Source: Arenibacter arenosicollis
Lineage (GTDB): Bacteria > Bacteroidota > Bacteroidia > Flavobacteriales > Flavobacteriaceae
Direction of reading: 5' to 3'
DNA: 64,000 nt
NCBI RefSeq assembly: GCF_014397245.1
Contig: NZ_JACLHY010000008.1
Coordinates: 62,001-126,000 of the forward strand
Position numbers and translations under genes: made by a program. This document shows positions 1-64,000 of the stretch, in pieces (within the stretch, counting starts at the first letter, position 1; the number at the start of each line of letters is the position of its first letter). The notes under the pieces are model-generated. The model ran no database searches. It was not told where the DNA came from and was given only the letters and a program-made list of their open reading frames with translations.

Positions 1-102
1 GTCTTTTTTATTTGCAGCTATAATTTCAGGTTTTTTGCTTTCCAAAATACTCATCATGGATCGCAACACCTTATTTTTTATTTCTGTATCTAATAATTTC
101 AT
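1..102 (-). CDS. proA: Glutamate-5-semialdehyde dehydrogenase (gamma-glutamyl phosphate reductase), N-terminal fragment
   Basis: An open frame begins with ATG at 102 and runs off the left edge of the window, giving only 34 codons. The visible protein starts MKLLDTEIKNKVL and contains ILES, then EIIAANKKD. The IL..AN..D pattern is typical of the ProA N-terminal helix. ProA reduces gamma-glutamyl phosphate to glutamate-5-semialdehyde with NADPH, the second step of proline synthesis. It starts 25 bases after the proB stop on the same strand, and proC precedes proB, so position supports the call as strongly as the short sequence does. The catalytic part is outside the window. Confidence 0.8.
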   Translation of the reverse strand, partial: MKLLDTEIKNKVLRSMMSILESKKPEIIAANKKD

Positions 103-127
103 TCGTTTATTTTTTCGTTACTAAACC

Positions 128-898
128 TTATACCGTAATCTTGGTACCTACGTTCTTCCCTTCAATAATATCCAGAATAACCCGCTTTCTTTTTCCATTG
201 GCTATATAGGTAGGAATATTCTTGGAAGCGGTCTGCTTAGCGATATTTAGTTTGGAGCCCATGCCACCTCTACCTTCGGCCTCACCTTTATCAATGGACT
301 TTATATACTGTTCCACATTCTGATCTACGCTAACGTTCTCTATCACTTCCGTATCCTTATCATCTGGATGTCCGGTATATAGTCCGTCCGTATCCGTTAG
401 GATAATCAATTTATCAGCCTTGGTAAGTTCTGCAACCAGACTTGCCAACTCATCGTTGTCAGAAAACATGGATTTGGTTAGCGAAACCGCATCATCCTCA
501 TTGGCAATAGGTACTACCCCCTCGGCCAACAAGCCCTCATAACAATTGATCATATTATCGCGATGGTTTCCAGGGTTAAAATCCCGTTTTGTAGCCAGTA
601 CCTGTGCACATTTCATTCCATAATCTTGAAATATGTTGTAGTAATGGCGCATCATCCTAGGTTGCCCAATGGCCGAATATACCTGTCGTCGAGTTGCCTT
701 ATCCGTTATCTGACTCTCGCCCATCACTTCCATTCCGGCAATTACCGACCCTGAAGAGACCAAAACGGACATTATATTCCGCTCGTACAATTCTGCTATC
801 TGTTGTACCAAATGATCAAGAACAGGCTTAACGATCCTGTTGTCCTTGTTGGTCATTACATTGGTACCTACTTTTATGACTACTCTCTGTTTATACAT
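128..898 (-). CDS. proB: Glutamate 5-kinase without PUA domain
   Basis: ProB phosphorylates the gamma-carboxyl of glutamate, the first and normally feedback-regulated step of proline synthesis in the cytoplasm. The 256-residue protein is an amino-acid kinase fold throughout: N-terminal VVIKVGTNVMT (phosphate loop), LVSSGSVIAGM, the IANEDDAVS segment with the substrate-site acidic residues, ILTDTDGLYTGHP, and GRGGMGSKL near residue 212. Enterobacterial ProB is near 367 residues because it carries a C-terminal PUA domain; that domain is absent here and the frame stops cleanly right after the kinase domain, so this is a natural short form and not a truncation. It starts 3 bases after the proC stop and is followed by proA, so the three genes are almost certainly one operon. 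Confidence 0.93.
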   Translation of the reverse strand: MYKQRVVIKVGTNVMTNKDNRIVKPVLDHLVQQIAELYERNIMSVLVSSGSVIAGMEVMGESQITDKATRRQVYSAIGQPRMMRHYYNIFQDYGMKCAQVLATKRDFNPGNHRDNMINCYEGLLAEGVVPIANEDDAVSLTKSMFSDNDELASLVAELTKADKLIILTDTDGLYTGHPDDKDTEVIENVSVDQNVEQYIKSIDKGEAEGRGGMGSKLNIAKQTASKNIPTYIANGKRKRVILDIIEGKNVGTKITV

Positions 899-901
899 AT
901 C

Positions 902-1708
902 TTATTTGTCCTTTCCCAGCTCTACTGCTCTATTAAAAGCGGAATAGGCTGCTTCTTTTATCAGTTCCTTTACATTGTTATCTTCCATAGAATCCAATGC
1001 TGCCCTAGTCGTCCCTCCTTTAGATGCTACTCTATCCATCCAAGAATTGGGGGAAAGATCGGATTGATTGAATAGGTCTACGGCTCCTTCGAAGGTGTGA
1101 CTTACCAACATCTTGCTATCATTGGCCGAAAAGCCCATTTTTAAGGCAGCTTCCATCATACTCTGCATAAAATAAAAAACGTATGCAGGTCCACTTCCTG
1201 AAATTCCAGTGGAGGCATCAATAAATTTTTCGGAACTCACTAAAATAGATTTTCCAGTGGTATCCAATAAATTTTCTATAGTCAATAATTCTATTCTAGA
1301 TACCTCTTCCGAAGCCGTATATGATGTTACACCTTTCCCTATCTGCGCCGGCAAGTTTGGCATTGCCCTGACAATTTTATGAATCCCGAGCCCTTCTTGC
1401 ATCGATTTTATGGTTACCCCGGCCATAATTGAAATAACAATTTGTCCTTCATTGACGAGGCTTTTCATCTTCTTAAATAAATCCTCACTATGGTAAGGTT
1501 TCACGGCAATAAAAATAAGATCTGCCTTAGGTACACAATCCTCTAAATTTTCGTGTACTTCAAAATGTAAAATCTTTTTTAAGGACAAGGTCTTCTCTTG
1601 AGAACTGTCCAAAATCATTAAATTTCTTTTTTTAAGTAGTTTTGATTTTGACATGGCCTCCGCGTAGGTCAATCCCATGTTCCCAGCCCCAATTACTAAT
1701 ACTTTCAT
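902..1708 (-). CDS. proC: Pyrroline-5-carboxylate reductase
   Basis: ProC reduces pyrroline-5-carboxylate to proline with NAD(P)H, the last step of the pathway. The 268-residue protein has the N-terminal Rossmann motif VIGAGNMG (residues 5-12), IFIAVKPYH near residue 70, SIMAGVTI, the RAMPNLPAQIGKG stretch, and the family signature region GISGSGPAYVFYF followed by SKGGTTRAAL near the C-terminus. Length matches the family. It is the first gene of the proC-proB-proA series, and it is preceded by a 399-base gap. The order puts the three enzymes in one transcript. Confidence 0.95.
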   Translation of the reverse strand: MKVLVIGAGNMGLTYAEAMSKSKLLKKRNLMILDSSQEKTLSLKKILHFEVHENLEDCVPKADLIFIAVKPYHSEDLFKKMKSLVNEGQIVISIMAGVTIKSMQEGLGIHKIVRAMPNLPAQIGKGVTSYTASEEVSRIELLTIENLLDTTGKSILVSSEKFIDASTGISGSGPAYVFYFMQSMMEAALKMGFSANDSKMLVSHTFEGAVDLFNQSDLSPNSWMDRVASKGGTTRAALDSMEDNNVKELIKEAAYSAFNRAVELGKDK

Positions 1709-2107
1709 GTATTGTTTTTAAGTTATACTTTATTTACACCCCATTTGGTACAATAACCGTGCGATTACCCTTTTAACGATATAGAGTTTAACTGTTGATA
1801 TGGCATTATCATAGTTAAAATTTATACCCAAGCGCTAGCCTTTGCTATAGCTAGGATTGAAGCTTTTAAAAAACTCGGATAAATATGGGTTTTGGCCACT
1901 GGACATGCTTTAAGCCATTTCCAGAACCTGACAAAATGGTGCAATTGAGCAGAAACACAAATGAAAAACCAACCAAACAGTGGGATTGGCATGCTAAAAA
2001 CACCTTCCCTGGAGAAGGACTTAATTCTAGATGGAATAATTAATCAATTCACAGCGCAATAATGAAGTCATCCCGATGCCTTGTGAATAGTCCAAGGCTA
2101 AAAGTAT
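1709..2107. other. Intergenic region between proC and the phosphonate-locus regulator
   Basis: This 399-base stretch lies upstream of proC and downstream of the XRE/cupin gene, both on the minus strand, so it should hold the proC promoter, but I could not pick out a convincing TAnnTTTG site. About ten bases past the XRE/cupin stop there is a weak hairpin, GCCTTG (2078-2083) with CAAGGC (2093-2098). It has no T-run on the minus strand, so terminator function is doubtful. A short plus-strand open frame (1885-2043) is listed separately. Confidence 0.5.
1885..2043 (+). CDS. Possible small protein, 52 residues, unknown
   Basis: An ATG at 1885 opens a plus-strand frame of 52 codons ending in TAA at 2041-2043. 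The product begins MGFGHWTCFKPFPEPDK and ends in a tryptophan- and asparagine-rich tail (QWDWHAK, then SRWNN). It is unusual for a chance frame in being rich in aromatic and charged residues. I do not recognise it. There is no clear ribosome-binding site, but Bacteroidota often lack one. It could be a small gene, the tail of a decayed gene, or chance. Confidence 0.18.
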   Translation: MGFGHWTCFKPFPEPDKMVQLSRNTNEKPTKQWDWHAKNTFPGEGLNSRWNN

Positions 2108-2665
2108 TTAGTGCAAAAAGTAAATTTTTAACATGGTGGCCTCCTCATTGAATTCATTGGAAACCCCGTGGGGTATTGATCCGTCAAAATACAAAAGATC
2201 ACCTTTTTCCAAGAGGACCTTATCTTTTTTAAGCAAGTAATTAACCTTTCCGCCAAGAACATAAATCAATTCATTGGCATTTGTAGAAATGGGTTTCCGA
2301 TATGCCCCAGCGGCAACATTAACAATATAGACCCTAATGCTACTATCGGAGGAAGTACTGGAGAGCAAATGGGTATATTCCAGATTAACGGAATCTTCCC
2401 GATCTTCCTTGGTCCCCATGCCATTTTTTATTACTATATAATCTCCAGAAACATTGGATGACAGGTCCAGCTCTGACAGATCTATACTAAGCGTCTGCAT
2501 TATTTTTAATAAAACAGGTAGGGATGGCGTAGTTCTTAAATTTTCAATCTTGGAAATAAGGCCAGCACTAACGCCGGTCCTTTTCGCCACTTGTTGCAAG
2601 GTTAAATCTCTTTTTTGGCGGGCCAATTTTAATTGTCTGCCAATATTTATAAGAATATCATCCAT
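2108..2665 (-). CDS. XRE-family transcriptional regulator with C-terminal cupin
   Basis: A 185-residue DNA-binding regulator. Residues about 5-62 form an XRE helix-turn-helix (RQLKLARQKRDLTLQQVAK, then GVSAGLISKIENLRTTPSLP). Residues about 105-183 form a cupin_2 barrel (ELIYVLGGKVNYLL, LEKGDLLYFDGSIPHGV), which in this family usually senses a small ligand. It is the last gene of the phosphonate series, 175 bases after the metallophosphoesterase stop. That gap holds its own candidate promoter and a perfect inverted repeat, so it may also be transcribed and autoregulated separately. Context suggests it senses AEP or a breakdown product; the ligand is inference. Confidence 0.88.
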   Translation of the reverse strand: MDDILINIGRQLKLARQKRDLTLQQVAKRTGVSAGLISKIENLRTTPSLPVLLKIMQTLSIDLSELDLSSNVSGDYIVIKNGMGTKEDREDSVNLEYTHLLSSTSSDSSIRVYIVNVAAGAYRKPISTNANELIYVLGGKVNYLLKKDKVLLEKGDLLYFDGSIPHGVSNEFNEEATMLKIYFLH

Positions 2666-2721
2666 TTAGCTGCTGTTGGTCATTGGCTAGCAAATAACTA
2701 GCCGTAATATGTGTTACGTTG

Positions 2722-2743
2722 CAAAAATAAGCAATTATTTTTG
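2722..2743 (-). promoter_or_regulatory. Candidate promoter and operator of the XRE/cupin gene
   Basis: CAAAAATAA (2722-2730) and TTATTTTTG (2735-2743) form a perfect 9-base inverted repeat around GCAA. Read on the minus strand, bases 2722-2729 give TATTTTTG, an exact fit to the Bacteroidota -7 box TAnnTTTG, about 57 bases upstream of the regulator start. A second small palindrome, TTTTGGCAAAA, overlaps at 2739-2749. A dyad on the promoter of an XRE gene suggests autoregulation. Confidence 0.4.
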
Positions 2744-2840
2744 GCAAAACCATGCGCAAAATTTTAATTGATTTCAGCTTCCATTGGATTGAAATCTATT
2801 CTTTCAGCCTACTTTTCCAAAACACCTTAATTATGGTTTT

Positions 2841-3842
2841 CTATTTCTTTTTAAAGTTTACATTTCTATCACTTATCGAAGCGGAGAGCCTTGGGGCATC
2901 GGGATGATTCTTTTCGGAAGGGGTCGGACGCATAAAGCTACTTTTCCTTCCCTCAATAGAAATTTGACCGGAAGAATCTAGGGTTAAAAAGGCGAAAATG
3001 GAATCCTTGTACATAGCCCTACTGCCATCGGAACCATATCCATCGCCAACATAAAAATAGGAAGCACTGTTCATTTGAAAATAATGGACATTGTTGATAT
3101 AACTATGATCATCAACATGATGGTGACCGCAGAAACAGGCTACTACTTTTTGGTAATCCGTTCTATTATTGGCATCATCTATTACTTTTCTAACGGCAAA
3201 CCTACTGGGAGAGGACCAACCATCCCAAATTTCGTCAAAGGCCTGATGGGAAATAATAATGGTTTGCTTATCCGTTTTTTCCAAATCCTGTTTCAGCCAT
3301 TCAATCTGTTCTGGATTTACCAAGCTTCTATTTGCCTGATCAATATAAAAATTCGCATTGGCATAATCCTCATATTTTCCATCCTTCATAATATAGTTGC
3401 CATCCATTATCACAAAATGAAAGTCACCTTTATCAAAGGAATAATAGTTCTTTTCCATTCCAAAAAAATCCATTGCTTCCTTCTTGGTGACCTTATCCAT
3501 ATCATGGTTTCCCAGCACATGATATTTCTCACCCTTGTAGGTATTCCAGAGGTCCATACATTCCTGGGATTCTTCCGTTGCATAACAAAAATCACCGCCT
3601 TGAATGATAAAATCCAATTTTCGGGAGGAAGCCTCCTTGATGAAAACCTCCAAACGCTCTAATCCATCTGAACAAAATCCGTGGTGGATATCAGTGATAA
3701 AACCAATTGAAACAGCATTATTCGCAACGACTTCCTTTTTTGGAGCAAAGGCATAAGCAGCCGTAGTCCCCACACCCAAGGCCAAAGAGCCCAAACCTAT
3801 GTTCGACATAAACTTACGACGTCCTTTATTTTGATTTTGCAT
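2841..3842 (-). CDS. Tat-exported calcineurin-like metallophosphoesterase
   Basis: A 333-residue metal-dependent phosphoesterase that should act in the periplasm. The N-terminus has a twin-arginine signal (GRRKFMSN, followed by a hydrophobic stretch to about residue 32). The two-metal site is complete: DIHH (Asp51, His53), GGDF (82-85), GNHD (111-114), SHQAF, and CGHHH. It starts 18 bases after the FAD oxidase stop, so it is transcribed with the AEP genes. Its substrate is unknown. In this setting it could release AEP or another phosphonate from a phosphonate mono- or diester such as a phosphonolipid head group; that is inference from position only. Confidence 0.85.
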   Translation of the reverse strand: MQNQNKGRRKFMSNIGLGSLALGVGTTAAYAFAPKKEVVANNAVSIGFITDIHHGFCSDGLERLEVFIKEASSRKLDFIIQGGDFCYATEESQECMDLWNTYKGEKYHVLGNHDMDKVTKKEAMDFFGMEKNYYSFDKGDFHFVIMDGNYIMKDGKYEDYANANFYIDQANRSLVNPEQIEWLKQDLEKTDKQTIIISHQAFDEIWDGWSSPSRFAVRKVIDDANNRTDYQKVVACFCGHHHVDDHSYINNVHYFQMNSASYFYVGDGYGSDGSRAMYKDSIFAFLTLDSSGQISIEGRKSSFMRPTPSEKNHPDAPRLSASISDRNVNFKKK

Positions 3843-3860
3843 AAAATGTTTTTTTGTTAA

Positions 3861-5081
3861 TTAACCACTTACCTTATTGGATCTGGCAGCGGCGCATTTG
3901 TTTAACCAATCGTCACCAAAGGGGTCTATTTCACCAAACCTTGAAATTTCAAACTCTGAAAAATCCATGGGATTTGACCTACCGGAAGCCATTTCCGCAA
4001 TACCCAGGCCTACACCTCCGGCCACCGAAATACCCGCCCCGCAACATCCGGAAGCCACTAGAAAACCCTTTGTACCCGGAACTGCCCCCAATACTAATTG
4101 GGAATCGGGAGTGTAACCCGAAAATCCCGCCACGTAATACTTAATCCCCATATCATAGAAGGCAGGAAAAAATCGCGCAAGTCGCTCCCCGTTTTCAAAA
4201 AGATCGTCCATTCCTTCATCGGCACTAAATACAAAATCCGTTATGTCCTTTGGCACTTCTTTGGGCGAAGTGACCAGAGATTTACTTTCCCTTATCCCAA
4301 AGAGCAAACTACCCCCTTCAGGACGGGCATAAGCTTGGGCATCCGGCAATAACACCATAGGCGAATCTGTTGGGAAAATATCGGCCCTTTCTGTAATCCA
4401 GTATTGGCTTCTCACTGGTGCCATGGGAAGACCAGCTCCTATTTCCTCAGCTAAAATTGGCGCCCAGACGCCTGCAGCATCTACTACTGTGTCCGCATAT
4501 ATTTCCCCTTCCGCGGTCTTCACCCCTTTAACATTTTTACCCTCATGTATCAGGCCCAAGACTTCAACTCCTTGACGAATTTTTGCTCCATGTTTTCTAG
4601 CACATCTAGCAAAGAATGTCCCTAGCATATAAGGGTCACAATAGGCTTCATTGGGCACAAAACCAATATTCAGAGCCTCGTCCACTTTTAGCCATGGCGC
4701 TTTTTTTTGTGCCTCCTCTTTAGTTATATAATAGGCCACCTGTTTGTATTCTTTGGCAATTTCCATAAGCTCCTCCAGATCCATGACCTTGGCTTCACTA
4801 GCTGCCACGTGCATCATACCAACTACCTTAAAATCCAAAGTCTCCCCCAATTCTTCCTCCATTTCCTTGGCCACATTAAAGGTCTCAATGGTTAATGGAA
4901 TATAAGACCGCTTGGAGCGGACCATGGTCATTAGGGCAGCGGCTCTACTGGTAGCCGCGTTATTAAGTTCGTTGCGCTCCAATAGTACCACTTCTTTTTC
5001 CGGATTATTTTTACTGTAGTAATAGGCAATTGCACAACCAAATATACCACCCCCAATTATTACTAAATCGGTCTTTTCCAT
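3861..5081 (-). CDS. FAD-dependent amine oxidoreductase (DAO/glycine oxidase family)
   Basis: A 406-residue flavoenzyme. The FAD-binding Rossmann motif is at residues 7-15 (VIIGGGIFGCAIAYYYS), with the conserved acid at the end of the second strand (VVLLERNELNNAATSRAA). The C-terminal DAO segment GFSGYTPDSQLVLGAVPG followed by a glycine-rich ASGCCGAGISVAGG run closes the FAD site. Family members oxidise amino acids or secondary amines. Relatives occur beside phnW/phnY/phnA in other bacteria, and some are known to dealkylate N-methylated AEP or oxidise AEP analogues, so a feeder role into the PhnW branch is likely. The precise substrate cannot be read from sequence. It lies 112 bases after the transporter gene in the same series. 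Confidence 0.85.
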   Translation of the reverse strand: MEKTDLVIIGGGIFGCAIAYYYSKNNPEKEVVLLERNELNNAATSRAAALMTMVRSKRSYIPLTIETFNVAKEMEEELGETLDFKVVGMMHVAASEAKVMDLEELMEIAKEYKQVAYYITKEEAQKKAPWLKVDEALNIGFVPNEAYCDPYMLGTFFARCARKHGAKIRQGVEVLGLIHEGKNVKGVKTAEGEIYADTVVDAAGVWAPILAEEIGAGLPMAPVRSQYWITERADIFPTDSPMVLLPDAQAYARPEGGSLLFGIRESKSLVTSPKEVPKDITDFVFSADEGMDDLFENGERLARFFPAFYDMGIKYYVAGFSGYTPDSQLVLGAVPGTKGFLVASGCCGAGISVAGGVGLGIAEMASGRSNPMDFSEFEISRFGEIDPFGDDWLNKCAAARSNKVSG

Positions 5082-5193
5082 TGAATTGTATTTCTTCTAT
5101 TGCATATTATTTATAGCCAAATCATTTTTCTTCTACTTTGAAATTGGAATAAAATGATATTGGAAATAACAGTTATTATTACCCTCGATAGAC

Positions 5194-6456
5194 CTAATCC
5201 GTACTTTGCTGGTTCCACTTTAAAGCGGCCAATCCACCTCCAATAAACGACATGATGACGAAAAAGTAAAATAGATTGTCCCAGCCGTAATACTCGTTAA
5301 TAGCCACTACTATAAAGCCCGAGAACATCTGTCCCACAGACCCCATGCCATTAATTATGCCAGCAGCCATTGCGGCTCCTTTGGTACCGCCAACATCCAT
5401 TGACCCCGCAGTGCAGATAAGGGAATCGGGTCCGTAAGTGGCAATCCCGATAAGGGCTATACTGATTATCGTGGCTATTTTTCCGTAAGGAACCATATAG
5501 GGATGGACAAGACAGGCAAGACCCAATCCTATCATCATAATAGCTACTGTACTGAATCGATTGGATTTGAAGATCTTATCCGAGCTGTAACCCGCCAGGA
5601 TGACCCCAAAAAAGCCTATCAACTCATATACTGAAGACATATAACCTGCATCGCTTACATCATAATGCAACGCTTTCTCCAAATACACTGGCAGCCAGAA
5701 TAGAAATGCATATCTGGTCATTTTAAGGATCATATAGCAACTGGAATAGACCCAAAGGGAACTGTTCCTTAGCAACAGGCCCAATATTTTAAGTTTCTCT
5801 GCCTTGGCACCTCCCTCAAATTCATACTTATTTTCAACGATTTTGGGCAGGCCAATGTCTTCCGGATTATTTCTGGTAAACAGAAGGTACAGGATGGCAA
5901 TAACAAAAAGTATTAGAGAAGGGAAAATAAAACCTCTTTTCCACCCCAGCTCCGACAGGAAATCCATATCGAATGCCACATAAGTGGCAAAAATAGTAGC
6001 TAGAAAGCCCCCGGTAACATAACAGGTAGACCACCACGACATGACTATTCCACGTTCCGTTCTTCTAAACCAAGGGGTCATATTCTTTATTAATCCGCTC
6101 CATCCAGTAGATTGCCCATAACCATTTGCCGCTATAAGGAAAACTATCACCCCTGCAGAAAAGGTCATCCCCAGAAATAAGTTTCCAATTGCAGCCAAAA
6201 ACAGTCCAAAAGTGACCACTTTTCTGGGCCCAAAAGTATCCGATAAGTACCCATTTACAAATTGGCCTATGGTATACACCAAACTGTAAACAAAAATAAT
6301 GGAAGCATAATCAGAGTTGTCCAGGCCCAGGTCTTTTTCCATGGAACTCCAGGTGACCGACAAGTTTTTCCTACCGAAATAAAATCCCGCATAGGCCAGC
6401 CAAGTGAGAACAAATATTCTTTTCCTCCAATACTTCTGATCAGCCGTTAAACTCAT
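5194..6456 (-). CDS. MFS transporter, OPA (organophosphate:phosphate antiporter)-like
   Basis: A 420-residue inner-membrane transporter with about twelve hydrophobic segments. The N-terminus (KRIFVLTWLAYAGFYFGRKN) and the loop GYLSDTFGPRKVV between helices 2 and 3 match the organophosphate:phosphate antiporter branch of the major facilitator superfamily, to which GlpT and UhpT belong. Its position between phnW and the FAD oxidase makes AEP or a related phosphonate the probable substrate. An OPA-type carrier instead of the ABC system PhnSTUV or PhnCDE is a less usual choice, and exchange against inorganic phosphate released by PhnA is an attractive but unproven idea. It starts 73 bases after the phnW stop. 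Confidence 0.85.
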   Translation of the reverse strand: MSLTADQKYWRKRIFVLTWLAYAGFYFGRKNLSVTWSSMEKDLGLDNSDYASIIFVYSLVYTIGQFVNGYLSDTFGPRKVVTFGLFLAAIGNLFLGMTFSAGVIVFLIAANGYGQSTGWSGLIKNMTPWFRRTERGIVMSWWSTCYVTGGFLATIFATYVAFDMDFLSELGWKRGFIFPSLILFVIAILYLLFTRNNPEDIGLPKIVENKYEFEGGAKAEKLKILGLLLRNSSLWVYSSCYMILKMTRYAFLFWLPVYLEKALHYDVSDAGYMSSVYELIGFFGVILAGYSSDKIFKSNRFSTVAIMMIGLGLACLVHPYMVPYGKIATIISIALIGIATYGPDSLICTAGSMDVGGTKGAAMAAGIINGMGSVGQMFSGFIVVAINEYYGWDNLFYFFVIMSFIGGGLAALKWNQQSTD

Positions 6457-6529
6457 GGTTTGACTTTACACTTAAATTAAACTTTATAAAGAATCGTAGA
6501 CATTTAACAAACGATAATCTGTACGGAAA

Positions 6530-7642
6530 TTACGCTTTTATAAAACCTATTTTTTCAAGGTATTCCTTTAAGACCTTTAGAAAATTTTGAATATCGGTAT
6601 AATCTATCTGACCTATATTGGATATCCTGAAGGTGTCATAATTATTAACCTTACCCGGGTAAATGGTAAATCCTCTTTCGAAGAAAAAATCGTGCATTTC
6701 ATCAAAATCATATTTTTCATTCTTAGGCTCAATAATGGAGGTGATTATTTTTGAATGATGCTCTTTATCAATTAAATATTCCAGCCCCATCTCCCCTATT
6801 CCACTTAATAATGTTTCCCAAGACTTGGCATACCTTGCATAGCGCTTTTCAATAGTTTCTGCCTTGGTTTCTATTATGGCCTGTTTTAAGGCATAAAACG
6901 TTTGCACAGGAGGGGTAAATCTTGTTTGATGTGTTTTTTCAAAATAGGCGTATTGCGCATATAGGTTAAGATACAAGTTCCGCATTGGAATGGATTCTGT
7001 TGCCAACAAAGCCTTTTTATTGCATATGGCGAATCCTATTCCGGCCATTCCCTGAATATTCTTATTGGAGCTTGCGGCCAAATAATCTATATTCATAGCT
7101 TTCATGTCTACAGGTATTGCGGCAAAACCGCTCATGGAGTCCACAATAAAACTTACATTATAGGTAGCACATAATTTTCCAACCGCTGTGATATCATTCA
7201 ACAAACCAGTAGTGGTTTCATGATGGATCATGGCCAAATGGGTCAATCCCTTTTCACGTTTGACTACTTCCTCCAGGGCCTTTAAGTCAATAGGTTCTAT
7301 GGAAGAAGATTCAAAAACCACGGTATCCAATTTATAAATTTTGGTGATCTGACACATTCGCTTACCATAGGCTCCATTGTCTATGATAAGGATACGACCA
7401 TTTTCAGGAACCACGGAACTCAATATGGCCTCTACTGTTGCTGTACCCGAACCCCCGAACATTACTGTGGCATACTCCTTGGGATCACCTACGAATTTGG
7501 TGATTTCAGTGGCACAATATTCCATTAAATCGCCAAACTCTTTTTCCCTAGGGCAAATATCAGTAACTGCCTGAGCCAATTTTACGGAGTCCGTAGTTGT
7601 TGCAGGACCGGGGTTCAACAACACATTTCTTTTTATTTGCAT
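6530..7642 (-). CDS. phnW: 2-aminoethylphosphonate-pyruvate transaminase
   Basis: PhnW moves the amino group of AEP to pyruvate, giving phosphonoacetaldehyde and alanine. The 370-residue protein is a class V PLP enzyme. The N-terminus NPGPATTTDSVK is the family hallmark, followed by ICPREKEFGDLM, GGSGTATVEA (phosphate cup), HHETTTGLLND, the cofactor aspartate in VDSMSGFA (Asp168) and the Schiff-base lysine in SSNKNIQGM (Lys194). Length agrees with characterised PhnW. It is followed by the transporter and preceded by phnY (65-base gap), giving the full AEP to acetate route in this operon. Confidence 0.95.
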   Translation of the reverse strand: MQIKRNVLLNPGPATTTDSVKLAQAVTDICPREKEFGDLMEYCATEITKFVGDPKEYATVMFGGSGTATVEAILSSVVPENGRILIIDNGAYGKRMCQITKIYKLDTVVFESSSIEPIDLKALEEVVKREKGLTHLAMIHHETTTGLLNDITAVGKLCATYNVSFIVDSMSGFAAIPVDMKAMNIDYLAASSNKNIQGMAGIGFAICNKKALLATESIPMRNLYLNLYAQYAYFEKTHQTRFTPPVQTFYALKQAIIETKAETIEKRYARYAKSWETLLSGIGEMGLEYLIDKEHHSKIITSIIEPKNEKYDFDEMHDFFFERGFTIYPGKVNNYDTFRISNIGQIDYTDIQNFLKVLKEYLEKIGFIKA

Positions 7643-7707
7643 GTAATATTTTTTTCGATTAAGATTTATACTTACTCAAATAATGATTGAAAAATTTAAA
7701 TATATCC

Positions 7708-9135
7708 CTAGGCAATATCCCAAGGCAAGGAATAGGTCTTAACATAGGTATACCCTTTCATGGTCTCTATTACCCCTTCCTTATACCCCAAGCCGGAATC
7801 CTTAACTCCTCCAAAAGGAGTCCATTCCAATCGATAACTTGGTGCTTCGTTTACATTTACCGTGCCCGTATCCAACTCGGTAATTACCCGCTGAATGGAT
7901 GGCCAGTGATTACTTACTACACCTCCGGACAAACCATATGGAGTATCATTGGCGATATCTATTGCTTCATCCAAAGTTGTGAATCGTATTATTGGAGCAA
8001 CAGGACCAAAGGTCTCTTTTGCAACCACTTCATGGGCATTTTGCACATGGTCTAATACGGTAGGGGCATAAAGGGCACCATCCCTTTTATGTCCAGCCAA
8101 AAGCACTGCACCATTATCTATTGCATTTTGGACACGCGCTTCCATTTCCATGGCAGATTCCTCAGTAATAACAGTTCCCATATCGTTTTCAGCATTATAG
8201 GGATCCCCATATTTTAAGGCTTTTACTCGAGTTGCCAATTTGGCGGCATAGGTGTCCGCTATACTCTCGTGAACCAAAATCCTTCTAATGGCCGTACAAC
8301 GCTGGGCCGAATTCTTAAAAGTCCCAGACATGGTTACCTCTACTGCCTCATCTATATCGGCATCTTCGAGAATTAACAATGCTGAACTTCCACCAAGTTC
8401 CAAAACCAATTTTTTATATCCTGCTTTGGAGGCTATTATTTTCCCCACTTTACTTCCTCCAGTAAATGAGACCATAGTAATTTCCGGATGTATGGTCATC
8501 ATTTCAGCTGTAGCCTGTACATCGGCACCATTGATCACATTCAACATATTTGGCGGCAGCCCACAATCCAACGCCAGTTGGGCAAAATAATATGCCGACA
8601 GCGGTGTTTTTTCAGAAGGTTTTAAAACCACTGTATTGTTGGTCGCGATTGCGGGAGCTATTTTGTGAACCACTTGGTTCATAGGATGGTTGAACGGCGT
8701 AATACAGCTGATCAATCCTAAGGGAACACGAGTAGTGTAGATCCTTCTGGGTTTTCCGTTTTTGGAAACATCACAAGGAAACACCTGGGAATCATCATCC
8801 AATGCCTTCATAGCGGAAAATCGCAACACATCGGAAACCCTACTGGCTTCATAGCGGGTATCCTTTAAACAAAGTCCCGTTTCATCGGTAATCATTTTGC
8901 TGACCTCATCAACCCGCTCCTCAAGGGCATTTGCAATCTTGTTCAATATATCATAGCGCTGATAGCGCGTAAGGGTCATCTTGGTATTTTTGGTATCCGT
9001 TAAAACCTTATCCAAAGTTTTTGTATCTATGGATGACACCCTACCCACCTGTTTCTTGGTAAATGGATTATAAATATCGATCCATTCACCGCTTTTCACC
9101 TGTTTTCCATTGATTATACTTCCAAATTCGATCAT
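7708..9135 (-). CDS. phnY: Phosphonoacetaldehyde dehydrogenase
   Basis: This 475-residue NAD(P)-dependent aldehyde dehydrogenase should oxidise phosphonoacetaldehyde to phosphonoacetate. The family landmarks are present: TPFNHPMNQ (cofactor pocket), KPSEKTPLSA, FTGGSKVGK, general-base Glu246 in LELGG, nucleophile Cys280 in SAQRCTAIRR, ETFGPVAP and the C-terminal WTPFGGVKDSG. The annotation as PhnY rather than a general ALDH rests on its place between phnW and phnA, with a 19-base gap after phnA, and on the overall match to the PhnY branch (RYEASRVSDVLRFSA region). There is no phnX in the window, so phosphonoacetaldehyde has no other visible exit. Confidence 0.92.
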   Translation of the reverse strand: MIEFGSIINGKQVKSGEWIDIYNPFTKKQVGRVSSIDTKTLDKVLTDTKNTKMTLTRYQRYDILNKIANALEERVDEVSKMITDETGLCLKDTRYEASRVSDVLRFSAMKALDDDSQVFPCDVSKNGKPRRIYTTRVPLGLISCITPFNHPMNQVVHKIAPAIATNNTVVLKPSEKTPLSAYYFAQLALDCGLPPNMLNVINGADVQATAEMMTIHPEITMVSFTGGSKVGKIIASKAGYKKLVLELGGSSALLILEDADIDEAVEVTMSGTFKNSAQRCTAIRRILVHESIADTYAAKLATRVKALKYGDPYNAENDMGTVITEESAMEMEARVQNAIDNGAVLLAGHKRDGALYAPTVLDHVQNAHEVVAKETFGPVAPIIRFTTLDEAIDIANDTPYGLSGGVVSNHWPSIQRVITELDTGTVNVNEAPSYRLEWTPFGGVKDSGLGYKEGVIETMKGYTYVKTYSLPWDIA

Positions 9136-9154
9136 AGCAGTGTTTTTAAATGGT

Positions 9155-10372
9155 TTAATTAGAAAATCCGTTACTCAAAAAGTGGAACAGATCAAAATTC
9201 CTACTGGTACCAGATGCCAATTTATTACTGTATTCAGTGTTCAATTTCTTATTGAATATCATTGGCACCTCTTGACAGTGCTCTCCACCATGTGAACGCA
9301 AACCTTCCTTCACCTTGTCCAGTTCGTGCCAATCCGGGGTTCTTCCAATAGTAGTAGCAGAATCTGCCAATACTACCAAATCTCCTATTCTATCTCCTGG
9401 TAATTCAAATTCTTCCACAGCTTCCTTATTAGTCAGCACCTTTTCAATTCCGTCAAGGGACAACAAATATTCCTTGGCCGCCTTTAACTGTGATTTATCC
9501 TCCAAATACAGAGTCCCATAGCCACCTAAGGCTCCGTGATGTACTACATAGGGATCTGTAATCGGTAAAATTACCCTTGACTTAATATTTTGGGCATCCA
9601 GAAGTTGTTCTATAAACTGAACTTTGGGACTGCCATCCGGATTGGTCTTGGCCTGCATTCCATGATCTGCGGTTACACCAATAATGGCACCCAACTTGTC
9701 CAACTCACCCAGCCAAAGGTCAATTTTCGATAAAAAATCGTTCGCATCTGCACTTCCAGGGGCATATTTATGTTGCACGAAATCCGTTGTAGTCAGATAC
9801 ATAACATCAAAATGTTCCCTCTTCAACAACTTGGCCCCGGCCTCAATACAATAAACAGAAATATAAGGGTCATAGATTCCTGGTCTTTCCTTGCCCATTA
9901 ATCCTTCCTCTACATTTTCAATACCGTTTTCTTCCATTGTGGCCTGATTGGCAAATTCTGCAGAAAAGCAAATGCCGTCCAGATTATGGGCCAACATCTT
10001 CCGCAACTTATCCTTGGCGGTCACTACTGCAACCTTTCTTCCATTTTTGCTCAGTTCAGACAGGATTGTAGGTACTTTTAAATACTTTGGGTCGTTCATC
10101 ATAACCTCCTGTTGCAGCTCTGTATCCCAATAAAAATTTCCGCAAATTCCGTTTACTTTTGGGGTAACTCCAGTAACTATAGCCATGTTATTTGGGTTGG
10201 TAAAAGATGGAATAACACTTTTCACCATTCCCATAGAACCTTGCTTTATAAAACGTTGCAAATTCGGCATCACTTCTTTGGCGCCTTCATAATATGGATA
10301 AGAGGTTCCATCCATACATATTCCAATAATGGTCTGCTTTTGCTTTGGGTAACTTCTGTCGTTAATGTTCAT
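9155..10372 (-). CDS. phnA: Phosphonoacetate hydrolase
   Basis: PhnA splits the C-P bond of phosphonoacetate to acetate and phosphate. The protein belongs to the zinc-dependent alkaline phosphatase superfamily: metal ligand Asp21 in CMDGTSYPYY, nucleophile Thr58 in PSFTNPNNMAIVTG, TADHGM, and SHGGEHCQEVPMIF near the end, all typical of PhnA. The open frame extends upstream to 10471, but those 33 residues (hydrophobic, LTSKIILYVKFLYFS) are not part of the family. The start at 10372 (MNINDRSYPK) gives 405 residues, close to known PhnA, so I use it. It is the first gene of the operon, with a 20-base dyad 31 bases upstream. Confidence 0.94.
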   Translation of the reverse strand: MNINDRSYPKQKQTIIGICMDGTSYPYYEGAKEVMPNLQRFIKQGSMGMVKSVIPSFTNPNNMAIVTGVTPKVNGICGNFYWDTELQQEVMMNDPKYLKVPTILSELSKNGRKVAVVTAKDKLRKMLAHNLDGICFSAEFANQATMEENGIENVEEGLMGKERPGIYDPYISVYCIEAGAKLLKREHFDVMYLTTTDFVQHKYAPGSADANDFLSKIDLWLGELDKLGAIIGVTADHGMQAKTNPDGSPKVQFIEQLLDAQNIKSRVILPITDPYVVHHGALGGYGTLYLEDKSQLKAAKEYLLSLDGIEKVLTNKEAVEEFELPGDRIGDLVVLADSATTIGRTPDWHELDKVKEGLRSHGGEHCQEVPMIFNKKLNTEYSNKLASGTSRNFDLFHFLSNGFSN

Positions 10373-10402
10373 GTTTAAGAATAACTTTGCGTTGAATAAA
10401 TA

Positions 10403-10422
10403 TTTTGCACTAAAGTACAAAA
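10403..10422 (-). promoter_or_regulatory. Candidate operator upstream of phnA
   Basis: TTTTGCACTAAAGTACAAAA is a near-palindrome with the pattern TTTTGnACTnnAGTnCAAAA (16 of 20 positions symmetric), centred about 40 bases before the phnA start. It overlaps the place where the -7 element should be (minus-strand TACTTTAG, one base off TAnnTTTG). The TTTTG and CAAAA half-sites also occur, closer together, in the dyad in front of the XRE/cupin gene at 2739-2749, which makes that regulator the obvious candidate to bind. Confidence 0.4.
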
Positions 10423-10633
10423 ATTTTACATATAGGATAATTTTTGATGTTAATATTAATGGCCGTAACAATAGGCATAAACAGCATTCATAACCATATT
10501 AAATTAGCAAAATCCCAAAGCCTATAAATTAAGTAAACAGTAAATTAAAGTTCATTAAAATGACAAGAAGTGCCTATAAATAAGCCCTTTAAGTGGCAAT
10601 AGACAGGAAATTATAACAGTTATGTCAAAGGCA

Positions 10634-10667
10634 CAAAAAAACCCCTATTACATAAAATCAATAGGGG
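10634..10667 (-). terminator. Intrinsic terminator of the hexuronate/TRAP operon
   Basis: CCCCTATT (10642-10649) pairs perfectly with AATAGGGG (10660-10667) around a 10-base loop. On the minus strand the stem is followed by a run of T (plus-strand A at 10634-10641). It lies 27 bases beyond the dctM stop and is the only strong terminator I see along the series of genes reading from susC at 25 kb. Confidence 0.85.
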
Positions 10668-10693
10668 CTTGGTTTAAAATATAAAATTGTGAT

Positions 10694-12004
10694 TTAATCG
10701 ATCAAGCCAAATACTCTTGGTAGCCATAAAGATAGTTCCGGCACATAGGTAAGGATCAACAATACGGTAGTCATCGCTGCCAATAAAGGCAATAATGGCT
10801 TTATAACTTTTGTGACCGGTACTTTGGCTACACCACTACCTACGAAGAGCAGCGTTCCTACAGGAGGGGTACATACCCCAATACATAAATTGAGAACGAT
10901 TACCATTCCAAATTGAACCGGATGCATTCCCAATGCCATTACTACCGGTAAAAATATAGGTGTAAAAATAAGTACCGCCGGGGTCATATCCATAAAAGTA
11001 CCCACAACAAGTAAAGTGATATTAATAAACAGCAACACCAACAAGGGGTTCTTTACAGATTCCAAAAGGAAGCCTGTTAATGACTGCGGAATGGATTCAA
11101 AAGAGAACAACCAGGACATGGCCATGGAAGTTGAAATCAAGAACATAACAATAGCTGTTGTCTTGGCACTGCGAAGAAGAATAGGCCTAAAATCGGCAAA
11201 CTTTAATTCCTTGTTTACGAAGCCCAATAAAACAGCATAAACTACGGCAATTGCCGCAGCTTCCGTAGCCGTAAAAATTCCAGCAACGATACCACCCACT
11301 ACTATTACCAATAGGGTTAAACTTAAAATAGCATTTTTAAAATCAATGAACAGCTTTTTAAAGCTCACTCTTTCCTCCTTGGGCAAACCTTTTTTTCTGG
11401 CATACAAATAGACCATGAACATAATGGCCAGTCCCACCAATAATCCTGGTATATAACCTGCAATAAATAATGCAGCCACCGAAGCGGTACCTCCACTGGC
11501 CAAGGCAAATATTATTAATACATTACTGGGTGGTATTAAAAGCCCGGTAGTGGATGCACTAATATTTACAGCTGCACTAAACTCCCTGGGATAGCCATCC
11601 TTTGCCATTTTCTCTGTCAAGGTACTCCCAATAGCAGATGCAGCCGCAATGGCCGATCCGGAAATGGCCCCGAACAACATAGCGGAAATTATATTAACGT
11701 ATGCCAATCCCCCGGGCAAACTTCCTATAAGTGATTTTGCAAAGTCGATCAAACGATTGGCAATGCCTCCCCGGTTCATTATTTCCCCGGCCAAAATAAA
11801 GAAGGGGATGGCCAGTAATGCAAAATTATCGATACCTGTTGTCATTCTCTGACTAACAGTGGTCGTAGCGGGCATATAAGCTATATTGATCAGTAAGGTA
11901 ATCGTTGTAGATATACCAATGGCATATGCCACAGGTACGCCATAGGCCAACAAGCCCATGAAACTAATAAACAATACTATTATACTTATGGTTTCAATAC
12001 TCAT
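10694..12004 (-). CDS. dctM: TRAP transporter large permease subunit (DctM)
   Basis: The 436-residue protein is the large membrane component of a tripartite ATP-independent periplasmic transporter, which imports an organic acid using the sodium or proton gradient. It is hydrophobic along its length, with the DctM features AIPFFILAGEIMNRGGIANRLIDFA, GAISGSAIAAASAIGS and the IPPSNVLIIFALASGG re-entrant segment. It overlaps the end of dctQ by 11 bases, so the two are translationally coupled. The genes before it process hexuronates, so glucuronate or galacturonate is the likely cargo. It is the last gene before the terminator at 10634-10667. Confidence 0.95.
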   Translation of the reverse strand: MSIETISIIVLFISFMGLLAYGVPVAYAIGISTTITLLINIAYMPATTTVSQRMTTGIDNFALLAIPFFILAGEIMNRGGIANRLIDFAKSLIGSLPGGLAYVNIISAMLFGAISGSAIAAASAIGSTLTEKMAKDGYPREFSAAVNISASTTGLLIPPSNVLIIFALASGGTASVAALFIAGYIPGLLVGLAIMFMVYLYARKKGLPKEERVSFKKLFIDFKNAILSLTLLVIVVGGIVAGIFTATEAAAIAVVYAVLLGFVNKELKFADFRPILLRSAKTTAIVMFLISTSMAMSWLFSFESIPQSLTGFLLESVKNPLLVLLFINITLLVVGTFMDMTPAVLIFTPIFLPVVMALGMHPVQFGMVIVLNLCIGVCTPPVGTLLFVGSGVAKVPVTKVIKPLLPLLAAMTTVLLILTYVPELSLWLPRVFGLID

Positions 12005-12482
12005 TGTTGTTGGCGTTAAAGGTTATTTTAATGTGATACACGGAAAAGAAAATGATCATAAGGCCGCAAATTGGCACTATGGCATAAACATACCCAAGTG
12101 GCACTAACAATGCCGGGGACAACTGTCCCAACTTTAGTGTGGTGTAAACCAAATTACCTCCTCCAATAACCATAATAATCAAGGCAAAAACCGCCATAAC
12201 CACCTGTATTATTCTATGTCTCCTTTTTTGCTTGTCCGCTGGAAGTTTGGACAATAAAAAATCCATGGAAAGATGGCCTTCTTTCTGTCCATTGATATAG
12301 GCAGCACCCAAAACCGTTAACCATATCAATGAAAATCTGGCGAATTCTTCTGTGAACGAGCTGGATTGCCCCACTACGTACCTTGAGACTACCTGCCATA
12401 CCACGTCAAGCACCAATAAACTATATATAAGTACTAACAATCCCTCAATGGCCCTATTCAATATTCTATACGTCGTTTGCAT
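11994..12482 (-). CDS. dctQ: TRAP transporter small permease subunit (DctQ)
   Basis: A 162-residue inner-membrane protein with four hydrophobic helices and the DctQ core ARFSLIWLTVLGAAYINGQKEGHLSMDFL. It partners the DctM protein to form the TRAP permease. Its ATG overlaps the dctP stop by one base (TAATG arrangement at 12480-12484), and its end overlaps dctM by 11 bases, which ties the three genes into one translational unit. The role follows the neighbouring hexuronate genes. Confidence 0.93.
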   Translation of the reverse strand: MQTTYRILNRAIEGLLVLIYSLLVLDVVWQVVSRYVVGQSSSFTEEFARFSLIWLTVLGAAYINGQKEGHLSMDFLLSKLPADKQKRRHRIIQVVMAVFALIIMVIGGGNLVYTTLKLGQLSPALLVPLGYVYAIVPICGLMIIFFSVYHIKITFNANNNEY

Positions 12483-13483
12483 TATTGATTGTTGATTTCT
12501 TCGATTATTTTTTTCATCTTGGGATCCTTCATCAATCCCTCCAAAATTGGCTTCGTTTTTTCAACAAAGGGACTTTTATCCGGATTATAGATTTCCACAT
12601 TGGCCTCTTTTAAGATTTTCATACCCTCCTCCACGTTTTCCTTCCAATATACTTTTTGTTTCTTCACACTTTCATCTGCCGCCTCCTGCAACCATTTTTT
12701 TTCAGTATCGCTAAAGGTATCCCAAAACTTGGTACCCACTACTACGACGTCCGGTACCATACTATGCTCGTCCAGTGTATAGAATTTACACACCTCATAA
12801 TGATTGGAAGTTACAAAGGAAGGGACATTGTTCTCCGCACCATCCACTACCCGTTGCTGAAGAGCGGTATAAAGTTCCCCATAGGCCATTGGAGTGGCGG
12901 AACCACCCAGATCGTTTACCATGTTAACGGCCATTTGATCGTTCATAACCCTAATCTTTTTTCCCTTTAAGTCCTCTGGGGTTTTTATAAAGCCGTCCAA
13001 GGTATAAAAGCTTCTACTACCTGCATCATAGAAACAAAGACCCCGAAGCAGAAATTCGCTGCCTCCCTCCAAAAGTTCCTTTCCTATTTTCCCCTCCAAT
13101 ACATTGAACATATGCTCGCTGTCCCTAAATAAATAAGGTACTCCCAAGACCCTGTATTCCGGGGCAAAACTGGACATTGCGGCCGCACTTACCTTTGTCA
13201 TGGCCACACTGCCGATCTGCAGCAGTTCCAAAACTTCCCTTTCTGTACCCAACTGCCCATCTGGAAATATTTTGATCTGCAACTTTCCTCCTGATTTTTC
13301 ATTAAGGGCCTCTTGCATGGCCACGATCCCTTTATGGACAGGATGTGTAATAGGCAAGGAATGGGCGAAGAATAAAGTTTTGTGATTTGTTATATCAGAA
13401 CAAGAGTATAGCCCTAAACACGCCAAAATCCCAATGGCAACAATAAATTTTCTCCCTAGGGTTTTATAATCCTGCATATACAT
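12482..13483 (-). CDS. dctP: TRAP transporter substrate-binding protein (DctP), lipid-anchored
   Basis: A 333-residue extracytoplasmic binding protein of the DctP family. The N-terminus has a hydrophobic signal with a lipobox ending GLYSCSD (Cys about residue 28), so it is probably a lipoprotein and not a free periplasmic protein. Family features include FAHSLPITHPVHKG, the RVLGVPYLFRDSEH segment, DLKGKKIRVMNDQM with the conserved arginine that binds the substrate carboxylate, and GELYTALQQRVVDGAENN. It feeds the DctQ/DctM permease encoded immediately after it. A 158-base gap with a perfect 14-base palindrome (13498-13511) separates it from uxuA, so it may have its own control in addition to read-through. 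Confidence 0.94.
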   Translation of the reverse strand: MYMQDYKTLGRKFIVAIGILACLGLYSCSDITNHKTLFFAHSLPITHPVHKGIVAMQEALNEKSGGKLQIKIFPDGQLGTEREVLELLQIGSVAMTKVSAAAMSSFAPEYRVLGVPYLFRDSEHMFNVLEGKIGKELLEGGSEFLLRGLCFYDAGSRSFYTLDGFIKTPEDLKGKKIRVMNDQMAVNMVNDLGGSATPMAYGELYTALQQRVVDGAENNVPSFVTSNHYEVCKFYTLDEHSMVPDVVVVGTKFWDTFSDTEKKWLQEAADESVKKQKVYWKENVEEGMKILKEANVEIYNPDKSPFVEKTKPILEGLMKDPKMKKIIEEINNQ

Positions 13484-13497
13484 TTTGTTTATTCGGT

Positions 13498-13511
13498 CGT
13501 TAACGTTAACG
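13498..13511. promoter_or_regulatory. Perfect palindrome upstream of dctP
   Basis: CGTTAACGTTAACG reads the same on both strands and has a central CG, the geometry of LacI-family operators. It sits 15 bases before the dctP start, in the widest gap of the lower half of the operon after the one before the SDR gene. Its sequence differs from the operator-like site in front of susC, so it may be bound by another regulator. Confidence 0.4.
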
Positions 13512-13641
13512 TAATTATCGTTTATATTTGATTTCCAAACCTTAAAAATACTCTTTTTTTGAACTTTAGCAATAATTCCTTACAATTCTAGCCAAATAAT
13601 TGCGCCTTCCATAAAAATCTCCACTCTATTTTAAATTTTCA

Positions 13642-14844
13642 TTAAGTAGCTTTCATAAGCATTTCCCTAATGCCCTTTTCCAGGCCATAGAGCTCGGCCA
13701 TACCTATGGCTCTGCCAATCAGGGAGTATCCGGAGTAGAACTCATCCTTTCTTTTCTTGTCATCCAACAATACATGGCCATGATCTGGCCTAATGGGAAT
13801 TGCCACCTCTCCAAGACCACTATTTTGCCTTCTTAGTTGCTCATTAACAATAGCCTCCATTAACTTGGGCATGGGTATGGAACCATCTAAATGTGCCGCT
13901 TCATAAAACTTACCATCTTCCTCCCTAGATACATTTCTTAGATGTAGAAAATGAATTTGAGGCCCAAAATCCCGAATAATCTTAACAAGGTCGTTGGTAC
14001 CAACAGCCCCTAAAGATCCTGAGCAAAATGTTAATCCATTACTGGGAGACGGAACACAATCCAGAATAAATTTTAAATCTTCGTAAGTCGATGCAATACG
14101 GGGAATACCAAATACAGGAAATGGTGGGTCATCTGGATGCAAAGCCATTTTTACACCCAACCTTTCGGCCTCCGGAATAACCGATTTTAAAAAATATGCT
14201 AGATTTTCCCTGAGGACCGATTTTTTAATCTTACTGACCTCCTCAAGGGTAGACCTAAAATCAGCTAGGGCAATGGCCTCCTTGGACCCTGGCATCCCAG
14301 CCAAAATAGCACTTTTTAGCAGCTCACGTCCCTGATGGTTCAGTGTATTATAATAATGTTTGGCCTTTTGGACCATTTCATCACCATAGACCTCAGCTGC
14401 CCTATCCCTTTGCAAGATGAACAAATCAAACGCAGCAATAGCCACAGGATCGTACAACAAACTTATTGCCCCAGTTGGAAGCTCAAAATTTAAATTAGTA
14501 CGGGTCCAATCAATCAATTGCATAAAATTATAGCAGACTACCTTAATTTTGTTCTCTGCCAAATTCTTAAGGGTCTCAATATAATTATGAATGTAGATGT
14601 CCCTTTCGGGCAAACCGTATTTAATAGCCTTATGGATATTAACACTTTCCACTACGGACCATTCCAGGCCGTTGGACTCAATTTCTTTTTTAAGTTCACC
14701 TATAATCTGTGATGACCAAACCTCACCAATGGGCACTTGATGGCAAGCAGTTACTACTCCAGCAACACCAAGCTCCTTGATATCCTTTAAGGACACTCCA
14801 AAACTAGGTCCGAACCACCGTAGAGTCTTCTTTAAATATTGCAT
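13642..14844 (-). CDS. uxuA: D-mannonate dehydratase
   Basis: UxuA dehydrates D-mannonate to 2-keto-3-deoxygluconate in the cytoplasm, the third step of glucuronate breakdown. The 400-residue protein has the UxuA landmarks: RWFGPSFG start, VTACHQVPIGEVW, EWSVVES, HPDDPPFPVFGIPRI, FCSGSLGA (metal-site cysteine), HLRNVSRE, and IPIRPDHGHVLLDD near the C-terminus. Its start is 3 bases after the stop of the SDR gene, which would supply mannonate. The isomerase UxaC that starts the pathway is encoded at 27-29 kb. No KDG kinase or aldolase is in the window. Confidence 0.95.
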   Translation of the reverse strand: MQYLKKTLRWFGPSFGVSLKDIKELGVAGVVTACHQVPIGEVWSSQIIGELKKEIESNGLEWSVVESVNIHKAIKYGLPERDIYIHNYIETLKNLAENKIKVVCYNFMQLIDWTRTNLNFELPTGAISLLYDPVAIAAFDLFILQRDRAAEVYGDEMVQKAKHYYNTLNHQGRELLKSAILAGMPGSKEAIALADFRSTLEEVSKIKKSVLRENLAYFLKSVIPEAERLGVKMALHPDDPPFPVFGIPRIASTYEDLKFILDCVPSPSNGLTFCSGSLGAVGTNDLVKIIRDFGPQIHFLHLRNVSREEDGKFYEAAHLDGSIPMPKLMEAIVNEQLRRQNSGLGEVAIPIRPDHGHVLLDDKKRKDEFYSGYSLIGRAIGMAELYGLEKGIREMLMKAT

Positions 14845-14847
14845 GGG

Positions 14848-15669
14848 TTATACTCCGGAAAAAGAACTAAATCCACCGTCGATTTCATAAATACTTCCAG
14901 TAACAAATGAAGAAGCATCACTAAGTAGATAGTGTACCATTCCGTTAAGTTCAGATGCATCACCAAAACGTCCCATTGGAGTATTAGTGATAATTTTTTC
15001 GCCCCTATCCGTAAAGGAACCGTCTTCATTAGTCAACAGTCTTCTATTCTGATTTCCGATAAAAAACCCAGGAGCAATGGCATTTACCCTGATCTTATCA
15101 CTAAATTTAGAGGAAAGTTCATTGGCCATCCACTTGGTGAAAATATCCACTCCGGCCTTGGCCATGGAATATCCCAACACTCGTGAAATGGTCTGTTTGG
15201 CTGCCATAGATGAAACATTTACAATGGAGCCAAATCCTTGTTTTGCCATAATTTCACTTAATACAATTGTAGGAATTACGGTACCGAATAAATTTATATC
15301 CACCACTTTTTGGGTATCACCAAGTTCAATATCGTAAATCGTTTGATCTGGTTTCAAAGTGGCTCCGGGAATGTTACCTCCTGCCAAATTAACCAAACCG
15401 TCCAACCTCTTAAACTGAGTGATTATAGTGTTCTTCAATTCGGTTAATTGCTTTTCATTCATTACATCCAGAACGAACAAATGAGCACTATTAGTACGAA
15501 TTTCATTTAATTCTTTGCATTTTTCTTCCAGCTTATCCAAGGATCTACCCAAGAGCAATACCTTGGCTCCATTTTCCACAAGATATTTGGCAATTGACCC
15601 TCCTAAAGTTCCAGTTGCACCGGATAAGGCATATATTTTATTTTCAATCGAAAAAAGTTTACTCATCAA
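14848..15669 (-). CDS. SDR-family D-mannonate oxidoreductase (fructuronate reductase)
   Basis: A 273-residue short-chain dehydrogenase. The cofactor loop is SGATGTLGGSIAKYL (residues 16-30), followed by NLAGGN, the catalytic serine in NVSSMAAKQ and YSMAKAG with the YxxxK pair. It ends with the usual FVTGSIYEIDGGFS. Classical UxuB belongs to a different family, but SDR enzymes take the fructuronate reductase role beside uxuA in many Bacteroidota and Firmicutes. The 3-base spacing to uxuA strongly supports that role. A 2-keto-3-deoxygluconate dehydrogenase (KduD-like) role is the main alternative. Confidence 0.82.
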   Translation of the reverse strand: MMSKLFSIENKIYALSGATGTLGGSIAKYLVENGAKVLLLGRSLDKLEEKCKELNEIRTNSAHLFVLDVMNEKQLTELKNTIITQFKRLDGLVNLAGGNIPGATLKPDQTIYDIELGDTQKVVDINLFGTVIPTIVLSEIMAKQGFGSIVNVSSMAAKQTISRVLGYSMAKAGVDIFTKWMANELSSKFSDKIRVNAIAPGFFIGNQNRRLLTNEDGSFTDRGEKIITNTPMGRFGDASELNGMVHYLLSDASSFVTGSIYEIDGGFSSFSGV

Positions 15670-15834
15670 TTCTAATTTTATTATTCTACTTCAACGAAAC
15701 CCAAAGATAATACAAGGGAACAACAATGGGCATAATATCTAAGCTTTACCCTAAAGCAAAAAATGCAAAGGTTTACATAGTTGAACAAATCTCCATAAGT
15801 CTTATCAAAAAATGGAGACAAACAGATTTCCTTC

Positions 15835-17211
15835 CTATTTTTTCGCCATTTTATAGCCTTCAATGGTAGTGTAATATTTGGTAATCATATTCGGTATCTC
15901 CCAGTTTGGCAATTTACCATCTTCCAAATACTGTAAATAATTTTGGGTTACTTGGGCAAAATGTGCCTCATGACCAATTTTAAATTCATCGGGAATATTA
16001 ATTTTCCACATATTCTCCGATACTTTTTCAGCATTCGTCCCCGGAAATTTAGAGTTTATGGTCTGCTCAAGTGCCTGGGAAATTAGATTATCAAAATTTT
16101 CACCGCCCTTGGATCTAATATATAATGTGGGCTTATAATTTTCTTCCTTACCCTGTTTAATAATCAGATCACTTTTTGTACCCCTCATTATACTATAATG
16201 GGTATCCCCAGTGCCCTCAGGAGCTTCGTAATTCCATATCACAGATACCTTGGCGTACTTCCCCTTAATTTTATAAAGCATTTCCCCATTGCAATACACC
16301 TTAAGTTTATCACCATCGATATCCTTTTTAAGATAATCGGGAAAACTATCCAGCCCGGTGACCCTGGTAAATTCATCCAGAGTCAAAACTGTTGGCCAAC
16401 GCTTGGCCTGAACCATTTCTATATCTGTACGATCTATAATCTGATCCGGAAAAAGTTCCCATTGCACCAAATCCACCAAGTGGGTGGTTACATCCACAAT
16501 TCCTTCACCCTCTTCATTTACGTCAAAAAACCACGCTGGCCTCACCAATGGCTGGCCAGAAACATACTTAAAAAAGTGATGAACACTTTCTTTAATAATG
16601 GCCGGTTCCTCAGGATTTCCTTCCAACACTTGGCCAAATATATCGGGCAACATGGAAAACTGCCTTTGCATACCAGTAGTAACTTCAAAACGCTCGGTCA
16701 TAATATCATAAATCATGACCCCATTGTCTTCAGCTATTTTAAAAGCCTCTTCCAGTTTCTGGAACCCTTCCGGATTAATCACCAATGGCTTATCCGCATA
16801 AACGTTCAACCCAGCTTTTACTGCGGCCAAAATATAATCTATCTTTTTGGAGTTTTTCCCTGCCACCACCATGACGTTACCGGGTTTATTGGCAATCATT
16901 TTTTCCAAATAATCATCCCCGAAATAACTATTCACCTTCCAATGGGTGGGGTTTTCCGACCTTGAATTATAGGCTTCTATTTTACTTAAAAAATCGCTTA
17001 CCTCCGCCCCTTCGGGAGCAAAAACATAAATGGTGGAATCTACTGCATTATACATTGTTTTTTGAACCAAGGCGGCATGAAAATGCCCTGGATCCAAAGT
17101 CATTAAACTTACTTTGTCAGGAGCAATATCAGCAGTTGCTTTCACTTCTTCTTTTTTTTGACCACAGCTAAGAAACAATACCAAAAGAAAGGTCGAGATA
17201 CTATATTTCAT
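15835..17211 (-). CDS. Gfo/Idh/MocA-type oxidoreductase lipoprotein
   Basis: A 458-residue protein with a lipoprotein signal (lipobox FLSCGQ, Cys at residue 16), so it should be anchored in the periplasm or on the surface. After the linker the Gfo/Idh layout is visible: VMVVAGKNSKKIDYIL, then GLNVYADKPLVI (the EKP-like motif of the family, here with DKP) and MTERFEVTTG. The C-terminal half fits the oxidoreductase C-terminal domain found in Bacteroidota members. Such proteins normally use bound NAD(P), which is unusual outside the cytoplasm. It is co-directional with the second Gfo/Idh gene (103-base gap) and may oxidise or beta-eliminate a glycoside; the substrate is not readable. Confidence 0.82.
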   Translation of the reverse strand: MKYSISTFLLVLFLSCGQKKEEVKATADIAPDKVSLMTLDPGHFHAALVQKTMYNAVDSTIYVFAPEGAEVSDFLSKIEAYNSRSENPTHWKVNSYFGDDYLEKMIANKPGNVMVVAGKNSKKIDYILAAVKAGLNVYADKPLVINPEGFQKLEEAFKIAEDNGVMIYDIMTERFEVTTGMQRQFSMLPDIFGQVLEGNPEEPAIIKESVHHFFKYVSGQPLVRPAWFFDVNEEGEGIVDVTTHLVDLVQWELFPDQIIDRTDIEMVQAKRWPTVLTLDEFTRVTGLDSFPDYLKKDIDGDKLKVYCNGEMLYKIKGKYAKVSVIWNYEAPEGTGDTHYSIMRGTKSDLIIKQGKEENYKPTLYIRSKGGENFDNLISQALEQTINSKFPGTNAEKVSENMWKINIPDEFKIGHEAHFAQVTQNYLQYLEDGKLPNWEIPNMITKYYTTIEGYKMAKK

Positions 17212-17243
17212 TTATTAATTTTTTTTTGTGAATAATGACAAAC

Positions 17244-17279
17244 CCCTCCTTGGTTCAAGTTATTTTGACCAAAGGAGGG
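17244..17279. terminator. Intergenic hairpin between the two Gfo/Idh genes
   Basis: CCCTCCTTGGT (17244-17254) pairs with ACCAAAGGAGGG (17268-17279) with one bulged base and a 13-base loop. On the minus strand, which is the direction of the flanking genes, no T-run follows at once, so this looks like a partial terminator or an mRNA-processing or stability element that could lower expression of the genes downstream. Confidence 0.4.
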
Positions 17280-17314
17280 ATTATTTTTACATCATTCAAT
17301 ATACAACATGTTTA

Positions 17315-18691
17315 CTAAACTTTTACAAAGTCAGTCCCATAAGGCTTTCTCTGTTCCCTGTGCAACATGGCGTTGGCCTCATTATCATTAATAAACATCT
17401 CTTTCTCGTTGTCCCATTCCAATTTTCTATCAAATTGCATGGCAATATCACTGATCAGACAAGTTACGCATGCCTTGTGCCCTTTTTCAATTGGCGAAAT
17501 TGGGGCTTTTCTTGTTTTAATGCAGTCCAACCAGTTCCCGTGCTGATCATCGATCTTCTCCAAATTGATCTCATTCTCACCAATTACCGATTCCAATATT
17601 TTAGGATCGGAGGCATTAAGGGCTTTACTGCTCTTTTCCTGATCCACAGGATCGGAGGCTGAAGCTTGATAAGCACCTCGGGATACAAAGATCCAACCAT
17701 CGGTACCTTCATAACGTATTCCGTTGGTATACCCGCCACTGGTGTAGACCGTAATTCCGTTGTCATATTCGTGTTTTACAAAGAAATCGCCATGTACATT
17801 CCACAAGCCAGATTTCGGGAATTCTGCCAAGGCCTCGACAGATTTTGGCCCTGTTAGCTCGGTATCCATTCCCCATGCCGCTGAATCATAATGGTGTTGT
17901 CCCCAACCTGTGATCATTCCTGCACCGTAACTTCTTAGGCGAAGCCACCCCGGCCTACTATAACCCTGTTGAGGGTGCACACCAATTTCGGTATAAGGCA
18001 CTTCTGGGGTTGACCCCAACCACATATCAAAATTTAAATTTTTAGGTACCGGCATTGCAGGTGCTTCCGGTCCGGCAGGATCTCCTGGAAGTCCGATCTT
18101 AACCGTATGTATTTTACCAATGCGACCATTTCTGACCAGCTCGGCAGCCACCCTAAATTGGGGCATGGCTCTTTGTTGTGTTCCAACTTGAAGTATAACT
18201 CCCGTTTTTTGAACGGCCTCACGCAACTGTTGACCTTCCCTCACGGTTAGCGATGTAGGTTTTTGCAGGTATATATCCTTTCCAGCCAATGCCGCTTCCA
18301 TTGCCGGCTGGGAATGCCAGTGGTCAGGGGTACTGATAACCACGGCATCTATGTCCTTATTGAGTAACATTTCACGATAGTCATCGTAGATTTTGGTATT
18401 CATGTATTTATCCTTCCCCGTTTTCTCCTTGTAGAACTTATCCACCAAAACCTTGGCATCGGCTGCCCTATTGGAATCCAGATCACATACGGCAACATAA
18501 CGGGATTGGTCGAACCTGATGGTATCGTGAATATCATGGTCGCGGGCAATACGTCCACAACCAATCTGTCCTATATTAATCTTATTGCTCGGTGCGTTCT
18601 TTCCAAATACACTTGCAGGTACTATAGTTGGAAATCCAACCACGGCCGCAGTGGTCAATAGGGAGTTATTAATGAATTTTCTTCTTTGCAT
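17315..18691 (-). CDS. Tat-exported Gfo/Idh/MocA oxidoreductase
   Basis: A 458-residue protein starting with a twin-arginine signal (QRRKFINNSLLTTAAVVGFP, cleavage probably near residue 30). The dinucleotide-binding domain follows: INIGQIGCGRIARDH, YVAVCDLDSNRA, STPDHWHSQPAMEAA and DIYLQKPTSLTVREGQQL, where QKP replaces the usual EKP. The later HYDSAAWGMD region carries the family histidine. Tat export fits a protein folded with NAD(P) before secretion. Known relatives include GH109 glycosidases, which use a tightly bound NAD and have the same length and signal, and 3-keto-forming glycoside dehydrogenases, so either activity is possible. Confidence 0.85.
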   Translation of the reverse strand: MQRRKFINNSLLTTAAVVGFPTIVPASVFGKNAPSNKINIGQIGCGRIARDHDIHDTIRFDQSRYVAVCDLDSNRAADAKVLVDKFYKEKTGKDKYMNTKIYDDYREMLLNKDIDAVVISTPDHWHSQPAMEAALAGKDIYLQKPTSLTVREGQQLREAVQKTGVILQVGTQQRAMPQFRVAAELVRNGRIGKIHTVKIGLPGDPAGPEAPAMPVPKNLNFDMWLGSTPEVPYTEIGVHPQQGYSRPGWLRLRSYGAGMITGWGQHHYDSAAWGMDTELTGPKSVEALAEFPKSGLWNVHGDFFVKHEYDNGITVYTSGGYTNGIRYEGTDGWIFVSRGAYQASASDPVDQEKSSKALNASDPKILESVIGENEINLEKIDDQHGNWLDCIKTRKAPISPIEKGHKACVTCLISDIAMQFDRKLEWDNEKEMFINDNEANAMLHREQRKPYGTDFVKV

Positions 18692-18760
18692 CTTTTTTGA
18701 TTTTAATTTAATTCACAAATTATTTGGTTGAAAACATGGATATTTCCCCTGTCCCCATAT

Positions 18761-19987
18761 TTAATTATTAACAATTCTGGGCATCTCCGCAAAACTCTTC
18801 CAATAAGATTCCGCTTCCTCAGCCGTAAGTTCGCCATCAAAAACCACCATCCTATATTTTAGACTGTAGTCTTTATTGGGCTCAATTTTCCATTCCTCGT
18901 GACGTATCGGGCAAAATTCGAAAAACATATCTCCCCTACCCCCATTTCCATCAATGGGCCATATACGCATTGGCTCTGGGTGGGACCTATTTTCCGGGTA
19001 ACTTAAAAACAAAACACCATTGGTTCCCTTACCATCTGCAGACTCCCCGGTTACCATACACCAGCGGGCGTTGGTACCATCAGCGGTGAGGCGATCGTTG
19101 CCTTCCGAAGTAAGCACCGTACAATTATCCTTATGCCAGCGTTCCGTAAAACGCATTCCCAAACCTCCTCCATAGCGATAGGCTTCAAAAAGAATACCGT
19201 TCTTTAAAGGGGAAGAAAAATTAGATGTATAATCTACCATATACCTATCCGGGCGATCCAAGTCCCACACCTTAACGTCCAAATCTTCGTTCAAAGCTAT
19301 TCGGTTATCCTCGGAAGCTTTTAAGTTAATATGTTCTTGACGGGCGTTGAAGCCCCCATATAAGGCCCCAGAATAAGTGTCATTAAAATCCTTAAATAGG
19401 ACCGTCCCTTGGCGTTCCACCAAATTCCAGAAATCGACGCGTTCCCCTTCAATCTGGGTATGTGTCCACGGCCCCCATATGCCATAATGATGGTAATGGT
19501 CTGGAGGTTGAATTCGACTAAGGGTATCTCCCGAGGGAGAAAGTAAAGGATGAAGGTATCCGGATTTCCGAAAGATGGAATCCACACCTTTTGGAGGATA
19601 GGTCATTCCATATCTATAGGTTAGCAATGGAATGGAACCTTTCAACAATTGAAGGTTGCCATTGTTTTTATCCGTTTTGACTCCTTCCGATCCATGGATT
19701 TGAGCCTCTTCCTTTACTATTTCATAAGAACCGTTATTGTTAGGCGTATGAACAAACCATAGCCTTTTCTGACCATTGTCAATTTGAAAAGGTATCTGTT
19801 TGCCATTATTCTTCAACACCAAATTACTTTGGTCGTCTGCATCTCCCAACCCCAAAGTATCAATTTTTAAAGAAATTGGAGAGGCTAGAGTAATTCCATC
19901 CTTCTCGGCTATTTCAAACTTATACGCTTCTTTGTAATTACATGACAGTAACAACATTACAACATAACCAAGAAATACATACTTCAT
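18761..19987 (-). CDS. DUF6807 (PmoA-like) lipoprotein
   Basis: A 408-residue protein with a lipoprotein signal (lipobox LLLSCNY, Cys16). The body matches the PmoA-named DUF6807 family: IRHxx-like region PPDHYHHYGIWGPWTH, VDFWN, GLGMRFTERWH and WCMVTGESADGKGTNGVLFL. The family name refers to methane oxygenase but members in Bacteroidota polysaccharide loci are not methane enzymes and have no established activity that I know of. The HHxG histidine cluster suggests a metal or sugar site. It sits between susD (58-base gap) and the Gfo/Idh genes (69-base gap), so it is part of the exported module of this operon. Confidence 0.8.
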   Translation of the reverse strand: MKYVFLGYVVMLLLSCNYKEAYKFEIAEKDGITLASPISLKIDTLGLGDADDQSNLVLKNNGKQIPFQIDNGQKRLWFVHTPNNNGSYEIVKEEAQIHGSEGVKTDKNNGNLQLLKGSIPLLTYRYGMTYPPKGVDSIFRKSGYLHPLLSPSGDTLSRIQPPDHYHHYGIWGPWTHTQIEGERVDFWNLVERQGTVLFKDFNDTYSGALYGGFNARQEHINLKASEDNRIALNEDLDVKVWDLDRPDRYMVDYTSNFSSPLKNGILFEAYRYGGGLGMRFTERWHKDNCTVLTSEGNDRLTADGTNARWCMVTGESADGKGTNGVLFLSYPENRSHPEPMRIWPIDGNGGRGDMFFEFCPIRHEEWKIEPNKDYSLKYRMVVFDGELTAEEAESYWKSFAEMPRIVNN

Positions 19988-20045
19988 TTAAATAGGTTTA
20001 AAGGATGGAATTTACAAAAAACTAATTAACTCAATTCTTCTAATA

Positions 20046-21890
20046 TTATTCAGGGATAGTGGTCAGTGGTGGAATATTATTTTCCGCTCCTGGATATCCT
20101 TCATTTTGGTTTATTACCCCCTGTGTATTGGCGTTAATTGCCGAAGCAGGGATTGGCCACAACACATGATAAGGACTCATAGTATATTCATCACCGTGAA
20201 TAGTTTTCACACCCTTATTGTAAAAGTCGGTAACCTCCATTATTCGGTCATACCAAAAATTATCGGTAGAGAAATTATCCAAACTATAGGTCTTACCATT
20301 GTATGCTGCTTTACCCGTCTTAGCAAAAATATAGGCAATACGTGTCAGCTCAGTTTTCCTTCCTTCCTCATAATACAATTCACGTGCACGCTCATCCAAG
20401 ATATAAGCAATATCTACATCGGTAGCAGTAATTTCATCTGCCTCTGCCCTTCTTCTCACGACATTGATATCATCTGCCGCAGCACCTAAATTTCCTTTCC
20501 AGAAGTAAGCCTCGGCCCTTAACAAATATGTCTCCGCAACCCTATATACATACCAATCGCCGTGACCTCCTGCTGGTTTTACATTTAAAGGATCTGGAAC
20601 AAAAAATTTATAATGTGGAAAGCCATACCAATTTCTTATGGTATCCGAACAAAGTGGAGTTCCATTGGGCAAATAAAGCTCCAAATTCTTTCCATAATAA
20701 GAGTTTCCAGAACTTTGTAGACTAGGTGCATTGTACACTAAATCTTCCATATCATACCAATTGCCCAACTTATGGCGTTGGTCATTATTTGCATCTTTCC
20801 AAATCTCTTTGGTACTATAATGTGTACCCCTATTTCTACCAATACCCCTACCTATTGCCGTAACTTGATCAATATCTATCCCTGGGGCATCTGACATACC
20901 ATTCTGGCCATCCGGAGTATTAATAAAGCGCCACCAGAGTGGAACTGCTTGTCTTTGAATACTGGTGCCACCGGGATAGTCACCGTTGTCCTCATAACCC
21001 AACCTATCTATAACAACCAATATTCCCTCAGTGTTACCCGGAATACTTTTGTTTTCCACCCGATGTAAATCCCAAGTTACATCCTTTGCTGCATTACCCG
21101 CATCAATGCCAAACCTATCCGTGGTAAGGGAATGTGTACCCCCATTGATTATTTGGGTAGAGGAGGCTATGGCGGCATCGAAATCACCAAGGGCAAGGTT
21201 TACTTTTGTCAGAAGATGCAAAACCGCATCTTTGTTAATATCACCGTTATTGGCAACTGCGTTTACCAAAGGAACCGCTAGATTGAGGTCTTCCTGCATT
21301 TTTCTAAGGATGGTCTCTCTAGCCGTAGTAACAAAATCCAACCGTGCTGAGGTAATCTCTTCCAATATTAAGGGAACATCCCCAAACTGCTGTGTCAACC
21401 TATAATACCTGTAAGCTCTATGAAACAAAGCTCGTCCCAAAATATCATTTTTTTGCGAATCACTTTCAAACTCTGCATCATCCAATCTTCCAATAACGGT
21501 ATTGGCATATTTAATTCCTTTATAGAATTCCTCCCAAAACCATCCTATTCGGTTAAAATTGGCACTATTCAGGTTCGCATCTGGCAAAATCAATAGATTT
21601 AAATCCTGGGCGGGACCTGATTTATCCGTTGTTCCTTCCACTGAAACCTCAGAAAAGATATTCTCTGTAATCATTGGTGCACCATCTCCATAAAACTCTG
21701 CTCTTAAATTCCTCATAGCCTGTGACAAAAGGCTATTTAATCCTTCCGGCGTATTTAAGGCATTACTTGGAGTAAAGAACGATTGTGGATCTGCATCCAA
21801 GAATTCTTCCTCACAGCCCGTAAAGGCAAAGGCCACAATTAGGGTAAAGCTTAAAAAGGCTTTTCTATAGTTGTATATAATATTTCTCAT
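20046..21890 (-). CDS. SusD/RagB-family outer-membrane glycan-binding lipoprotein
   Basis: A 614-residue lipoprotein (lipobox FTGCEEEF, Cys26) exposed on the cell surface as the lid of the SusC channel. The N-terminus EEEFLDADPQSFFTPSNAL and the TPR-like helical region with HRAYRYYRLTQQFGDVPLIL are typical of RagB/SusD, as is the C-terminal part YRVAETYLLRAEAYFWKGN and ERARELYYEEGRKTELTR. It starts 16 bases after the susC stop. It should bind the oligosaccharide or glycoside whose uronic acid is then processed by the downstream genes. Confidence 0.94.
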   Translation of the reverse strand: MRNIIYNYRKAFLSFTLIVAFAFTGCEEEFLDADPQSFFTPSNALNTPEGLNSLLSQAMRNLRAEFYGDGAPMITENIFSEVSVEGTTDKSGPAQDLNLLILPDANLNSANFNRIGWFWEEFYKGIKYANTVIGRLDDAEFESDSQKNDILGRALFHRAYRYYRLTQQFGDVPLILEEITSARLDFVTTARETILRKMQEDLNLAVPLVNAVANNGDINKDAVLHLLTKVNLALGDFDAAIASSTQIINGGTHSLTTDRFGIDAGNAAKDVTWDLHRVENKSIPGNTEGILVVIDRLGYEDNGDYPGGTSIQRQAVPLWWRFINTPDGQNGMSDAPGIDIDQVTAIGRGIGRNRGTHYSTKEIWKDANNDQRHKLGNWYDMEDLVYNAPSLQSSGNSYYGKNLELYLPNGTPLCSDTIRNWYGFPHYKFFVPDPLNVKPAGGHGDWYVYRVAETYLLRAEAYFWKGNLGAAADDINVVRRRAEADEITATDVDIAYILDERARELYYEEGRKTELTRIAYIFAKTGKAAYNGKTYSLDNFSTDNFWYDRIMEVTDFYNKGVKTIHGDEYTMSPYHVLWPIPASAINANTQGVINQNEGYPGAENNIPPLTTIPE

Positions 21891-21906
21891 CGTTATTATT
21901 TTTTTA

Positions 21907-24900
21907 TTAAAGACTTAAATCAATTCCAAAGGTGAAAAACCTAGGTGTAGGCAAACTTGGATCAGTACTTCCATTGGAATTTCTTCCGTCTATATTGGTT
22001 GGCTCTGGATCGTAAAAGTCCCAATGAGGTGCATAAACCGCAACATTTCTAGCGTTGGCATATAACCTAAGACTCTGCAAAGACAATTTTTCAAGAAGGG
22101 GTTTTGGAAATCTATAAGCAATGGTAATATTACTTAAACGGATAAATGAAGCATCTCTCCATATGGCAAAATTAGAACTACCATCACTTGAAAACAATCT
22201 TGCATAATCGTTAATTGGATTATCCGGTGTCCAGAATGGGGTTTGAATGGAGTTGGTCCTATCTATAAAACCGTTTCTGTTTTTTGCTTCATTAAACACT
22301 CTTTTCTGACCCCAATTGGAATAAACCTCAAAGGAAAAATCAAAATTCTTTAGCATAGTGAACCTATTGGACATCGCCCAACTGAAGCGTGGTGATCTAT
22401 GTCCCTGAAAAACATTATCATCCACGGTAAAATCCCCACTGTTATCAACATCGTTTATTTTCCAATCACCTGGAAAAACGCCATACTCAGCAGCTTGGGC
22501 AGCTTCATTGGTCTGCCAGATACCTATGGCTTCCTGACCCCAAATAACGTCTGTGGCCTGTCCTATAAAACGCTGATTTGTAATGTCATCCAATTCATTT
22601 CCATTTTCATCAAGATCTCCATATAATTTCCTGATTTTGTTTCTGTTCAAAGAGAAATTAAAACTGGTATTCCATTGGAAATTCTCCCTATTATAATTTT
22701 GGGTGGCCAAGGTAAATTCGAGACCTTTATTTTCTATTTCTCCCAAATTGGTAGTTACATTGTTAAAACCAATAATATTGGGCAACTCCCTAGTAACTAT
22801 AAGATCATTGGTAATATTTTGGTAAGCCTCAATAGAACCTTCAACCACTCCGTTGGCCAAACTAAAATCCAACCCTAAATTGGTAGCTTTGGTACGCTCC
22901 CATCTTAGCTCTGTATTTTCCTGAGTTCCATTGTCAAATGTAGGCACGGTAATAACATTGCCCCCGGCATCCACATTTAAATATTTATTTGCACCAAGTC
23001 TAGATAATGCAGTAAACCTTCCTATATCCCTATTCCCGTTTTCCCCATAAGACAATCTTAGTTTTAGGAAATTAACAAATTCCGAATTAAAAAAAGATTC
23101 ATTGGAAATGGTCCAAGCACCTGCTATGGAAGGAAAATATGCTCTTTTATTGTTGGTTCCAAAGGCCGAGTAACCATCCCTACGCATGGTCATCGTTAAA
23201 AGGTAGCGGGAATCGTAATTATAATTCAATCGCGTCATTACTGCATCGCCCGTACTTGTTTCGTCCTCACTATCCACTGTTTGCACGGTACCCAATTCCA
23301 AGGCACTATAGCCCAAGGCATCACTAGGCTCAAATGTATTGGCTCTAGCACGGGTGAAATAACTTTGATATTTTTCCCCATACACCAAAAACATTAAATT
23401 AAAGGAGTGTTTATCTATAGTCTTGTCCCAACGTAAAATGTTATCCAACTGCCATTCATTAATCTTGGTCACCTGTCTTACAGCAGAACCTACTACGTTT
23501 TGTGGGCTAGCTGCAGATGCATGATTGTAATATTCCCGAAATTCCAAACGATTGGTATACCCTACTTCATAAGAGAAACCCAATGGCAATTTTAACTTGG
23601 CATACACTCTAGAATTAAAGGTATGGTCCAAGTCTATACGATCATTAAACTTCTGAGCCAAAAATGCGTTAACAGCACCCGCCCCGTTATCGTCTTGGGG
23701 ACTTAAGCGTATATTACCTTCATCATCGAATTCCGAACCCCAGGGACTAGATCTTTCTATTTGACCACGGTCTGCGGCAATAAAACCTTCATTACGTTTT
23801 GCAAATTGGGTATTCATCCCAACAGTCAGCCAATCGGTGATTTTAGCATCCAAATTTAATCGCGATCGCAATGCCTCAAATTTTTCTCCATTTATTATAC
23901 CTTCATTGGAGGTTCTACCAATGGACCAATAATAATTTAATCCACCGTTTCGTCCGGAGATACTGGTATTGATATCATTTCGAAAACCTTTCTGCATTAT
24001 CCTATCGTACCAATTAATACTATTTCCAGCCAAATAATTTTCTATTTCTACATCCTGAAACCCAATTCTGTTCAACCAGGCCCTAGTGGGGTCTCCAGCA
24101 GATCCATCATAGGCCAGCCATTGATCTAAGGTTACACCAGATGGCAAGTTGCTGGGATCATCATATCTTCCCGGATTATCTATAGTATTCTGGGGATTGA
24201 TACTTTTAAATACTTCAGTTCTCCAGTTCACATAGCCTTGTGCGTCGTATGGCCGCTCCTTATAGGCGTCAGATGCCATTCCCACACTAGTATTGATATT
24301 TATGGTAGGCTTATCACTGGTTCCTCTTTTTGTGGTTACCAAAATAACACCACTTGCCCCCCTTGCTCCATAAACGGCGGCAGAACTGGCATCTTTCATC
24401 ACATCAAGCTTATCGATGTCAGAAGGAGCAATATCGGACAGGTCCCCATTATATATCATTCCGTCCACTACTATCAACGGACTTGAACCCGCACTAAGAC
24501 TATTATTACCTCGAATTCGGATTTGACTAGTACCTTTAGGGGAAGCGGAAAGCCCAATGCTAAGACCAGCCACATTCCCTCTCAAAACATCGGTCACCGA
24601 GTTGGTGGATTGGTCGGAAAGTGCGGCTGCATCCACTTGTGAAATAGCCCCTGTTAGATCCTTCTTTTTTACTGCGCCATAACCTACCAATACTACTTCA
24701 TCCAAGGTAGATGCAGTAGATTGCATAGTAACATTAATTTGAGCGTTACCATTAATTGGTATTTGCTGCTCTTCAAAACCAATATAGCTAATAGTTAATG
24801 TGGCATTTTGGCCGGCCACCTCAAAACTAAAATTTCCGTCAAAATCAGAAACCACCCCATTGGTTGTTCCTTTTTCAATAATGGATGCGCCGGGTAGCGG

Positions 24901-25035
24901 AACACCAAACTCGTCTACTACGGTTCCCGAAACGGTGAAACCATCTTGCCCATAAACGGACATTGAAAAAAATGTACAGAGAAGCGTTAGAATTAATAAC
25001 GCCCTGCACCTAACTTTTTTAAATAAATTTCTCAT
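21907..25035 (-). CDS. SusC/RagA-family TonB-dependent outer-membrane transporter
   Basis: A 1042-residue TonB-dependent channel. A signal peptide is followed by the CarboxypepD_reg-like domain (about residues 31-115: FTVSGTVVDEFGVPLPGASI, DFDGNFSFEV), the TonB-box region DEVVLVGYGAVKKKDLTGAI, and a plug domain ending IRIRGNNSL, VVDGMIYNG, DKLDVMKDASSAAVYGARG. A 22-strand barrel follows, to the C-terminal aromatic residue set of FFTFGIDLSL. There is no STN domain, in line with control by the neighbouring LacI regulator and not by FecR. It is the first gene of the ten-gene minus-strand series. Promoter and operator candidates lie at 25111-25151. Confidence 0.95.
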   Translation of the reverse strand: MRNLFKKVRCRALLILTLLCTFFSMSVYGQDGFTVSGTVVDEFGVPLPGASIIEKGTTNGVVSDFDGNFSFEVAGQNATLTISYIGFEEQQIPINGNAQINVTMQSTASTLDEVVLVGYGAVKKKDLTGAISQVDAAALSDQSTNSVTDVLRGNVAGLSIGLSASPKGTSQIRIRGNNSLSAGSSPLIVVDGMIYNGDLSDIAPSDIDKLDVMKDASSAAVYGARGASGVILVTTKRGTSDKPTININTSVGMASDAYKERPYDAQGYVNWRTEVFKSINPQNTIDNPGRYDDPSNLPSGVTLDQWLAYDGSAGDPTRAWLNRIGFQDVEIENYLAGNSINWYDRIMQKGFRNDINTSISGRNGGLNYYWSIGRTSNEGIINGEKFEALRSRLNLDAKITDWLTVGMNTQFAKRNEGFIAADRGQIERSSPWGSEFDDEGNIRLSPQDDNGAGAVNAFLAQKFNDRIDLDHTFNSRVYAKLKLPLGFSYEVGYTNRLEFREYYNHASAASPQNVVGSAVRQVTKINEWQLDNILRWDKTIDKHSFNLMFLVYGEKYQSYFTRARANTFEPSDALGYSALELGTVQTVDSEDETSTGDAVMTRLNYNYDSRYLLTMTMRRDGYSAFGTNNKRAYFPSIAGAWTISNESFFNSEFVNFLKLRLSYGENGNRDIGRFTALSRLGANKYLNVDAGGNVITVPTFDNGTQENTELRWERTKATNLGLDFSLANGVVEGSIEAYQNITNDLIVTRELPNIIGFNNVTTNLGEIENKGLEFTLATQNYNRENFQWNTSFNFSLNRNKIRKLYGDLDENGNELDDITNQRFIGQATDVIWGQEAIGIWQTNEAAQAAEYGVFPGDWKINDVDNSGDFTVDDNVFQGHRSPRFSWAMSNRFTMLKNFDFSFEVYSNWGQKRVFNEAKNRNGFIDRTNSIQTPFWTPDNPINDYARLFSSDGSSNFAIWRDASFIRLSNITIAYRFPKPLLEKLSLQSLRLYANARNVAVYAPHWDFYDPEPTNIDGRNSNGSTDPSLPTPRFFTFGIDLSL

Positions 25036-25110
25036 ACATAAATGTTTAAAGTTGGTTAGTTATTGAATTTTAGTCATGAGTGGAAAACCAAATCATGTTC
25101 ACATTCTGGA

Positions 25111-25141
25111 CAAATCTAAATAATTGCATTTTATTACGCAA
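25111..25141 (-). promoter_or_regulatory. Candidate promoter of the hexuronate susC operon
   Basis: On the minus strand bases 25118-25111 read TAGATTTG, an exact TAnnTTTG box. A TTG at 25141-25139 lies 20 bases further upstream and fits the -33 element. Transcription would start near 25104, about 70 bases before the susC ATG. Confidence 0.5.
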
Positions 25142-25151
25142 CCGATTGCGT
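25136..25151. promoter_or_regulatory. LacI-family operator in the susC-lacI intergenic region
   Basis: ACGCAACCGATTGCGT has 6-base perfect outer arms (ACGCAA and TTGCGT) around a central CG, the classical layout of LacI/PurR-type operators. It covers the candidate -33 element of the susC promoter, so binding would repress the operon. The LacI-family gene itself starts 160 bases away on the other strand. Confidence 0.6.
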
Positions 25152-25279
25152 TATTATGTTGGCAATTTTTAACTAAAAAAATCACTTTTGTTGAATTTAT
25201 ACGGTAAAATCCCTCTAATTTCACATATTTTACTCCCTAAATTAAATTGCACTTTAATAATAAAATTTTATTTGTATTA

Positions 25280-25302
25280 TTGTTGCAGAGTTTGTGCAAC
25301 AA
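25280..25302 (+). promoter_or_regulatory. Inverted repeat in front of the lacI-family gene
   Basis: TTGTTGCA (25280-25287) and TGCAACAA (25295-25302) are perfect 8-base arms with a 7-base spacer, ending 8 bases before the regulator ATG. It may be an autoregulatory operator or a leader hairpin that hides the start codon region. Its GTTGC/GCAAC half-sites partly resemble the GCAAC core of the 25136 site. Confidence 0.4.
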
Positions 25303-25310
25303 TTTATAAT

Positions 25311-26324
25311 ATGGACAAGAGAATTACCATTTACGATTTGGCAAAAACGCTGGGTGTTTCGGCCGGAACCGTAAGCAGGAGCCTAAACGACCATCCCTCC
25401 ATAAGCCAAAAAACCAAGGACCGTGTAATCTCAAAGGCCAATGAACTGGGTTACAAAACCAATAAATTTGCAGTAAACCTCAGCACACAGAAGTCCAATA
25501 CCATTGGAGTCATTGTCCCCAAACTCAATTCTATTTTCATGTCCACCGTTCTGGCGGGGATAGAAAAAATAGCCAATGAGGCCGGTTATAATTTGATTAT
25601 AAGTCAGTCTTTGGAGTCTATGGAAAAAGAAAAGTTAAATGCAAAAACGCTCTACGATAGCGGAGTTGATGCCCTTTTGGTATCCTTGGCCTACGACACT
25701 ACGGACTTTGATCATTTTGCAAATTACATTAGAAACAAAATACCACTTATATTTATTGATAGGGTGCACAATTTGCCCAATTGTTCCACCATAATAATCG
25801 ATAACAAATTGGCCGGATTTGAGGCTACAGAGCATTTGATAACTCAGGGCTGCAAAAATCTTCTGTATATTAGTGGCAATCTAAAACGTAACGTTTATTC
25901 CGAGCGACTGAAAGGATTTAAGGAAGCTATGGCCAAACACAATTTAAAATTTAACCAGGCCAATTTACTGGAATCCGATCTTGGCCCAAGTAGTGTTAAA
26001 GATGTCATTGCGCATATCAATAATAATGACATACCCATTGATGGACTGTTCGTAGCCAACGACACCTTTGCCGCCCATTGTATTAAAGAATTAAAAAAAG
26101 AGAAGTATAAAATTCCCAGTGACATTAAAATAATTGGGTTTAACAATGACCCTATCTCGGAATTGGTCACCCCAACCCTTAGTACCATAAATTATCCAGG
26201 GTACGAATTAGGGGTTTTGGCCGGACAAAGTGTTATTAGCCATTTAAACGGCGGCATAGACTTGCATCCCGCAAACTCCATTACCCTTAGACATAAACTG
26301 ATAATAAGAGAATCTACACTTTAA
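25311..26324 (+). CDS. LacI-family transcriptional regulator
   Basis: A DNA-binding repressor. From the ATG at 25311 the protein has 337 residues: the LacI helix-turn-helix (ITIYDLAKTLGVSAGTVSRSLND, then ISQKTKDRVISKANELGYK) and a periplasmic-binding-protein-like effector domain (TIGVIVPKLNSIFMSTVLAGIE, PLIFIDRV, GLFVANDTFAAHCIKEL, IIGFNNDP). The frame is open 41 codons upstream to 25188, but that part is not conserved and ends just where the HTH begins, so I reject it. It faces the susC operon divergently and is followed after 12 bases by the ThuA gene. The effector is probably a hexuronate or catabolite. Confidence 0.93.
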   Translation: MDKRITIYDLAKTLGVSAGTVSRSLNDHPSISQKTKDRVISKANELGYKTNKFAVNLSTQKSNTIGVIVPKLNSIFMSTVLAGIEKIANEAGYNLIISQSLESMEKEKLNAKTLYDSGVDALLVSLAYDTTDFDHFANYIRNKIPLIFIDRVHNLPNCSTIIIDNKLAGFEATEHLITQGCKNLLYISGNLKRNVYSERLKGFKEAMAKHNLKFNQANLLESDLGPSSVKDVIAHINNNDIPIDGLFVANDTFAAHCIKELKKEKYKIPSDIKIIGFNNDPISELVTPTLSTINYPGYELGVLAGQSVISHLNGGIDLHPANSITLRHKLIIRESTL

Positions 26325-26336
26325 TAAATATCTAAA

Positions 26337-27254
26337 ATGAACAAAACAGTTTACTCCTTATTTACATTCCTTTTTGTTGGAACAATTTTCGCCCAAAGCC
26401 TAGAAGAAATACCCATAGATGACCAATGGCTTGCCAAAATTGAATCACTTGCCCCTACCGCACCTAGAGTTGCGGCAGAAACCAAAAAAATATTGGTATT
26501 TTCGCAGCATACCGGTTTCTACCATTGGACCATTCCACACAACGACGAAATGCTGAAAATCCTAGCGAGGAAATCGGGAGCATTTGAGATTACTATTGCA
26601 CACGACGTTGATAGTTTTGATAAAAAAAATCTAAAGCAATACGATGCCATAATTTTAAACAATTCCAATCCGGCCGGACCTAAGCGGGACTTGTTCTGGG
26701 ACCTACTAAAGAAGAACACGACCTTGAATGACAACACCATTGCCAAATTGGCGGCAGATTATGAAAAGAATTTAATGGATTATGTTGCAAAGGGTGGTGG
26801 ATTAATGATCATGCACGGTGCAATCACTGTACAAAACAATTCCAGGGAATTCAGCAAAATGACTGGGGGCAGCTTTGACTACCATCCCAAACAACAGGAA
26901 ATGCACCTAAAGGAGGTTAATGCCAATCATCCAATGGTACAGGCCTTCAAAGGAAAGGGCTTTACCCACGTGGATGAACCCTATTTTTTCAACAATGCCT
27001 ATTCTGACTACAACTTTAGACCTTTATTGTACATAGAAGCTGACAAATTGGAGGGTTTACGTAAAGAAGTTACCGACAACACAATCTACGTGTCCTGGAT
27101 AAAACGACACGGTAAAGGCAGGGTGTTTTATAGCTCCCCTTCACATAACGCCCAGAGCATGGATAATCCGGAATTGCTTCAATTCTTTTTGGATGGTATG
27201 CAATACGTAGTGGGCGATTTAAAATGTGATGATAGCCCTATAGGAAAACCTTGA
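26337..27254 (+). CDS. Secreted ThuA-domain protein
   Basis: A 305-residue protein with a cleavable signal peptide (MNKTVYSLFTFLFVGTIFAQS). The ThuA fold, a glutamine-amidotransferase-like domain, is recognised by KKILVFSQHTGFYHWTIPHNDEML, YDAIILNN, GGGLMIMHGAI, GGSFDYHPKQ, HPMVQAF and ISW-like YVSWIKRHGKGRVFYSS. In rhizobia ThuA works with the Gfo/Idh dehydrogenase ThuB in oxidising trehalose to its 3-keto form, but the ThuA reaction itself is unclear. Here it is transcribed with the LacI regulator and faces an operon with two Gfo/Idh genes, which repeats that association. It ends before a bidirectional terminator. Confidence 0.87.
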   Translation: MNKTVYSLFTFLFVGTIFAQSLEEIPIDDQWLAKIESLAPTAPRVAAETKKILVFSQHTGFYHWTIPHNDEMLKILARKSGAFEITIAHDVDSFDKKNLKQYDAIILNNSNPAGPKRDLFWDLLKKNTTLNDNTIAKLAADYEKNLMDYVAKGGGLMIMHGAITVQNNSREFSKMTGGSFDYHPKQQEMHLKEVNANHPMVQAFKGKGFTHVDEPYFFNNAYSDYNFRPLLYIEADKLEGLRKEVTDNTIYVSWIKRHGKGRVFYSSPSHNAQSMDNPELLQFFLDGMQYVVGDLKCDDSPIGKP

Positions 27255-27284
27255 CATAATCCCTTATCAATATTATAACATCAA

Positions 27285-27322
27285 TAAAAAATGCGCATCC
27301 TTTTAAGATGCGCATTTTTTAT
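27285..27322. terminator. Bidirectional intrinsic terminator between thuA-like gene and uxaC
   Basis: ATGCGCATC (27291-27299) pairs perfectly with GATGCGCAT (27307-27315) around a 7-base loop, with A-run before and T-run after. It therefore serves the plus-strand regulator/ThuA transcript and the convergent minus-strand uxaC transcript. Confidence 0.9.
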
Positions 27323-27368
27323 TTCTTGCTATTAGTAGCAGCCTTGAATAACCACTTCCCAAAAAGTC

Positions 27369-28775
27369 TTATTTATTAAAATCGAAAAAGTTTTTGGCGT
27401 TATAATAAGAAATATCCGATACAATTTTTCCCAGCAATTTTTCATCTGCCGGTAACTCTCCATTTACTACATCTTTACCTATTAAATTACATAAGATCCT
27501 TCTAAAATATTCGTGTCTAGGAAAAGACAAAAAGCTCCTGGAATCGGTCAACATTCCCACAAAACAACTTAAAAGTCCCATATTGGAAAGCACATTCATT
27601 TGTTTTTCCATTCCGTCCTTCTGATCTAAAAACCACCATCCAGAGCCAAACTGCACCTTTCCTCTTACGCTACCATCATTAAAATTACCAACCATGGTAG
27701 CTATAACTTCATTATCGGAGGGATTAAGATTGTAGATTATAGTTTTGGCCAATTGATCTGTTCCGTCCAATTCATTTAAGAAACCGCTCAATGCACGGGC
27801 CTGTGAAAAATCTCCGATAGAATCGAAACCGGTATCGGGCCCCAATTTAGACAATAGCCTTTTATTATTGTCCCGGATGGCCCCTATATGAAATTGTTGC
27901 ACCCATCCTTTTTTATGATAAGTCCTTCCCAAAAATAGTAACACCTGTGCCTTGAAATATTGTACTTCATCAACAGTTAGTGCCTTACCGTCCAAAACTT
28001 TTTTAAATAGACTTTCAGCATCATAAGTGCCTTCCTTGAAATGATATAATTGCTCCAAACCATGGTCAGCAAGCCTTCCTCCTTGTTCATGGAAATAATT
28101 GATCCTGTTTTCCAAAGCAGCCAATAAATCTTTGAAAGATGTAATATTGATATTGGACGCTTCTCCCAATTTCTCCATATAGGCAACATATGCAGCTCCC
28201 AATTCTATTGCAAATGTCTTATCTGGACGGAAGGTTGGAAAAACTTTTGGCGTAATTCCTTTTTGCTTGATGTTTTTATGGAATTGAAGGGTGTCTATAG
28301 ATTCATCCGTAGTGCACAAAGACTCCACTTTTTGCTGCTGCAAAAGCCCTATAGTGTTGTGGGAAGGTTGTTGTAACATGGCAGATGTTTTCTCATAAAT
28401 TTCCTCTGCATTATCAGGCCCCAACAACTCTTGAATTCCAAAATAACGTTGCAATTCAAGATGCGTCCAATGGTATAAAGGATTCCTTACGGTATAGGGT
28501 ACAGTCTCCGCCCATTTGAGAAACTTTTCCTTATCCGTGGCATTTCCAGTTATATAGCGTTCATTTATCCCAAAAGCACGCATAGCACGCCATTTATAAT
28601 GATCACCGGCCAACCAGGCCTGACTTATATTTTCAAAAACCCGGTTATTGTCAATTTCTTGTGGAGGAAGATGATTGTGATAATCTATTATGGGCAACTC
28701 TTTTGCATAATTGTGGTATAAAGTTTTAGCAAAGTCGCTTTGCAAAAGAAAATCATCATTTATAAAAGTCTTCAT
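27369..28775 (-). CDS. uxaC: Glucuronate/galacturonate isomerase
   Basis: UxaC isomerises D-glucuronate to D-fructuronate (or galacturonate to tagaturonate) in the cytoplasm. The 468-residue TIM-barrel protein matches the family length and motifs: LPIIDYHNHLPPQEI at the N-terminus (metal-site HxH type), the DHYKWRAMRAFGI segment, TTDES, WVQQFHIGAIRDNN, GSGWWFLDQKDGM and MLTDSRSFLSFPRHEYFRRILC near the end. Together with the SDR and UxuA genes it completes the route from glucuronate to KDG. It follows the cytochrome c protein gene by 69 bases and ends at the terminator at 27285-27322. Confidence 0.96.
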   Translation of the reverse strand: MKTFINDDFLLQSDFAKTLYHNYAKELPIIDYHNHLPPQEIDNNRVFENISQAWLAGDHYKWRAMRAFGINERYITGNATDKEKFLKWAETVPYTVRNPLYHWTHLELQRYFGIQELLGPDNAEEIYEKTSAMLQQPSHNTIGLLQQQKVESLCTTDESIDTLQFHKNIKQKGITPKVFPTFRPDKTFAIELGAAYVAYMEKLGEASNINITSFKDLLAALENRINYFHEQGGRLADHGLEQLYHFKEGTYDAESLFKKVLDGKALTVDEVQYFKAQVLLFLGRTYHKKGWVQQFHIGAIRDNNKRLLSKLGPDTGFDSIGDFSQARALSGFLNELDGTDQLAKTIIYNLNPSDNEVIATMVGNFNDGSVRGKVQFGSGWWFLDQKDGMEKQMNVLSNMGLLSCFVGMLTDSRSFLSFPRHEYFRRILCNLIGKDVVNGELPADEKLLGKIVSDISYYNAKNFFDFNK

Positions 28776-28844
28776 CTTTTTCCGGATTTAATTTTTATTT
28801 TAATCTACGATCTTTATCACTAAATGTCGTTCTACTCTCTAAGG

Positions 28845-31085
28845 CTATTTTCCAATATGCTCATACAATTCCTCTTCTGTATACTCCATCCCGTCTTTAG
28901 ACTTGACATCGCGAAGTTCCTTTATTTTTTCAGGCTTTAAACCCTTAGGGTTAACAGAGAATGCATTGGTCACATAGGATATTATATCCGATATATCCTT
29001 ATCGGAAAGATTCTTATTATACTTAAGGCCTGGCATTTGATGATTCTCATCATACAATTCGCCTTTTATTTTCAAAGGACCTTTTAGGCCATGAAGAATA
29101 ATAAGCCCCAATTGTTCCAAATGCGTAGAAATATACTCTGACCCCACCAGTGGTGGTGCCAATCCGTGGATACCCTCCCCACTGGACGAATGGCAAGAAG
29201 CACATATTTGTCGGAACAGAATAGCTCCATTGGTCCTAGAATCTGCTCTTGCAATTTTTGTTGAATAAATATAATTAGGTTTGTCGTTTCGTTTACGCTC
29301 CACACTTTCGGTTGTTAGACTGGCGAGGTCCGAATCCTTAAGCTTATTAAATTGCCCAAGTTGGGAGTCAAGGACAGTAAGAACATCTTCCGATCCACTG
29401 ACAATCGCCTCCTGATAAATTTTCTTATCACTGTATTTATTCGCCAAATCGTAAATTATGGGAAAAAATACTTCCTGGTCGTATTTGGCCCAAATCCCCA
29501 TTGTTGTTGAAAGGTATAGGTCCAACATGGGCTCATTCCTGTTCAAAAGTTCGGCAAAAAGATCTTTTGCTTTGGGAACATTTTTGTCAGAGGCATACTC
29601 TTCCATAAGGACAATGGCATGTGATGCAGCTTCGGGATCACCACTTTGAGCTAACTCCTGCAGGAAGTCAAAAGAGAGTGCATTAAGTCCCTTTAACACA
29701 TAAAGGGCGTGCATTTGAGCCAATGGACTAGTATTGTCCAAAGCCATTTCTTTTAGTTCTGGCAGGGTTTCCTTATTATTTTTATGTATCAGATATTGTT
29801 GGGCACGATCGCGCACCCAACCATTGGCATCCTTCAATGATGCAACCAACTGGAATCCTGATAAAGTCTCAAGATCGGGAATGCTCCTCGCTGGTTTGTC
29901 TTTGCTTCGGACCCTTAAGATGCGACCATAATCCAGTATGGTGTCCAATTTTTTCTGGGCCGATATCTTTTTTAAATAAGGGCTTAAAAATGCATAATGT
30001 TGAATTACACCGCGGTGCATATCTACAACATACATATTCCCATCGGGGCCGGTGGCAAGATTTACCGGGCGGAACCCTTCATCCGTGGAAGCCAAAAACT
30101 CCTTTCCCTGCCACGCTTGCTTGGCCTCCACCCGATCCCCATAAAAAGATAGGATATTTCTTTTGATCAAATTGACCTCTGGAACGCATACAAAAACATT
30201 CTGGTCGTAATCTTCAGGAAACATCCCGCCCCTATATACCAATGGACCGCAGGCAGCCGTAACATTAACCAATAGACTATCCTGATTCAAAACCCCTTCT
30301 TCGTAACCCCGGTTTACAGAGGCAGCATGAAGGGGATAAACACGTTGATCTTTGGTCAAGGTCTCGTCCACTCCTTTTTTGGGAACAAAATATTTATTCC
30401 GGACCAATCTATTGGGCAGTATATGATCGCCCAATAGTTGAGTGGAATTGTTATTGTAATAAAGTCTTCCAAAATTGTCATGGGAAATACCCCATTGCCC
30501 TCTCTGGGTAGTAGGTTCTTTTTTCCACACTCCATTCGTACGCTGATATCTGAAATTGGATTTGGCATTATATATCCAATTATCCAAATTCATCATTAAA
30601 CCATTGGGCTGATGTTCCGGGTTACCCACTGTAGCATAAAGTGAATCTACAAGAACCCTGTTTACAGGTTTATCATTCTCAATTTCCACAAACCACAGGT
30701 TAGGGGATTCTGCATACAAAAGTCCCCCGTATACCAAAGCCAAAGCTCTAGGCATCACCAAACTATCCAAAAAGGTTTTGGCATGGTCCATAATTCCGTC
30801 CTCGTCAAGATCCTCAAGAATTTTAATAGATCCACTTGGCAAATCTTCCCCATCACCTTCCAAATTGACCATAAACCCAGTCATTTCAGCTACCCAAATC
30901 CGTCCCTTAGAATCGAAATCTATGGCGACCGGTGCTGTCAAAAGGGGTTCGGACGCCACCATTTCCAAGTCAAAACCATCTTCTACCGTATAATCCTCCA
31001 GTGAAATCCGAGGTTCATCATAGGAAGGTTTACATGAAATAATGGTAATTGAAAGGGAAAGAAAAAAACAAAATAATAATCTCAT
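28845..31085 (-). CDS. PVC-type membrane-bound dehydrogenase lipoprotein with C-terminal cytochrome c
   Basis: A 746-residue lipoprotein (lipobox ITIISCKP, Cys19). Residues about 30-410 form a beta-propeller of the PVC-type glucose/sorbosone-dehydrogenase-like class (FDSKGRIWVAEMTGFM, ILEDLDEDGIMDHAKTFLD, LATGPDGNMYVVDMHRGVIQH). A HEAT-like helical part follows (DANGWVRDRAQQYLIHK, NTSPLAQMHALYVLKGL). The C-terminus carries one c-type haem: CASCH at 628-632 with probable axial Met684 in HQMPG. It should oxidise a sugar or similar substrate in the periplasm and pass electrons through the haem. The short spacing to uxaC suggests its substrate is connected to hexuronate glycosides, which is inference. 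Confidence 0.85.
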   Translation of the reverse strand: MRLLFCFFLSLSITIISCKPSYDEPRISLEDYTVEDGFDLEMVASEPLLTAPVAIDFDSKGRIWVAEMTGFMVNLEGDGEDLPSGSIKILEDLDEDGIMDHAKTFLDSLVMPRALALVYGGLLYAESPNLWFVEIENDKPVNRVLVDSLYATVGNPEHQPNGLMMNLDNWIYNAKSNFRYQRTNGVWKKEPTTQRGQWGISHDNFGRLYYNNNSTQLLGDHILPNRLVRNKYFVPKKGVDETLTKDQRVYPLHAASVNRGYEEGVLNQDSLLVNVTAACGPLVYRGGMFPEDYDQNVFVCVPEVNLIKRNILSFYGDRVEAKQAWQGKEFLASTDEGFRPVNLATGPDGNMYVVDMHRGVIQHYAFLSPYLKKISAQKKLDTILDYGRILRVRSKDKPARSIPDLETLSGFQLVASLKDANGWVRDRAQQYLIHKNNKETLPELKEMALDNTSPLAQMHALYVLKGLNALSFDFLQELAQSGDPEAASHAIVLMEEYASDKNVPKAKDLFAELLNRNEPMLDLYLSTTMGIWAKYDQEVFFPIIYDLANKYSDKKIYQEAIVSGSEDVLTVLDSQLGQFNKLKDSDLASLTTESVERKRNDKPNYIYSTKIARADSRTNGAILFRQICASCHSSSGEGIHGLAPPLVGSEYISTHLEQLGLIILHGLKGPLKIKGELYDENHQMPGLKYNKNLSDKDISDIISYVTNAFSVNPKGLKPEKIKELRDVKSKDGMEYTEEELYEHIGK

Positions 31086-31286
31086 TAAATAAGTAGTTTG
31101 TATTCTGTATACTTGAAAAGGCCACTAAAATAATGCAGAGGTAATTAAAATACTAATGGATTAATATATATTTGGCAAAATACAGACAAACAGTGGACTA
31201 TATGCTTTTAATTTGGCATTTTTCCATTGATAATTAGCTCTTTTCCTGAGAAAAGGGTTCCTTCAAAATATTATTACAAAACTATT

Positions 31287-31682
31287 TTAGCCCTGTATTT
31301 TTTTAATCAATTCACTGATTTTGCTATCCGTTAAGGGCTTGGCAATAAAATCATTGACTATTTCATATTGTTTGGCCTTCTCAATATCCCTGGAATCTAT
31401 AGATGAACTTAAAATATAGACTCTAATGTTCTGCACATTGGAAAGTTTACTGAATTCATCCAAAAACTCCCACCCGTCCATTATGGGCATATTAAGGTCT
31501 AAAAAAATAACCTCAGGCGAACCTTCCTCAGATTCAAGCATAGGAACTATCATTTCCAGCGCTTCTTTCCCATTTTGAAAGACAATTATATTTGAAGCGA
31601 AACCATTATTCTTCAATAAAACTTTTGAACCAAAAACAAAAATAGGGTCATCATCAATGATGCAGGTAGTATTAATTCCCAT
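31287..31682 (-). CDS. Single-domain response regulator (receiver only)
   Basis: A 131-residue CheY-like receiver with no output domain. The acidic pocket is IIDDDP (Asp10-Asp12), the phosphoacceptor is Asp62 in VIFLDLNMPIMDGWEF, the conserved serine/threonine lies in VYILSSSID, and the lysine in FIAKPL. Such proteins act by protein-protein contact or as part of a phosphorelay. It follows the multi-PAS histidine kinase by 186 bases on the same strand, so the kinase is the likely phosphodonor. I see no output partner in the window. Confidence 0.92.
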   Translation of the reverse strand: MGINTTCIIDDDPIFVFGSKVLLKNNGFASNIIVFQNGKEALEMIVPMLESEEGSPEVIFLDLNMPIMDGWEFLDEFSKLSNVQNIRVYILSSSIDSRDIEKAKQYEIVNDFIAKPLTDSKISELIKKIQG

Positions 31683-31868
31683 TCACTTTATAAATTAATG
31701 TGTTTTTTTAATTGAAACCCCATAGTCTTTTTAATCTATAGAATATGTTGGTTTCCAATATCAGTAATATTTATTCATCTGGACATTAAGCACTTATTAA
31801 AAAATTGTTAAAATTAAGAGGATATTTTCAGAATAACCGTGATCGGTATCCATAACTATGATATCCAA

Positions 31869-34800
31869 TTAAAGAATTTTAAAATATGTCGTAAATTTTG
31901 TTCCCTTATTTATTTCACTTTCCACCTCAATCTTACCGCCCATGGCTTCAATTTGATTTTTACTGATAAAAAGCCCTATGCCACGAGCTTCTGGATGACT
32001 ATGAAATGTTTTGTACATCCCAAAGAGCTTGGATCCATGTCGGTCCAAATCAATTCCAAGTCCGTTATCGGCAACACTCAGAAAAGCATAATCCCCAGCC
32101 CTTCCGCCGTTAATTTTTAGTACGGCCGGCCTATCTGGAGATTTGTATTTAATGGCGTTGGTAATCAGATTAAGAATAATACTCTCCAAATAGGCATGCA
32201 CTGCGAGTACATTAATATCACAATCAACCTCCAATTCTATTTGTGCATTGTTTTTCTTAACTAGGGAATCAACCGTTCCTAAAGCTTTCTGAACGTTTTC
32301 CAATAAATTTTGGGAAGTTAAAGTTGAGCTTACTTTAGAATTTATTTCTACAATCTCATTTAGTTGGTATATGGTCTCGTTCATATTATCCGAAACGACC
32401 TTAATATTGCGATAGTATTCATTTTTAATTACGTTGGGATCCTCTTGGAATGCCAAATCCAACAACATGGAAATATTGCTGGTATGCGATCTTAAATTAT
32501 GCGAAACGATATGGGCAAAATTGATCAGGCGGTTGTTATGCTCCGTAAGGTTTTCGGTTAATAGCTTTTTGTCGGAAATATCCTGAATCTGTGCCACCAA
32601 ATGAGTAACCTTGCCAGCATCATTTTTAACGGCCGCTATGGCTGCATTTACCCAAACATAGCCCCCATTTTTATGCACACAACGTTTCTCCAACTTAAAC
32701 GACCCTTGTCCCCCACTATGAATTTCTGCCAACATTTCCTCAAGTCTACCCATATCCTCCTGATGCGCCAAATCAAATATTGTTTTTTCCAGAACTTCGG
32801 TCTCACTATATCCCAATATTTCACAAATTCTAGGATTGGCCTTACTCAGTCTTCCCTGCAAATCTATGACCAACATGCCTATTGCGGCATGTTTAAAAGA
32901 CCTCCTAAACTCTTCTTCCTTGACTGCCAATTCTTTTGTTGCCCTGGCCTTTTCATCTATATTCTGAAAAAAACCATATAATCTTGTACAGACGCCATCC
33001 ACCATTTCCGCAATTCCAATCGTTCTAGACCAAAACACCCTTTGATCAGTTGTAACTACCTGTAGTTCAAGATCAAAGCCTTCTCCTTTTTCAGTAGCTG
33101 TTTTTATGGCCTCTATTAGGGCTGCCCTGTGCTCCCCTTCCAGAAAAAAGAGATATACTTGCTCTAATGTAGGGACATAATCTTCAGATACTTTTACCAT
33201 TTTTTTAATAGTTGGGCTCCAATAAACAGTATTGGTTACAAAATCCAACTCCCAAATACCAATTTTCGCTGCTTCATTGATGCGCTTCATTATGTCCGTG
33301 TTATGAGCCAATAGAAGTTCATTCTGTTTACGTTTTGTTATGTCCTGTACTTGGGACACAAAATGTATAATGTCGCCATGGTCATTATGTATTGCGGACA
33401 TGGATATATTGGCCCAAATAACAGATCCATCTTTGTGTATAAACCTATGCTCTAACTTTATATATTTATGTTTACCATGAAATAATTCTTCTATAAAAGT
33501 CCGGTTTATTTTTAAGTCGTCCGGATATGCAATACGCTCCAGATCCATCTGCTGCAATTCAGCTTCGGTATAACCGAAAATATGGCAAAATCTTTTGTTG
33601 GCTTTTATCAATTTATTTTGACCATCTATCAAAGCCATTCCCATGGAAGAATGGTTAAAGGTTTGCCTAAATTGCTCCTCTCTGAACCTAATTTCCAACT
33701 GTACCTTTTTAATGTCATCAATGTCCTGAATAAGTCCGTATAACTTAACACACTTATTACCTCTATGTTCGGAAGCACCTATTACCCTTACCCATTTCAA
33801 GTTTCCGTTCTGTGTTTTTAGCTGCAATTGCTCATCAAACTCCATAGGTTTCAGAAGGGATTGAGAAACTATCCTCTTTATACGTTCACGATTTTCACCT
33901 TCCAAATAAAAACTCAAGCCTGCTTCCAAGGTTGGGGTATAATCTTCCGACACCTCGTGTATTTGCTTATTGACTTTACTCCAGAAAATATTGTTTTCCT
34001 CTTGATCAACTTCCCAATAACCAATTTTTGCAGCTTCACTGGACCGTTCAAAAAGATTCTTATACTTTTCCAACAAGATTTCATTGGTTTTACGACTAGT
34101 TATATCGTAATGAATACCTGATACGATTTCGGGAAGGCCATCTTCATCGTATTTGGTGATTTCACCACGGCTCAAAACCCAAACCCAATGCCCCTTTTTA
34201 TGTTGCATTCTAAATTCCACCTCGTAAATACCGTTTTCTTTAACATGATTTTCCAGGGAAATATCTATCTCCTCAATATCCTCTGGATGAACCAGCTTTA
34301 AAAAAGTGCCGTAGGTTAATGGTTCCAGCTCGGCCAAAGTATAACCGAACATATCTGCCCATCTTTCATTACAAACTACATTCCCTGTTTTTAGATTACC
34401 TTCCCATATCCCTATATTGGCCCCCTTTACAACATTTTTATAATGTTCTTTCCAAACGGTCAACTGTCTTTCATCTTCCTTGTATTTTTCAATACTGAAA
34501 ACAGAACCCAAAAGTGCATGGGCAGCCCCTGAATCATCCAACATCAAATTACCCCTTAAACTAAACCATAAGGAATACCCCTTTAAATGGTTCAATCTTA
34601 CATCTATGTTTAATGGATATTTTTCAGAATTGTTGATATGCCTTTGACAGGCGTCTTGGATAAGTACTAGATCTTCTTGGTTAACCAATGATAAGAAATT
34701 GACCTCTACTACTTTATCGGGTGTTGACGAATAACCAAGTAGTTGTGACAGCTTATAACTAATACCTCCCCTTTCCGGATTTTTCAAATTCCAACACCAT

Positions 34801-34904
34801 ATGCCATCCGTAAAATTTTCTTGGACGAGACTAAAAAAATCACCTTCCTTATTTAATAGATCGCCAAATTCGTTTTGTAAGGTAGTCATATTGCTTTTTG
34901 GCAT
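31869..34904 (-). CDS. Soluble histidine kinase with six PAS domains
   Basis: A 1011-residue sensor kinase with no obvious membrane segment. Six PAS/PAC repeats can be traced by their start motifs: GIWCWNLKN, GANIGIWEGN, EAAKIGYWEVD, SSMGMALIDGQ, EAAKIGIWELD and AAIGMLVIDLQ. Repeats 3-4 and 5-6 resemble each other as a block of about 250 residues, which points to tandem duplication. The kinase core follows: phosphoacceptor His in IVSHNLRSHTSN, N-box LITNAIKYKSPD, G1 VADNGLGIDL and G2 GIGLFISKNQIEAMGG. PAS domains may bind flavin, haem or small molecules, and none can be assigned here. A minus-strand TAATTTTG box at 34974-34981 is a possible promoter. Confidence 0.92.
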   Translation of the reverse strand: MPKSNMTTLQNEFGDLLNKEGDFFSLVQENFTDGIWCWNLKNPERGGISYKLSQLLGYSSTPDKVVEVNFLSLVNQEDLVLIQDACQRHINNSEKYPLNIDVRLNHLKGYSLWFSLRGNLMLDDSGAAHALLGSVFSIEKYKEDERQLTVWKEHYKNVVKGANIGIWEGNLKTGNVVCNERWADMFGYTLAELEPLTYGTFLKLVHPEDIEEIDISLENHVKENGIYEVEFRMQHKKGHWVWVLSRGEITKYDEDGLPEIVSGIHYDITSRKTNEILLEKYKNLFERSSEAAKIGYWEVDQEENNIFWSKVNKQIHEVSEDYTPTLEAGLSFYLEGENRERIKRIVSQSLLKPMEFDEQLQLKTQNGNLKWVRVIGASEHRGNKCVKLYGLIQDIDDIKKVQLEIRFREEQFRQTFNHSSMGMALIDGQNKLIKANKRFCHIFGYTEAELQQMDLERIAYPDDLKINRTFIEELFHGKHKYIKLEHRFIHKDGSVIWANISMSAIHNDHGDIIHFVSQVQDITKRKQNELLLAHNTDIMKRINEAAKIGIWELDFVTNTVYWSPTIKKMVKVSEDYVPTLEQVYLFFLEGEHRAALIEAIKTATEKGEGFDLELQVVTTDQRVFWSRTIGIAEMVDGVCTRLYGFFQNIDEKARATKELAVKEEEFRRSFKHAAIGMLVIDLQGRLSKANPRICEILGYSETEVLEKTIFDLAHQEDMGRLEEMLAEIHSGGQGSFKLEKRCVHKNGGYVWVNAAIAAVKNDAGKVTHLVAQIQDISDKKLLTENLTEHNNRLINFAHIVSHNLRSHTSNISMLLDLAFQEDPNVIKNEYYRNIKVVSDNMNETIYQLNEIVEINSKVSSTLTSQNLLENVQKALGTVDSLVKKNNAQIELEVDCDINVLAVHAYLESIILNLITNAIKYKSPDRPAVLKINGGRAGDYAFLSVADNGLGIDLDRHGSKLFGMYKTFHSHPEARGIGLFISKNQIEAMGGKIEVESEINKGTKFTTYFKIL

Positions 34905-34973
34905 AAAATCGTCCTATTTTAAATATAATCATTGCCTAAAACTTCCAATACACCTGCACATTAGAATTAGATT

Positions 34974-34981
34974 CAAAATTA
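34974..34981 (-). promoter_or_regulatory. Possible -7 box of the PAS kinase gene
   Basis: The minus strand reads TAATTTTG, an exact TAnnTTTG match, about 70 bases before the kinase ATG. I could not define a -33 element. Confidence 0.3.
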
Positions 34982-35149
34982 TAAACCTAATGTCCAACAG
35001 GATAAACTAATCCTCACTTGAACCAGTATTTACAAAGCAAAGTTGTGCCGTGCAGTTGGTCCGCCATTAAATAGCTACTTAAAAGGAGAGGGGGGAATAC
35101 CTAGTAGTCGTAACATATTTCCCTATTGCTATTGACTTTATATGATTCA

Positions 35150-35168
35150 GGTATACACAGTGTATACC
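35150..35168. promoter_or_regulatory. Perfect 19-base palindrome upstream of the PAS kinase
   Basis: GGTATACACAGTGTATACC has perfect 9-base arms around a single A. It lies 246 bases upstream of the kinase start and 235 bases past the ppc stop. Such a symmetric site outside genes is likely a protein-binding site; the binder is unknown. Confidence 0.4.
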
Positions 35169-35402
35169 CAAATATAAACAAAGAAACCGTTAACACTGAA
35201 ACGATTTCAAAAATGATAAATTATATCGGCCTTAAAATTTTAATAAATACTAAGGAATAAATTTTCACCCGTGGAAAATATATAGTAGGAAATGGCCACA
35301 AAAAAAGATAGATTATTTGAAAAACTTCCAAATTCACCAACAATGTTGGACTGTCCCTTTTTATGGCCTATTTAGCATTCTTAAATACTTACATTCTTAA
35401 CA

Positions 35403-37949
35403 TTAGGCAGAATTCCTACTTGCATTTATATTTCCGTATAAGGACCTAATTACTATTTTCTCATATAAATCCTTATACTCGGTGTCCTTACTCATTTGCT
35501 GAAGGGCAAATTGTTGGATAACCAATAAAGGCAATACTATATTTTCCCTTATTTTAACCGATTCCCTTGAAACCGATTCTTTTTCCATCAATATCTTGGA
35601 ATCTGAAATAAGCAATAACATTTCCTTGGACAGCAAATATTCCTCATATAGAATTTTCCAGAAATCACCATATTCCTTATCATCCTTCATATAGCTGGTC
35701 AATTCAAAATAACATTTGGCCAAGGACATCATACTATTGAGCATCAGTGCCTTAAACAAAGGGACATCTTTGAACAATTTTTTCAAATCCCCTAATTTCC
35801 CTTGATCTTTTAAAATCTTAATAGCAGTACCAATACCAAAATAACCTGGAACATTCTGCTTAAGTTGACTCCATGAACCTACAAAAGAAATAGCCCTTAA
35901 ATCCGTGAGCTCCAGTTTTTTCTTATGGCCTCTTTTCCCCGGTCTACTCCCTATATTCGCTTTTTGGTAGTATTTTAAAGTACTCTTATTTTCTAAGTAC
36001 GAGATGAATTTATCATGATTCTTTAAGTCATCATATTTTTTGAAACTTAAATCGGACAAGGCCTCCAATAATTCCCTGGATTCCTTGGAAATAATATTTT
36101 CCTTACCGAAAAAATTATTGGAAAGACCTGCAGTTAATAATTGTTCACAGTTATGTATAAACTGCTCCTTGGTACCATAAGTACTAGTTATAGTCTGCCC
36201 TTGTATGGTTAGTTGTATTTCATTATTGGCAATGTCTTTGGTTTGTGCCGCGTAAAACCTATGGGTTTTTCCTCCACCACGGGCAGGTGGTCCTCCACGC
36301 CCGTCAAAAAATATCGCCTTAATATTATTTTGATCACAAACGGCAGACAATTTTTCTTTGGTCTTGAAAATTTCCCAATTCGCCTTTACATATCCTCCAT
36401 CCTTGGTGCCATCAGAAAACCCGAGCATTATGGTCTGCTTATAACTGCGCTGATCCAGATGCTTTATATAAGCAGGGAGATCAAACAATTCATTCATAGT
36501 ATTTTCTGAACTTTCCATTCCTTTCATGGTCTCAAACAAAGGAATAATATCGAAGGTAATTTTATCAGAATCCCAACCACACCATCTAAATAGTCCGTAA
36601 ACAAAAAGAACAGAAAAGATATTCTCGGAATTACTTATAACATAGCGGTTGCAGCCTTCTTCCCCATTTTTTTCCTGTATCCCTCTTAACTGTAGGATAT
36701 TCTGGATGGTTTCGCGGACAATATCCTCCTCAAAATCCTGTTGTTGTAGGTTGATCTCCTTATGGAGTAGGATATCTATTAATTCCTGTTTATCCAGTTC
36801 ATCAATATTATCAGAAATATATCCGTTCTCCTTAAGAATTGCTTCTACCACTTGTCTATGAACGCTATGGTCTTGTCTAATATCCAAGGTGGCAAAATGC
36901 GTCCTAAATATTTTTACCTTGTCTATAAGATAATCCAAATCCTTTAGGTACAACTTGTGGTATTTATTAATCAATATCGACCTAATTTCAAGAAGAGGTT
37001 CTATAATTTCATCGTAGCGCAACACTTTGCTGGCATCGAACATGGTATTGTACAACCGTCCCCTTAAATTGGATATTACATCCTGCAGTTCCCTAAAAGT
37101 TAATTTTTGCTGTAAGTTTTTTACATCGTGATAATAACATTTCATTAGGGTAATACGTAGCTCGTCGGCCACATCCTTGGTAATACTGGAAGTCACAAAA
37201 GGGTTTCCATCCCTATCCCCACCAGGCCAAAACCCAAGTTTCATGATGTTATGGTTATTAAAATCCATGTCGCCAATATTATCCTTGATGTAGGCATAAA
37301 GGTCACCAACAGCATCATAATAAACATTCCGTAAAATGTATATTATATTTTTAGCTTCATCCAAGGGAGTAGGTTTTTTAGCATTGATTAAAGAGGTTAG
37401 CCCCAATTGTTGAAGCACAAGATCAATGTCATTGATTTTATTTTCTAAAATCAGACTCCTTAAATTACTAATGATATCCAATACAGCAGGGGTGTAAAAT
37501 TGGGTAGGATGTGCCGTTAAAACGATGCGAGCACTAAAGGTGGACAATTTTTCCGAAATCTGGTCCCAACTTTTATTTTTGTCAACAAGCTGAAAATAAT
37601 CACCAATAGTCAGTGAACTACTGTGTTTCTGTAGCCTTGGAAAGGCTGCATCCTCAACACTGTCATACAACACCACTTGTCTTTCCACATACTGAATAAT
37701 CCGGAACATAAAATCTATCCTGTCTTTTTCCGAATCTATCTTGGCATAGTTTTCAAAAAAAGCGTCCAAAATTTCCTGCGGATTTTTCCCGGATTTCAAT
37801 CCCTTTTCAGCCTGATCCAATAATAAGGGAATAAGCATCCCGACATTTTCAATATTTTGATACGGCAAATTAAGGAACAAGCTATTATAAATATTGAACT
37901 TGTTATGAACTGATTTTTTAAACTCGTCTAATCTCTCTGATTGATGCAT
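35403..37949 (-). CDS. ppc: Phosphoenolpyruvate carboxylase
   Basis: PEP carboxylase fixes bicarbonate onto PEP to make oxaloacetate, refilling the TCA cycle. The 848-residue protein has the catalytic landmarks: His147 in RIVLTAHPTQ, KLGFWPGGDRDGNPFVT, MLGFSDGTKDGGYVKANW (active-site lysine region), FFDGRGGPPARGGG and GSRPGKR. The C-terminus ends in INASRNSA, equivalent to the RNTG tail that closes the active site in other PEPCs. A minus-strand TATTTTTG box at 37985-37992 is a plausible promoter. It appears to be a single-gene unit. Confidence 0.96.
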   Translation of the reverse strand: MHQSERLDEFKKSVHNKFNIYNSLFLNLPYQNIENVGMLIPLLLDQAEKGLKSGKNPQEILDAFFENYAKIDSEKDRIDFMFRIIQYVERQVVLYDSVEDAAFPRLQKHSSSLTIGDYFQLVDKNKSWDQISEKLSTFSARIVLTAHPTQFYTPAVLDIISNLRSLILENKINDIDLVLQQLGLTSLINAKKPTPLDEAKNIIYILRNVYYDAVGDLYAYIKDNIGDMDFNNHNIMKLGFWPGGDRDGNPFVTSSITKDVADELRITLMKCYYHDVKNLQQKLTFRELQDVISNLRGRLYNTMFDASKVLRYDEIIEPLLEIRSILINKYHKLYLKDLDYLIDKVKIFRTHFATLDIRQDHSVHRQVVEAILKENGYISDNIDELDKQELIDILLHKEINLQQQDFEEDIVRETIQNILQLRGIQEKNGEEGCNRYVISNSENIFSVLFVYGLFRWCGWDSDKITFDIIPLFETMKGMESSENTMNELFDLPAYIKHLDQRSYKQTIMLGFSDGTKDGGYVKANWEIFKTKEKLSAVCDQNNIKAIFFDGRGGPPARGGGKTHRFYAAQTKDIANNEIQLTIQGQTITSTYGTKEQFIHNCEQLLTAGLSNNFFGKENIISKESRELLEALSDLSFKKYDDLKNHDKFISYLENKSTLKYYQKANIGSRPGKRGHKKKLELTDLRAISFVGSWSQLKQNVPGYFGIGTAIKILKDQGKLGDLKKLFKDVPLFKALMLNSMMSLAKCYFELTSYMKDDKEYGDFWKILYEEYLLSKEMLLLISDSKILMEKESVSRESVKIRENIVLPLLVIQQFALQQMSKDTEYKDLYEKIVIRSLYGNINASRNSA

Positions 37950-37984
37950 ACATCTTTAATTACATTCTACATTATCAATTCCCA

Positions 37985-37992
37985 CAAAAATA
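37985..37992 (-). promoter_or_regulatory. Candidate -7 box of ppc
   Basis: The minus strand reads TATTTTTG, an exact match to TAnnTTTG, 36 bases upstream of the ppc ATG. No clear -33 element was found at standard spacing. Confidence 0.4.
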
Positions 37993-38044
37993 GGAACATG
38001 AATTTCAAAAATTAAATATCGGCATATTTTTAGATTTGAAGTAA

Positions 38045-38226
38045 GAAATATGCTCCAAACATCAAAATTTTATGGGGACACCTCAAAATCAATCCACTTC
38101 ACAACAATAATTTTCCAAACGGATTACAACAACTTACATTTACATTGTAATAATAGAAAAGTAATTTTTTCATTTTCATATAGTGTTCTCGTAAAAGAGC
38201 TTTGTCGAACTGGCAAGGCTCTTTTT
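38045..38226 (+). ncRNA. Candidate small RNA between ppc and the metallophosphoesterase gene
   Basis: A TAnnTTTG box (TAGATTTG, 38031-38038) would start a plus-strand transcript near 38045. It would end about 180 bases later at a terminator: AAAAGAGC (38193-38200) pairs with GCTCTTTT (38218-38225), extended inward by a wobble and TTG/CAA. No plus-strand gene lies between the box and the terminator other than an unconvincing frame at 38050-38271 that runs through the hairpin. A second stem, ATTACAA (38123-38129) with TTGTAAT (38145-38151), lies inside. No -33 element is evident, and I could not match it to a known RNA family. Confidence 0.3.
38193..38226 (+). terminator. Intrinsic terminator with no gene upstream on its strand
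   Basis: The stem AAAAGAGC/GCTCTTTT plus the inner TTG/CAA pairs is followed by a T-run ending at 38226. It is oriented for plus-strand transcription, but the preceding gene (ppc) runs the other way, which is what suggests a small RNA. Confidence 0.65.
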
Positions 38227-38334
38227 AGTTTCTGCCTATTTAATGGCAACTCTATTACATTACCTAGTTAAAAACAAAATATAAGCTTTTCCATATCAAT
38301 AATACCTATAATCAGGACTTTCTGAAATAGGCAT

Positions 38335-38354
38335 TTATGCAAACCTTTGCATAA
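38335..38354. promoter_or_regulatory. Operator-like dyad upstream of the metallophosphoesterase-GH92 pair
   Basis: TTATGCAAACCTTTGCATAA has perfect 9-base arms around a CC centre. It lies about 75 bases before the metallophosphoesterase ATG, a typical operator position. The regulator is not identified. Confidence 0.45.
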
Positions 38355-38428
38355 TTAATATTTCCCTATCTTTCCCATTATCAATATTTTATTGTTTTTT
38401 TGATTAGCACCCACTCCTGTTTTCATTT

Positions 38429-40387
38429 ATGATTATCCAACAACATTTGCGCATTTTACTGATTATGATAAGTTTCATAATCGCGTCTTCCTGCGCAACA
38501 AAAAAAATCAAAAATCCGGAAGGTATAAAATTGGCCGTCCTAGCCGACGTACATTTGAGCGATGTTTATGGCGAGCTAAAGGATAATGATTACAAGGGGC
38601 TAAAGATTAAGCTAAATGGGGAGTATGCCTTTATAAGGACCATGAAATCGCAACTGCATTCCACACGCATCTTCAATGAAAATTATTTTGCCTTTTTGTC
38701 CGCCCTGGATGATGTGGTAAGTAGGGAAATAAAATACGTTCTTTTGCCTGGTGATTTTTCCGATGACGGCCAGCCCATACACATTAGGGGGTTAAAAAAT
38801 ATTCTTGACCATTACACAAAGACTTATGGACTTCAGTTTTTCCTGATTACGGGGAACCATGATGTGGTTCAACCCTTTAACCATAAGGATGGCAAGACCG
38901 ACTTTCTGGGTGAAGGCGGAAAGTCACAACCTATTATGTCCCAACCGAACATGTACACTTCCAAGATGGATATGGAAAATCCCGTTGTAATATCCAGCGA
39001 TCTTCAAAATTTGGGATATGAAGAAATTACAAGGTTTTTGGGCGATTATGGCTTTTTTCCAAAAAAAGAGTACCTCTACTGGGAAACTCCTTTTTCAAAT
39101 TACAACTTCGAATCCTACAGCTATGACAAGGCTCGTAAAACTGCCGATTTAGAAAATAGAAGCCACCAAATTCCTTCGAATAATTTACCAATGCATGATA
39201 TAAGCTATTTAGTTGAACCCATAGAAGGATTATGGCTATTGGCGCTTGATGCCAATACCTATATTCAAGACAAGAAGTTAAATGTTGATATTGCCCAACC
39301 TGAATATCCAAATACTGGGCTAGGACTAAACAATCTACTTACGGATAAAAAATACCTTTTGGACTGGGTACGTAAAGTAGCTGATAATGCTAAAAAACAG
39401 GGCAAGACCCTTGTTGCTTTTAGTCATTATCCCATGGTGGAATTCAATGACGGAGCATCCCCGGAAATGGAAGAATTACTGGTTGGCAGCAAGATGCAAA
39501 TAAAAAGGGTTCCCGATAAAAAGGTCGCACAATTATTCGCTGAAGCAGGTCTAAAACTTCATCTGGGAGGCCATATGCACATTAATGATACCGGAGTCGC
39601 AGTTTCCGTGGAAGGCAATACCTTGTTCAATATTCAGACCCCTTCACTCGCAGCCTACAAACCGGCCTATAAAATACTGACACTTAAACATGGGGGATTC
39701 GCTGAGGTGGAAACTGTTGTCATGGATACCGTCTCCAGATATAAGGAATTTTTTGAGCTATACCATCAAGAATTTGGCTTTTTGGAACTCACGAAAGAAA
39801 GAAGTATCTGGAATAAGGACATTTTGTCTTCCAAAAACTATATGGAATTCATGGAATGGCATCTTAAAGAACTGGTGAGACTTCGATTCCTCCCTAGTGA
39901 ATGGCCAGTTGAATTCAAGGATTTTGTTGTGGGCCTTTCCGGCAAGGAGCTAATACTGCTGTCCCAATTAAATACCTCCCTAACCATGGATGAGGTAGTG
40001 CAAGACTATAGAGAAAATCCAGAGAAAGTAGTGGACAGCCTAAATCTCTATAAAGGCAAAACATGGGAACAACAAATTAATGTAAATGACTTGGACGATT
40101 GGTCCGGCTATGATTTGTTAATGGATCTTTATAGGCTAAGAAGCGCTGATGAGTTGGCTATGGATGACATCGGGGCCAACAGATCACATCAATATCAATT
40201 CATAATAGATTCCTTTTTAAACAATCCTTCCTTCAAAGGCGATGCTTCCCCCTCTAAAAGAAAAATGTTACTACTGATGAACATTTTTGATAAATTTTTA
40301 AATGGGGCACCCTCGGACCATTTTCAACTAGACCTTAATTCAGGAAATATCTTTTCCTTAAAAAAACCTTTACATGAAAACAAATAA
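38429..40387 (+). CDS. Lipoprotein calcineurin-like metallophosphoesterase
   Basis: A 652-residue lipoprotein (lipobox IIASSCAT, Cys22) with an N-terminal two-metal phosphoesterase domain: LADVHLSD (Asp40, His42), LPGDFSDDGQP, ITGNHDVVQP, AFSHYPMVEF and LHLGGHMHIND. The C-terminal 250 residues (from about ELYHQEFGFL) have no motif I recognise. It overlaps the GH92 gene by 14 bases, so both are made together on the outside of the cell membrane. The pairing suggests removal of a phosphate from a mannose-containing glycan before or after the mannosidase acts, but the substrate is inference. Confidence 0.88.
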   Translation: MIIQQHLRILLIMISFIIASSCATKKIKNPEGIKLAVLADVHLSDVYGELKDNDYKGLKIKLNGEYAFIRTMKSQLHSTRIFNENYFAFLSALDDVVSREIKYVLLPGDFSDDGQPIHIRGLKNILDHYTKTYGLQFFLITGNHDVVQPFNHKDGKTDFLGEGGKSQPIMSQPNMYTSKMDMENPVVISSDLQNLGYEEITRFLGDYGFFPKKEYLYWETPFSNYNFESYSYDKARKTADLENRSHQIPSNNLPMHDISYLVEPIEGLWLLALDANTYIQDKKLNVDIAQPEYPNTGLGLNNLLTDKKYLLDWVRKVADNAKKQGKTLVAFSHYPMVEFNDGASPEMEELLVGSKMQIKRVPDKKVAQLFAEAGLKLHLGGHMHINDTGVAVSVEGNTLFNIQTPSLAAYKPAYKILTLKHGGFAEVETVVMDTVSRYKEFFELYHQEFGFLELTKERSIWNKDILSSKNYMEFMEWHLKELVRLRFLPSEWPVEFKDFVVGLSGKELILLSQLNTSLTMDEVVQDYRENPEKVVDSLNLYKGKTWEQQINVNDLDDWSGYDLLMDLYRLRSADELAMDDIGANRSHQYQFIIDSFLNNPSFKGDASPSKRKMLLLMNIFDKFLNGAPSDHFQLDLNSGNIFSLKKPLHENK

Positions 40388-42635
40388 GCAATTACACTGC
40401 ACGCTCCTGATATTTTTATTTGGGATGACAGGGCTGTCCGCCCAAAACAAATTGGAAGTTGATTATGTGAACCCACTAATTGGAACCCCGTCAGCTGGTT
40501 TTATCGATGGAAGGGATGGTGGAGGTACCATGCCTTGTGTGGGAACCCCTTTTGCGATGACCAATTTTGTGGCCCAGACACGTGAAAACAAGATCAGTGA
40601 AATGCCCTATGTCTATGAAGACAATACCATACAAGGCTTTATGGCCACTCACCAGCCAACGGTGTGGATGGGCGATTATGGCTACGTCTCCGTAATGCCT
40701 CAAGTTGGAAAATTAAAGTTACTTCCCAAAGACAGGGCCCTGCCATTTACCCATAAGGATGAAATTTCGAAACCCAATTACTACAGTGTTTCCATGGGTG
40801 ATAAAAGTCAAAAAATAAAAGGGGAAATAGCGGCTGCATCACGCTGTGGTATATTTCAATTCACCTTTCCAAAGTCCGATGAATCCCACATCGTTATCCA
40901 AGGTATTAATATAACGGAAAATAAAAAATCGTTTCACGGCTATATCAATATAGATGAAAATAAAAGGGAAATTACTGGTTACAACCCTGAGCGGATGTCT
41001 TCACATTTGGGACCGGAGCTCAAAAACTTTAAAGGCTATTTCGTAATTCAATTTGATAAATCCTTTGAGCGATTTGGAACTTGGAATTCCTTTAGGACGG
41101 AACCCGACATAAAAGAAATGGGCAGAGAGCAGACCGGTGCCAGAATGGGCGGATACATAAGTTTCAAAACGGAAAAAAATGAAAAGGTCAAAGTAAAAAT
41201 TGCAACTTCCTTTATAAGCTTGGAACAAGCCCGCGAAAACTTATCCAAGGAAATACCGGATTGGGATTTTAATAAAGTAGTGGAAAATACCCGGGATATT
41301 TGGCAAGAAAATCTCTCTAGAATTAAAGTAAATGGAGCTACGGAAGATCAGAAAAGTATATTCTATACCGCCTTGTTCCACACCATGTTGTTTCCTAGGG
41401 AATTTTCTGAGTACGGTCGCTATTACAGTCCGTTCGATGATAAGGTCCATAAAGGGGTTTCGTATAACGATTACTCCCTTTGGGATACTTTTAGGGCCCT
41501 ACACCCCCTACTGCATTTTACACATCCAGAACGGGTTAGCCCTATGATACAATCCCTATTGCAAATGTACCAAGAGGGCGGGTGGCTGCCAAAATGGCCA
41601 AATCCTACCTATACCAACATCATGACGGGGACCCACGCCGACGCCGTAATTGCGGATGCCTATGTAAAAGGCTTTAGGGATTACGACCTAGATCTAGCTT
41701 ATGAAGCTGTTCGAAAAAATGCCATGCACCCACCTTATAGAGACACCGAAAAGCCATGGGGGGACAGGGATGAAGGTACTTTATACGAGGCAAGGGGCGG
41801 ACTCACCTACTATCATTCCTTAGGGTATGTGGCAGCCGATAAGACTCGGGAATCAGTTACAAGGACCATTGAATTTGGAATAGATGACTATAGCATTGCC
41901 CAAATGGCCAAGGATATGGGTAAAATGGAAGACTATGAGAGATTAATGGGATGGAGCAAAAACTACAAAAACCTTTACAATAAGGAGACCGGCTTCCTAA
42001 ATGCCCGTCTATTTAATGGGGATTGGGACAAAAACGTACAGGAAGGTTTTACGGAAGGTGGACGATGGACCTATTTATTTGGGGCCATGCACGATATACA
42101 AGGAAGCATTGAACTCTTTGGAGGAAGGGATAAGTATGCCGCCAAATTAAATGAAAATTTTGATGGGCAGCACTACCGTCATGATAATGAACCCGGACAT
42201 CATTATGCCTACCTTTTCAACTATGCAGGGCAACCTTGGAAAACCCAAGAGCTTATCCGTAAGCACACCTCAACCATTAATTATAGAAATCATCCTCTAG
42301 GAATCAACGGAAACGATGATTGCGGACAAATGTCGGCTTGGTATGTTTTTGGCGTTATGGGATTTTACCCTGTCACTCCGGGAACGGATATATTTGCCAT
42401 TGGGGCTCCGCAATTTCCAGAATTCACCCTTAGCCTACGCAAGAACGGTGAGCCAAAATCCTTTAAGATAAAAGCCAACAACCTCTCCGAAGAGAATATG
42501 TACATTCAGTCCCTGAAATTGGACGGAAAGATATTGGATGAACCTTTTATCACTTATACTCAAATAATGAATGGTGATGTCCTAGAATTTGAAATGGGAA
42601 AAAGCCCCAATCCCAACGCTTTTAAAAACAACTAA
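40374..42635 (+). CDS. GH92 family alpha-mannosidase
   Basis: A 753-residue secreted protein (signal MKTNKQLHCTLLIFLFGMTG, cut after LSAQ). It is a calcium-dependent exo-alpha-mannosidase of glycoside hydrolase family 92: N-terminal VNPLIGTP, DGRDGGGTMPCVGTPFAMTN, the middle FYTALFHTMLFPREFSE and YNDYSLWDTFRALHPLL, and the C-terminal GINGNDDCGQMSAWYVFGVMGFYPVTPG, all diagnostic. GH92 enzymes cleave alpha-1,2, -1,3, -1,4 or -1,6 mannose, and the linkage cannot be fixed here. It is translated with the preceding metallophosphoesterase (14-base overlap) and followed by a bidirectional terminator. Confidence 0.95.
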   Translation: MKTNKQLHCTLLIFLFGMTGLSAQNKLEVDYVNPLIGTPSAGFIDGRDGGGTMPCVGTPFAMTNFVAQTRENKISEMPYVYEDNTIQGFMATHQPTVWMGDYGYVSVMPQVGKLKLLPKDRALPFTHKDEISKPNYYSVSMGDKSQKIKGEIAAASRCGIFQFTFPKSDESHIVIQGINITENKKSFHGYINIDENKREITGYNPERMSSHLGPELKNFKGYFVIQFDKSFERFGTWNSFRTEPDIKEMGREQTGARMGGYISFKTEKNEKVKVKIATSFISLEQARENLSKEIPDWDFNKVVENTRDIWQENLSRIKVNGATEDQKSIFYTALFHTMLFPREFSEYGRYYSPFDDKVHKGVSYNDYSLWDTFRALHPLLHFTHPERVSPMIQSLLQMYQEGGWLPKWPNPTYTNIMTGTHADAVIADAYVKGFRDYDLDLAYEAVRKNAMHPPYRDTEKPWGDRDEGTLYEARGGLTYYHSLGYVAADKTRESVTRTIEFGIDDYSIAQMAKDMGKMEDYERLMGWSKNYKNLYNKETGFLNARLFNGDWDKNVQEGFTEGGRWTYLFGAMHDIQGSIELFGGRDKYAAKLNENFDGQHYRHDNEPGHHYAYLFNYAGQPWKTQELIRKHTSTINYRNHPLGINGNDDCGQMSAWYVFGVMGFYPVTPGTDIFAIGAPQFPEFTLSLRKNGEPKSFKIKANNLSEENMYIQSLKLDGKILDEPFITYTQIMNGDVLEFEMGKSPNPNAFKNN

Positions 42636-42680
42636 AAAAGGAGTATAGTGATATAAATTCCCCATTGTTCCAAAATAACA

Positions 42681-42715
42681 AAGAGGATGGTTTTCAAAGT
42701 TAAAACCATCCTCTT
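42681..42715. terminator. Bidirectional terminator between GH92 and the amidotransferase gene
   Basis: AAGAGGATGGTTTT (42681-42694) pairs perfectly with AAAACCATCCTCTT (42702-42715) around a 7-base loop. The 14-base stem sits between two convergent genes, 45 bases after GH92 and 22 bases beyond the amidotransferase stop. The T-tracts are modest on both sides. Confidence 0.75.
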
Positions 42716-42737
42716 AATACTTTATAGATTAGTTCTT

Positions 42738-43535
42738 TTATTCTCCCGATATATACCTCAACCACGCCATTATTTCTTGGGTATGGAGTTGGTAATCGGA
42801 AATCTCGGTTGGAATTCCTTTCTGTTCCTTCAATGACAAGGCGAATTCCTTAACGTCCTCCAAAGATTTAAAAGCACCACTGTTGACCAATTTTTCGGAT
42901 AAAAACGAACCGATCAATGCCATGTCCGAAGTACTAAATTCAGGATGGTATTGAACCCCAAAAAATGAACCTTTTTTATAGTCGAATGTCATTGCCTGTA
43001 CCTTGGAATGAGAATTACCGGCTAAAATAAGGGCGTTTTCGGGCACTTTTGCAACTTCATCATAATGAATACACAGTGATGAATAGGTCTTTTTACGGTG
43101 GGAAGTTAACGGACTTTTCCTTCCCAAGGGAGTGAGATCAATTGGTTTGGAGATTCCAAACTCCAAACCGTTCTTGCTAAGTGCCACCTTGCCCCCAGCT
43201 ACTACCGTAGCTATCTGCATTCCCCAACAGCTTCCGTAAAACGGCACACCGCTCTTGAAAACCTCATTGGCAAAATTTAATTGCTGTTGAACATCCGGGA
43301 TATCATCAAGGACACTAAGGGAGCTGCCTGTCCACAATACCCCATCATATTTTTCCAATTGTTCAGCTGTAGGCAATTCACTTGCCCCATCAGCCGGAAA
43401 GGCAAAATTTGTCTGAGCCTTTGGGACCAAGCCCCTCAGCATTTCTTGAAACATTAGATGATAAGGCTTTATCCCAAAGGCTCCTCTTTGCAGGCGTGTT
43501 TGTTCGTTATTGCCTTCTACTATTAATAATTTCAC
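42738..43535 (-). CDS. Class I glutamine amidotransferase-like gamma-glutamyl hydrolase
   Basis: A 265-residue cytoplasmic protein with the triad of class I amidotransferases: Cys103 in FYGSCWGMQIAT, His197 and Glu199 in FGVQYHPEF. It resembles stand-alone GMP-synthase-type domains. Its start is 2 bases after the iron alcohol dehydrogenase stop, so it ends a four-gene series. In gamma-glutamylation pathways a hydrolase of this fold (PuuD in putrescine breakdown, IpuF in isopropylamine breakdown) removes the glutamyl group at the end, and this is the likely role here. PuuD itself belongs to another subfamily. Confidence 0.8.
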   Translation of the reverse strand: MKLLIVEGNNEQTRLQRGAFGIKPYHLMFQEMLRGLVPKAQTNFAFPADGASELPTAEQLEKYDGVLWTGSSLSVLDDIPDVQQQLNFANEVFKSGVPFYGSCWGMQIATVVAGGKVALSKNGLEFGISKPIDLTPLGRKSPLTSHRKKTYSSLCIHYDEVAKVPENALILAGNSHSKVQAMTFDYKKGSFFGVQYHPEFSTSDMALIGSFLSEKLVNSGAFKSLEDVKEFALSLKEQKGIPTEISDYQLHTQEIMAWLRYISGE

Positions 43536-43537
43536 TC

Positions 43538-44710
43538 TTACAGTCCTTTTATTTCACCAGAAACAGCAGCTTTAAAAAGTTGCTCCAAATCCTTTGCATT
43601 AACAGGTTTTGCGTTGGAAGGTGTTGATGGATCTTTAAAAGCCATTTCCCCTATTTCCTTTGCGTTATCAGTATTAATGTCGATATCTTTTAGTGTATGT
43701 GGAATATTCAATTCTTTTCTCAGACCGATTATATAATCTATAATAGCATCGGTACCATGCTTTTCCAGTCCCAGGACTTTGCTTAAATGCACCATTCTAT
43801 CCTCAATAGCTGCCTTATTCTGTTTTAAGGCATATGGCAATATTATGGCATTTAACAAACCGTGTTGTTTATTGTAAATGGCTCCCAATTGATGGGCCAC
43901 TGAATGAACGGAACCTAATCCTTTTTGAAAGGCCGTTGCCCCCATAGAAGCTGCTACCAGCATTTGTCCCCTAGCCTCCAGGTTTTTTCCGTCCTTTACT
44001 GCAATCGGCAAATATTTGGCAATAATACGGATGGCTTCAATAGCAATACCTTCGGCCATTGGATGATATCCCGGAGCGCAATATGCTTCAATGGCATGCA
44101 CCATAGCATCCACCCCTGTCCAAGCAGTGATATGAGGTGGCAAGCCTAAAGTCAATTCAGGATCGGATATCACTATTGCCGGTAACATTTTAGGATGAAA
44201 AATGATTTTCTTGGTGTGCAATTTTTCATCCAAAATCACCGATGCCCTACCCACCTCTGACCCTGTGCCAGCAGTAGTCGGGACAGCTATAATGGGAGCA
44301 ATTCCGGCTAGGTCGGCATAACTCCAATTGTCGCCCACATCTTCAAAATCCCAAAGCGACCTGGTCTGTCCGGACATAAATGCGATTGTCTTGGCCGCAT
44401 CAATCGCAGAACCACCACCAAATGCTATAACTCCATCATGTTTATTTTTTACATAATGGGCCACTCCGTCGACAACATTTTTTTCGGTAGGATTCCCCTG
44501 CACATCACTGTATACCGTAAAATTTAACCCTTCCTTTTTTAAGATGTTTATAGTTTTTTCTACTATATCCAATTTTACCAGGCCTTCATCAGTAACAAAT
44601 AAAGGGTTCTTGATCCCCAATTTTTGGCATGCCTGTGATATTTCATTTATTCTACCATTTCCAAACCAGATGGTGGTAGGATAATTCCAATTTGTATTTG
44701 CTAATTGCAT
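43538..44710 (-). CDS. Iron-containing alcohol dehydrogenase
   Basis: A 390-residue group III (Fe-ADH) dehydrogenase that oxidises an alcohol to an aldehyde with NAD. Motifs are complete: IAFGGGSAIDAAK (cofactor), VPTTAGTGSEVG, VHAIEAYCAPGYHPMAE, and the metal ligands in GSVHSVAHQLGAIYNKQHGLLNA. It follows the aldehyde dehydrogenase by 40 bases and precedes the amidotransferase. The context suggests that it oxidises the hydroxyl of a gamma-glutamylated amino alcohol such as gamma-glutamylethanolamide. Confidence 0.9.
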   Translation of the reverse strand: MQLANTNWNYPTTIWFGNGRINEISQACQKLGIKNPLFVTDEGLVKLDIVEKTINILKKEGLNFTVYSDVQGNPTEKNVVDGVAHYVKNKHDGVIAFGGGSAIDAAKTIAFMSGQTRSLWDFEDVGDNWSYADLAGIAPIIAVPTTAGTGSEVGRASVILDEKLHTKKIIFHPKMLPAIVISDPELTLGLPPHITAWTGVDAMVHAIEAYCAPGYHPMAEGIAIEAIRIIAKYLPIAVKDGKNLEARGQMLVAASMGATAFQKGLGSVHSVAHQLGAIYNKQHGLLNAIILPYALKQNKAAIEDRMVHLSKVLGLEKHGTDAIIDYIIGLRKELNIPHTLKDIDINTDNAKEIGEMAFKDPSTPSNAKPVNAKDLEQLFKAAVSGEIKGL

Positions 44711-44750
44711 TAATTCTTATTTTTTAATTCAATAAATTGATTTCTAAATT

Positions 44751-46136
44751 TTATTTCCCTTTTCTAAAATTAAACGACTTCACCCGTGTAACATGGTCGT
44801 AGCCAATTTTTGACAGGGTAACGCCCTTTCCCGAATTTTTAACACCAGTCCAAGCCAAGGCAGGATCCAAATAATCACAGCGGTTCATGAAAACTGTACC
44901 GGTTTCAATTCTCCTTCCCAAATCCATAGCCCTATCCATATCATTGCCCCAAATGGAAGCGGTAAGTCCGTATTGGGAATCATTCATCAATCGCAATGCT
45001 TCTTCATCGTTCCTCACCTTCATTATTCCAACTACCGGTCCAAAACTTTCCTCGCTCATTACATCCATAGTATGATCCACATTCACCAGTACATGAGGGG
45101 ATAAATAGGGAGTATCTCTTTTGGATGCCGCGAACAGGGATTCCGGCACCAAGGACTTTGCTCCTTTACCCAATGCCTGTTCTATTTGTTTTCTTACGTA
45201 ATTAGCCGCATCAGTCTTCACCATTGGTCCCAGATTGGTCCCTGCATCCAAAGGATTTCCCAATTTGTATTGCTTTGTCAACGCTACAAATCCGTCAATA
45301 AACTTGTCATAAAGAGATTCGTGGACATAAATTCTTTCAATACCACAGCAGGATTGTCCACTATTAAAAAATGCTCCGTCCACCAAATTTTCTACACTAT
45401 TCTCCAAATTGGCATCGGCCATTACATAGGCGGGATCCTTTCCTCCCAATTCCAAACCACAGGGAATAAACTTGTTCAGCAAAGAATTTTGAACGGCTAT
45501 TCCTCCCTGTACAGAACCTGTAAAGTATACCCCGTCAATTCTGGTATCGGAAACTAATTGGGCCGTATTTTTATGGTTCAAGTGCAGTATTTGAAAAACG
45601 CCCTTCGGCAAGCCGGCCTTCGCAGCTGCTTTGGCATATCGTTCCGCTACCAAAGGTGTCTGAAAAGAATGCTTTAAAATCACCACGTTACCTGCCATTA
45701 GAGCAGGAACAATAGCATTTACAGAGGTCAAGAAAGGATAATTCCAAGGGCTTAACACACTAACAACACCAATGGGCACACGTTCTACCCATCTTTTATC
45801 CGGATTGGCACTATCTTCTACTTTATAATCGGTTAAAGCCTCTTCCGCTGCACCTATCATATAATGGGCACGGTCCGCAAACCCTTTTATCTCGCCCGGG
45901 GACTGACCCAAGGGCCTACCCATTTGCCAGGTAATTTCGAGAGCAATGTCATTCTTATCCTGAACAATGGCCTCCACAAAAGATGTAATATACTTTGCAC
46001 GTTGAGCAATGGATAGATCGGACCACAATGGAAAAGCACTTTCGGCCAAACTTAAAGCCTGCTCAATATCCTTTGGGCCATGTTCTTCGGCAGTGTAATA
46101 AATACTGCCATCTATAGGTGATATAGTGTTTATCAT
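44751..46136 (-). CDS. Aldehyde dehydrogenase
   Basis: A 461-residue NAD(P)-dependent aldehyde dehydrogenase. General base Glu229 in LELGGKDPAYV and nucleophile Cys263 in NSGQSCCGIERIYV are present, with SPWNYPFLTSVNA and ESFGPVVGIM. It begins 3 bases after the glutamine-synthetase-like gene. In this series it would convert the aldehyde made by the iron alcohol dehydrogenase into a gamma-glutamyl amino acid (gamma-glutamylglycine if the amine is ethanolamine). Substrate is inferred from order only. Confidence 0.9.
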   Translation of the reverse strand: MINTISPIDGSIYYTAEEHGPKDIEQALSLAESAFPLWSDLSIAQRAKYITSFVEAIVQDKNDIALEITWQMGRPLGQSPGEIKGFADRAHYMIGAAEEALTDYKVEDSANPDKRWVERVPIGVVSVLSPWNYPFLTSVNAIVPALMAGNVVILKHSFQTPLVAERYAKAAAKAGLPKGVFQILHLNHKNTAQLVSDTRIDGVYFTGSVQGGIAVQNSLLNKFIPCGLELGGKDPAYVMADANLENSVENLVDGAFFNSGQSCCGIERIYVHESLYDKFIDGFVALTKQYKLGNPLDAGTNLGPMVKTDAANYVRKQIEQALGKGAKSLVPESLFAASKRDTPYLSPHVLVNVDHTMDVMSEESFGPVVGIMKVRNDEEALRLMNDSQYGLTASIWGNDMDRAMDLGRRIETGTVFMNRCDYLDPALAWTGVKNSGKGVTLSKIGYDHVTRVKSFNFRKGK

Positions 46137-46139
46137 TTT

Positions 46140-47516
46140 TTAAATTATTTCAAAATAACGTTTTAATTGCCAGTCTGTTATGGCTCCAAGTTGTTGTTGA
46201 TCTTCCCATAGTCGGGTATACGCATAATGATCCACAAATATATCACCAAACAAGTCTCGTGCAATTTTTGAATTCTTAAATTTCTCAGCAGCATGTGATA
46301 AGGTCCTGGGCAACTGAAGTTCCTGAGGAAAATCTACATCATAGGCATTACCATCCACAGCTTTGGTTGGTTCAATTTTATTCTCTATACCCCATATTCC
46401 GGAACCAATTGCGGCTGCCAGCGCCAAATATGGATTAATATCGGCCGCTGAAACCCTATACTCCACTCTTTGTGATTTTTCCGATCCCGGGATGGCCCTA
46501 AGTGCACAAGTTCTATTGTCCATACCCCAAGAAGCAGCCGTAGGTGCCCAAAAACCTGGAATAAGACGGGTATAGCTGTTACAGGTAGAGGCCACCATGG
46601 CGAGCAATTCGGGCATTAACTTTTGCTGACCCCCTATAAACCAACGCATAACGTCTGACATTCCATGTTCCTTGCTTTCATTATAAAAGGCAGATGAACC
46701 ATCCTTCTTTTGTAAAGAAATATGGATATGTCCGGATTGCCCTGGATAATTGGAAGACCATTTGGCCATAAAAGAGGCCATTAAACTGTTCTGCTGTGCC
46801 CATACTTTTACAAAGTTTTTAAACAAAGCCCCATTATCGGCTGCCCTTAGCGCCTCGGAATATTCAAGAGCTCCTTCGAGCACCCCTGCCCCGGTTTCTG
46901 TGTGCAGGCCTTCCAAAGGCATTCCCATCTCCTGGGCAAGACTCATTATTTCATGGTAAAAATTGGCATGGGTAGAACTTCGCAATATGGAATATCCAAA
47001 ATTACCCGGTGTCATAGGTTCCAAATTATGGTAATTTTTATCGCGAATGGATTTTGGGGTCTCATTGAACAAGAAAAATTCGAACTCAAAGGATGAGCTT
47101 GCCGTATACCCAATATTCCCTAATCTATCCAAGGTTTTACGAAGTACAGATCTGGGGCACACACTTGCCGCTTTACTCTCGGAAAAATCAACCAAAAATA
47201 TGACCGATTTATAATCTTCCGTTGGCAACACCCTCATACTCGACGCGTCTATTGTGGCATTGGCATCCGTAAAACCATCAGCCCAACCGGTAAAGGAATC
47301 ATTCTTATATAAAACATCATTGGAGTCCCAGCCAAAGATTACACTGCAAAATCCGAATCCCTTGTCCAAAGCCGAAAGGAACTTTTTAGAATTCACATAT
47401 TTCCCACGGAGTACGCCATCAACATCAACCACAGCCAACTTTATATTTTCAATCTGATGTTCGCTAATATATTTTTTAACCGATTCCGGTGTTATTTTTG
47501 GTTCTTCCTTTTTCAT
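46140..47516 (-). CDS. Glutamine-synthetase-like glutamate-amine ligase
   Basis: A 458-residue member of the glutamine synthetase superfamily, of the class that includes PuuA, GlnA4 and IpuC and not the housekeeping enzyme. Visible motifs are VDVDGVLRGKYV at the N-terminus, GLHTETGAGVLEGALEYSEA (the substrate glutamate region, differing from the EVAPGQ of true GS), QSGHIHISLQKKDG, and a C-terminal part ITDWQLKRYFEII like that of PuuA. Such enzymes ligate the gamma-carboxyl of glutamate to an amine with ATP. It lies next to an ethanolamine-permease-like gene and starts a tight series with aldehyde dehydrogenase, alcohol dehydrogenase and amidotransferase genes. Confidence 0.87.
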   Translation of the reverse strand: MKKEEPKITPESVKKYISEHQIENIKLAVVDVDGVLRGKYVNSKKFLSALDKGFGFCSVIFGWDSNDVLYKNDSFTGWADGFTDANATIDASSMRVLPTEDYKSVIFLVDFSESKAASVCPRSVLRKTLDRLGNIGYTASSSFEFEFFLFNETPKSIRDKNYHNLEPMTPGNFGYSILRSSTHANFYHEIMSLAQEMGMPLEGLHTETGAGVLEGALEYSEALRAADNGALFKNFVKVWAQQNSLMASFMAKWSSNYPGQSGHIHISLQKKDGSSAFYNESKEHGMSDVMRWFIGGQQKLMPELLAMVASTCNSYTRLIPGFWAPTAASWGMDNRTCALRAIPGSEKSQRVEYRVSAADINPYLALAAAIGSGIWGIENKIEPTKAVDGNAYDVDFPQELQLPRTLSHAAEKFKNSKIARDLFGDIFVDHYAYTRLWEDQQQLGAITDWQLKRYFEII

Positions 47517-47907
47517 CTATTTAAAAATTTTTATTAATCTGAAAATGAACACGATAAAAAAATTTTGTGTAAATCAATCGCTACGCTTTCCCATAAACCT
47601 GCCTTCCGGCAGGCAGAATTTTAATTATTTCGGTTGGTATGCAAAAAATTAATTTTGTTTATGCTCATTTCATCGGTTAATTTTTGTTGTTTGTATTGGC
47701 CCAATAACCCTCCTAATGCAATGTAAGGTTTCATTTGACCACTTTTTGGTTGATTTTTCAATTCTTAATCTAAAGTGCGGTTTTAAGACACAGCGGTATT
47801 GGTACTATCCCAAATGTTGCTAATCCAAGTTTTCAATACATATATGCAAGCCAACAAGGGGATCTTCTATAAAAATATTGATTAATGTCCACCTCCACGT
47901 ATAAAAT
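47517..47907. other. Intergenic region between the permease and the amine ligase gene
   Basis: This 391-base gap contains a REP-like hairpin (47599-47616) and otherwise low-complexity AT-rich sequence, such as TGCAAAAAATTAATTTT near 47640. It must hold the promoter for the ligase series, but I cannot fix a TAnnTTTG box. I see no gene in it. Confidence 0.5.
47599..47616. repeat. REP-like small palindromic element
   Basis: CTGCCTTCCGGCAGGCAG has 6-base arms CTGCCT/AGGCAG around TCCGGC and is markedly GC-rich against the AT-rich surroundings. Similar CCTGCC/GGCAGG hairpins are scattered between genes in flavobacterial genomes. Only one copy is seen in this window. Confidence 0.4.
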
Positions 47908-49398
47908 CTAGTTTTTTACAAGTGCTTTTTTCGTTTCGTGCTCCAAAGCAAATTCTTCCTCAGGGGAGAGGATCAATCGGTGCCTACCCTTAAGTGCAAA
48001 GTATGCCAAACCTATTATTAAATAGCCTATGGATATAAAGACAGCAGTCCTATAGGATTGATCCTGTAGCTGAAAATATATAATTACACTTGCCAATAAA
48101 ATAGTGGTCCAAGCACCAAACTTCCCAAAAGGGCTAACATAAGGCCTTTCTAGATCAGGCTTGTTTTTTCGCAATAACAAAAAAGAACCGCATTGTAGAA
48201 TATAGGATAACATGGCACTAAAAACAGCGATGTTCAATAAAGCCCCTCCAATAAAGACCTCACTTTCATTTCCGGCCAAAAATTTGGTGACCATCAAAAC
48301 CAAAAAACCTATAACAGATCCCAAAATCAAAGCGGTATAAGGTGTTTTTCTTTTGCTATGGGTAAGGGACAGCAATACTGGAAAATAACCTGCCCTGGAT
48401 AGGGAATAAATTTGTCTCCCAAAAGCGAAGATAATAGTATGGAATGATGCCAAAAGACCAATGGAAGCCACTAAGGCCAAAAGTTTGGCAATATGATCAC
48501 CGTACAATACTTTAAATCCGTCCAATAAAGGTTCCCCGGATTGAGAAAGGGCAAAAGAACCCAAAGGTATTGAAGCATTAAGCCAAAGGATTAAAAAAGC
48601 CGAAATAATCAGCGTAATGATTCCATAGGTCAATCCCTTTGGCATATCCTTTTTGGGATCCACTGATTCTTCTGCCGCCAATGGCAATTGTTCAATGGCC
48701 AAAAACAACCATACTGCAAAGGGCATGGCTTTGAGGGCTCCTTCCCAGCCCAAAGGGAATAATGAACCTCCTCCGCCAGGCAAATGTTCAGCAGTACCAT
48801 CGGCACCTGCCTTAATATCCAACGCATAGGTAGTAAAATCGGCACTTCCGATAGAGGATACCCAAAATATACCCAAACAGCCCAAAGCCAATAAAGTAAG
48901 TGCTACAGTAAATCTAAAAGAGAGTTCCACTCCTACTATGTTCAACAAAGTAAAGATCGTATAGAATCCGAACCACCAAAGGGGCAACAATTCCGGTGAT
49001 GTTTCAAAAATTCCCTGCATATAATTACTAAGAAAAAACACAATAACGGCCGGTGTAAGAATAAATTCCAGGTTTTCCACCAGTCCTGTAAAGAATCCGC
49101 CCCAAGGTCCCATGGCCGATCTGGCAAAAGAATAAGCGCCACCGGTATGTGGCAGGGCAGGAGACATTTCTGCAACGCTCTGGGTAAGCCCAACATACAT
49201 GATAGCTACAATACAAGTAGCAACGAACATACCACCCCATCCTCCTGAAGCCAGTCCCAAGTTCCATCCAGAAAAATGTCCCGATATCACGGCACCCACC
49301 CCTAAGGCCCATAAGGACCAAACACCTGCATGGCGTTTAAGTTCCCTGGATTCAAAATAGGATTTGTCCATTTTCTTGTACTTCACGCCTTTGCTCAT
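47908..49398 (-). CDS. Amino acid/ethanolamine permease (APC superfamily)
   Basis: A 496-residue inner-membrane transporter with about twelve helices. The N-terminal block YFESRELKRHAGVWSLWALG followed by VGAVISGHFSGWNLGLASGG is nearly diagnostic of the ethanolamine permease (Eat) branch of the APC superfamily. Later parts (PHTGGAYSFARSAMGPWGG, FLAIEQLPLAAEESVDPKKD, FAFGRQIYSLSRAGYFP) agree. It probably imports ethanolamine or a similar small amine by proton symport. It precedes the ligase series on the same strand with a 391-base gap. The inverted repeat TTAGTT/AACTAA (49435-49449) lies 37 bases upstream of the ATG. Confidence 0.88.
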   Translation of the reverse strand: MSKGVKYKKMDKSYFESRELKRHAGVWSLWALGVGAVISGHFSGWNLGLASGGWGGMFVATCIVAIMYVGLTQSVAEMSPALPHTGGAYSFARSAMGPWGGFFTGLVENLEFILTPAVIVFFLSNYMQGIFETSPELLPLWWFGFYTIFTLLNIVGVELSFRFTVALTLLALGCLGIFWVSSIGSADFTTYALDIKAGADGTAEHLPGGGGSLFPLGWEGALKAMPFAVWLFLAIEQLPLAAEESVDPKKDMPKGLTYGIITLIISAFLILWLNASIPLGSFALSQSGEPLLDGFKVLYGDHIAKLLALVASIGLLASFHTIIFAFGRQIYSLSRAGYFPVLLSLTHSKRKTPYTALILGSVIGFLVLMVTKFLAGNESEVFIGGALLNIAVFSAMLSYILQCGSFLLLRKNKPDLERPYVSPFGKFGAWTTILLASVIIYFQLQDQSYRTAVFISIGYLIIGLAYFALKGRHRLILSPEEEFALEHETKKALVKN

Positions 49399-49434
49399 AT
49401 CAATTAATCTTGGTTTAGGTTATTTATAAATTAC

Positions 49435-49449
49435 TTAGTTGGTAACTAA
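49435..49449. promoter_or_regulatory. Short inverted repeat upstream of the permease gene
   Basis: TTAGTT (49435-49440) and AACTAA (49444-49449) are perfect arms around GGT, 37 bases before the permease ATG. The position fits an operator, but a 6-base dyad in AT-rich DNA is weak evidence. Confidence 0.25.
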
Positions 49450-49509
49450 TTTACTATGAAATAGGAAAAGCATCACCCCAAAAATTTCAATGCGGATCAA
49501 TATTCTCAA

Positions 49510-49543
49510 GAAAAAGACCATAGGGAAAGAATCCCTATGGTCT
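49510..49543 (-). terminator. Intrinsic terminator of the ECF/FecR-linked susCD operon
   Basis: AGACCATAGGGA (49515-49526) pairs perfectly with TCCCTATGGTCT (49532-49543) around a 5-base loop. On the minus strand the stem is followed by TTTTTCTT. It lies 36 bases past the susD stop and marks the end of the operon, so no further enzyme gene belongs to it. Confidence 0.9.
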
Positions 49544-49578
49544 AAAAGATTCATAATAAATTTTACTTAATTGTCCAT

Positions 49579-51159
49579 TTAATTATTACTGGCAACATCC
49601 CACCACAGTCTGGTATTTAAATCGTCACCACCCATTCTGGTAACTGCTTGTTGATAGTTGGCATTATTGGTTGATTTTACCTCGTTTGGATATTGAAACC
49701 TTACCGGCACCAATTTATCATTGCCTGCATCCTCACCGGGAATGACTTCAGGCATTCCGGTGCGCCTCCAGTCGGACCATGCCTCAAAACCAGTATAAAA
49801 TAAGGATATCCATTTTTGCAAGGCTATTTTCTCCAACTTTTCCCCGGCTGTACCTGAGTAGGCCACCGTAGTCTGTGCAATATAACCGTCCAGATCAAAA
49901 GCTTGTAGATCAGCCGCAATCTCATTCCATCCACCAGCGTTGATTCTATCCAAATAATACGAAAATGAGGCTCTAATTCCATTTTCATAGTAAGTTGCCG
50001 CATCGCCTATAGTAATGAAATTTCTTTCCCTAGCTTCTGCCAAGATAAATTGAAGTTCGGAATAATCCATTATAATGGTCTGTGATGCGGTTGCCGAAGC
50101 CAGTTCAACATTACACGCCCTACATGCCAGAAGAATACCAATTCTAGAAATAAAATTGGACCCCACTTCATTTGGGTTTCCTGATGGACTATAACTTAAG
50201 GCGGCCTCATCATCCAAGCCATTTGGCATGCCCACATAATCATCCAAATTATCGGAATATATTCCCTTTCCTGAATTGGAAGTGGGTTGTGCAAATACGA
50301 TAAGTCTTCTGTCGTTGAGAGCCTTAAGTCTAGTTTCCAATGTAAGACTTAATCTAACCTCATCAAAACTTCCTGAACGGGTATCATATTTGGGTTGGGG
50401 GTTATCAGGATTCCATTGTAACAATGCGGCATCCGCGTTGCTGTCAAATATAGGATAAGTGGTTAAGTCACCCATTATCTCCGCCATTCCCGCAACGGCC
50501 TTTGAATTATCCACATCACTGATTCTCATCAACAAACGAAGTCGGAGCGAATTGGCAAATTTCCTCCATTTAAGTACATCGCCACCGTACAATATATCAC
50601 CCGATATATTACCTGCGCCCGTCAAGGCCGCGTTGGCAGTTTTTAAGTCGGCCAAAATACCGTCGTAAATTTCCTGTTGCGGTGTAAATTCGGGCGTAAT
50701 GTTATCATCAGTAATCCCTTTTATAGCGTCTGTGTAAGGAACATCACCATAAGCATCCGTTAAATAGGAATAAATCCATGATTTTACGATCAGTCCAACA
50801 CCATAATAATTTTGACGATCGGGATTTTCTTTGTTATCGCGAATAATATTCTCAATATCCCTTAAACCATCGTAGCTGGAATTATAAGGGTCGCTTGTAG
50901 GCGACCAATTGTATCTGTCACCAGAAGTAAACTGAAGTCGGGCCCCATACTGAACTACAGTAAAACCTTCTTCCCATCCTTGATTCCCCCAATTGTAGGC
51001 CATTTGCCTTAAAACTCCTGGCAAAAGCAATTCCGAAGAAGCTTGCTCAGGAAAATTCGGGTTTTTATTTATTTCTTCGAAGTCTTCCGTACAACCCATA
51101 AAAGCCGCCAAAAGAAACAACATGAAGAAACCCTGTTTTGAAATATGTATGTTTTTCAT
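49579..51159 (-). CDS. SusD-like surface lipoprotein (SusD/RagB, SusD-like_2 type)
   Basis: A 526-residue lipoprotein (lipobox AFMGCTED, Cys23). The start TEDFEEINKNPNFPEQASSELLLPGVLR is typical of the SusD-like_2 class, as are DAYGDVPYTDAIKG, LKWRKFANSLRLRLLMRISD and QKWISLFYTGFEAWSDWRRTGMP. The protein covers the SusC channel encoded 11 bases upstream. Members of this class accompany transporters for diverse glycans and other compounds, so its ligand cannot be deduced, and no enzyme gene is in the operon to help. Confidence 0.92.
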   Translation of the reverse strand: MKNIHISKQGFFMLFLLAAFMGCTEDFEEINKNPNFPEQASSELLLPGVLRQMAYNWGNQGWEEGFTVVQYGARLQFTSGDRYNWSPTSDPYNSSYDGLRDIENIIRDNKENPDRQNYYGVGLIVKSWIYSYLTDAYGDVPYTDAIKGITDDNITPEFTPQQEIYDGILADLKTANAALTGAGNISGDILYGGDVLKWRKFANSLRLRLLMRISDVDNSKAVAGMAEIMGDLTTYPIFDSNADAALLQWNPDNPQPKYDTRSGSFDEVRLSLTLETRLKALNDRRLIVFAQPTSNSGKGIYSDNLDDYVGMPNGLDDEAALSYSPSGNPNEVGSNFISRIGILLACRACNVELASATASQTIIMDYSELQFILAEARERNFITIGDAATYYENGIRASFSYYLDRINAGGWNEIAADLQAFDLDGYIAQTTVAYSGTAGEKLEKIALQKWISLFYTGFEAWSDWRRTGMPEVIPGEDAGNDKLVPVRFQYPNEVKSTNNANYQQAVTRMGGDDLNTRLWWDVASNN

Positions 51160-51170
51160 CTTTTATGCAA

Positions 51171-54100
51171 TTAAAAATCGATTTGTAAATTTAGCGTGTA
51201 TGTTTTAGTGCTGGGATAAGACATATTTTCTATCCCCGGCTGTAAAGTACCGCCGGCAACGGCCACCGTTTCCGGATCAAAATGCGGGTTATCCGTCCAA
51301 AGCACCAAATTTCTACCAGTCAGTGATAATCTTGCCTTGCTTATTGGCAGTTTATCAATAATTCTGGCCGGTAAGGTGTAGCCCATAGAAACTTCACGCA
51401 ATTTGGTATAGGAAGCATCGTACTTGGCAGCCTCTACGTTATCCCGTTCATAATAACGGTTGTTGTATGTCCTTACATCCACATTAGTTGTGTTTGGTGT
51501 ATATACTCCAGGGGAAGTTTCCACTACCCCTTCTGCCACTATACCTGTTTCCCTACCTACTAAGGTTTCCTTTAATTGCCCAGAAGTGGAACCTATAGTT
51601 TTGGTTCTGGACACTACAATTCCACCCTGCCTTATATCGAACATAAAACCTAAATCCAAAGACTTATATTTAAAACTATTCAGGATTCCGAGCGTATAAT
51701 CGGGTGCATAATCACCTTGGTACACCAAACCATCCGTTCTAATTGGAATACCATTGGAATTAACTATTTTTTGACCAAAGTATTCACTGTTTGGATCTTC
51801 AACACGTTGAAACCCTCTACCGTAAATAGCACTTATAGAACCGCCTTCCCTAGCCTGTATGAAGACACTGTTCCTTTCGGTAAGGGTATAATCTATACCT
51901 CCCAAATCTGTAACCTCGCTTCTATTGCGGGAATAGTTGAACATGGTGTTCCAACTAAAACTCTCGGTTCTTACCGGAACAACATTTAAGATTGCCTCAA
52001 AACCATAATTCCTTACTTCACCGGCATTGATCAATTTACTGGTATATCCGCTGGAAATATCAGTACTTATCGGGATAATTTGGTTTTTGGTTCTACCGTC
52101 GTAATAAGTGGCATCCAAATTAAGCCTACTTTGAAACAAACGAATATCGGCCCCAATTTCATAAGAGGATGTAATCTCAGGTTTCAAAACGGCATTGGGA
52201 ATCAATGAAGATTCCGTTAGAATAGGATTATCCCCGAACGGTGTTTCATTGGTGAAAAAACTAGACAACTTATAAGGATCTGTATCATTTCCAACCTCGG
52301 CATAAGCGGCCCTTAATTTTGCAAAGGACACAAATTCCGGCATTTCAAACATATCACTTGCAATGGCGCTCAAGGTAGCAGAAGGATAAAAATAGGAATT
52401 GTTATCCGTAGGCAGAGTACTGGACCAATCGTTTCTGCCAGTAATATCCAAGAAAAGTAAATTATCATAAGCAAACCTGGCAAAACCGTAGAGGCTATTG
52501 ATTCTCTTCTGTTGATTGTTTGTGTTCACCTCCAATGGTTTTCTTGTGTTATTAAAAGAATATATCCCTGGGTTGATCAATTGTGGGGCCACCGTTTGGG
52601 TATAATCCTGCCTTTGGCGAAATTGGTTTCCACCTCCAGATATATTTACGTTCCATTTTTCGTTGAACGTTTTATCATAGGATAAAAGGAAGTCTGTATT
52701 GGACTCCTCAAAAAACACATTATCCTCCCTATAGTAGCCTAATGGGAAACGTTGGGTACTAAACGCTCTTTTCTTGGTCCTTAAATCGCGGTAGAAATCC
52801 CTACCTGTCCTTACCATTAAATTCCAATTATCGTTTATGGCATAATTAGCGCTGACATTTCCATATACCCTATCCTTATTTTGTGAATTTGTATTCTCAT
52901 ATACATTAAAGAAAGGGTTGTCATGATAATTATAGTTATAATTAAACTGCTGTAAGCCTTCCCTTCCTGGCATCCAATAATCGCGCATACTATTGGTATT
53001 CAGTTGCCTACCATACCAAATAAACAGATACATTATACTTTCGGTACCATAACTCAAAGAGGGTCTGTTACCACTATCCGCCTTAATGTAATTAATATTG
53101 GTGTTAATGGTTAATTTATCGGTCAGGTTAAGCCCTGTACTTAAGTTAAAAGTATTTCTCGTAAGATCGGTATTGGGTACAATTCCTTCCTGATCCAAAT
53201 TTTGGTAGGAAAATCTAATGTTTCCCAAGTCTCCAGATTTTGAAATGGCAATGCTATTGGTCTTCGTATAGCCCGTATTGAAGAAGTCCAGTGTATTATC
53301 AGGCATGGAAACCCATGGTGTGGGAGTTATTGGCGAATTGCTCACCAAGTAGTCTCCCCCTCTTGTCCCGTCGGCTCTAGGTGAATCAAATTGTGGGATC
53401 ATTAATCCGGTATCCAATCTTGGACCCCAACTTTCATCAACACCGTCCGCAATACCGCTTCCACTACCATCTACAAAAGCAAACTGCTGGTTGTTACCTT
53501 GGCCATATTCATTTTGCCAATCCGGTAATAACAGAACACTTTCCATAGTAATACCAGAATTGATGGAAACTCCTAATTGTCCTTTTTTGGTATTCCCTTT
53601 CTTGGTAGTTATAATGATTGCACCGTTTGCAGCCCTAGCACCGTATAGTGCCGCTGCTGCAGGTCCTTTAAGTACGTTGATGGATTCAATGTTTTCAGGG
53701 TTTATTTCCGAAGCTCCATTACCGTAATCCACATCTTGGGTACCAGAGCCGCTAGACCCAACTATTGAATTACTTATAGGGGTTCCATCTACAATAAACA
53801 ATGGAGAGTTCCCATTAATGTTCAATGAGGCATCACCTCGTATGGATACTCTGGCAGAACCACCCAATCCAGAAGGACTGTTCGTAATCTGCAATCCAGC
53901 AACTTTCCCGGATATACCATTTAAAAGATTAGGTTCCTTGGAAGAGGATACCTGATCGGCATCCAGCTCCTGTGATGCGTATCCCAGGGATTTCTTTTCC
54001 CTCTTAATTCCTAAGGCGGTTACTACCACTTCACTTAAGCCAGTGGCACTCTCTTCCAAAGTTATGGAGACATTTGCCTGCCCATTTACCGAAACTTCCT

Positions 54101-54692
54101 TGGTTGTATATCCAATATAGGAGATAACAAGAATGGCATTCTGACTATTTACACTGATTGTAAAATTTCCATCAAAGTCCGACTGGGTGCCGTTTGTAGT
54201 TCCTTTTTCCAAGACGTTTGCCCCAGGCAAAAGATTCCCTTCACTGTCAACTATAGTCCCATTTACAGCAAACTGTTGATAAACCTCAACCTTTTTTACA
54301 ACATCCTTGTTTTGGGAAGGAACATTTTTTTCCGGCTTAAGAACTATCTGCTTGTCCAATACTTCGTAGGTAATATCCAATTTGGAAAAAAGTCTTTCCA
54401 AAATCGTAGTTACCAATTCTTTTTCTGCACTTACAGAGACAATTTTCTTATAATCTACCTCCTTATCGTTGTACATGAATTTGAATTCTGTAAGTGACTC
54501 TATTTTGTCCAAGACATTTTCGAGACTTACATTTTCAAGATTCATTGTAATTTTGGTCTTTTGACCATAAGTTTCGTTTGCATGAATTTGAAAAAGCGAA
54601 ACAATTAAGAGAACTATTGTAGAAAGTTTCATTTTCAACTCATATTGTAGCCGAAAACGGGATTCCCTCCCCGGCTTAATTAGGTTTTTCAT
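51171..54692 (-). CDS. SusC-like TonB-dependent transporter with STN signalling domain
   Basis: A 1173-residue outer-membrane transporter. After an N-terminal extension and signal (LSTIVLLIVSLFQIHANET) comes the STN domain (about 45-120: VSLENVLDKIESLTEFKFMY, ITYEVLDKQIVLKPE), which contacts FecR. Next are the CarboxypepD_reg-like domain (FAVNGTIVDSEGNLLPGANV, about 137-215), the plug (VRIS-type SARVSIRGDASLNI, FIVDGTPISNS, IESINVLKGPAAAALYGARAA) and the barrel to the C-terminal TYTLNLQIDF. The start at 54692 is kept because related proteins share the MKNLIKP extension; an ATG at 54632 just before the signal is an alternative. FecR and ECF sigma genes precede it. Confidence 0.94.
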   Translation of the reverse strand: MKNLIKPGRESRFRLQYELKMKLSTIVLLIVSLFQIHANETYGQKTKITMNLENVSLENVLDKIESLTEFKFMYNDKEVDYKKIVSVSAEKELVTTILERLFSKLDITYEVLDKQIVLKPEKNVPSQNKDVVKKVEVYQQFAVNGTIVDSEGNLLPGANVLEKGTTNGTQSDFDGNFTISVNSQNAILVISYIGYTTKEVSVNGQANVSITLEESATGLSEVVVTALGIKREKKSLGYASQELDADQVSSSKEPNLLNGISGKVAGLQITNSPSGLGGSARVSIRGDASLNINGNSPLFIVDGTPISNSIVGSSGSGTQDVDYGNGASEINPENIESINVLKGPAAAALYGARAANGAIIITTKKGNTKKGQLGVSINSGITMESVLLLPDWQNEYGQGNNQQFAFVDGSGSGIADGVDESWGPRLDTGLMIPQFDSPRADGTRGGDYLVSNSPITPTPWVSMPDNTLDFFNTGYTKTNSIAISKSGDLGNIRFSYQNLDQEGIVPNTDLTRNTFNLSTGLNLTDKLTINTNINYIKADSGNRPSLSYGTESIMYLFIWYGRQLNTNSMRDYWMPGREGLQQFNYNYNYHDNPFFNVYENTNSQNKDRVYGNVSANYAINDNWNLMVRTGRDFYRDLRTKKRAFSTQRFPLGYYREDNVFFEESNTDFLLSYDKTFNEKWNVNISGGGNQFRQRQDYTQTVAPQLINPGIYSFNNTRKPLEVNTNNQQKRINSLYGFARFAYDNLLFLDITGRNDWSSTLPTDNNSYFYPSATLSAIASDMFEMPEFVSFAKLRAAYAEVGNDTDPYKLSSFFTNETPFGDNPILTESSLIPNAVLKPEITSSYEIGADIRLFQSRLNLDATYYDGRTKNQIIPISTDISSGYTSKLINAGEVRNYGFEAILNVVPVRTESFSWNTMFNYSRNRSEVTDLGGIDYTLTERNSVFIQAREGGSISAIYGRGFQRVEDPNSEYFGQKIVNSNGIPIRTDGLVYQGDYAPDYTLGILNSFKYKSLDLGFMFDIRQGGIVVSRTKTIGSTSGQLKETLVGRETGIVAEGVVETSPGVYTPNTTNVDVRTYNNRYYERDNVEAAKYDASYTKLREVSMGYTLPARIIDKLPISKARLSLTGRNLVLWTDNPHFDPETVAVAGGTLQPGIENMSYPSTKTYTLNLQIDF

Positions 54693-54700
54693 ATTTTTGT

Positions 54701-54772
54701 AGTGTGTTAGTGGTTAATTAATTTAATCACGTACTATCGGGAAGTGTTGCCGCACTTTCCGATTTTTTTTTT
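54701..54772 (+). ncRNA. Candidate antisense small RNA in the fecR-susC gap
   Basis: The plus strand, opposite to the flanking genes, carries a compact two-hairpin structure. The first stem is GTGGTTAA (54710-54717) with TTAATCAC (54723-54730). The second is ATCGGGAAGTG (54736-54746) with CACTTTCCGAT (54753-54763), 11 pairs with one wobble, followed by nine further T. A plus-strand box TATTTTTG (54692-54699) fits TAnnTTTG and would start a transcript of about 70 bases. It would be antisense to the susC leader. This position and orientation match the DonS-type antisense RNAs described in Bacteroides polysaccharide loci. No -33 element is obvious. Confidence 0.45.
54736..54772 (+). terminator. 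Strong plus-strand intrinsic terminator inside the susC leader
   Basis: An 11-pair stem with a 6-base loop (TTGCCG) is followed by T at 54763-54772. No plus-strand gene lies upstream within several kilobases, so it most probably ends a short antisense RNA. On the minus strand the same hairpin would sit in the susC 5' leader without a T-run. Confidence 0.75.
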
Positions 54773-54868
54773 GGCTTTGTGCCTTCATTATAATAACTTA
54801 AGCGTTTAAGCTAATTCTGTGATTTCTTTATATTGATGAAAGTTTAATTCATTGGCCGTTGTGGTTTG

Positions 54869-56041
54869 TTAGTTAATAATTATTTGTCTGTTGTTGATCT
54901 TATAATCCATTTCGTAAGTCTCATTGAACGTTCTAAAAACTTGATCAATGGTTTCAATATCAAAACTGGCCGTAAACAATTCTTCGTCCAAGTTTAGATT
55001 ATTGTTGGTAATCTCCACATTATAATGTCGCTCCAATTTTTTGACTATGTTCTTAAAGGGCACATGTCTCAATATAATTTTTCCATTCAACCAATCGGTA
55101 TGCATTGCTATATCTGCCTCTCCAACGGAAATTTGTTTATTGTGCTTATTCCATTCCGCCTTATAACCCGGTTTTAATAAAGAGGAATTTTTAGAATCAT
55201 AATTCTCTTGACTATCATAAACCGAAACGGAGCCCTCGACCAATGTTGTATTTACAAATTGATCCTCAGGATAGGAGGATAAATTAAATTTGGTACCTAA
55301 CACCCTTATGCTAAGTTCATCCGCATTTACGATAAAGGGATGTAATTTGTCCTTGGTCACATTGAAGAAAGCCTCACCATTTAGGAAAACCTGTCTATTA
55401 TCCCCATTTAAAAATTGTACTGGATACCTAAGGGATGTTCCTGAGTTCAGAATTACTTGGGTTCCATCGGACAATACAATATCAAACCTTTTACCATATG
55501 GAACTGTAAGGGTATTATAGATTAACTTTTCTTTTGAAGTATCGTTGGTCTTATAGACCAATTGAGACCCTTGTTGTGCCCCTAACACATTTCCTTCGGA
55601 ATCCACTACTTTGGCCGTCCCGTCTTCCGAAATAACCTCGACGGTTCCATCGCTCAATTGCAGGGTAATGGCATCTTCGGAAATTATTGGCGCCGAACTC
55701 GAATCATTAATATTGTCTTTAAAAATAAAAGTTACCCCTACAAGAATTGCCAAAATAGCAGCAGATTTCAAAATAGTAAAGATAACGCGACCTTTATTTT
55801 TGGAATTAGAATTTGTGGAACTGATATGGGTATGGTAAAAAGAATCCAAATCTACCTCCGTTTCATCCAAAGTGGAAGCAATATATTTGGCTTTAAAAGA
55901 ATAGAATTTCTTGGCATTTTGATCAGAGGAAGTAATCCAAAACTCAACCTCCTCTTCTTCTGAGGAAGTAGCAGTACCTCTAAGGTATTTGGAAATTTTT
56001 TTATCCATCATCATCCAAAGTATAGTATTAAGACGATTCAA
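54869..56041 (-). CDS. FecR-family anti-sigma factor
   Basis: A 390-residue single-pass inner-membrane regulator. The N-terminal cytoplasmic part (MDKKISKYLRGTATSSEEEEVEFW) would hold the sigma factor, one membrane helix lies at about residues 88-106 (ILKSAAILAILVGVTFIF), the FecR domain follows (YNTLTVPYGKRFDIVLSDGT, LNGEAFFNVTKDKLHPFIV) and the C-terminal DUF4974 (VPFKNIVKKLERHYNVEI, to FRTFNETYEMDYKIN) contacts the STN domain of SusC. The real start may be the ATG at 56008, just before MDKK. It starts 32 bases after the sigma gene and precedes susC, as usual for this control system. Confidence 0.93.
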   Translation of the reverse strand: MNRLNTILWMMMDKKISKYLRGTATSSEEEEVEFWITSSDQNAKKFYSFKAKYIASTLDETEVDLDSFYHTHISSTNSNSKNKGRVIFTILKSAAILAILVGVTFIFKDNINDSSSAPIISEDAITLQLSDGTVEVISEDGTAKVVDSEGNVLGAQQGSQLVYKTNDTSKEKLIYNTLTVPYGKRFDIVLSDGTQVILNSGTSLRYPVQFLNGDNRQVFLNGEAFFNVTKDKLHPFIVNADELSIRVLGTKFNLSSYPEDQFVNTTLVEGSVSVYDSQENYDSKNSSLLKPGYKAEWNKHNKQISVGEADIAMHTDWLNGKIILRHVPFKNIVKKLERHYNVEITNNNLNLDEELFTASFDIETIDQVFRTFNETYEMDYKINNRQIIIN

Positions 56042-56073
56042 AAAAGATTTACACCTAGTGCTAAGTCAAAAAT

Positions 56074-56697
56074 TTATTGGGAAATTGTGATAAACTCACG
56101 TAAATGAAGCTTCATATGCTTTAGGGCACTTGCAATATGGTTGTCAACGGTCTTATGTGAAATGCCCATCTGCGAGGCTATTTCACTATGTTTTAAGCCC
56201 TCGAATCTACTTTTTTTGAAAATACTTTTACACTTTTCCGGCAACAATTCTATGCTCTGCATAATTTTGCTTTCCAATTCATTTTCCAGTAAAAGGGAGG
56301 CCGCTTCATCCTGGATGAATTGATATTGAATTTCAGACTTGATCCGAAAACGTTGATCTAAGAAATTCCTTTTAACGTTTTCATGCTTTAATTGGTCCAA
56401 GCATGAATTCTTGGTCATAGTATATAAGTAACTATTAATATTGGTCACTTCCTTAAGTGCCCCTTTATTTTCCCAAATTTTTAAAAATACATTCTGGACA
56501 ATACTTTCTGCCTCCTGGTGGTAAATTAAATATCCCTTGGCAATTTGAACAAGTTTGGAGTAATAAAGCCTAAACAAGGTCTCAAATGCACATTTCTCTC
56601 CCTTTTCCAATAGGGAAAGAAAAAACTCATTGTTGACATTAGGTTGACTCTTTTTCAACTTATCAATGGATTTAAATTCTAGGTTAAATCCTTTCAC
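56074..56697 (-). CDS. ECF RNA polymerase sigma factor
   Basis: A 207-residue extracytoplasmic-function sigma factor of the Bacteroidota FecI/RpoE-like class. Region 2 is FETLFRLYYSKLVQIAKGYL and AESIVQNVFLKIWENKGAL, and region 4 is LPEKCKSIFKKSRFEGLKHS followed by EIASQMGISHKTVDNHIASA. It should be released from the FecR protein encoded next when the STN-SusC channel meets its ligand, and then switch on susCD. A perfect dyad AATTTAAC/GTTAAATT lies at 56803-56822, about 105 bases before its start. Confidence 0.93.
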   Translation of the reverse strand: MKGFNLEFKSIDKLKKSQPNVNNEFFLSLLEKGEKCAFETLFRLYYSKLVQIAKGYLIYHQEAESIVQNVFLKIWENKGALKEVTNINSYLYTMTKNSCLDQLKHENVKRNFLDQRFRIKSEIQYQFIQDEAASLLLENELESKIMQSIELLPEKCKSIFKKSRFEGLKHSEIASQMGISHKTVDNHIASALKHMKLHLREFITISQ

Positions 56698-56802
56698 CTA
56701 CCATGGCAAGAGTATTTTTTACAATGGTATATGGCTCATGGATTCAACTAATTTTTCCTCATCGCCTTTCTATTCAGTCTATCATCATATATTAAGTGTA
56801 AT

Positions 56803-56822
56803 AATTTAACTTCCGTTAAATT
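56803..56822. promoter_or_regulatory. Dyad upstream of the ECF sigma gene
   Basis: AATTTAAC (56803-56810) and GTTAAATT (56815-56822) form a perfect inverted repeat around TTCC. It lies in the 287-base gap between iolG and the sigma gene. It could bind a regulator of the sigma gene or form a weak hairpin in the tail of the inositol transcript. Confidence 0.3.
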
Positions 56823-56984
56823 TCATATAAAACATCCAACACTACGCCCTCAAATTGCAGAATATAAGTGGGTAGATATTTTAATATCCTCCCAATTTAA
56901 CAAATTATTATAATCTTACCAAAGATTGGGTTTCCTTAAATCCTAAATTGATCTTGATTTTGGGTCTTCATAATTTTGAGGAAT

Positions 56985-57995
56985 CTAATTGCTTATTTCG
57001 GAAATTTTCACTGGTCTTTTTTCCTTTAATGATTTTATGGCAGCCAGTCCAATTTGAAGAGACATCAATCCATCATTCCCATCCACAGGGACGGATTCGC
57101 CATTTTTTAAACTCTTCACATAGCTGGCCATTTCCGTTTTATACGCTTCAGCATATCTCTCCAGGAAGAAGTGCAGGGGAAGTGCCCCATGGATTCCCTT
57201 ATTTGTATAAAGGCGATGCGAGTTTTCATAATTATTGTCAGCCTGTGCCATTCCCTTAGATCCAAATACCTCAATTCTTTGGTCGTATCCATATGCGGCC
57301 TCCCTGCTGTTGTCTATAACCGCCATAGTACCGTCCGTATAGGTCAGGGTAACAACTGCAGTGTCTATATCCCCAGCCTTACCGATCGCGGCATCTACCA
57401 AAACAGCTCCCTTGGCATATACCTCCTCTACTTCCTTGCCTACCACAAAGCGGGCCATGTCAAAATCGTGAATGGTCATATCCAGAAAGAGACCTCCTGA
57501 TTTTTCAATATAGCTTACAGGTGGCGCACCCGGATCTCGACTTGTAATTTTTACCAAGTGGGGCTCTCCCACGGCACCCTCTTTTACTAGTTCATGAACC
57601 TTTCTAAACTCTTTATCGAACCTACGGTTAAAACCTAACATCAACTTAATGTTAGTCTCCTTTACCACTTTTAAGACCTCAACGACCCTTTTCATGGATA
57701 GATCCAAAGGTTTTTCACAAAAAACATGGATACCTGCTTTCGCCGCCATTTCAACATAATCGGCATGGGTATCCGTTGGGGAACAAATTACAACGGAATC
57801 GAAGGGGGCAACAGCCAACAATTCCTTATAAGTACTTGTGATATGGGGTATGCCCTTTGCCTTTGCATATTGTCGACATTCTTCCATTGGGTCCATTACG
57901 GCAACCACTTCCACATGTTCCATCTGAAGCAAGTTTTCCAAATGAATCTTTCCAATCCTTCCCAATCCTGCTACGGCGAATTTAACTTTTGTCAT
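56985..57995 (-). CDS. iolG: myo-Inositol 2-dehydrogenase
   Basis: IolG oxidises myo-inositol to scyllo-inosose with NAD, the entry step of inositol breakdown. The 336-residue cytoplasmic Gfo/Idh protein has VAGLGRIGKIHLENL, VCSPTDTHADYVEMAA, VFCEKPLDLSMKRV with the catalytic lysine of the EKP motif, GFNRRFDKEFR, KITSRDPGAPPVSYI, and GGLFLDMTIHDFDMARFV with the catalytic Asp/His pair. The RDP.PP.YI segment favours IolG within the family. It is the last gene of the inositol series, 43 bases after iolE. Confidence 0.9.
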   Translation of the reverse strand: MTKVKFAVAGLGRIGKIHLENLLQMEHVEVVAVMDPMEECRQYAKAKGIPHITSTYKELLAVAPFDSVVICSPTDTHADYVEMAAKAGIHVFCEKPLDLSMKRVVEVLKVVKETNIKLMLGFNRRFDKEFRKVHELVKEGAVGEPHLVKITSRDPGAPPVSYIEKSGGLFLDMTIHDFDMARFVVGKEVEEVYAKGAVLVDAAIGKAGDIDTAVVTLTYTDGTMAVIDNSREAAYGYDQRIEVFGSKGMAQADNNYENSHRLYTNKGIHGALPLHFFLERYAEAYKTEMASYVKSLKNGESVPVDGNDGLMSLQIGLAAIKSLKEKRPVKISEISN

Positions 57996-58038
57996 CGTTT
58001 TATATTTCTTAATGATCGTTTCCTGAAAATTTAATTAT

Positions 58039-58944
58039 CTAAAGCCCCAAGGATTTTATATAATCCCTATTGGCCTGTGCACATATTTTTGGGTTTCCCA
58101 TGCCGGGTAAAATATCCTGTTCCACGACGATCCAATCGTTGTATTTCATTTCTTCCAATAATTTTACAATGGCTTGAAAATCTACAGATCCTTTTCCCAG
58201 TTCACAAAACACCCCTCTTTTAATAGCATCGAAGTAATCCCCATTTTCTGCTCGTGAAGCTTGGGCGGCCTCGGGACTATAATCCTTGAAATGGACATGC
58301 CATATTCTTTTTCCGTACTTTTTTAAGGCACTTACCGGGTCTCCGCCGCCAAAAGCGTAATGACCCATATCCAAACACAAGCCCAGTAATTCTGGATCGG
58401 TCAAAGTCATAAGCTTGTCTATTTCCTCAGGGGTTTCTACATAACCCGCACAATGATGGTGGAACACTGTTCTTATGCCATAGGCATCCTTCACAGCCCT
58501 TGCAATCTTTTCAGCTCCAGTAGCATAAACTTTCCATTGTTCTTCTGTAAGCCCCATAGCGGGTTTAATTCTCCCTGCATTTTTGGTACGTTCCGGAACA
58601 GATCCGTTATCATCGGCCAATACAATAAAAGAATTTTTATAACCGGCATTGAACATAAGCTCAGCCACTTTTAAGGCAGAAGCAACACCCTTGTCATGAT
58701 TGTCCACTTGGGCCAAAGCCACAGGAACGAAAGCTCCCAGCAGATCCAAGTGTCTTTTATCCAATTCTGCTTTTAATAGGTTGGGTGTAGTGGGCATGTA
58801 TCCCCAATCGCCCAGTTCGGTACCTATATATCCAGTTTCCTTTATTTCATCCAATACCTGTTCAAAGCCTATCTCTTCGGATTTTTCTTCCAGGTCAAAT
58901 TCCAAGGCGCCCCAAGAACAAGGAGCATTAGCAATTTTCATCAT
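58039..58944 (-). CDS. iolE: Inosose dehydratase-like TIM-barrel protein
   Basis: IolE dehydrates scyllo-inosose to the diketone substrate of IolD. The 301-residue AP-endonuclease-2-type TIM barrel starts KIANAPCSWGALEF, a hallmark of IolE and IolI, and contains GYIGTELGDWGYMP, VFHHHCAGYVET, GLCLDMGHYAFGGGDP, HVHFKDYSP and FCELGKGSVDFQAIV. These supply the metal ligands. Inosose isomerase IolI is the main alternative, as the two are close relatives, but a dehydratase is required for the pathway and no other candidate is visible. It lies 12 bases after iolA. Confidence 0.85.
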   Translation of the reverse strand: MMKIANAPCSWGALEFDLEEKSEEIGFEQVLDEIKETGYIGTELGDWGYMPTTPNLLKAELDKRHLDLLGAFVPVALAQVDNHDKGVASALKVAELMFNAGYKNSFIVLADDNGSVPERTKNAGRIKPAMGLTEEQWKVYATGAEKIARAVKDAYGIRTVFHHHCAGYVETPEEIDKLMTLTDPELLGLCLDMGHYAFGGGDPVSALKKYGKRIWHVHFKDYSPEAAQASRAENGDYFDAIKRGVFCELGKGSVDFQAIVKLLEEMKYNDWIVVEQDILPGMGNPKICAQANRDYIKSLGL

Positions 58945-58956
58945 TCCCTTTTCCTA

Positions 58957-60432
58957 TTAAAATTTTCTTGACCAAATGTTCGGCCATCTTTCTATTATTA
59001 CCTTGGTCTGTGTAAAGAATTCTATGGCATGCTTGCCTTGTCCGTGCAAATCTCCAAAAAAGCTATCTTTCCAACCACTAAACGGAAATTGGGCCATTGG
59101 TGCAGCAACCCCTATATTAATACCAATATTTCCAGCGTCGGCTTCATTTCTAAACCTTCTGGCATTGGCACCGCTACCGGTAAATAAACAGGCCATGTTA
59201 CCATAATTCCCTCCATTTACAAATTTCAGGGCATCATCTATATTCTTCATGGATATCAAACTCATGACGGGACCAAATATCTCTGTTCTAATAAGTTCCT
59301 TATCCAAAGCCACGTTCTCCAAAATTGTAGGGTTCAGGAAGTTTCCTTTCTCATATCCTGAAATGGAAGCATTTCGTCCGTCCAAAAGCACTTTTGCCCC
59401 TTCATCAATTCCTTTTTGGATCAATCCTGTGATTCTCGTCTTACTTTCGGGAGTAATTACCGGCCCCATATTTATCTCCCTGTCCAGACCATAACCTGTA
59501 GTTCTGGATTTAACGGTTTCATAAAGGGCATCTTTAATCTGTCTTTTTTGATCATCTACAGTAATAATTGTGGAAGCCGCCAAACATCTTTGTCCTGCAC
59601 AACCATAAACGGAGTCCGCTATTATTCTGGCAGACATTTCTATATCTGCATCGGGCAGTACCACCACTGGATTTTTGGCTCCCCCTTGGGCCTGAACCCG
59701 TTTACCGTTGGCCGTACCCTTGGAATAGATATATCTGGCTACCGGAGTACTTCCTACAAAACTCACTGCTTTAATGGCAGGATGTTCCAAAATAGCATCT
59801 ACTGAATCCTTGCCTCCATGTACCAGGCTTACAAGACCCTTTGGAATATCCAATTGATCAATAAACTCAAAAATCTTCATCATGGTCAAGGGCACTTTCT
59901 CGGAAGGTTTTACTACAAAAGCGTTACCCGTTGCAATTGCATAGGGCAAGAACCAGAAAACGATCATACTTGGAAAGTTGAACGGAGTTATACATGCTGC
60001 CACACCTAAAGGTTGCCTTATCATCATCTCGTCTATTCCCGTAGCAATATCTTCAATAACATCGCCTGCCATAAGCATTGGCGTTCCGCATGCCACTTCA
60101 ATATTTTCTATAGCGCGTTGAATTTCCCCAACAGATTCCCCGTAGGTTTTGCCGGACTCCTTGGTAATAATCTCTGCAAGTACCTCGGTATTATCCTCCA
60201 TGAGTGTTTTTAAGCGATATAGCACCTGAACCCTTTTCAACACAGGAACTTTGCTCCATTCCTTATAAGCTTTTGAGGCTGCCTCAACAGCCAGATCAAC
60301 ATCCTTTTGGGTTCCCTTACCGTAAGGCACCTTTGCCAGGACCTCTTGCGTGGCCGGGTTTACAATGTCCTTTGTTTCTTTGGAGGTGCTTGGAGTCCAG
60401 ACACCATCGATATAATTTTTTAGAATTTCCAT
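58957..60432 (-). CDS. iolA: Malonate-semialdehyde/methylmalonate-semialdehyde dehydrogenase (CoA-acylating)
   Basis: IolA converts malonic semialdehyde, the end product of the inositol pathway, to acetyl-CoA and CO2 with CoA and NAD. The 491-residue protein has the specific features of this ALDH branch: TPFNFPSMIVFWFLPYA, FVGSTPVARYIYSKG, AQGGAKNPVVVLPDAD where the usual catalytic Glu is absent, nucleophile Cys283 in YGCAGQRCLAAS, and the C-terminal FPFSGWKDSFFGDLHGQGK. The same enzyme class serves valine degradation (mmsA), but its position among iol genes favours IolA. Confidence 0.93.
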   Translation of the reverse strand: MEILKNYIDGVWTPSTSKETKDIVNPATQEVLAKVPYGKGTQKDVDLAVEAASKAYKEWSKVPVLKRVQVLYRLKTLMEDNTEVLAEIITKESGKTYGESVGEIQRAIENIEVACGTPMLMAGDVIEDIATGIDEMMIRQPLGVAACITPFNFPSMIVFWFLPYAIATGNAFVVKPSEKVPLTMMKIFEFIDQLDIPKGLVSLVHGGKDSVDAILEHPAIKAVSFVGSTPVARYIYSKGTANGKRVQAQGGAKNPVVVLPDADIEMSARIIADSVYGCAGQRCLAASTIITVDDQKRQIKDALYETVKSRTTGYGLDREINMGPVITPESKTRITGLIQKGIDEGAKVLLDGRNASISGYEKGNFLNPTILENVALDKELIRTEIFGPVMSLISMKNIDDALKFVNGGNYGNMACLFTGSGANARRFRNEADAGNIGINIGVAAPMAQFPFSGWKDSFFGDLHGQGKHAIEFFTQTKVIIERWPNIWSRKF

Positions 60433-60468
60433 TTTTTTAAATATTTAATATTTTTGATTATAGAGCTC

Positions 60469-62067
60469 CTATTGGTTGTTCCAGAGCAAAACATAGATTA
60501 GAATAGTAACAGCGCATAACCCAATGGACATGGGTATGGTATATTTCCAGGTGGTCAGATTTACTGCTCCGACATCCGTAATTTCATACTTGTTATTATT
60601 GGGATAGAAGTAGGATACAGAATACATTATGGCCACGTTCAACAAGAATTCTATCCCCCATAAATGTACGAAATGAATGCCATGGGAGGTATAGCCCCAA
60701 GTCATAAAAATATAAAAACTTAGTCCAAAAATTAGGGCCACTTTAGCTCCCATTGCCGAGACTTTTTTCATAAAGAAACCGGCCAATAAAATGGAGGCAA
60801 TAGGAATAAAAAATATTCCGTTAAGCTCCTGTAACAATTGGTACAGTCCATCCGAAGCATTGGCCACCATTGGAGCTGCAAAAATGGCCATAACTGCTAA
60901 TATGGCAGAGGTTACTTTTCCAATCTTCACCAATTTGGTATCACTTACATTTTTGGCTATATGTTTCTTGTAAATGTCCATACTAAATAAGGTTGCCACT
61001 GAATTCAATACAGAGTTAAAGGTGCTCAAAACCGCTCCCATGATTACGGCTGCAAAAAAGCCTATCAACCATACAGGCAGCACCTTTTTAACCAACTGAG
61101 GATAAACCGTGTCTTGTTGGTCAAAGTAGGTATCCTGAAAATAATAGTAACAAATTACCCCTGGCAACACAATTATTAAGGGAATCAAAATCTTAAAAAG
61201 ACCGGTTATTAAAAGTCCCTTTTGGGCTTCCTTCAAATTTTTCGCCCCCAAAGCCCTTTGGATAATTGTCTGGTTCATTCCCCAGAAATATAGCTGATTA
61301 ATGATCAATCCCGTAAACAACACTTCAAAAGGCAATACAGAGTCCCTTGCCCCTACCACATTGAATTTCTCGGGAGCATAGTCATATACCTTTACCAATC
61401 CGTCCCAAATGTTGTTATCCCCTATGGCCATCAACGCCAATATTGGTATTAACAAACCTCCCAATAAAAGTCCAAATCCATTAATGGTATCAGAATAGGC
61501 CACGGCCTTTAAACCTCCAAATATGGCGTATATAGACCCTATGACCCCAATAATGACTACTGTGATCCATAGCCCTTCAGATTTACTTACCCCAAGAGCC
61601 TCCGAAACACCAAACAGACTTTCAATACCTATTGCACCAGAATACAACACAATAGGCAGCAAAGTAACCACAAACGAAAAGATAAGAATGGCGGCCACCA
61701 TAGTCCTTGTTAACCCATCAAATCTACTTTCCAGAAATTGCGGTATTGTGGTCAATCCCATTTTTAGATACTTGGGAACAAAAAAAATGGCTGCAATTAC
61801 TAGGGCTATGGAAGAGGTAACCTCCCATGCAATTACAATAAATCCATTGACATAGGAATTACCGTTCATCCCAATAAGATGTTCCGAGGAAATATTGGTC
61901 AGCAACATGGAGCCCGCTATTACGATTCCCGTTAAACTTCTACCTCCCAAAAAATAACCATCGGACGATGTTAAATTGGTTTTTCTAAGGCTGTACCAGG
62001 TAAAAAAAGCAACCCCTCCAGTAAAAATCAGGAAAGACGTTAAAATAATGATGAGATCGGAATTCAT
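60469..62067 (-). CDS. Sodium:solute symporter (SSS family), probable inositol importer
   Basis: A 532-residue inner-membrane protein with about 13-14 helices and the SSS core: FFTWYSLRKTNLTSSDGYFLGGRSLTGIVIAGS, ISSEHLIGMNGNSYVNG, IYAIFGGLKAVAYSDTINGF and GAVLSTFNSVLNSVATLFSMDIYKKH. It belongs with SGLT-like carriers for sugars and inositol. It lies between iolD (19-base gap) and iolA (36-base gap), so sodium-driven myo-inositol uptake is the likely role, replacing the IolT (MFS) carriers of Bacillus. Confidence 0.9.
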   Translation of the reverse strand: MNSDLIIILTSFLIFTGGVAFFTWYSLRKTNLTSSDGYFLGGRSLTGIVIAGSMLLTNISSEHLIGMNGNSYVNGFIVIAWEVTSSIALVIAAIFFVPKYLKMGLTTIPQFLESRFDGLTRTMVAAILIFSFVVTLLPIVLYSGAIGIESLFGVSEALGVSKSEGLWITVVIIGVIGSIYAIFGGLKAVAYSDTINGFGLLLGGLLIPILALMAIGDNNIWDGLVKVYDYAPEKFNVVGARDSVLPFEVLFTGLIINQLYFWGMNQTIIQRALGAKNLKEAQKGLLITGLFKILIPLIIVLPGVICYYYFQDTYFDQQDTVYPQLVKKVLPVWLIGFFAAVIMGAVLSTFNSVLNSVATLFSMDIYKKHIAKNVSDTKLVKIGKVTSAILAVMAIFAAPMVANASDGLYQLLQELNGIFFIPIASILLAGFFMKKVSAMGAKVALIFGLSFYIFMTWGYTSHGIHFVHLWGIEFLLNVAIMYSVSYFYPNNNKYEITDVGAVNLTTWKYTIPMSIGLCAVTILIYVLLWNNQ

Positions 62068-62086
62068 AAGGCTGGTTGGTTATGGT

Positions 62087-63946
62087 CTATAAATAATATT
62101 TTTGGGTTTTCTTATTTTCCCTATAGGTTTCCAAAGATTTTTTGACGCCACTTTTCTCTGATACTTCGGCTACCGCTACATCCCACCAGGCAAATCCTGG
62201 GACAGCTTTTTTACGGTCCACTTCAATATAGATTACCGTGGTCTTGTCTATGGTTTTTGCCTTTTTAAGGGCGGCATTTAATTCCTTTACATTTTTCACT
62301 TTAATTACATGGGCTCCCATACTCGCAGCATTGGCCGCATAATCTATAGGCAATAATCCTCCATCCAATTGATCGGTCTCCTCATTTCTATATCTGTAAT
62401 AAGTTCCAAAACCTTCGCTTCCAAGAGAACTGGACAAGCTTCCAATACTGGAATAGCCATCATTGTTCAATAAAACAATTGTTAGTTTCTGTTTTTCTTG
62501 GATTGATGTCACGATTTCCTGAGACATCATTAGGTAACTGCCATCGCCCACCATTACATATATTTCACTTTCAGGCCGTGCCATTTTAGCACCCAATCCA
62601 CCGGCAATTTCGTAGCCCATGCAAGAATAACCGTATTCCAGGTGGAAGCCTTTGGGGTTTCTGGTCCTCCACAATTTATGAAGGTCTCCAGGTAGGCTGC
62701 CTGCGGCACAGAGTACTATATCCTCTGGGTTCGAAAATGAATTTACAGCTCCGATCACTTCCCCTTGAAATGCGGGCACTTCATTCTTTTCGGCATAGAT
62801 ATCCGCTACAAATTGATCCCAGCTCTTATTAAAGTTTTCTACTTTTTCACTATAATCCGCGCTTACTTTAAAATTGGACAGCTCCTTATCCAAGGTTTCC
62901 AATATGGCCTTAGCATCCCCTACCAAAGGAAGTGCTCCATGCTTAAAGGAATCGAATTCCGTAATATTTATATTGATAAAACGGACATTGGGATCCTGAA
63001 ATGCGGATTTGGAGATGGTAGTAAAATCACTATATCTTGTACCGACCCCTATAACCAGATCGGCCTCTTTGGCTATCTCTATGGCCCCTGGTGTTCCTGT
63101 TACCCCAGCTGCTCCCAGGTTCTGTGGTTCGTTATAATCCAAGGAACCCTTTCCCGCAAAGGTTTCGGCCACAGGTATCCCCGTTCTATTGACCAATTTT
63201 TTTAATATTGCCGTTGCATCGCTATAAATAGCACCACCACCCGCAATGACCATAGGTCTTTTACTTTTTTTGATTTGCTCAATTGCCCTTGCCAATAGCG
63301 TTTGATCTGGCATAGTTCTACCTATATGCCAAACACGCTTCTGGAACATTTCTTCTGGAAAATCAAAGGCTTCTGCCTGAACATCCTGTGGAATGCACAA
63401 GGTAACGGTACCTGTTTCGGCCTGGGAGGTGAGTACCCGCATTACTTCGGGCAAGGCTGTAATCAATTGTTCCGGTCTATTAATTCTATCCCAATATTTA
63501 GAAACGGGCTTAAAACAATCATTGACCGATATATCCTGGGTTACATTGGATTCCAATTGTTGCAATACCGGTGCAACCTGTCTTGTGGCAAATATGTCAC
63601 CTGGAATTAGGAGTACAGGAATCCTATTAATAGTGGCCGCCGCAGCACCAGTAAGCATATTGGTGGCTCCCGGACCAATAGAAGATGTACAGACGAAGGT
63701 TTGCAACCTATTCTTTACTTTGGCAAAAGCTGCAGCAGTATGCACCATTCCCTGTTCGTTCCTAGCTACGTAATATGGGAAATCCAAGTTTTGGTGAAGT
63801 GCCTGTCCTATACCCGCCACATTTCCATGCCCCAAAATTCCAAAACAACCTGCAAAAAATTTATTCTGAACGCCATCACGCTCTACATATTGGTTCTTAA
63901 GATATTCAATTGTGGCCTGGGCCACCGTAAGTCTTTTTGTTTTCAT
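62087..63946 (-). CDS. iolD: 3D-(3,5/4)-trihydroxycyclohexane-1,2-dione hydrolase
   Basis: IolD opens the inositol-derived ring diketone to 5-deoxyglucuronate. The 619-residue thiamine-diphosphate enzyme has MKTKRLTVAQATIEYLKNQY, a typical IolD start, GCFGILGHGNVAGIGQAL, VHTAAAFAK, CTSSIGPGATNMLTGAA, the cofactor segment MVGDGSYLMMSQEIVTSIQ with the GDG-N motif completed by LLNNDGYSSIGSLS, and PGFAWWDVAVAEVSE near the end, all specific for IolD. It is preceded by the 13-codon tail of another gene 11 bases upstream, so the operon begins outside the window. Confidence 0.95.
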   Translation of the reverse strand: MKTKRLTVAQATIEYLKNQYVERDGVQNKFFAGCFGILGHGNVAGIGQALHQNLDFPYYVARNEQGMVHTAAAFAKVKNRLQTFVCTSSIGPGATNMLTGAAAATINRIPVLLIPGDIFATRQVAPVLQQLESNVTQDISVNDCFKPVSKYWDRINRPEQLITALPEVMRVLTSQAETGTVTLCIPQDVQAEAFDFPEEMFQKRVWHIGRTMPDQTLLARAIEQIKKSKRPMVIAGGGAIYSDATAILKKLVNRTGIPVAETFAGKGSLDYNEPQNLGAAGVTGTPGAIEIAKEADLVIGVGTRYSDFTTISKSAFQDPNVRFININITEFDSFKHGALPLVGDAKAILETLDKELSNFKVSADYSEKVENFNKSWDQFVADIYAEKNEVPAFQGEVIGAVNSFSNPEDIVLCAAGSLPGDLHKLWRTRNPKGFHLEYGYSCMGYEIAGGLGAKMARPESEIYVMVGDGSYLMMSQEIVTSIQEKQKLTIVLLNNDGYSSIGSLSSSLGSEGFGTYYRYRNEETDQLDGGLLPIDYAANAASMGAHVIKVKNVKELNAALKKAKTIDKTTVIYIEVDRKKAVPGFAWWDVAVAEVSEKSGVKKSLETYRENKKTQKYYL

Positions 63947-63957
63947 CGCTATATAAA

Positions 63958-64000
63958 TTAAAATCCGCCCTTCTGCTTTATAAAGTCCATGGATTCTTCC
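63958..64000 (-). CDS. C-terminal fragment of an upstream operon gene
   Basis: A minus-strand frame enters from the right edge and stops with TAA at 63958-63960, giving only the last 13 residues, ESMDFIKQKGGF preceded by E. It ends 11 bases before the iolD ATG, in keeping with one operon. By context it could be iolC, iolB or a related gene, since neither is seen elsewhere here, but 13 residues do not allow identification. Confidence 0.4.
   Translation of the reverse strand, partial: EESMDFIKQKGGF

Follow-up and report, generated by a model that had tools for sequence, protein, structure and literature searches.

Introduction

A 3-keto-glycoside pathway of the BT_2157-2160 type was reportedly described in Bacteroides by Nasseri et al. 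in 2024, and ThuA/ThuB constitute a trehalose system of rhizobia. The Agrobacterium O-glycoside beta-eliminase (OGE) and C-glycoside eliminase (CGE/DgpBC) pathways proceed by C-3 oxidation followed by beta-elimination, hydration and reduction, with the involvement of Gfo/Idh proteins and with Mn-dependent TIM-barrel enzymes as the eliminases (PMC10628242, PMC8563793). The DUF1080 family carries the name "3-keto-disaccharide hydrolase". Here, we analyze a locus of an Arenibacter genome, contained in a 64 kb stretch of DNA (the window), and propose that it serves hexuronate utilisation with an exported oxidoreductive deglycosylation as the first step, a reading whose chances we place at about even.

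Gene organization of the locus

The locus comprises positions 10694-31085, with bounds that fall exactly at the DctM stop and at the haem-protein start. Every gene named in the initial annotation was found where it had been placed, with the Pfam and NCBIfam matches listed in Table 1. The main series, on the minus strand, reads in transcription order SusC, SusD, DUF6807, GfoT (the Tat-exported Gfo/Idh protein), GfoC (the lipoprotein with PF16490), SDR, UxuA and DctP/DctQ/DctM. The LacI and ThuA gene pair, previously described as facing this series, is present, and its orientation is amended to divergent from the main series and converging on UxaC. ThuA starts 12 bases behind LacI.

Table 1. Features of the locus in window coordinates, with the supporting matches.
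Feature	Position	Strand	Evidence
DctM, TRAP large permease	10694..12004	-	PF06808 415 bits; TIGR00786 453 bits, over cut-off
DctQ, TRAP small permease	11994..12482	-	PF04290 91 bits
DctP, TRAP solute-binding protein	12482..13483	-	PF03480 261 bits; N-terminal signal + Cys
UxuA, mannonate dehydratase	13642..14844	-	TIGR00695 446 bits, cut-off 200
SDR, D-mannonate oxidoreductase type	14848..15669	-	NCBIfam NF006132 312 bits, cut-off 281
GfoC, lipoprotein with Gfo/Idh-like N-domain + PF16490	15835..17211	-	PF16490 442 bits
GfoT, Tat-type exported Gfo/Idh oxidoreductase	17315..18691	-	PF01408 + PF19051; N-terminus MQRRKFI
DUF6807 lipoprotein, predicted mutarotase-type supersandwich	18761..19987	-	PF14100 222 bits
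SusD	20046..21890	-	PF07980, PF14322
SusC-type TonB receptor	21907..25035	-	PF13715, PF07715
LacI-type operator CGCAACCGATTGCG	25137..25150	.	SusC-LacI gap
LacI-family regulator	25311..26324	+	PF00356, PF13377; ORF opens 25188, likely ATG 25311
Secreted ThuA protein	26337..27254	+	PF06283 121 bits; signal-like N-terminus
UxaC, glucuronate isomerase	27369..28775	-	NF002794 608 bits, cut-off 387
PVC-type haem lipoprotein: DUF7133 + HEAT + cytochrome c (CASCH)	28845..31085	-	PF23500 291 bits, PF00034, TIGR02604 177 bits

When the 14 proteins of the locus were all scanned with Pfam, none matched a glycoside hydrolase (GH) or polysaccharide lyase (PL) family, which upholds, as far as the Pfam models reach, the earlier statement that no conventional enzyme of these classes is encoded here. 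Outside the locus, at a distance of 9.3 kb, a GH92 gene occupies 40374-42635. No TIM-barrel eliminase/hydratase (PF01261) was recognised by Pfam among the locus proteins, of which UxuA alone matches, marginally; DUF1080 (PF06439) is absent from the window, and has 26 matches elsewhere in the genome.

The glucuronate isomerase, mannonate dehydratase and fructuronate/mannonate reductase models all exceed their curated cut-offs at the locus, and the SDR is the putative reductase by the NF006132 cut-off. A search of the genome itself found UxaC as a single copy, sited at the locus. A second UxuA, 47% identical, lies at G000:C14 together with a PF01081 aldolase and a PfkB-family kinase, the position of which suggests KdgK; the KDPG-type aldolase model matches three places in the genome, one of them over the cut-off. 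The previously proposed route from free hexuronate through UxaC, SDR and UxuA is supported by this inventory, with the candidate KdgK and the KDPG-type aldolase encoded elsewhere. The nearest solved chains to DctP, a possible lipoprotein by its N-terminus, are 4n8y, 4x8r, 4ovr and 4n91, several of which we take to be hexuronate complexes.

The only exact match of CGCAACCGATTGCG within the 64 kb lies in the SusC-LacI gap. Two overlapping samples of related loci were collected, 41 family loci and 80 named loci, and with at most one mismatch allowed, 16 of the 17 matches in the former and 32 of the 34 in the latter are directly upstream of the DUF6807 operon. No operator of this type was found in the 22 DUF6807-paralogue loci searched or upstream of the haem-UxaC pair, and a search for an operator common to the main operon and that pair likewise gave none.

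Exported oxidoreductases and their partners

Residues R3 R4, G44, G46, K144, H266, H267 and D269 of GfoT are invariant (19/19 aligned). The pair R3 R4 conforms to the Tat consensus and is read as an export motif, and GfoT, as judged from the alignment, retains all Gfo/Idh NAD and catalytic motifs in addition. Its best NCBIfam family is NF058561, "glycoside 3-dehydrogenase", with 127 bits against a cut-off of 750.

The lipoprotein Gfo/Idh is likewise present as annotated, with the correction that its nucleotide-binding loop is degenerate and replaced by LDPGHFHA. The lipobox C16, P41 G42 H43 F44 H45 A46, K141, H244 and D247 are invariant in 16/16 aligned sequences, and D40 is kept in 15/16, so that the Gfo/Idh Lys and His/Asp are retained. 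Two features make it less likely that GfoC is a second NAD dehydrogenase of the ordinary kind. One is the DPGHFHA loop, in which PGHFHA is invariant and D is kept in 15/16; the other is the VFAPEG stretch, which we read as the strand 2 end and in which no acidic residue precedes the Glu in the alignment as inspected by eye. GfoC is thus unlikely to be a conventional NAD enzyme. It matches PDB 4oo3 with an E value of 5e-174, and no other protein of the genome matches PF16490.

For DUF6807, the predicted fold is a supersandwich of the mutarotase type that resembles an alpha-mannosidase domain as well as PL26 and GH174. The fold it would share with the PL26 rhamnogalacturonan lyase and the GH174 fucanase opens an alternative to oxidative release, in which DUF6807 is a new supersandwich enzyme that cuts the uronide while GfoT and GfoC modify or repair the sugar; in another form of the same idea, GfoT itself is a self-contained GH109-like NAD-dependent glycosidase. 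Identity to PL26 and GH174 amounts to 8-10%, DUF6807 is less than half as long as PL26, and the Ams1 domain scores equally high. GfoT is a weak relative (E 7e-9) of 2ixa, presumably a GH109 structure. A hidden hydrolase or lyase of either form seems unlikely to us, and is the alternative that survives best.

In the haem protein, C628, C631 and H632 are invariant (15/15 aligned). The protein is optional, and its place may be taken by a member of the glucose/sorbosone-dehydrogenase (GSDH) family together with a free cytochrome c. Comparison with the GSDH profile by hhalign did not establish homology (probability 1.7%, E 0.029), and the AF2 model of the N-domain, with a pLDDT of 43, was unusable; homology is clear for the cytochrome parts only (E 3.5e-18). 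PQQ synthesis genes had no match in the genome and none in any control genome, a result that carries no information. The ThuA family (PF06283) has 11 matches in the genome, 10 of them over the cut-off. DUF6807, ThuA and the haem protein had all been regarded as components with no assigned step; this view no longer suits DUF6807, which is the most constant partner of GfoT.

Conservation and linkage

A genome-wide search for the same gene set had been suggested, and comparison of related genomes reveals a core of DUF6807, GfoT and GfoC that recurs across Flavobacteriaceae. ThuA accompanies this core in most cases, and LacI and one conserved LacI-type operator do so frequently; UxaC, SDR, UxuA and the TRAP genes come and go around it. 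The three core genes lie within 6 kb in 37/41 family loci. Window-type loci with GfoC number 37/41 in the family sample and 68/80 in the overlapping named sample, and DUF1080 occurs within 6 kb of DUF6807 in 1/41 and 0/80, respectively. All 16 Arenibacter loci of the named set contain GfoT, GfoC, ThuA, LacI, SDR, UxuA, UxaC, DctM and the haem protein, and the grouping is therefore more than chance; SusC/D are found in 12/16.

DUF1080 is not strictly excluded from the surroundings of window-type loci. When up to about 20 kb on either side is considered, 7/41 family loci have DUF1080; four of these belong to cluster c45 (one member Pfam-checked, DUF1080/PA14), three of the four lying upstream of the haem gene. 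The count in named loci is 4/80, with at most 10 kb considered on either side. Neighbouring DUF1501, PSCyt/PSD1, cupredoxin, HlyIII, penicillin amidase, DUF2264, URO-D, GlcNAc-2-epimerase-family and sulfatase genes gave no consistent substrate clue.

Of the 22 loci fetched around DUF6807 paralogues, in this genome and in relatives, 19 have DUF1080 no more than 3 kb away, and 15 of these also contain Gfo/Idh. GfoC was found in none of the 22, and four (L244, L246-L248) have no Gfo/Idh in their stretch; by sequence, GfoC appears to stand where DUF1080 does in the sister loci. At least 9 of 39 paralogue places are within 8 kb of UxaC, as counted from lists compared by eye. L241 has UxaC and DctPQM (65/78/85% identical to the window's) beside the DUF1080 set, and L254, again beside that set, has SDR and UxuA (55/45% identical). 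The resemblance of the exported module to the 3-keto-glycoside type, advanced in the initial annotation, is strengthened by this company.

The substrate of the exported module could instead be a free sugar acid, hexuronate or another, which would undergo oxidation, epimerisation or mutarotation before TRAP uptake, with no glycoside cleavage. Such a role would suit the lack of any cleaving enzyme recognisable by Pfam, the absence of SusC/D from 4/16 Arenibacter loci, which implies that the substrate can be small, and the resemblance of the GSDH/cytochrome c variant to a periplasmic aldose dehydrogenase. However, prior oxidation would be purposeless, because UxaC, SDR and UxuA use unmodified hexuronate, and the paralogous sets carry DUF1080, named for 3-keto-disaccharide cleavage. 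We rate this explanation as quite unlikely.

UxaC occurs in 45/46 DUF6807-positive genomes versus 109/351 DUF6807-negative ones. The control XylA is enriched as well (44/46 versus 139/351), and much of the UxaC link is thus general sugar-eater genome content. Among xylose-isomerase-positive genomes only, UxaC is present in 44/44 versus 96/139 (p 2e-6), and among UxaC-positive genomes only, XylA is present in 44/45 versus 96/109 (p 0.07, not significant), genome kinship being ignored in both. Co-occurrence was accordingly set aside as strong proof, and linkage was preferred. The weakest alternative, that the core acts on another glycoside, such as a sulfated one, and has an unrelated hexuronate pathway as a neighbour of convenience, is improbable: 40/64 non-Arenibacter named loci (18/37 with full flanks) show the core but no hexuronate genes in the stretch retrieved, and a gene of sulfatase cluster c47 (one member Pfam-checked) precedes DUF6807 in G020, G050, G203 and G314, but UxaC, TRAP or SDR/UxuA linkage is seen in both the GfoC and the DUF1080 type, and the UxaC association persists after conditioning on XylA.

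Proposed mechanism

Oxidative release is favoured because DUF6807 paralogues adjoin DUF1080, mostly with Gfo/Idh, because some DUF1080-type loci carry UxaC, one of which also has TRAP genes orthologous to those of the window, and because window-type loci have GfoC in place of DUF1080. It is also backed by the intact motifs of GfoT, the tight core and the single operator upstream of the operon. It is weakened by the enrichment of XylA, by the presence of any of SDR, UxuA, UxaC or DctM in just 24/64 non-Arenibacter named loci (19/37 with full flanks), by the paralogue loci that lack Gfo/Idh, by the low GfoT score on NF058561, by the lack of a TIM-barrel eliminase/hydratase in the locus, by the restricted distribution of the operator and by the open literature searched, which yielded no reported activity for any window-type core protein and, for DUF6807, one unrelated mention. 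Gene content, conservation, operator, linkage and the lost NAD motif of GfoC, all read from sequence, leave the earlier proposal of oxidative release plausible and better supported than before.

From these data we infer a substrate, an oxidised position, an order of steps and a cleaving protein. The substrate brought into the periplasm by SusC/D, which are dispensable, would be a glycoside of a hexuronic acid or an oligosaccharide that terminates in one. GfoT would acquire its nicotinamide cofactor in the cytoplasm, be exported by Tat and oxidise a ring hydroxyl, probably at C-3. DUF6807 and GfoC would handle the keto-glycoside, one binding it or opening the ring and the other removing the aglycone and rehydrating, with GfoC in the role of DUF1080, and GfoT would return the hydride to the keto-sugar. 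When the turn is not redox-neutral, the haem lipoprotein, or GSDH and cytochrome c elsewhere, would provide an electron exit to the respiratory chain. ThuA is given no step in this scheme. Free hexuronate would then pass through TRAP, UxaC, SDR and UxuA to KdgK/KdgA.

A stronger version, which we advance tentatively and with more doubt than confidence, holds that DUF6807, GfoT and GfoC form a new three-part machine for exported oxidative uronoside cleavage, and that GfoC, having lost the usual NAD loop and gained PGHFHA, represents a new keto-uronoside eliminase/hydratase class replacing DUF1080. If the stronger version holds, marine and other Bacteroidota free glucuronic acid without a glycoside hydrolase or polysaccharide lyase. 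Material from algae and plants is rich in uronic-acid glycosides, whose users annotation pipelines predict from hydrolases and lyases; genomes in which the module frees hexuronates by oxidation would currently be misread. DUF6807, PF16490 and secreted ThuA could then be placed in one pathway with a class of substrates open to testing, and the DUF1080-type and GfoC-type loci offer a natural comparison for finding the bond-breaking protein.

Comparison with known systems

Like the Arenibacter locus, the Bacteroides 3-keto-glycoside pathway places exported Gfo/Idh oxidoreductases within a glycan locus of Bacteroidota, and NF058561 is the NCBIfam family to which GfoT is closest. By contrast, the Arenibacter locus lacks DUF1080 and the TIM-barrel hydratase, GfoT stays far below the NF058561 cut-off, and GfoC, DUF6807, ThuA and the haem protein are found instead, along with hexuronate catabolic genes. 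Gfo/Idh proteins are common to the locus and to OGE and CGE/DgpBC, whereas the TIM-barrel eliminase of those pathways was not recognised here by Pfam. The rhizobial ThuA/ThuB system likewise has a ThuA protein beside Gfo/Idh oxidoreductases; in Arenibacter, ThuA is secreted, and hexuronate genes take the place of trehalose genes. A classical SusCD uronide polysaccharide utilisation locus shares SusC/D, LacI with its operator, TRAP, UxaC and UxuA, but differs in its GH or PL genes, absent here by Pfam.

Organization of the hexuronate locus

The hexuronate locus is real, conserved and regulated. The genes listed in the initial annotation are present at the coordinates that it assigned to them, in a window that constitutes one part of a 5.4 Mb genome. 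In the SusC-to-DctM series, the intergenic distances range from an overlap to 165 bases. The locus was said to hold no glycoside hydrolase or polysaccharide lyase, in agreement with a Pfam scan of its 14 proteins, which found none; a GH92 gene lies 9.3 kb beyond the locus edge. One flank is occupied by aminoethylphosphonate genes (PhnW, PhnY-like and PhnA), of which PhnA scores above its cut-off and the phosphonoacetaldehyde dehydrogenase-like gene slightly under; among 16 Arenibacter relatives, 6 likewise have PhnA behind the hexuronate locus. The other flank carries a response regulator and a putative sensor kinase gene.

Genes and sites in the window and in three fetched loci
Feature	Position	Strand	Remarks
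SusC, SusD, DUF6807, GfoT, GfoC, SDR, UxuA, DctP, DctQ, DctM		minus	One series, in this order
LacI, ThuA			Divergent from the SusC–DctM series; 12 bases between the two genes
UxaC, haem lipoprotein		minus	Pair apart from the SusC–DctM series
Putative LacI-type operator, palindrome CGCAANCGNTTGCG	25137–25150		Sole exact match in the window
2-Aminoethylphosphonate cluster	5194–10471		Transporter, PhnW, phosphonoacetaldehyde dehydrogenase-like, phosphonoacetate hydrolase PhnA
Metallophosphoesterase, then GH92	38429–42635		Nearest glycoside hydrolase found to the hexuronate locus
Glutamine amidotransferase, Fe-alcohol dehydrogenase, aldehyde dehydrogenase, glutamine synthetase, amino acid permease	42738–49398		Presumably resembles the gamma-glutamylated amine pathway
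Gfo/Idh, TIM barrel, aldehyde dehydrogenase, sodium symporter, TPP enzyme	56985–63946		Presumably resembles inositol catabolism
URO-D family gene, DUF6807, second DUF6807	L196, 8928–12194		Maribellus relative
Short Gfo/Idh	L204, 13634–14638		N-terminus GMSGTLFHAPF; nucleotide loop partly changed, recalling GfoC
GMC oxidoreductase, gluconate-2-dehydrogenase subunit 3, TIM-barrel protein	L261, 1850–5157		Few kb from PfkB kinase/aldolase/UxuA; may be another, flavin-based set for sugar oxidation

Conservation of the DUF6807–GfoT–GfoC core

DUF6807 orthologues (E ≤ 1e-30) were found in 46 of 397 family genomes. The window and loci of up to about 40 kb from 40 of the other 45 positive genomes form a set of 41 family loci, with G049, G110, G226, G307 and G308 left out. 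Of the 41 loci, 37 have both GfoT, the Tat-type exported Gfo/Idh oxidoreductase, and GfoC, a Gfo/Idh-like lipoprotein (PF16490), at no more than 6 kb from DUF6807; one has GfoT alone, and three have neither. In G216 the two are located about 8 kb from DUF6807, and in G247 DUF6807 stands by itself ahead of DctPQM. GfoT is the best conserved core protein, with 70–97% identity to that of the window in most family loci.

A scan of named genomes was confined to the best 80 of 256 relatives, and therefore covers the nearer ones only and shares species with the family loci. GfoC is near DUF6807 in 68 of these 80 loci, GfoT alone in nine, and neither in three. The best 16 of the 80 are all from Arenibacter, and each contains GfoT, GfoC, ThuA, LacI, SDR, UxuA, UxaC, DctM and the haem lipoprotein, with SusC/D in 12. 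The 64 non-Arenibacter loci of the same set include ThuA in 54 and LacI in 25. At least one of SDR, UxuA, UxaC and DctM was found in 24 of the 64, many of which are ended by contig ends, and in 19 of the 37 with full flanks. Since the hexuronate genes accompany only part of the non-Arenibacter loci, the core can be separated from these attached genes. Four other fetched loci (L183, L189, L191 and L193) perhaps share the URO-D/double-DUF6807 arrangement of L196, judging by gene sizes only.

Sequence features of GfoT and GfoC

Across 19 aligned GfoT sequences, no substitution occurs in the twin arginine, the nucleotide-binding glycines, the QKP Lys or the QHH-D motif. The 16 aligned GfoC sequences all share the lipobox Cys, K141 (ADKP), H244 and D247; in place of the expected GxGxxA loop stands D-P-G-H-F-H-A, of which P41–A46 do not vary. 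Tat export can carry a cofactor, whereas Sec export of an unfolded chain would not; judged from its N-terminus, GfoC would take the Sec/lipoprotein route. These features speak against GfoC being a simple NAD dehydrogenase; it might act as an eliminase or a hydratase. A close relative with a crystal structure, 4oo3, is labelled hypothetical.

A putative LacI-type operator

At up to two mismatches, the palindrome has two matches in the window, versus 0.77 expected. All 41 LacI-containing named loci have a match in the gap with at most three mismatches, and 32 of them one with at most one mismatch; just two of the 25 named loci with ThuA and without LacI reach two mismatches. As a background, 7 of 600 random 400-base stretches of the same loci, some of which perhaps include the operator itself, matched at ≤1 mismatch. 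At this threshold, 16 of the 17 matches in the family loci (1.49 Mb) immediately precede the DUF6807 operon, and the remaining one, in G001, is ahead of a second LacI–ThuA pair that faces a PSCyt/PSD1–DUF1501 gene pair. In the best 80 of 256 named loci (1.44 Mb), 32 of 34 matches are upstream of the DUF6807 operon and two are within genes. The operator was absent from the haem lipoprotein–UxaC pair of the window and, at ≤1 mismatch, from 22 loci of DUF6807 paralogues. In G108 and G175 it is directly upstream of DUF6807 though no LacI gene adjoins it.

A putative exported electron module

The haem lipoprotein (DUF7133, HEAT and cytochrome c) is present in 16 of 16 Arenibacter loci and in 16 of the 64 others among the best 80 of 256. 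In 14 further named loci it is replaced by a glucose/sorbosone-dehydrogenase family protein (GSDH) and a cytochrome c of 133–134 aa; one GSDH was identified as PF07995, and the remaining ones were assigned by size, position and alignment. The haem lipoprotein and GSDH were found together in none of the 80 loci. The cytochrome parts of the two variants are homologous (E 3.5e-18), and a comparison of the propeller parts did not establish homology. This distribution indicates that an exported electron outlet is a recurrent, optional part.

The series DUF6807–GfoT–GfoC–GSDH–cytochrome c, mostly with ThuA, is retained in MAGs of marine Flavobacteriaceae and in further uncultured Bacteroidetes (L164, L177–L182, L184–L187, L195 and L198); ParA/ParB follow this series in L179, the single locus in which the genes behind it were identified. 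On contigs C3, C12, C20, C56 and C77 of the A. arenosicollis genome, ThuA domains lie inside open frames of 1025–1171 aa, the size that would be expected of a ThuA fusion to a larger protein, e.g., a haem protein.

Co-occurrence with UxaC and the lower pathway

UxaC is found in 45 of the 46 DUF6807-positive family genomes versus 109 of the 351 others, and the control gene XylA in 44 of 46 versus 139 of 351. Among XylA-positive genomes, UxaC occurs in 44 of 44 with DUF6807 versus 96 of 139 without (p 2e-6); among UxaC-positive genomes, XylA occurs in 44 of 45 versus 96 of 109 (p 0.07). The tie of DUF6807 to UxaC thus exceeds that to a generic sugar gene, yet is not independent of lineage. UxaC is single-copy in the A. 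arenosicollis genome and is located in this locus, and a PfkB kinase, a KDPG-type aldolase and a second UxuA are grouped on contig C14, with a GMC oxidoreductase and its accompanying gluconate-2-dehydrogenase subunit 3 in the vicinity.

Comparison with DUF1080-type sister loci

The same genome encodes two further DUF6807 genes, each having a DUF1080 gene (PF06439, named '3-keto-disaccharide hydrolase' in Pfam) and a Tat-type Gfo/Idh in its vicinity. With one paralogue as the query, 39 places were found in 33 of the same 397 genomes, at least nine of them with UxaC within 8 kb (positions compared by eye). The two own loci, together with 20 places taken from the 37 others (eight of these for their closeness to UxaC), make up the 22 paralogue loci. 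Of these, 19 have DUF1080 no more than 3 kb from DUF6807, and 18 contain a labelled Gfo/Idh; L244 and L246–L248 carry DUF1080 but no Gfo/Idh, and L245, L249 and L255 a Gfo/Idh but no DUF1080 nearby. The RR motif of the Gfo/Idh was read in five loci (L203, L204, L236, L241 and L254). No GfoC was detected by profile in the 22 loci (best value 4.5e-6; the three matches are other Gfo/Idh-like proteins). Among loci of the window type, one of the 41 family loci and none of the best 80 of 256 named loci have DUF1080 no more than 6 kb from DUF6807; farther out it occurs in seven and four, respectively.

UxaC is about 3 kb away in eight of the 22 paralogue loci, the eight selected for that. L241 also contains DctP/Q/M, 65, 78 and 85% identical to those of the window, and L254 contains SDR and UxuA with 55 and 45% identity. 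Similar hexuronate genes are thus attached to two exported sets, DUF6807 with Gfo/Idh and DUF1080, and DUF6807 with Gfo/Idh and GfoC. Of all the evidence, this dual attachment, an argument carried by the 15 of 22 paralogue loci that have both DUF1080 and Gfo/Idh, lends the most weight to a 3-keto-type reading and to the view that GfoC would stand in the place of DUF1080. The oxidative release of hexuronate proposed in the initial annotation gains independent support, at the level of gene content, from the DUF1080 sister loci.
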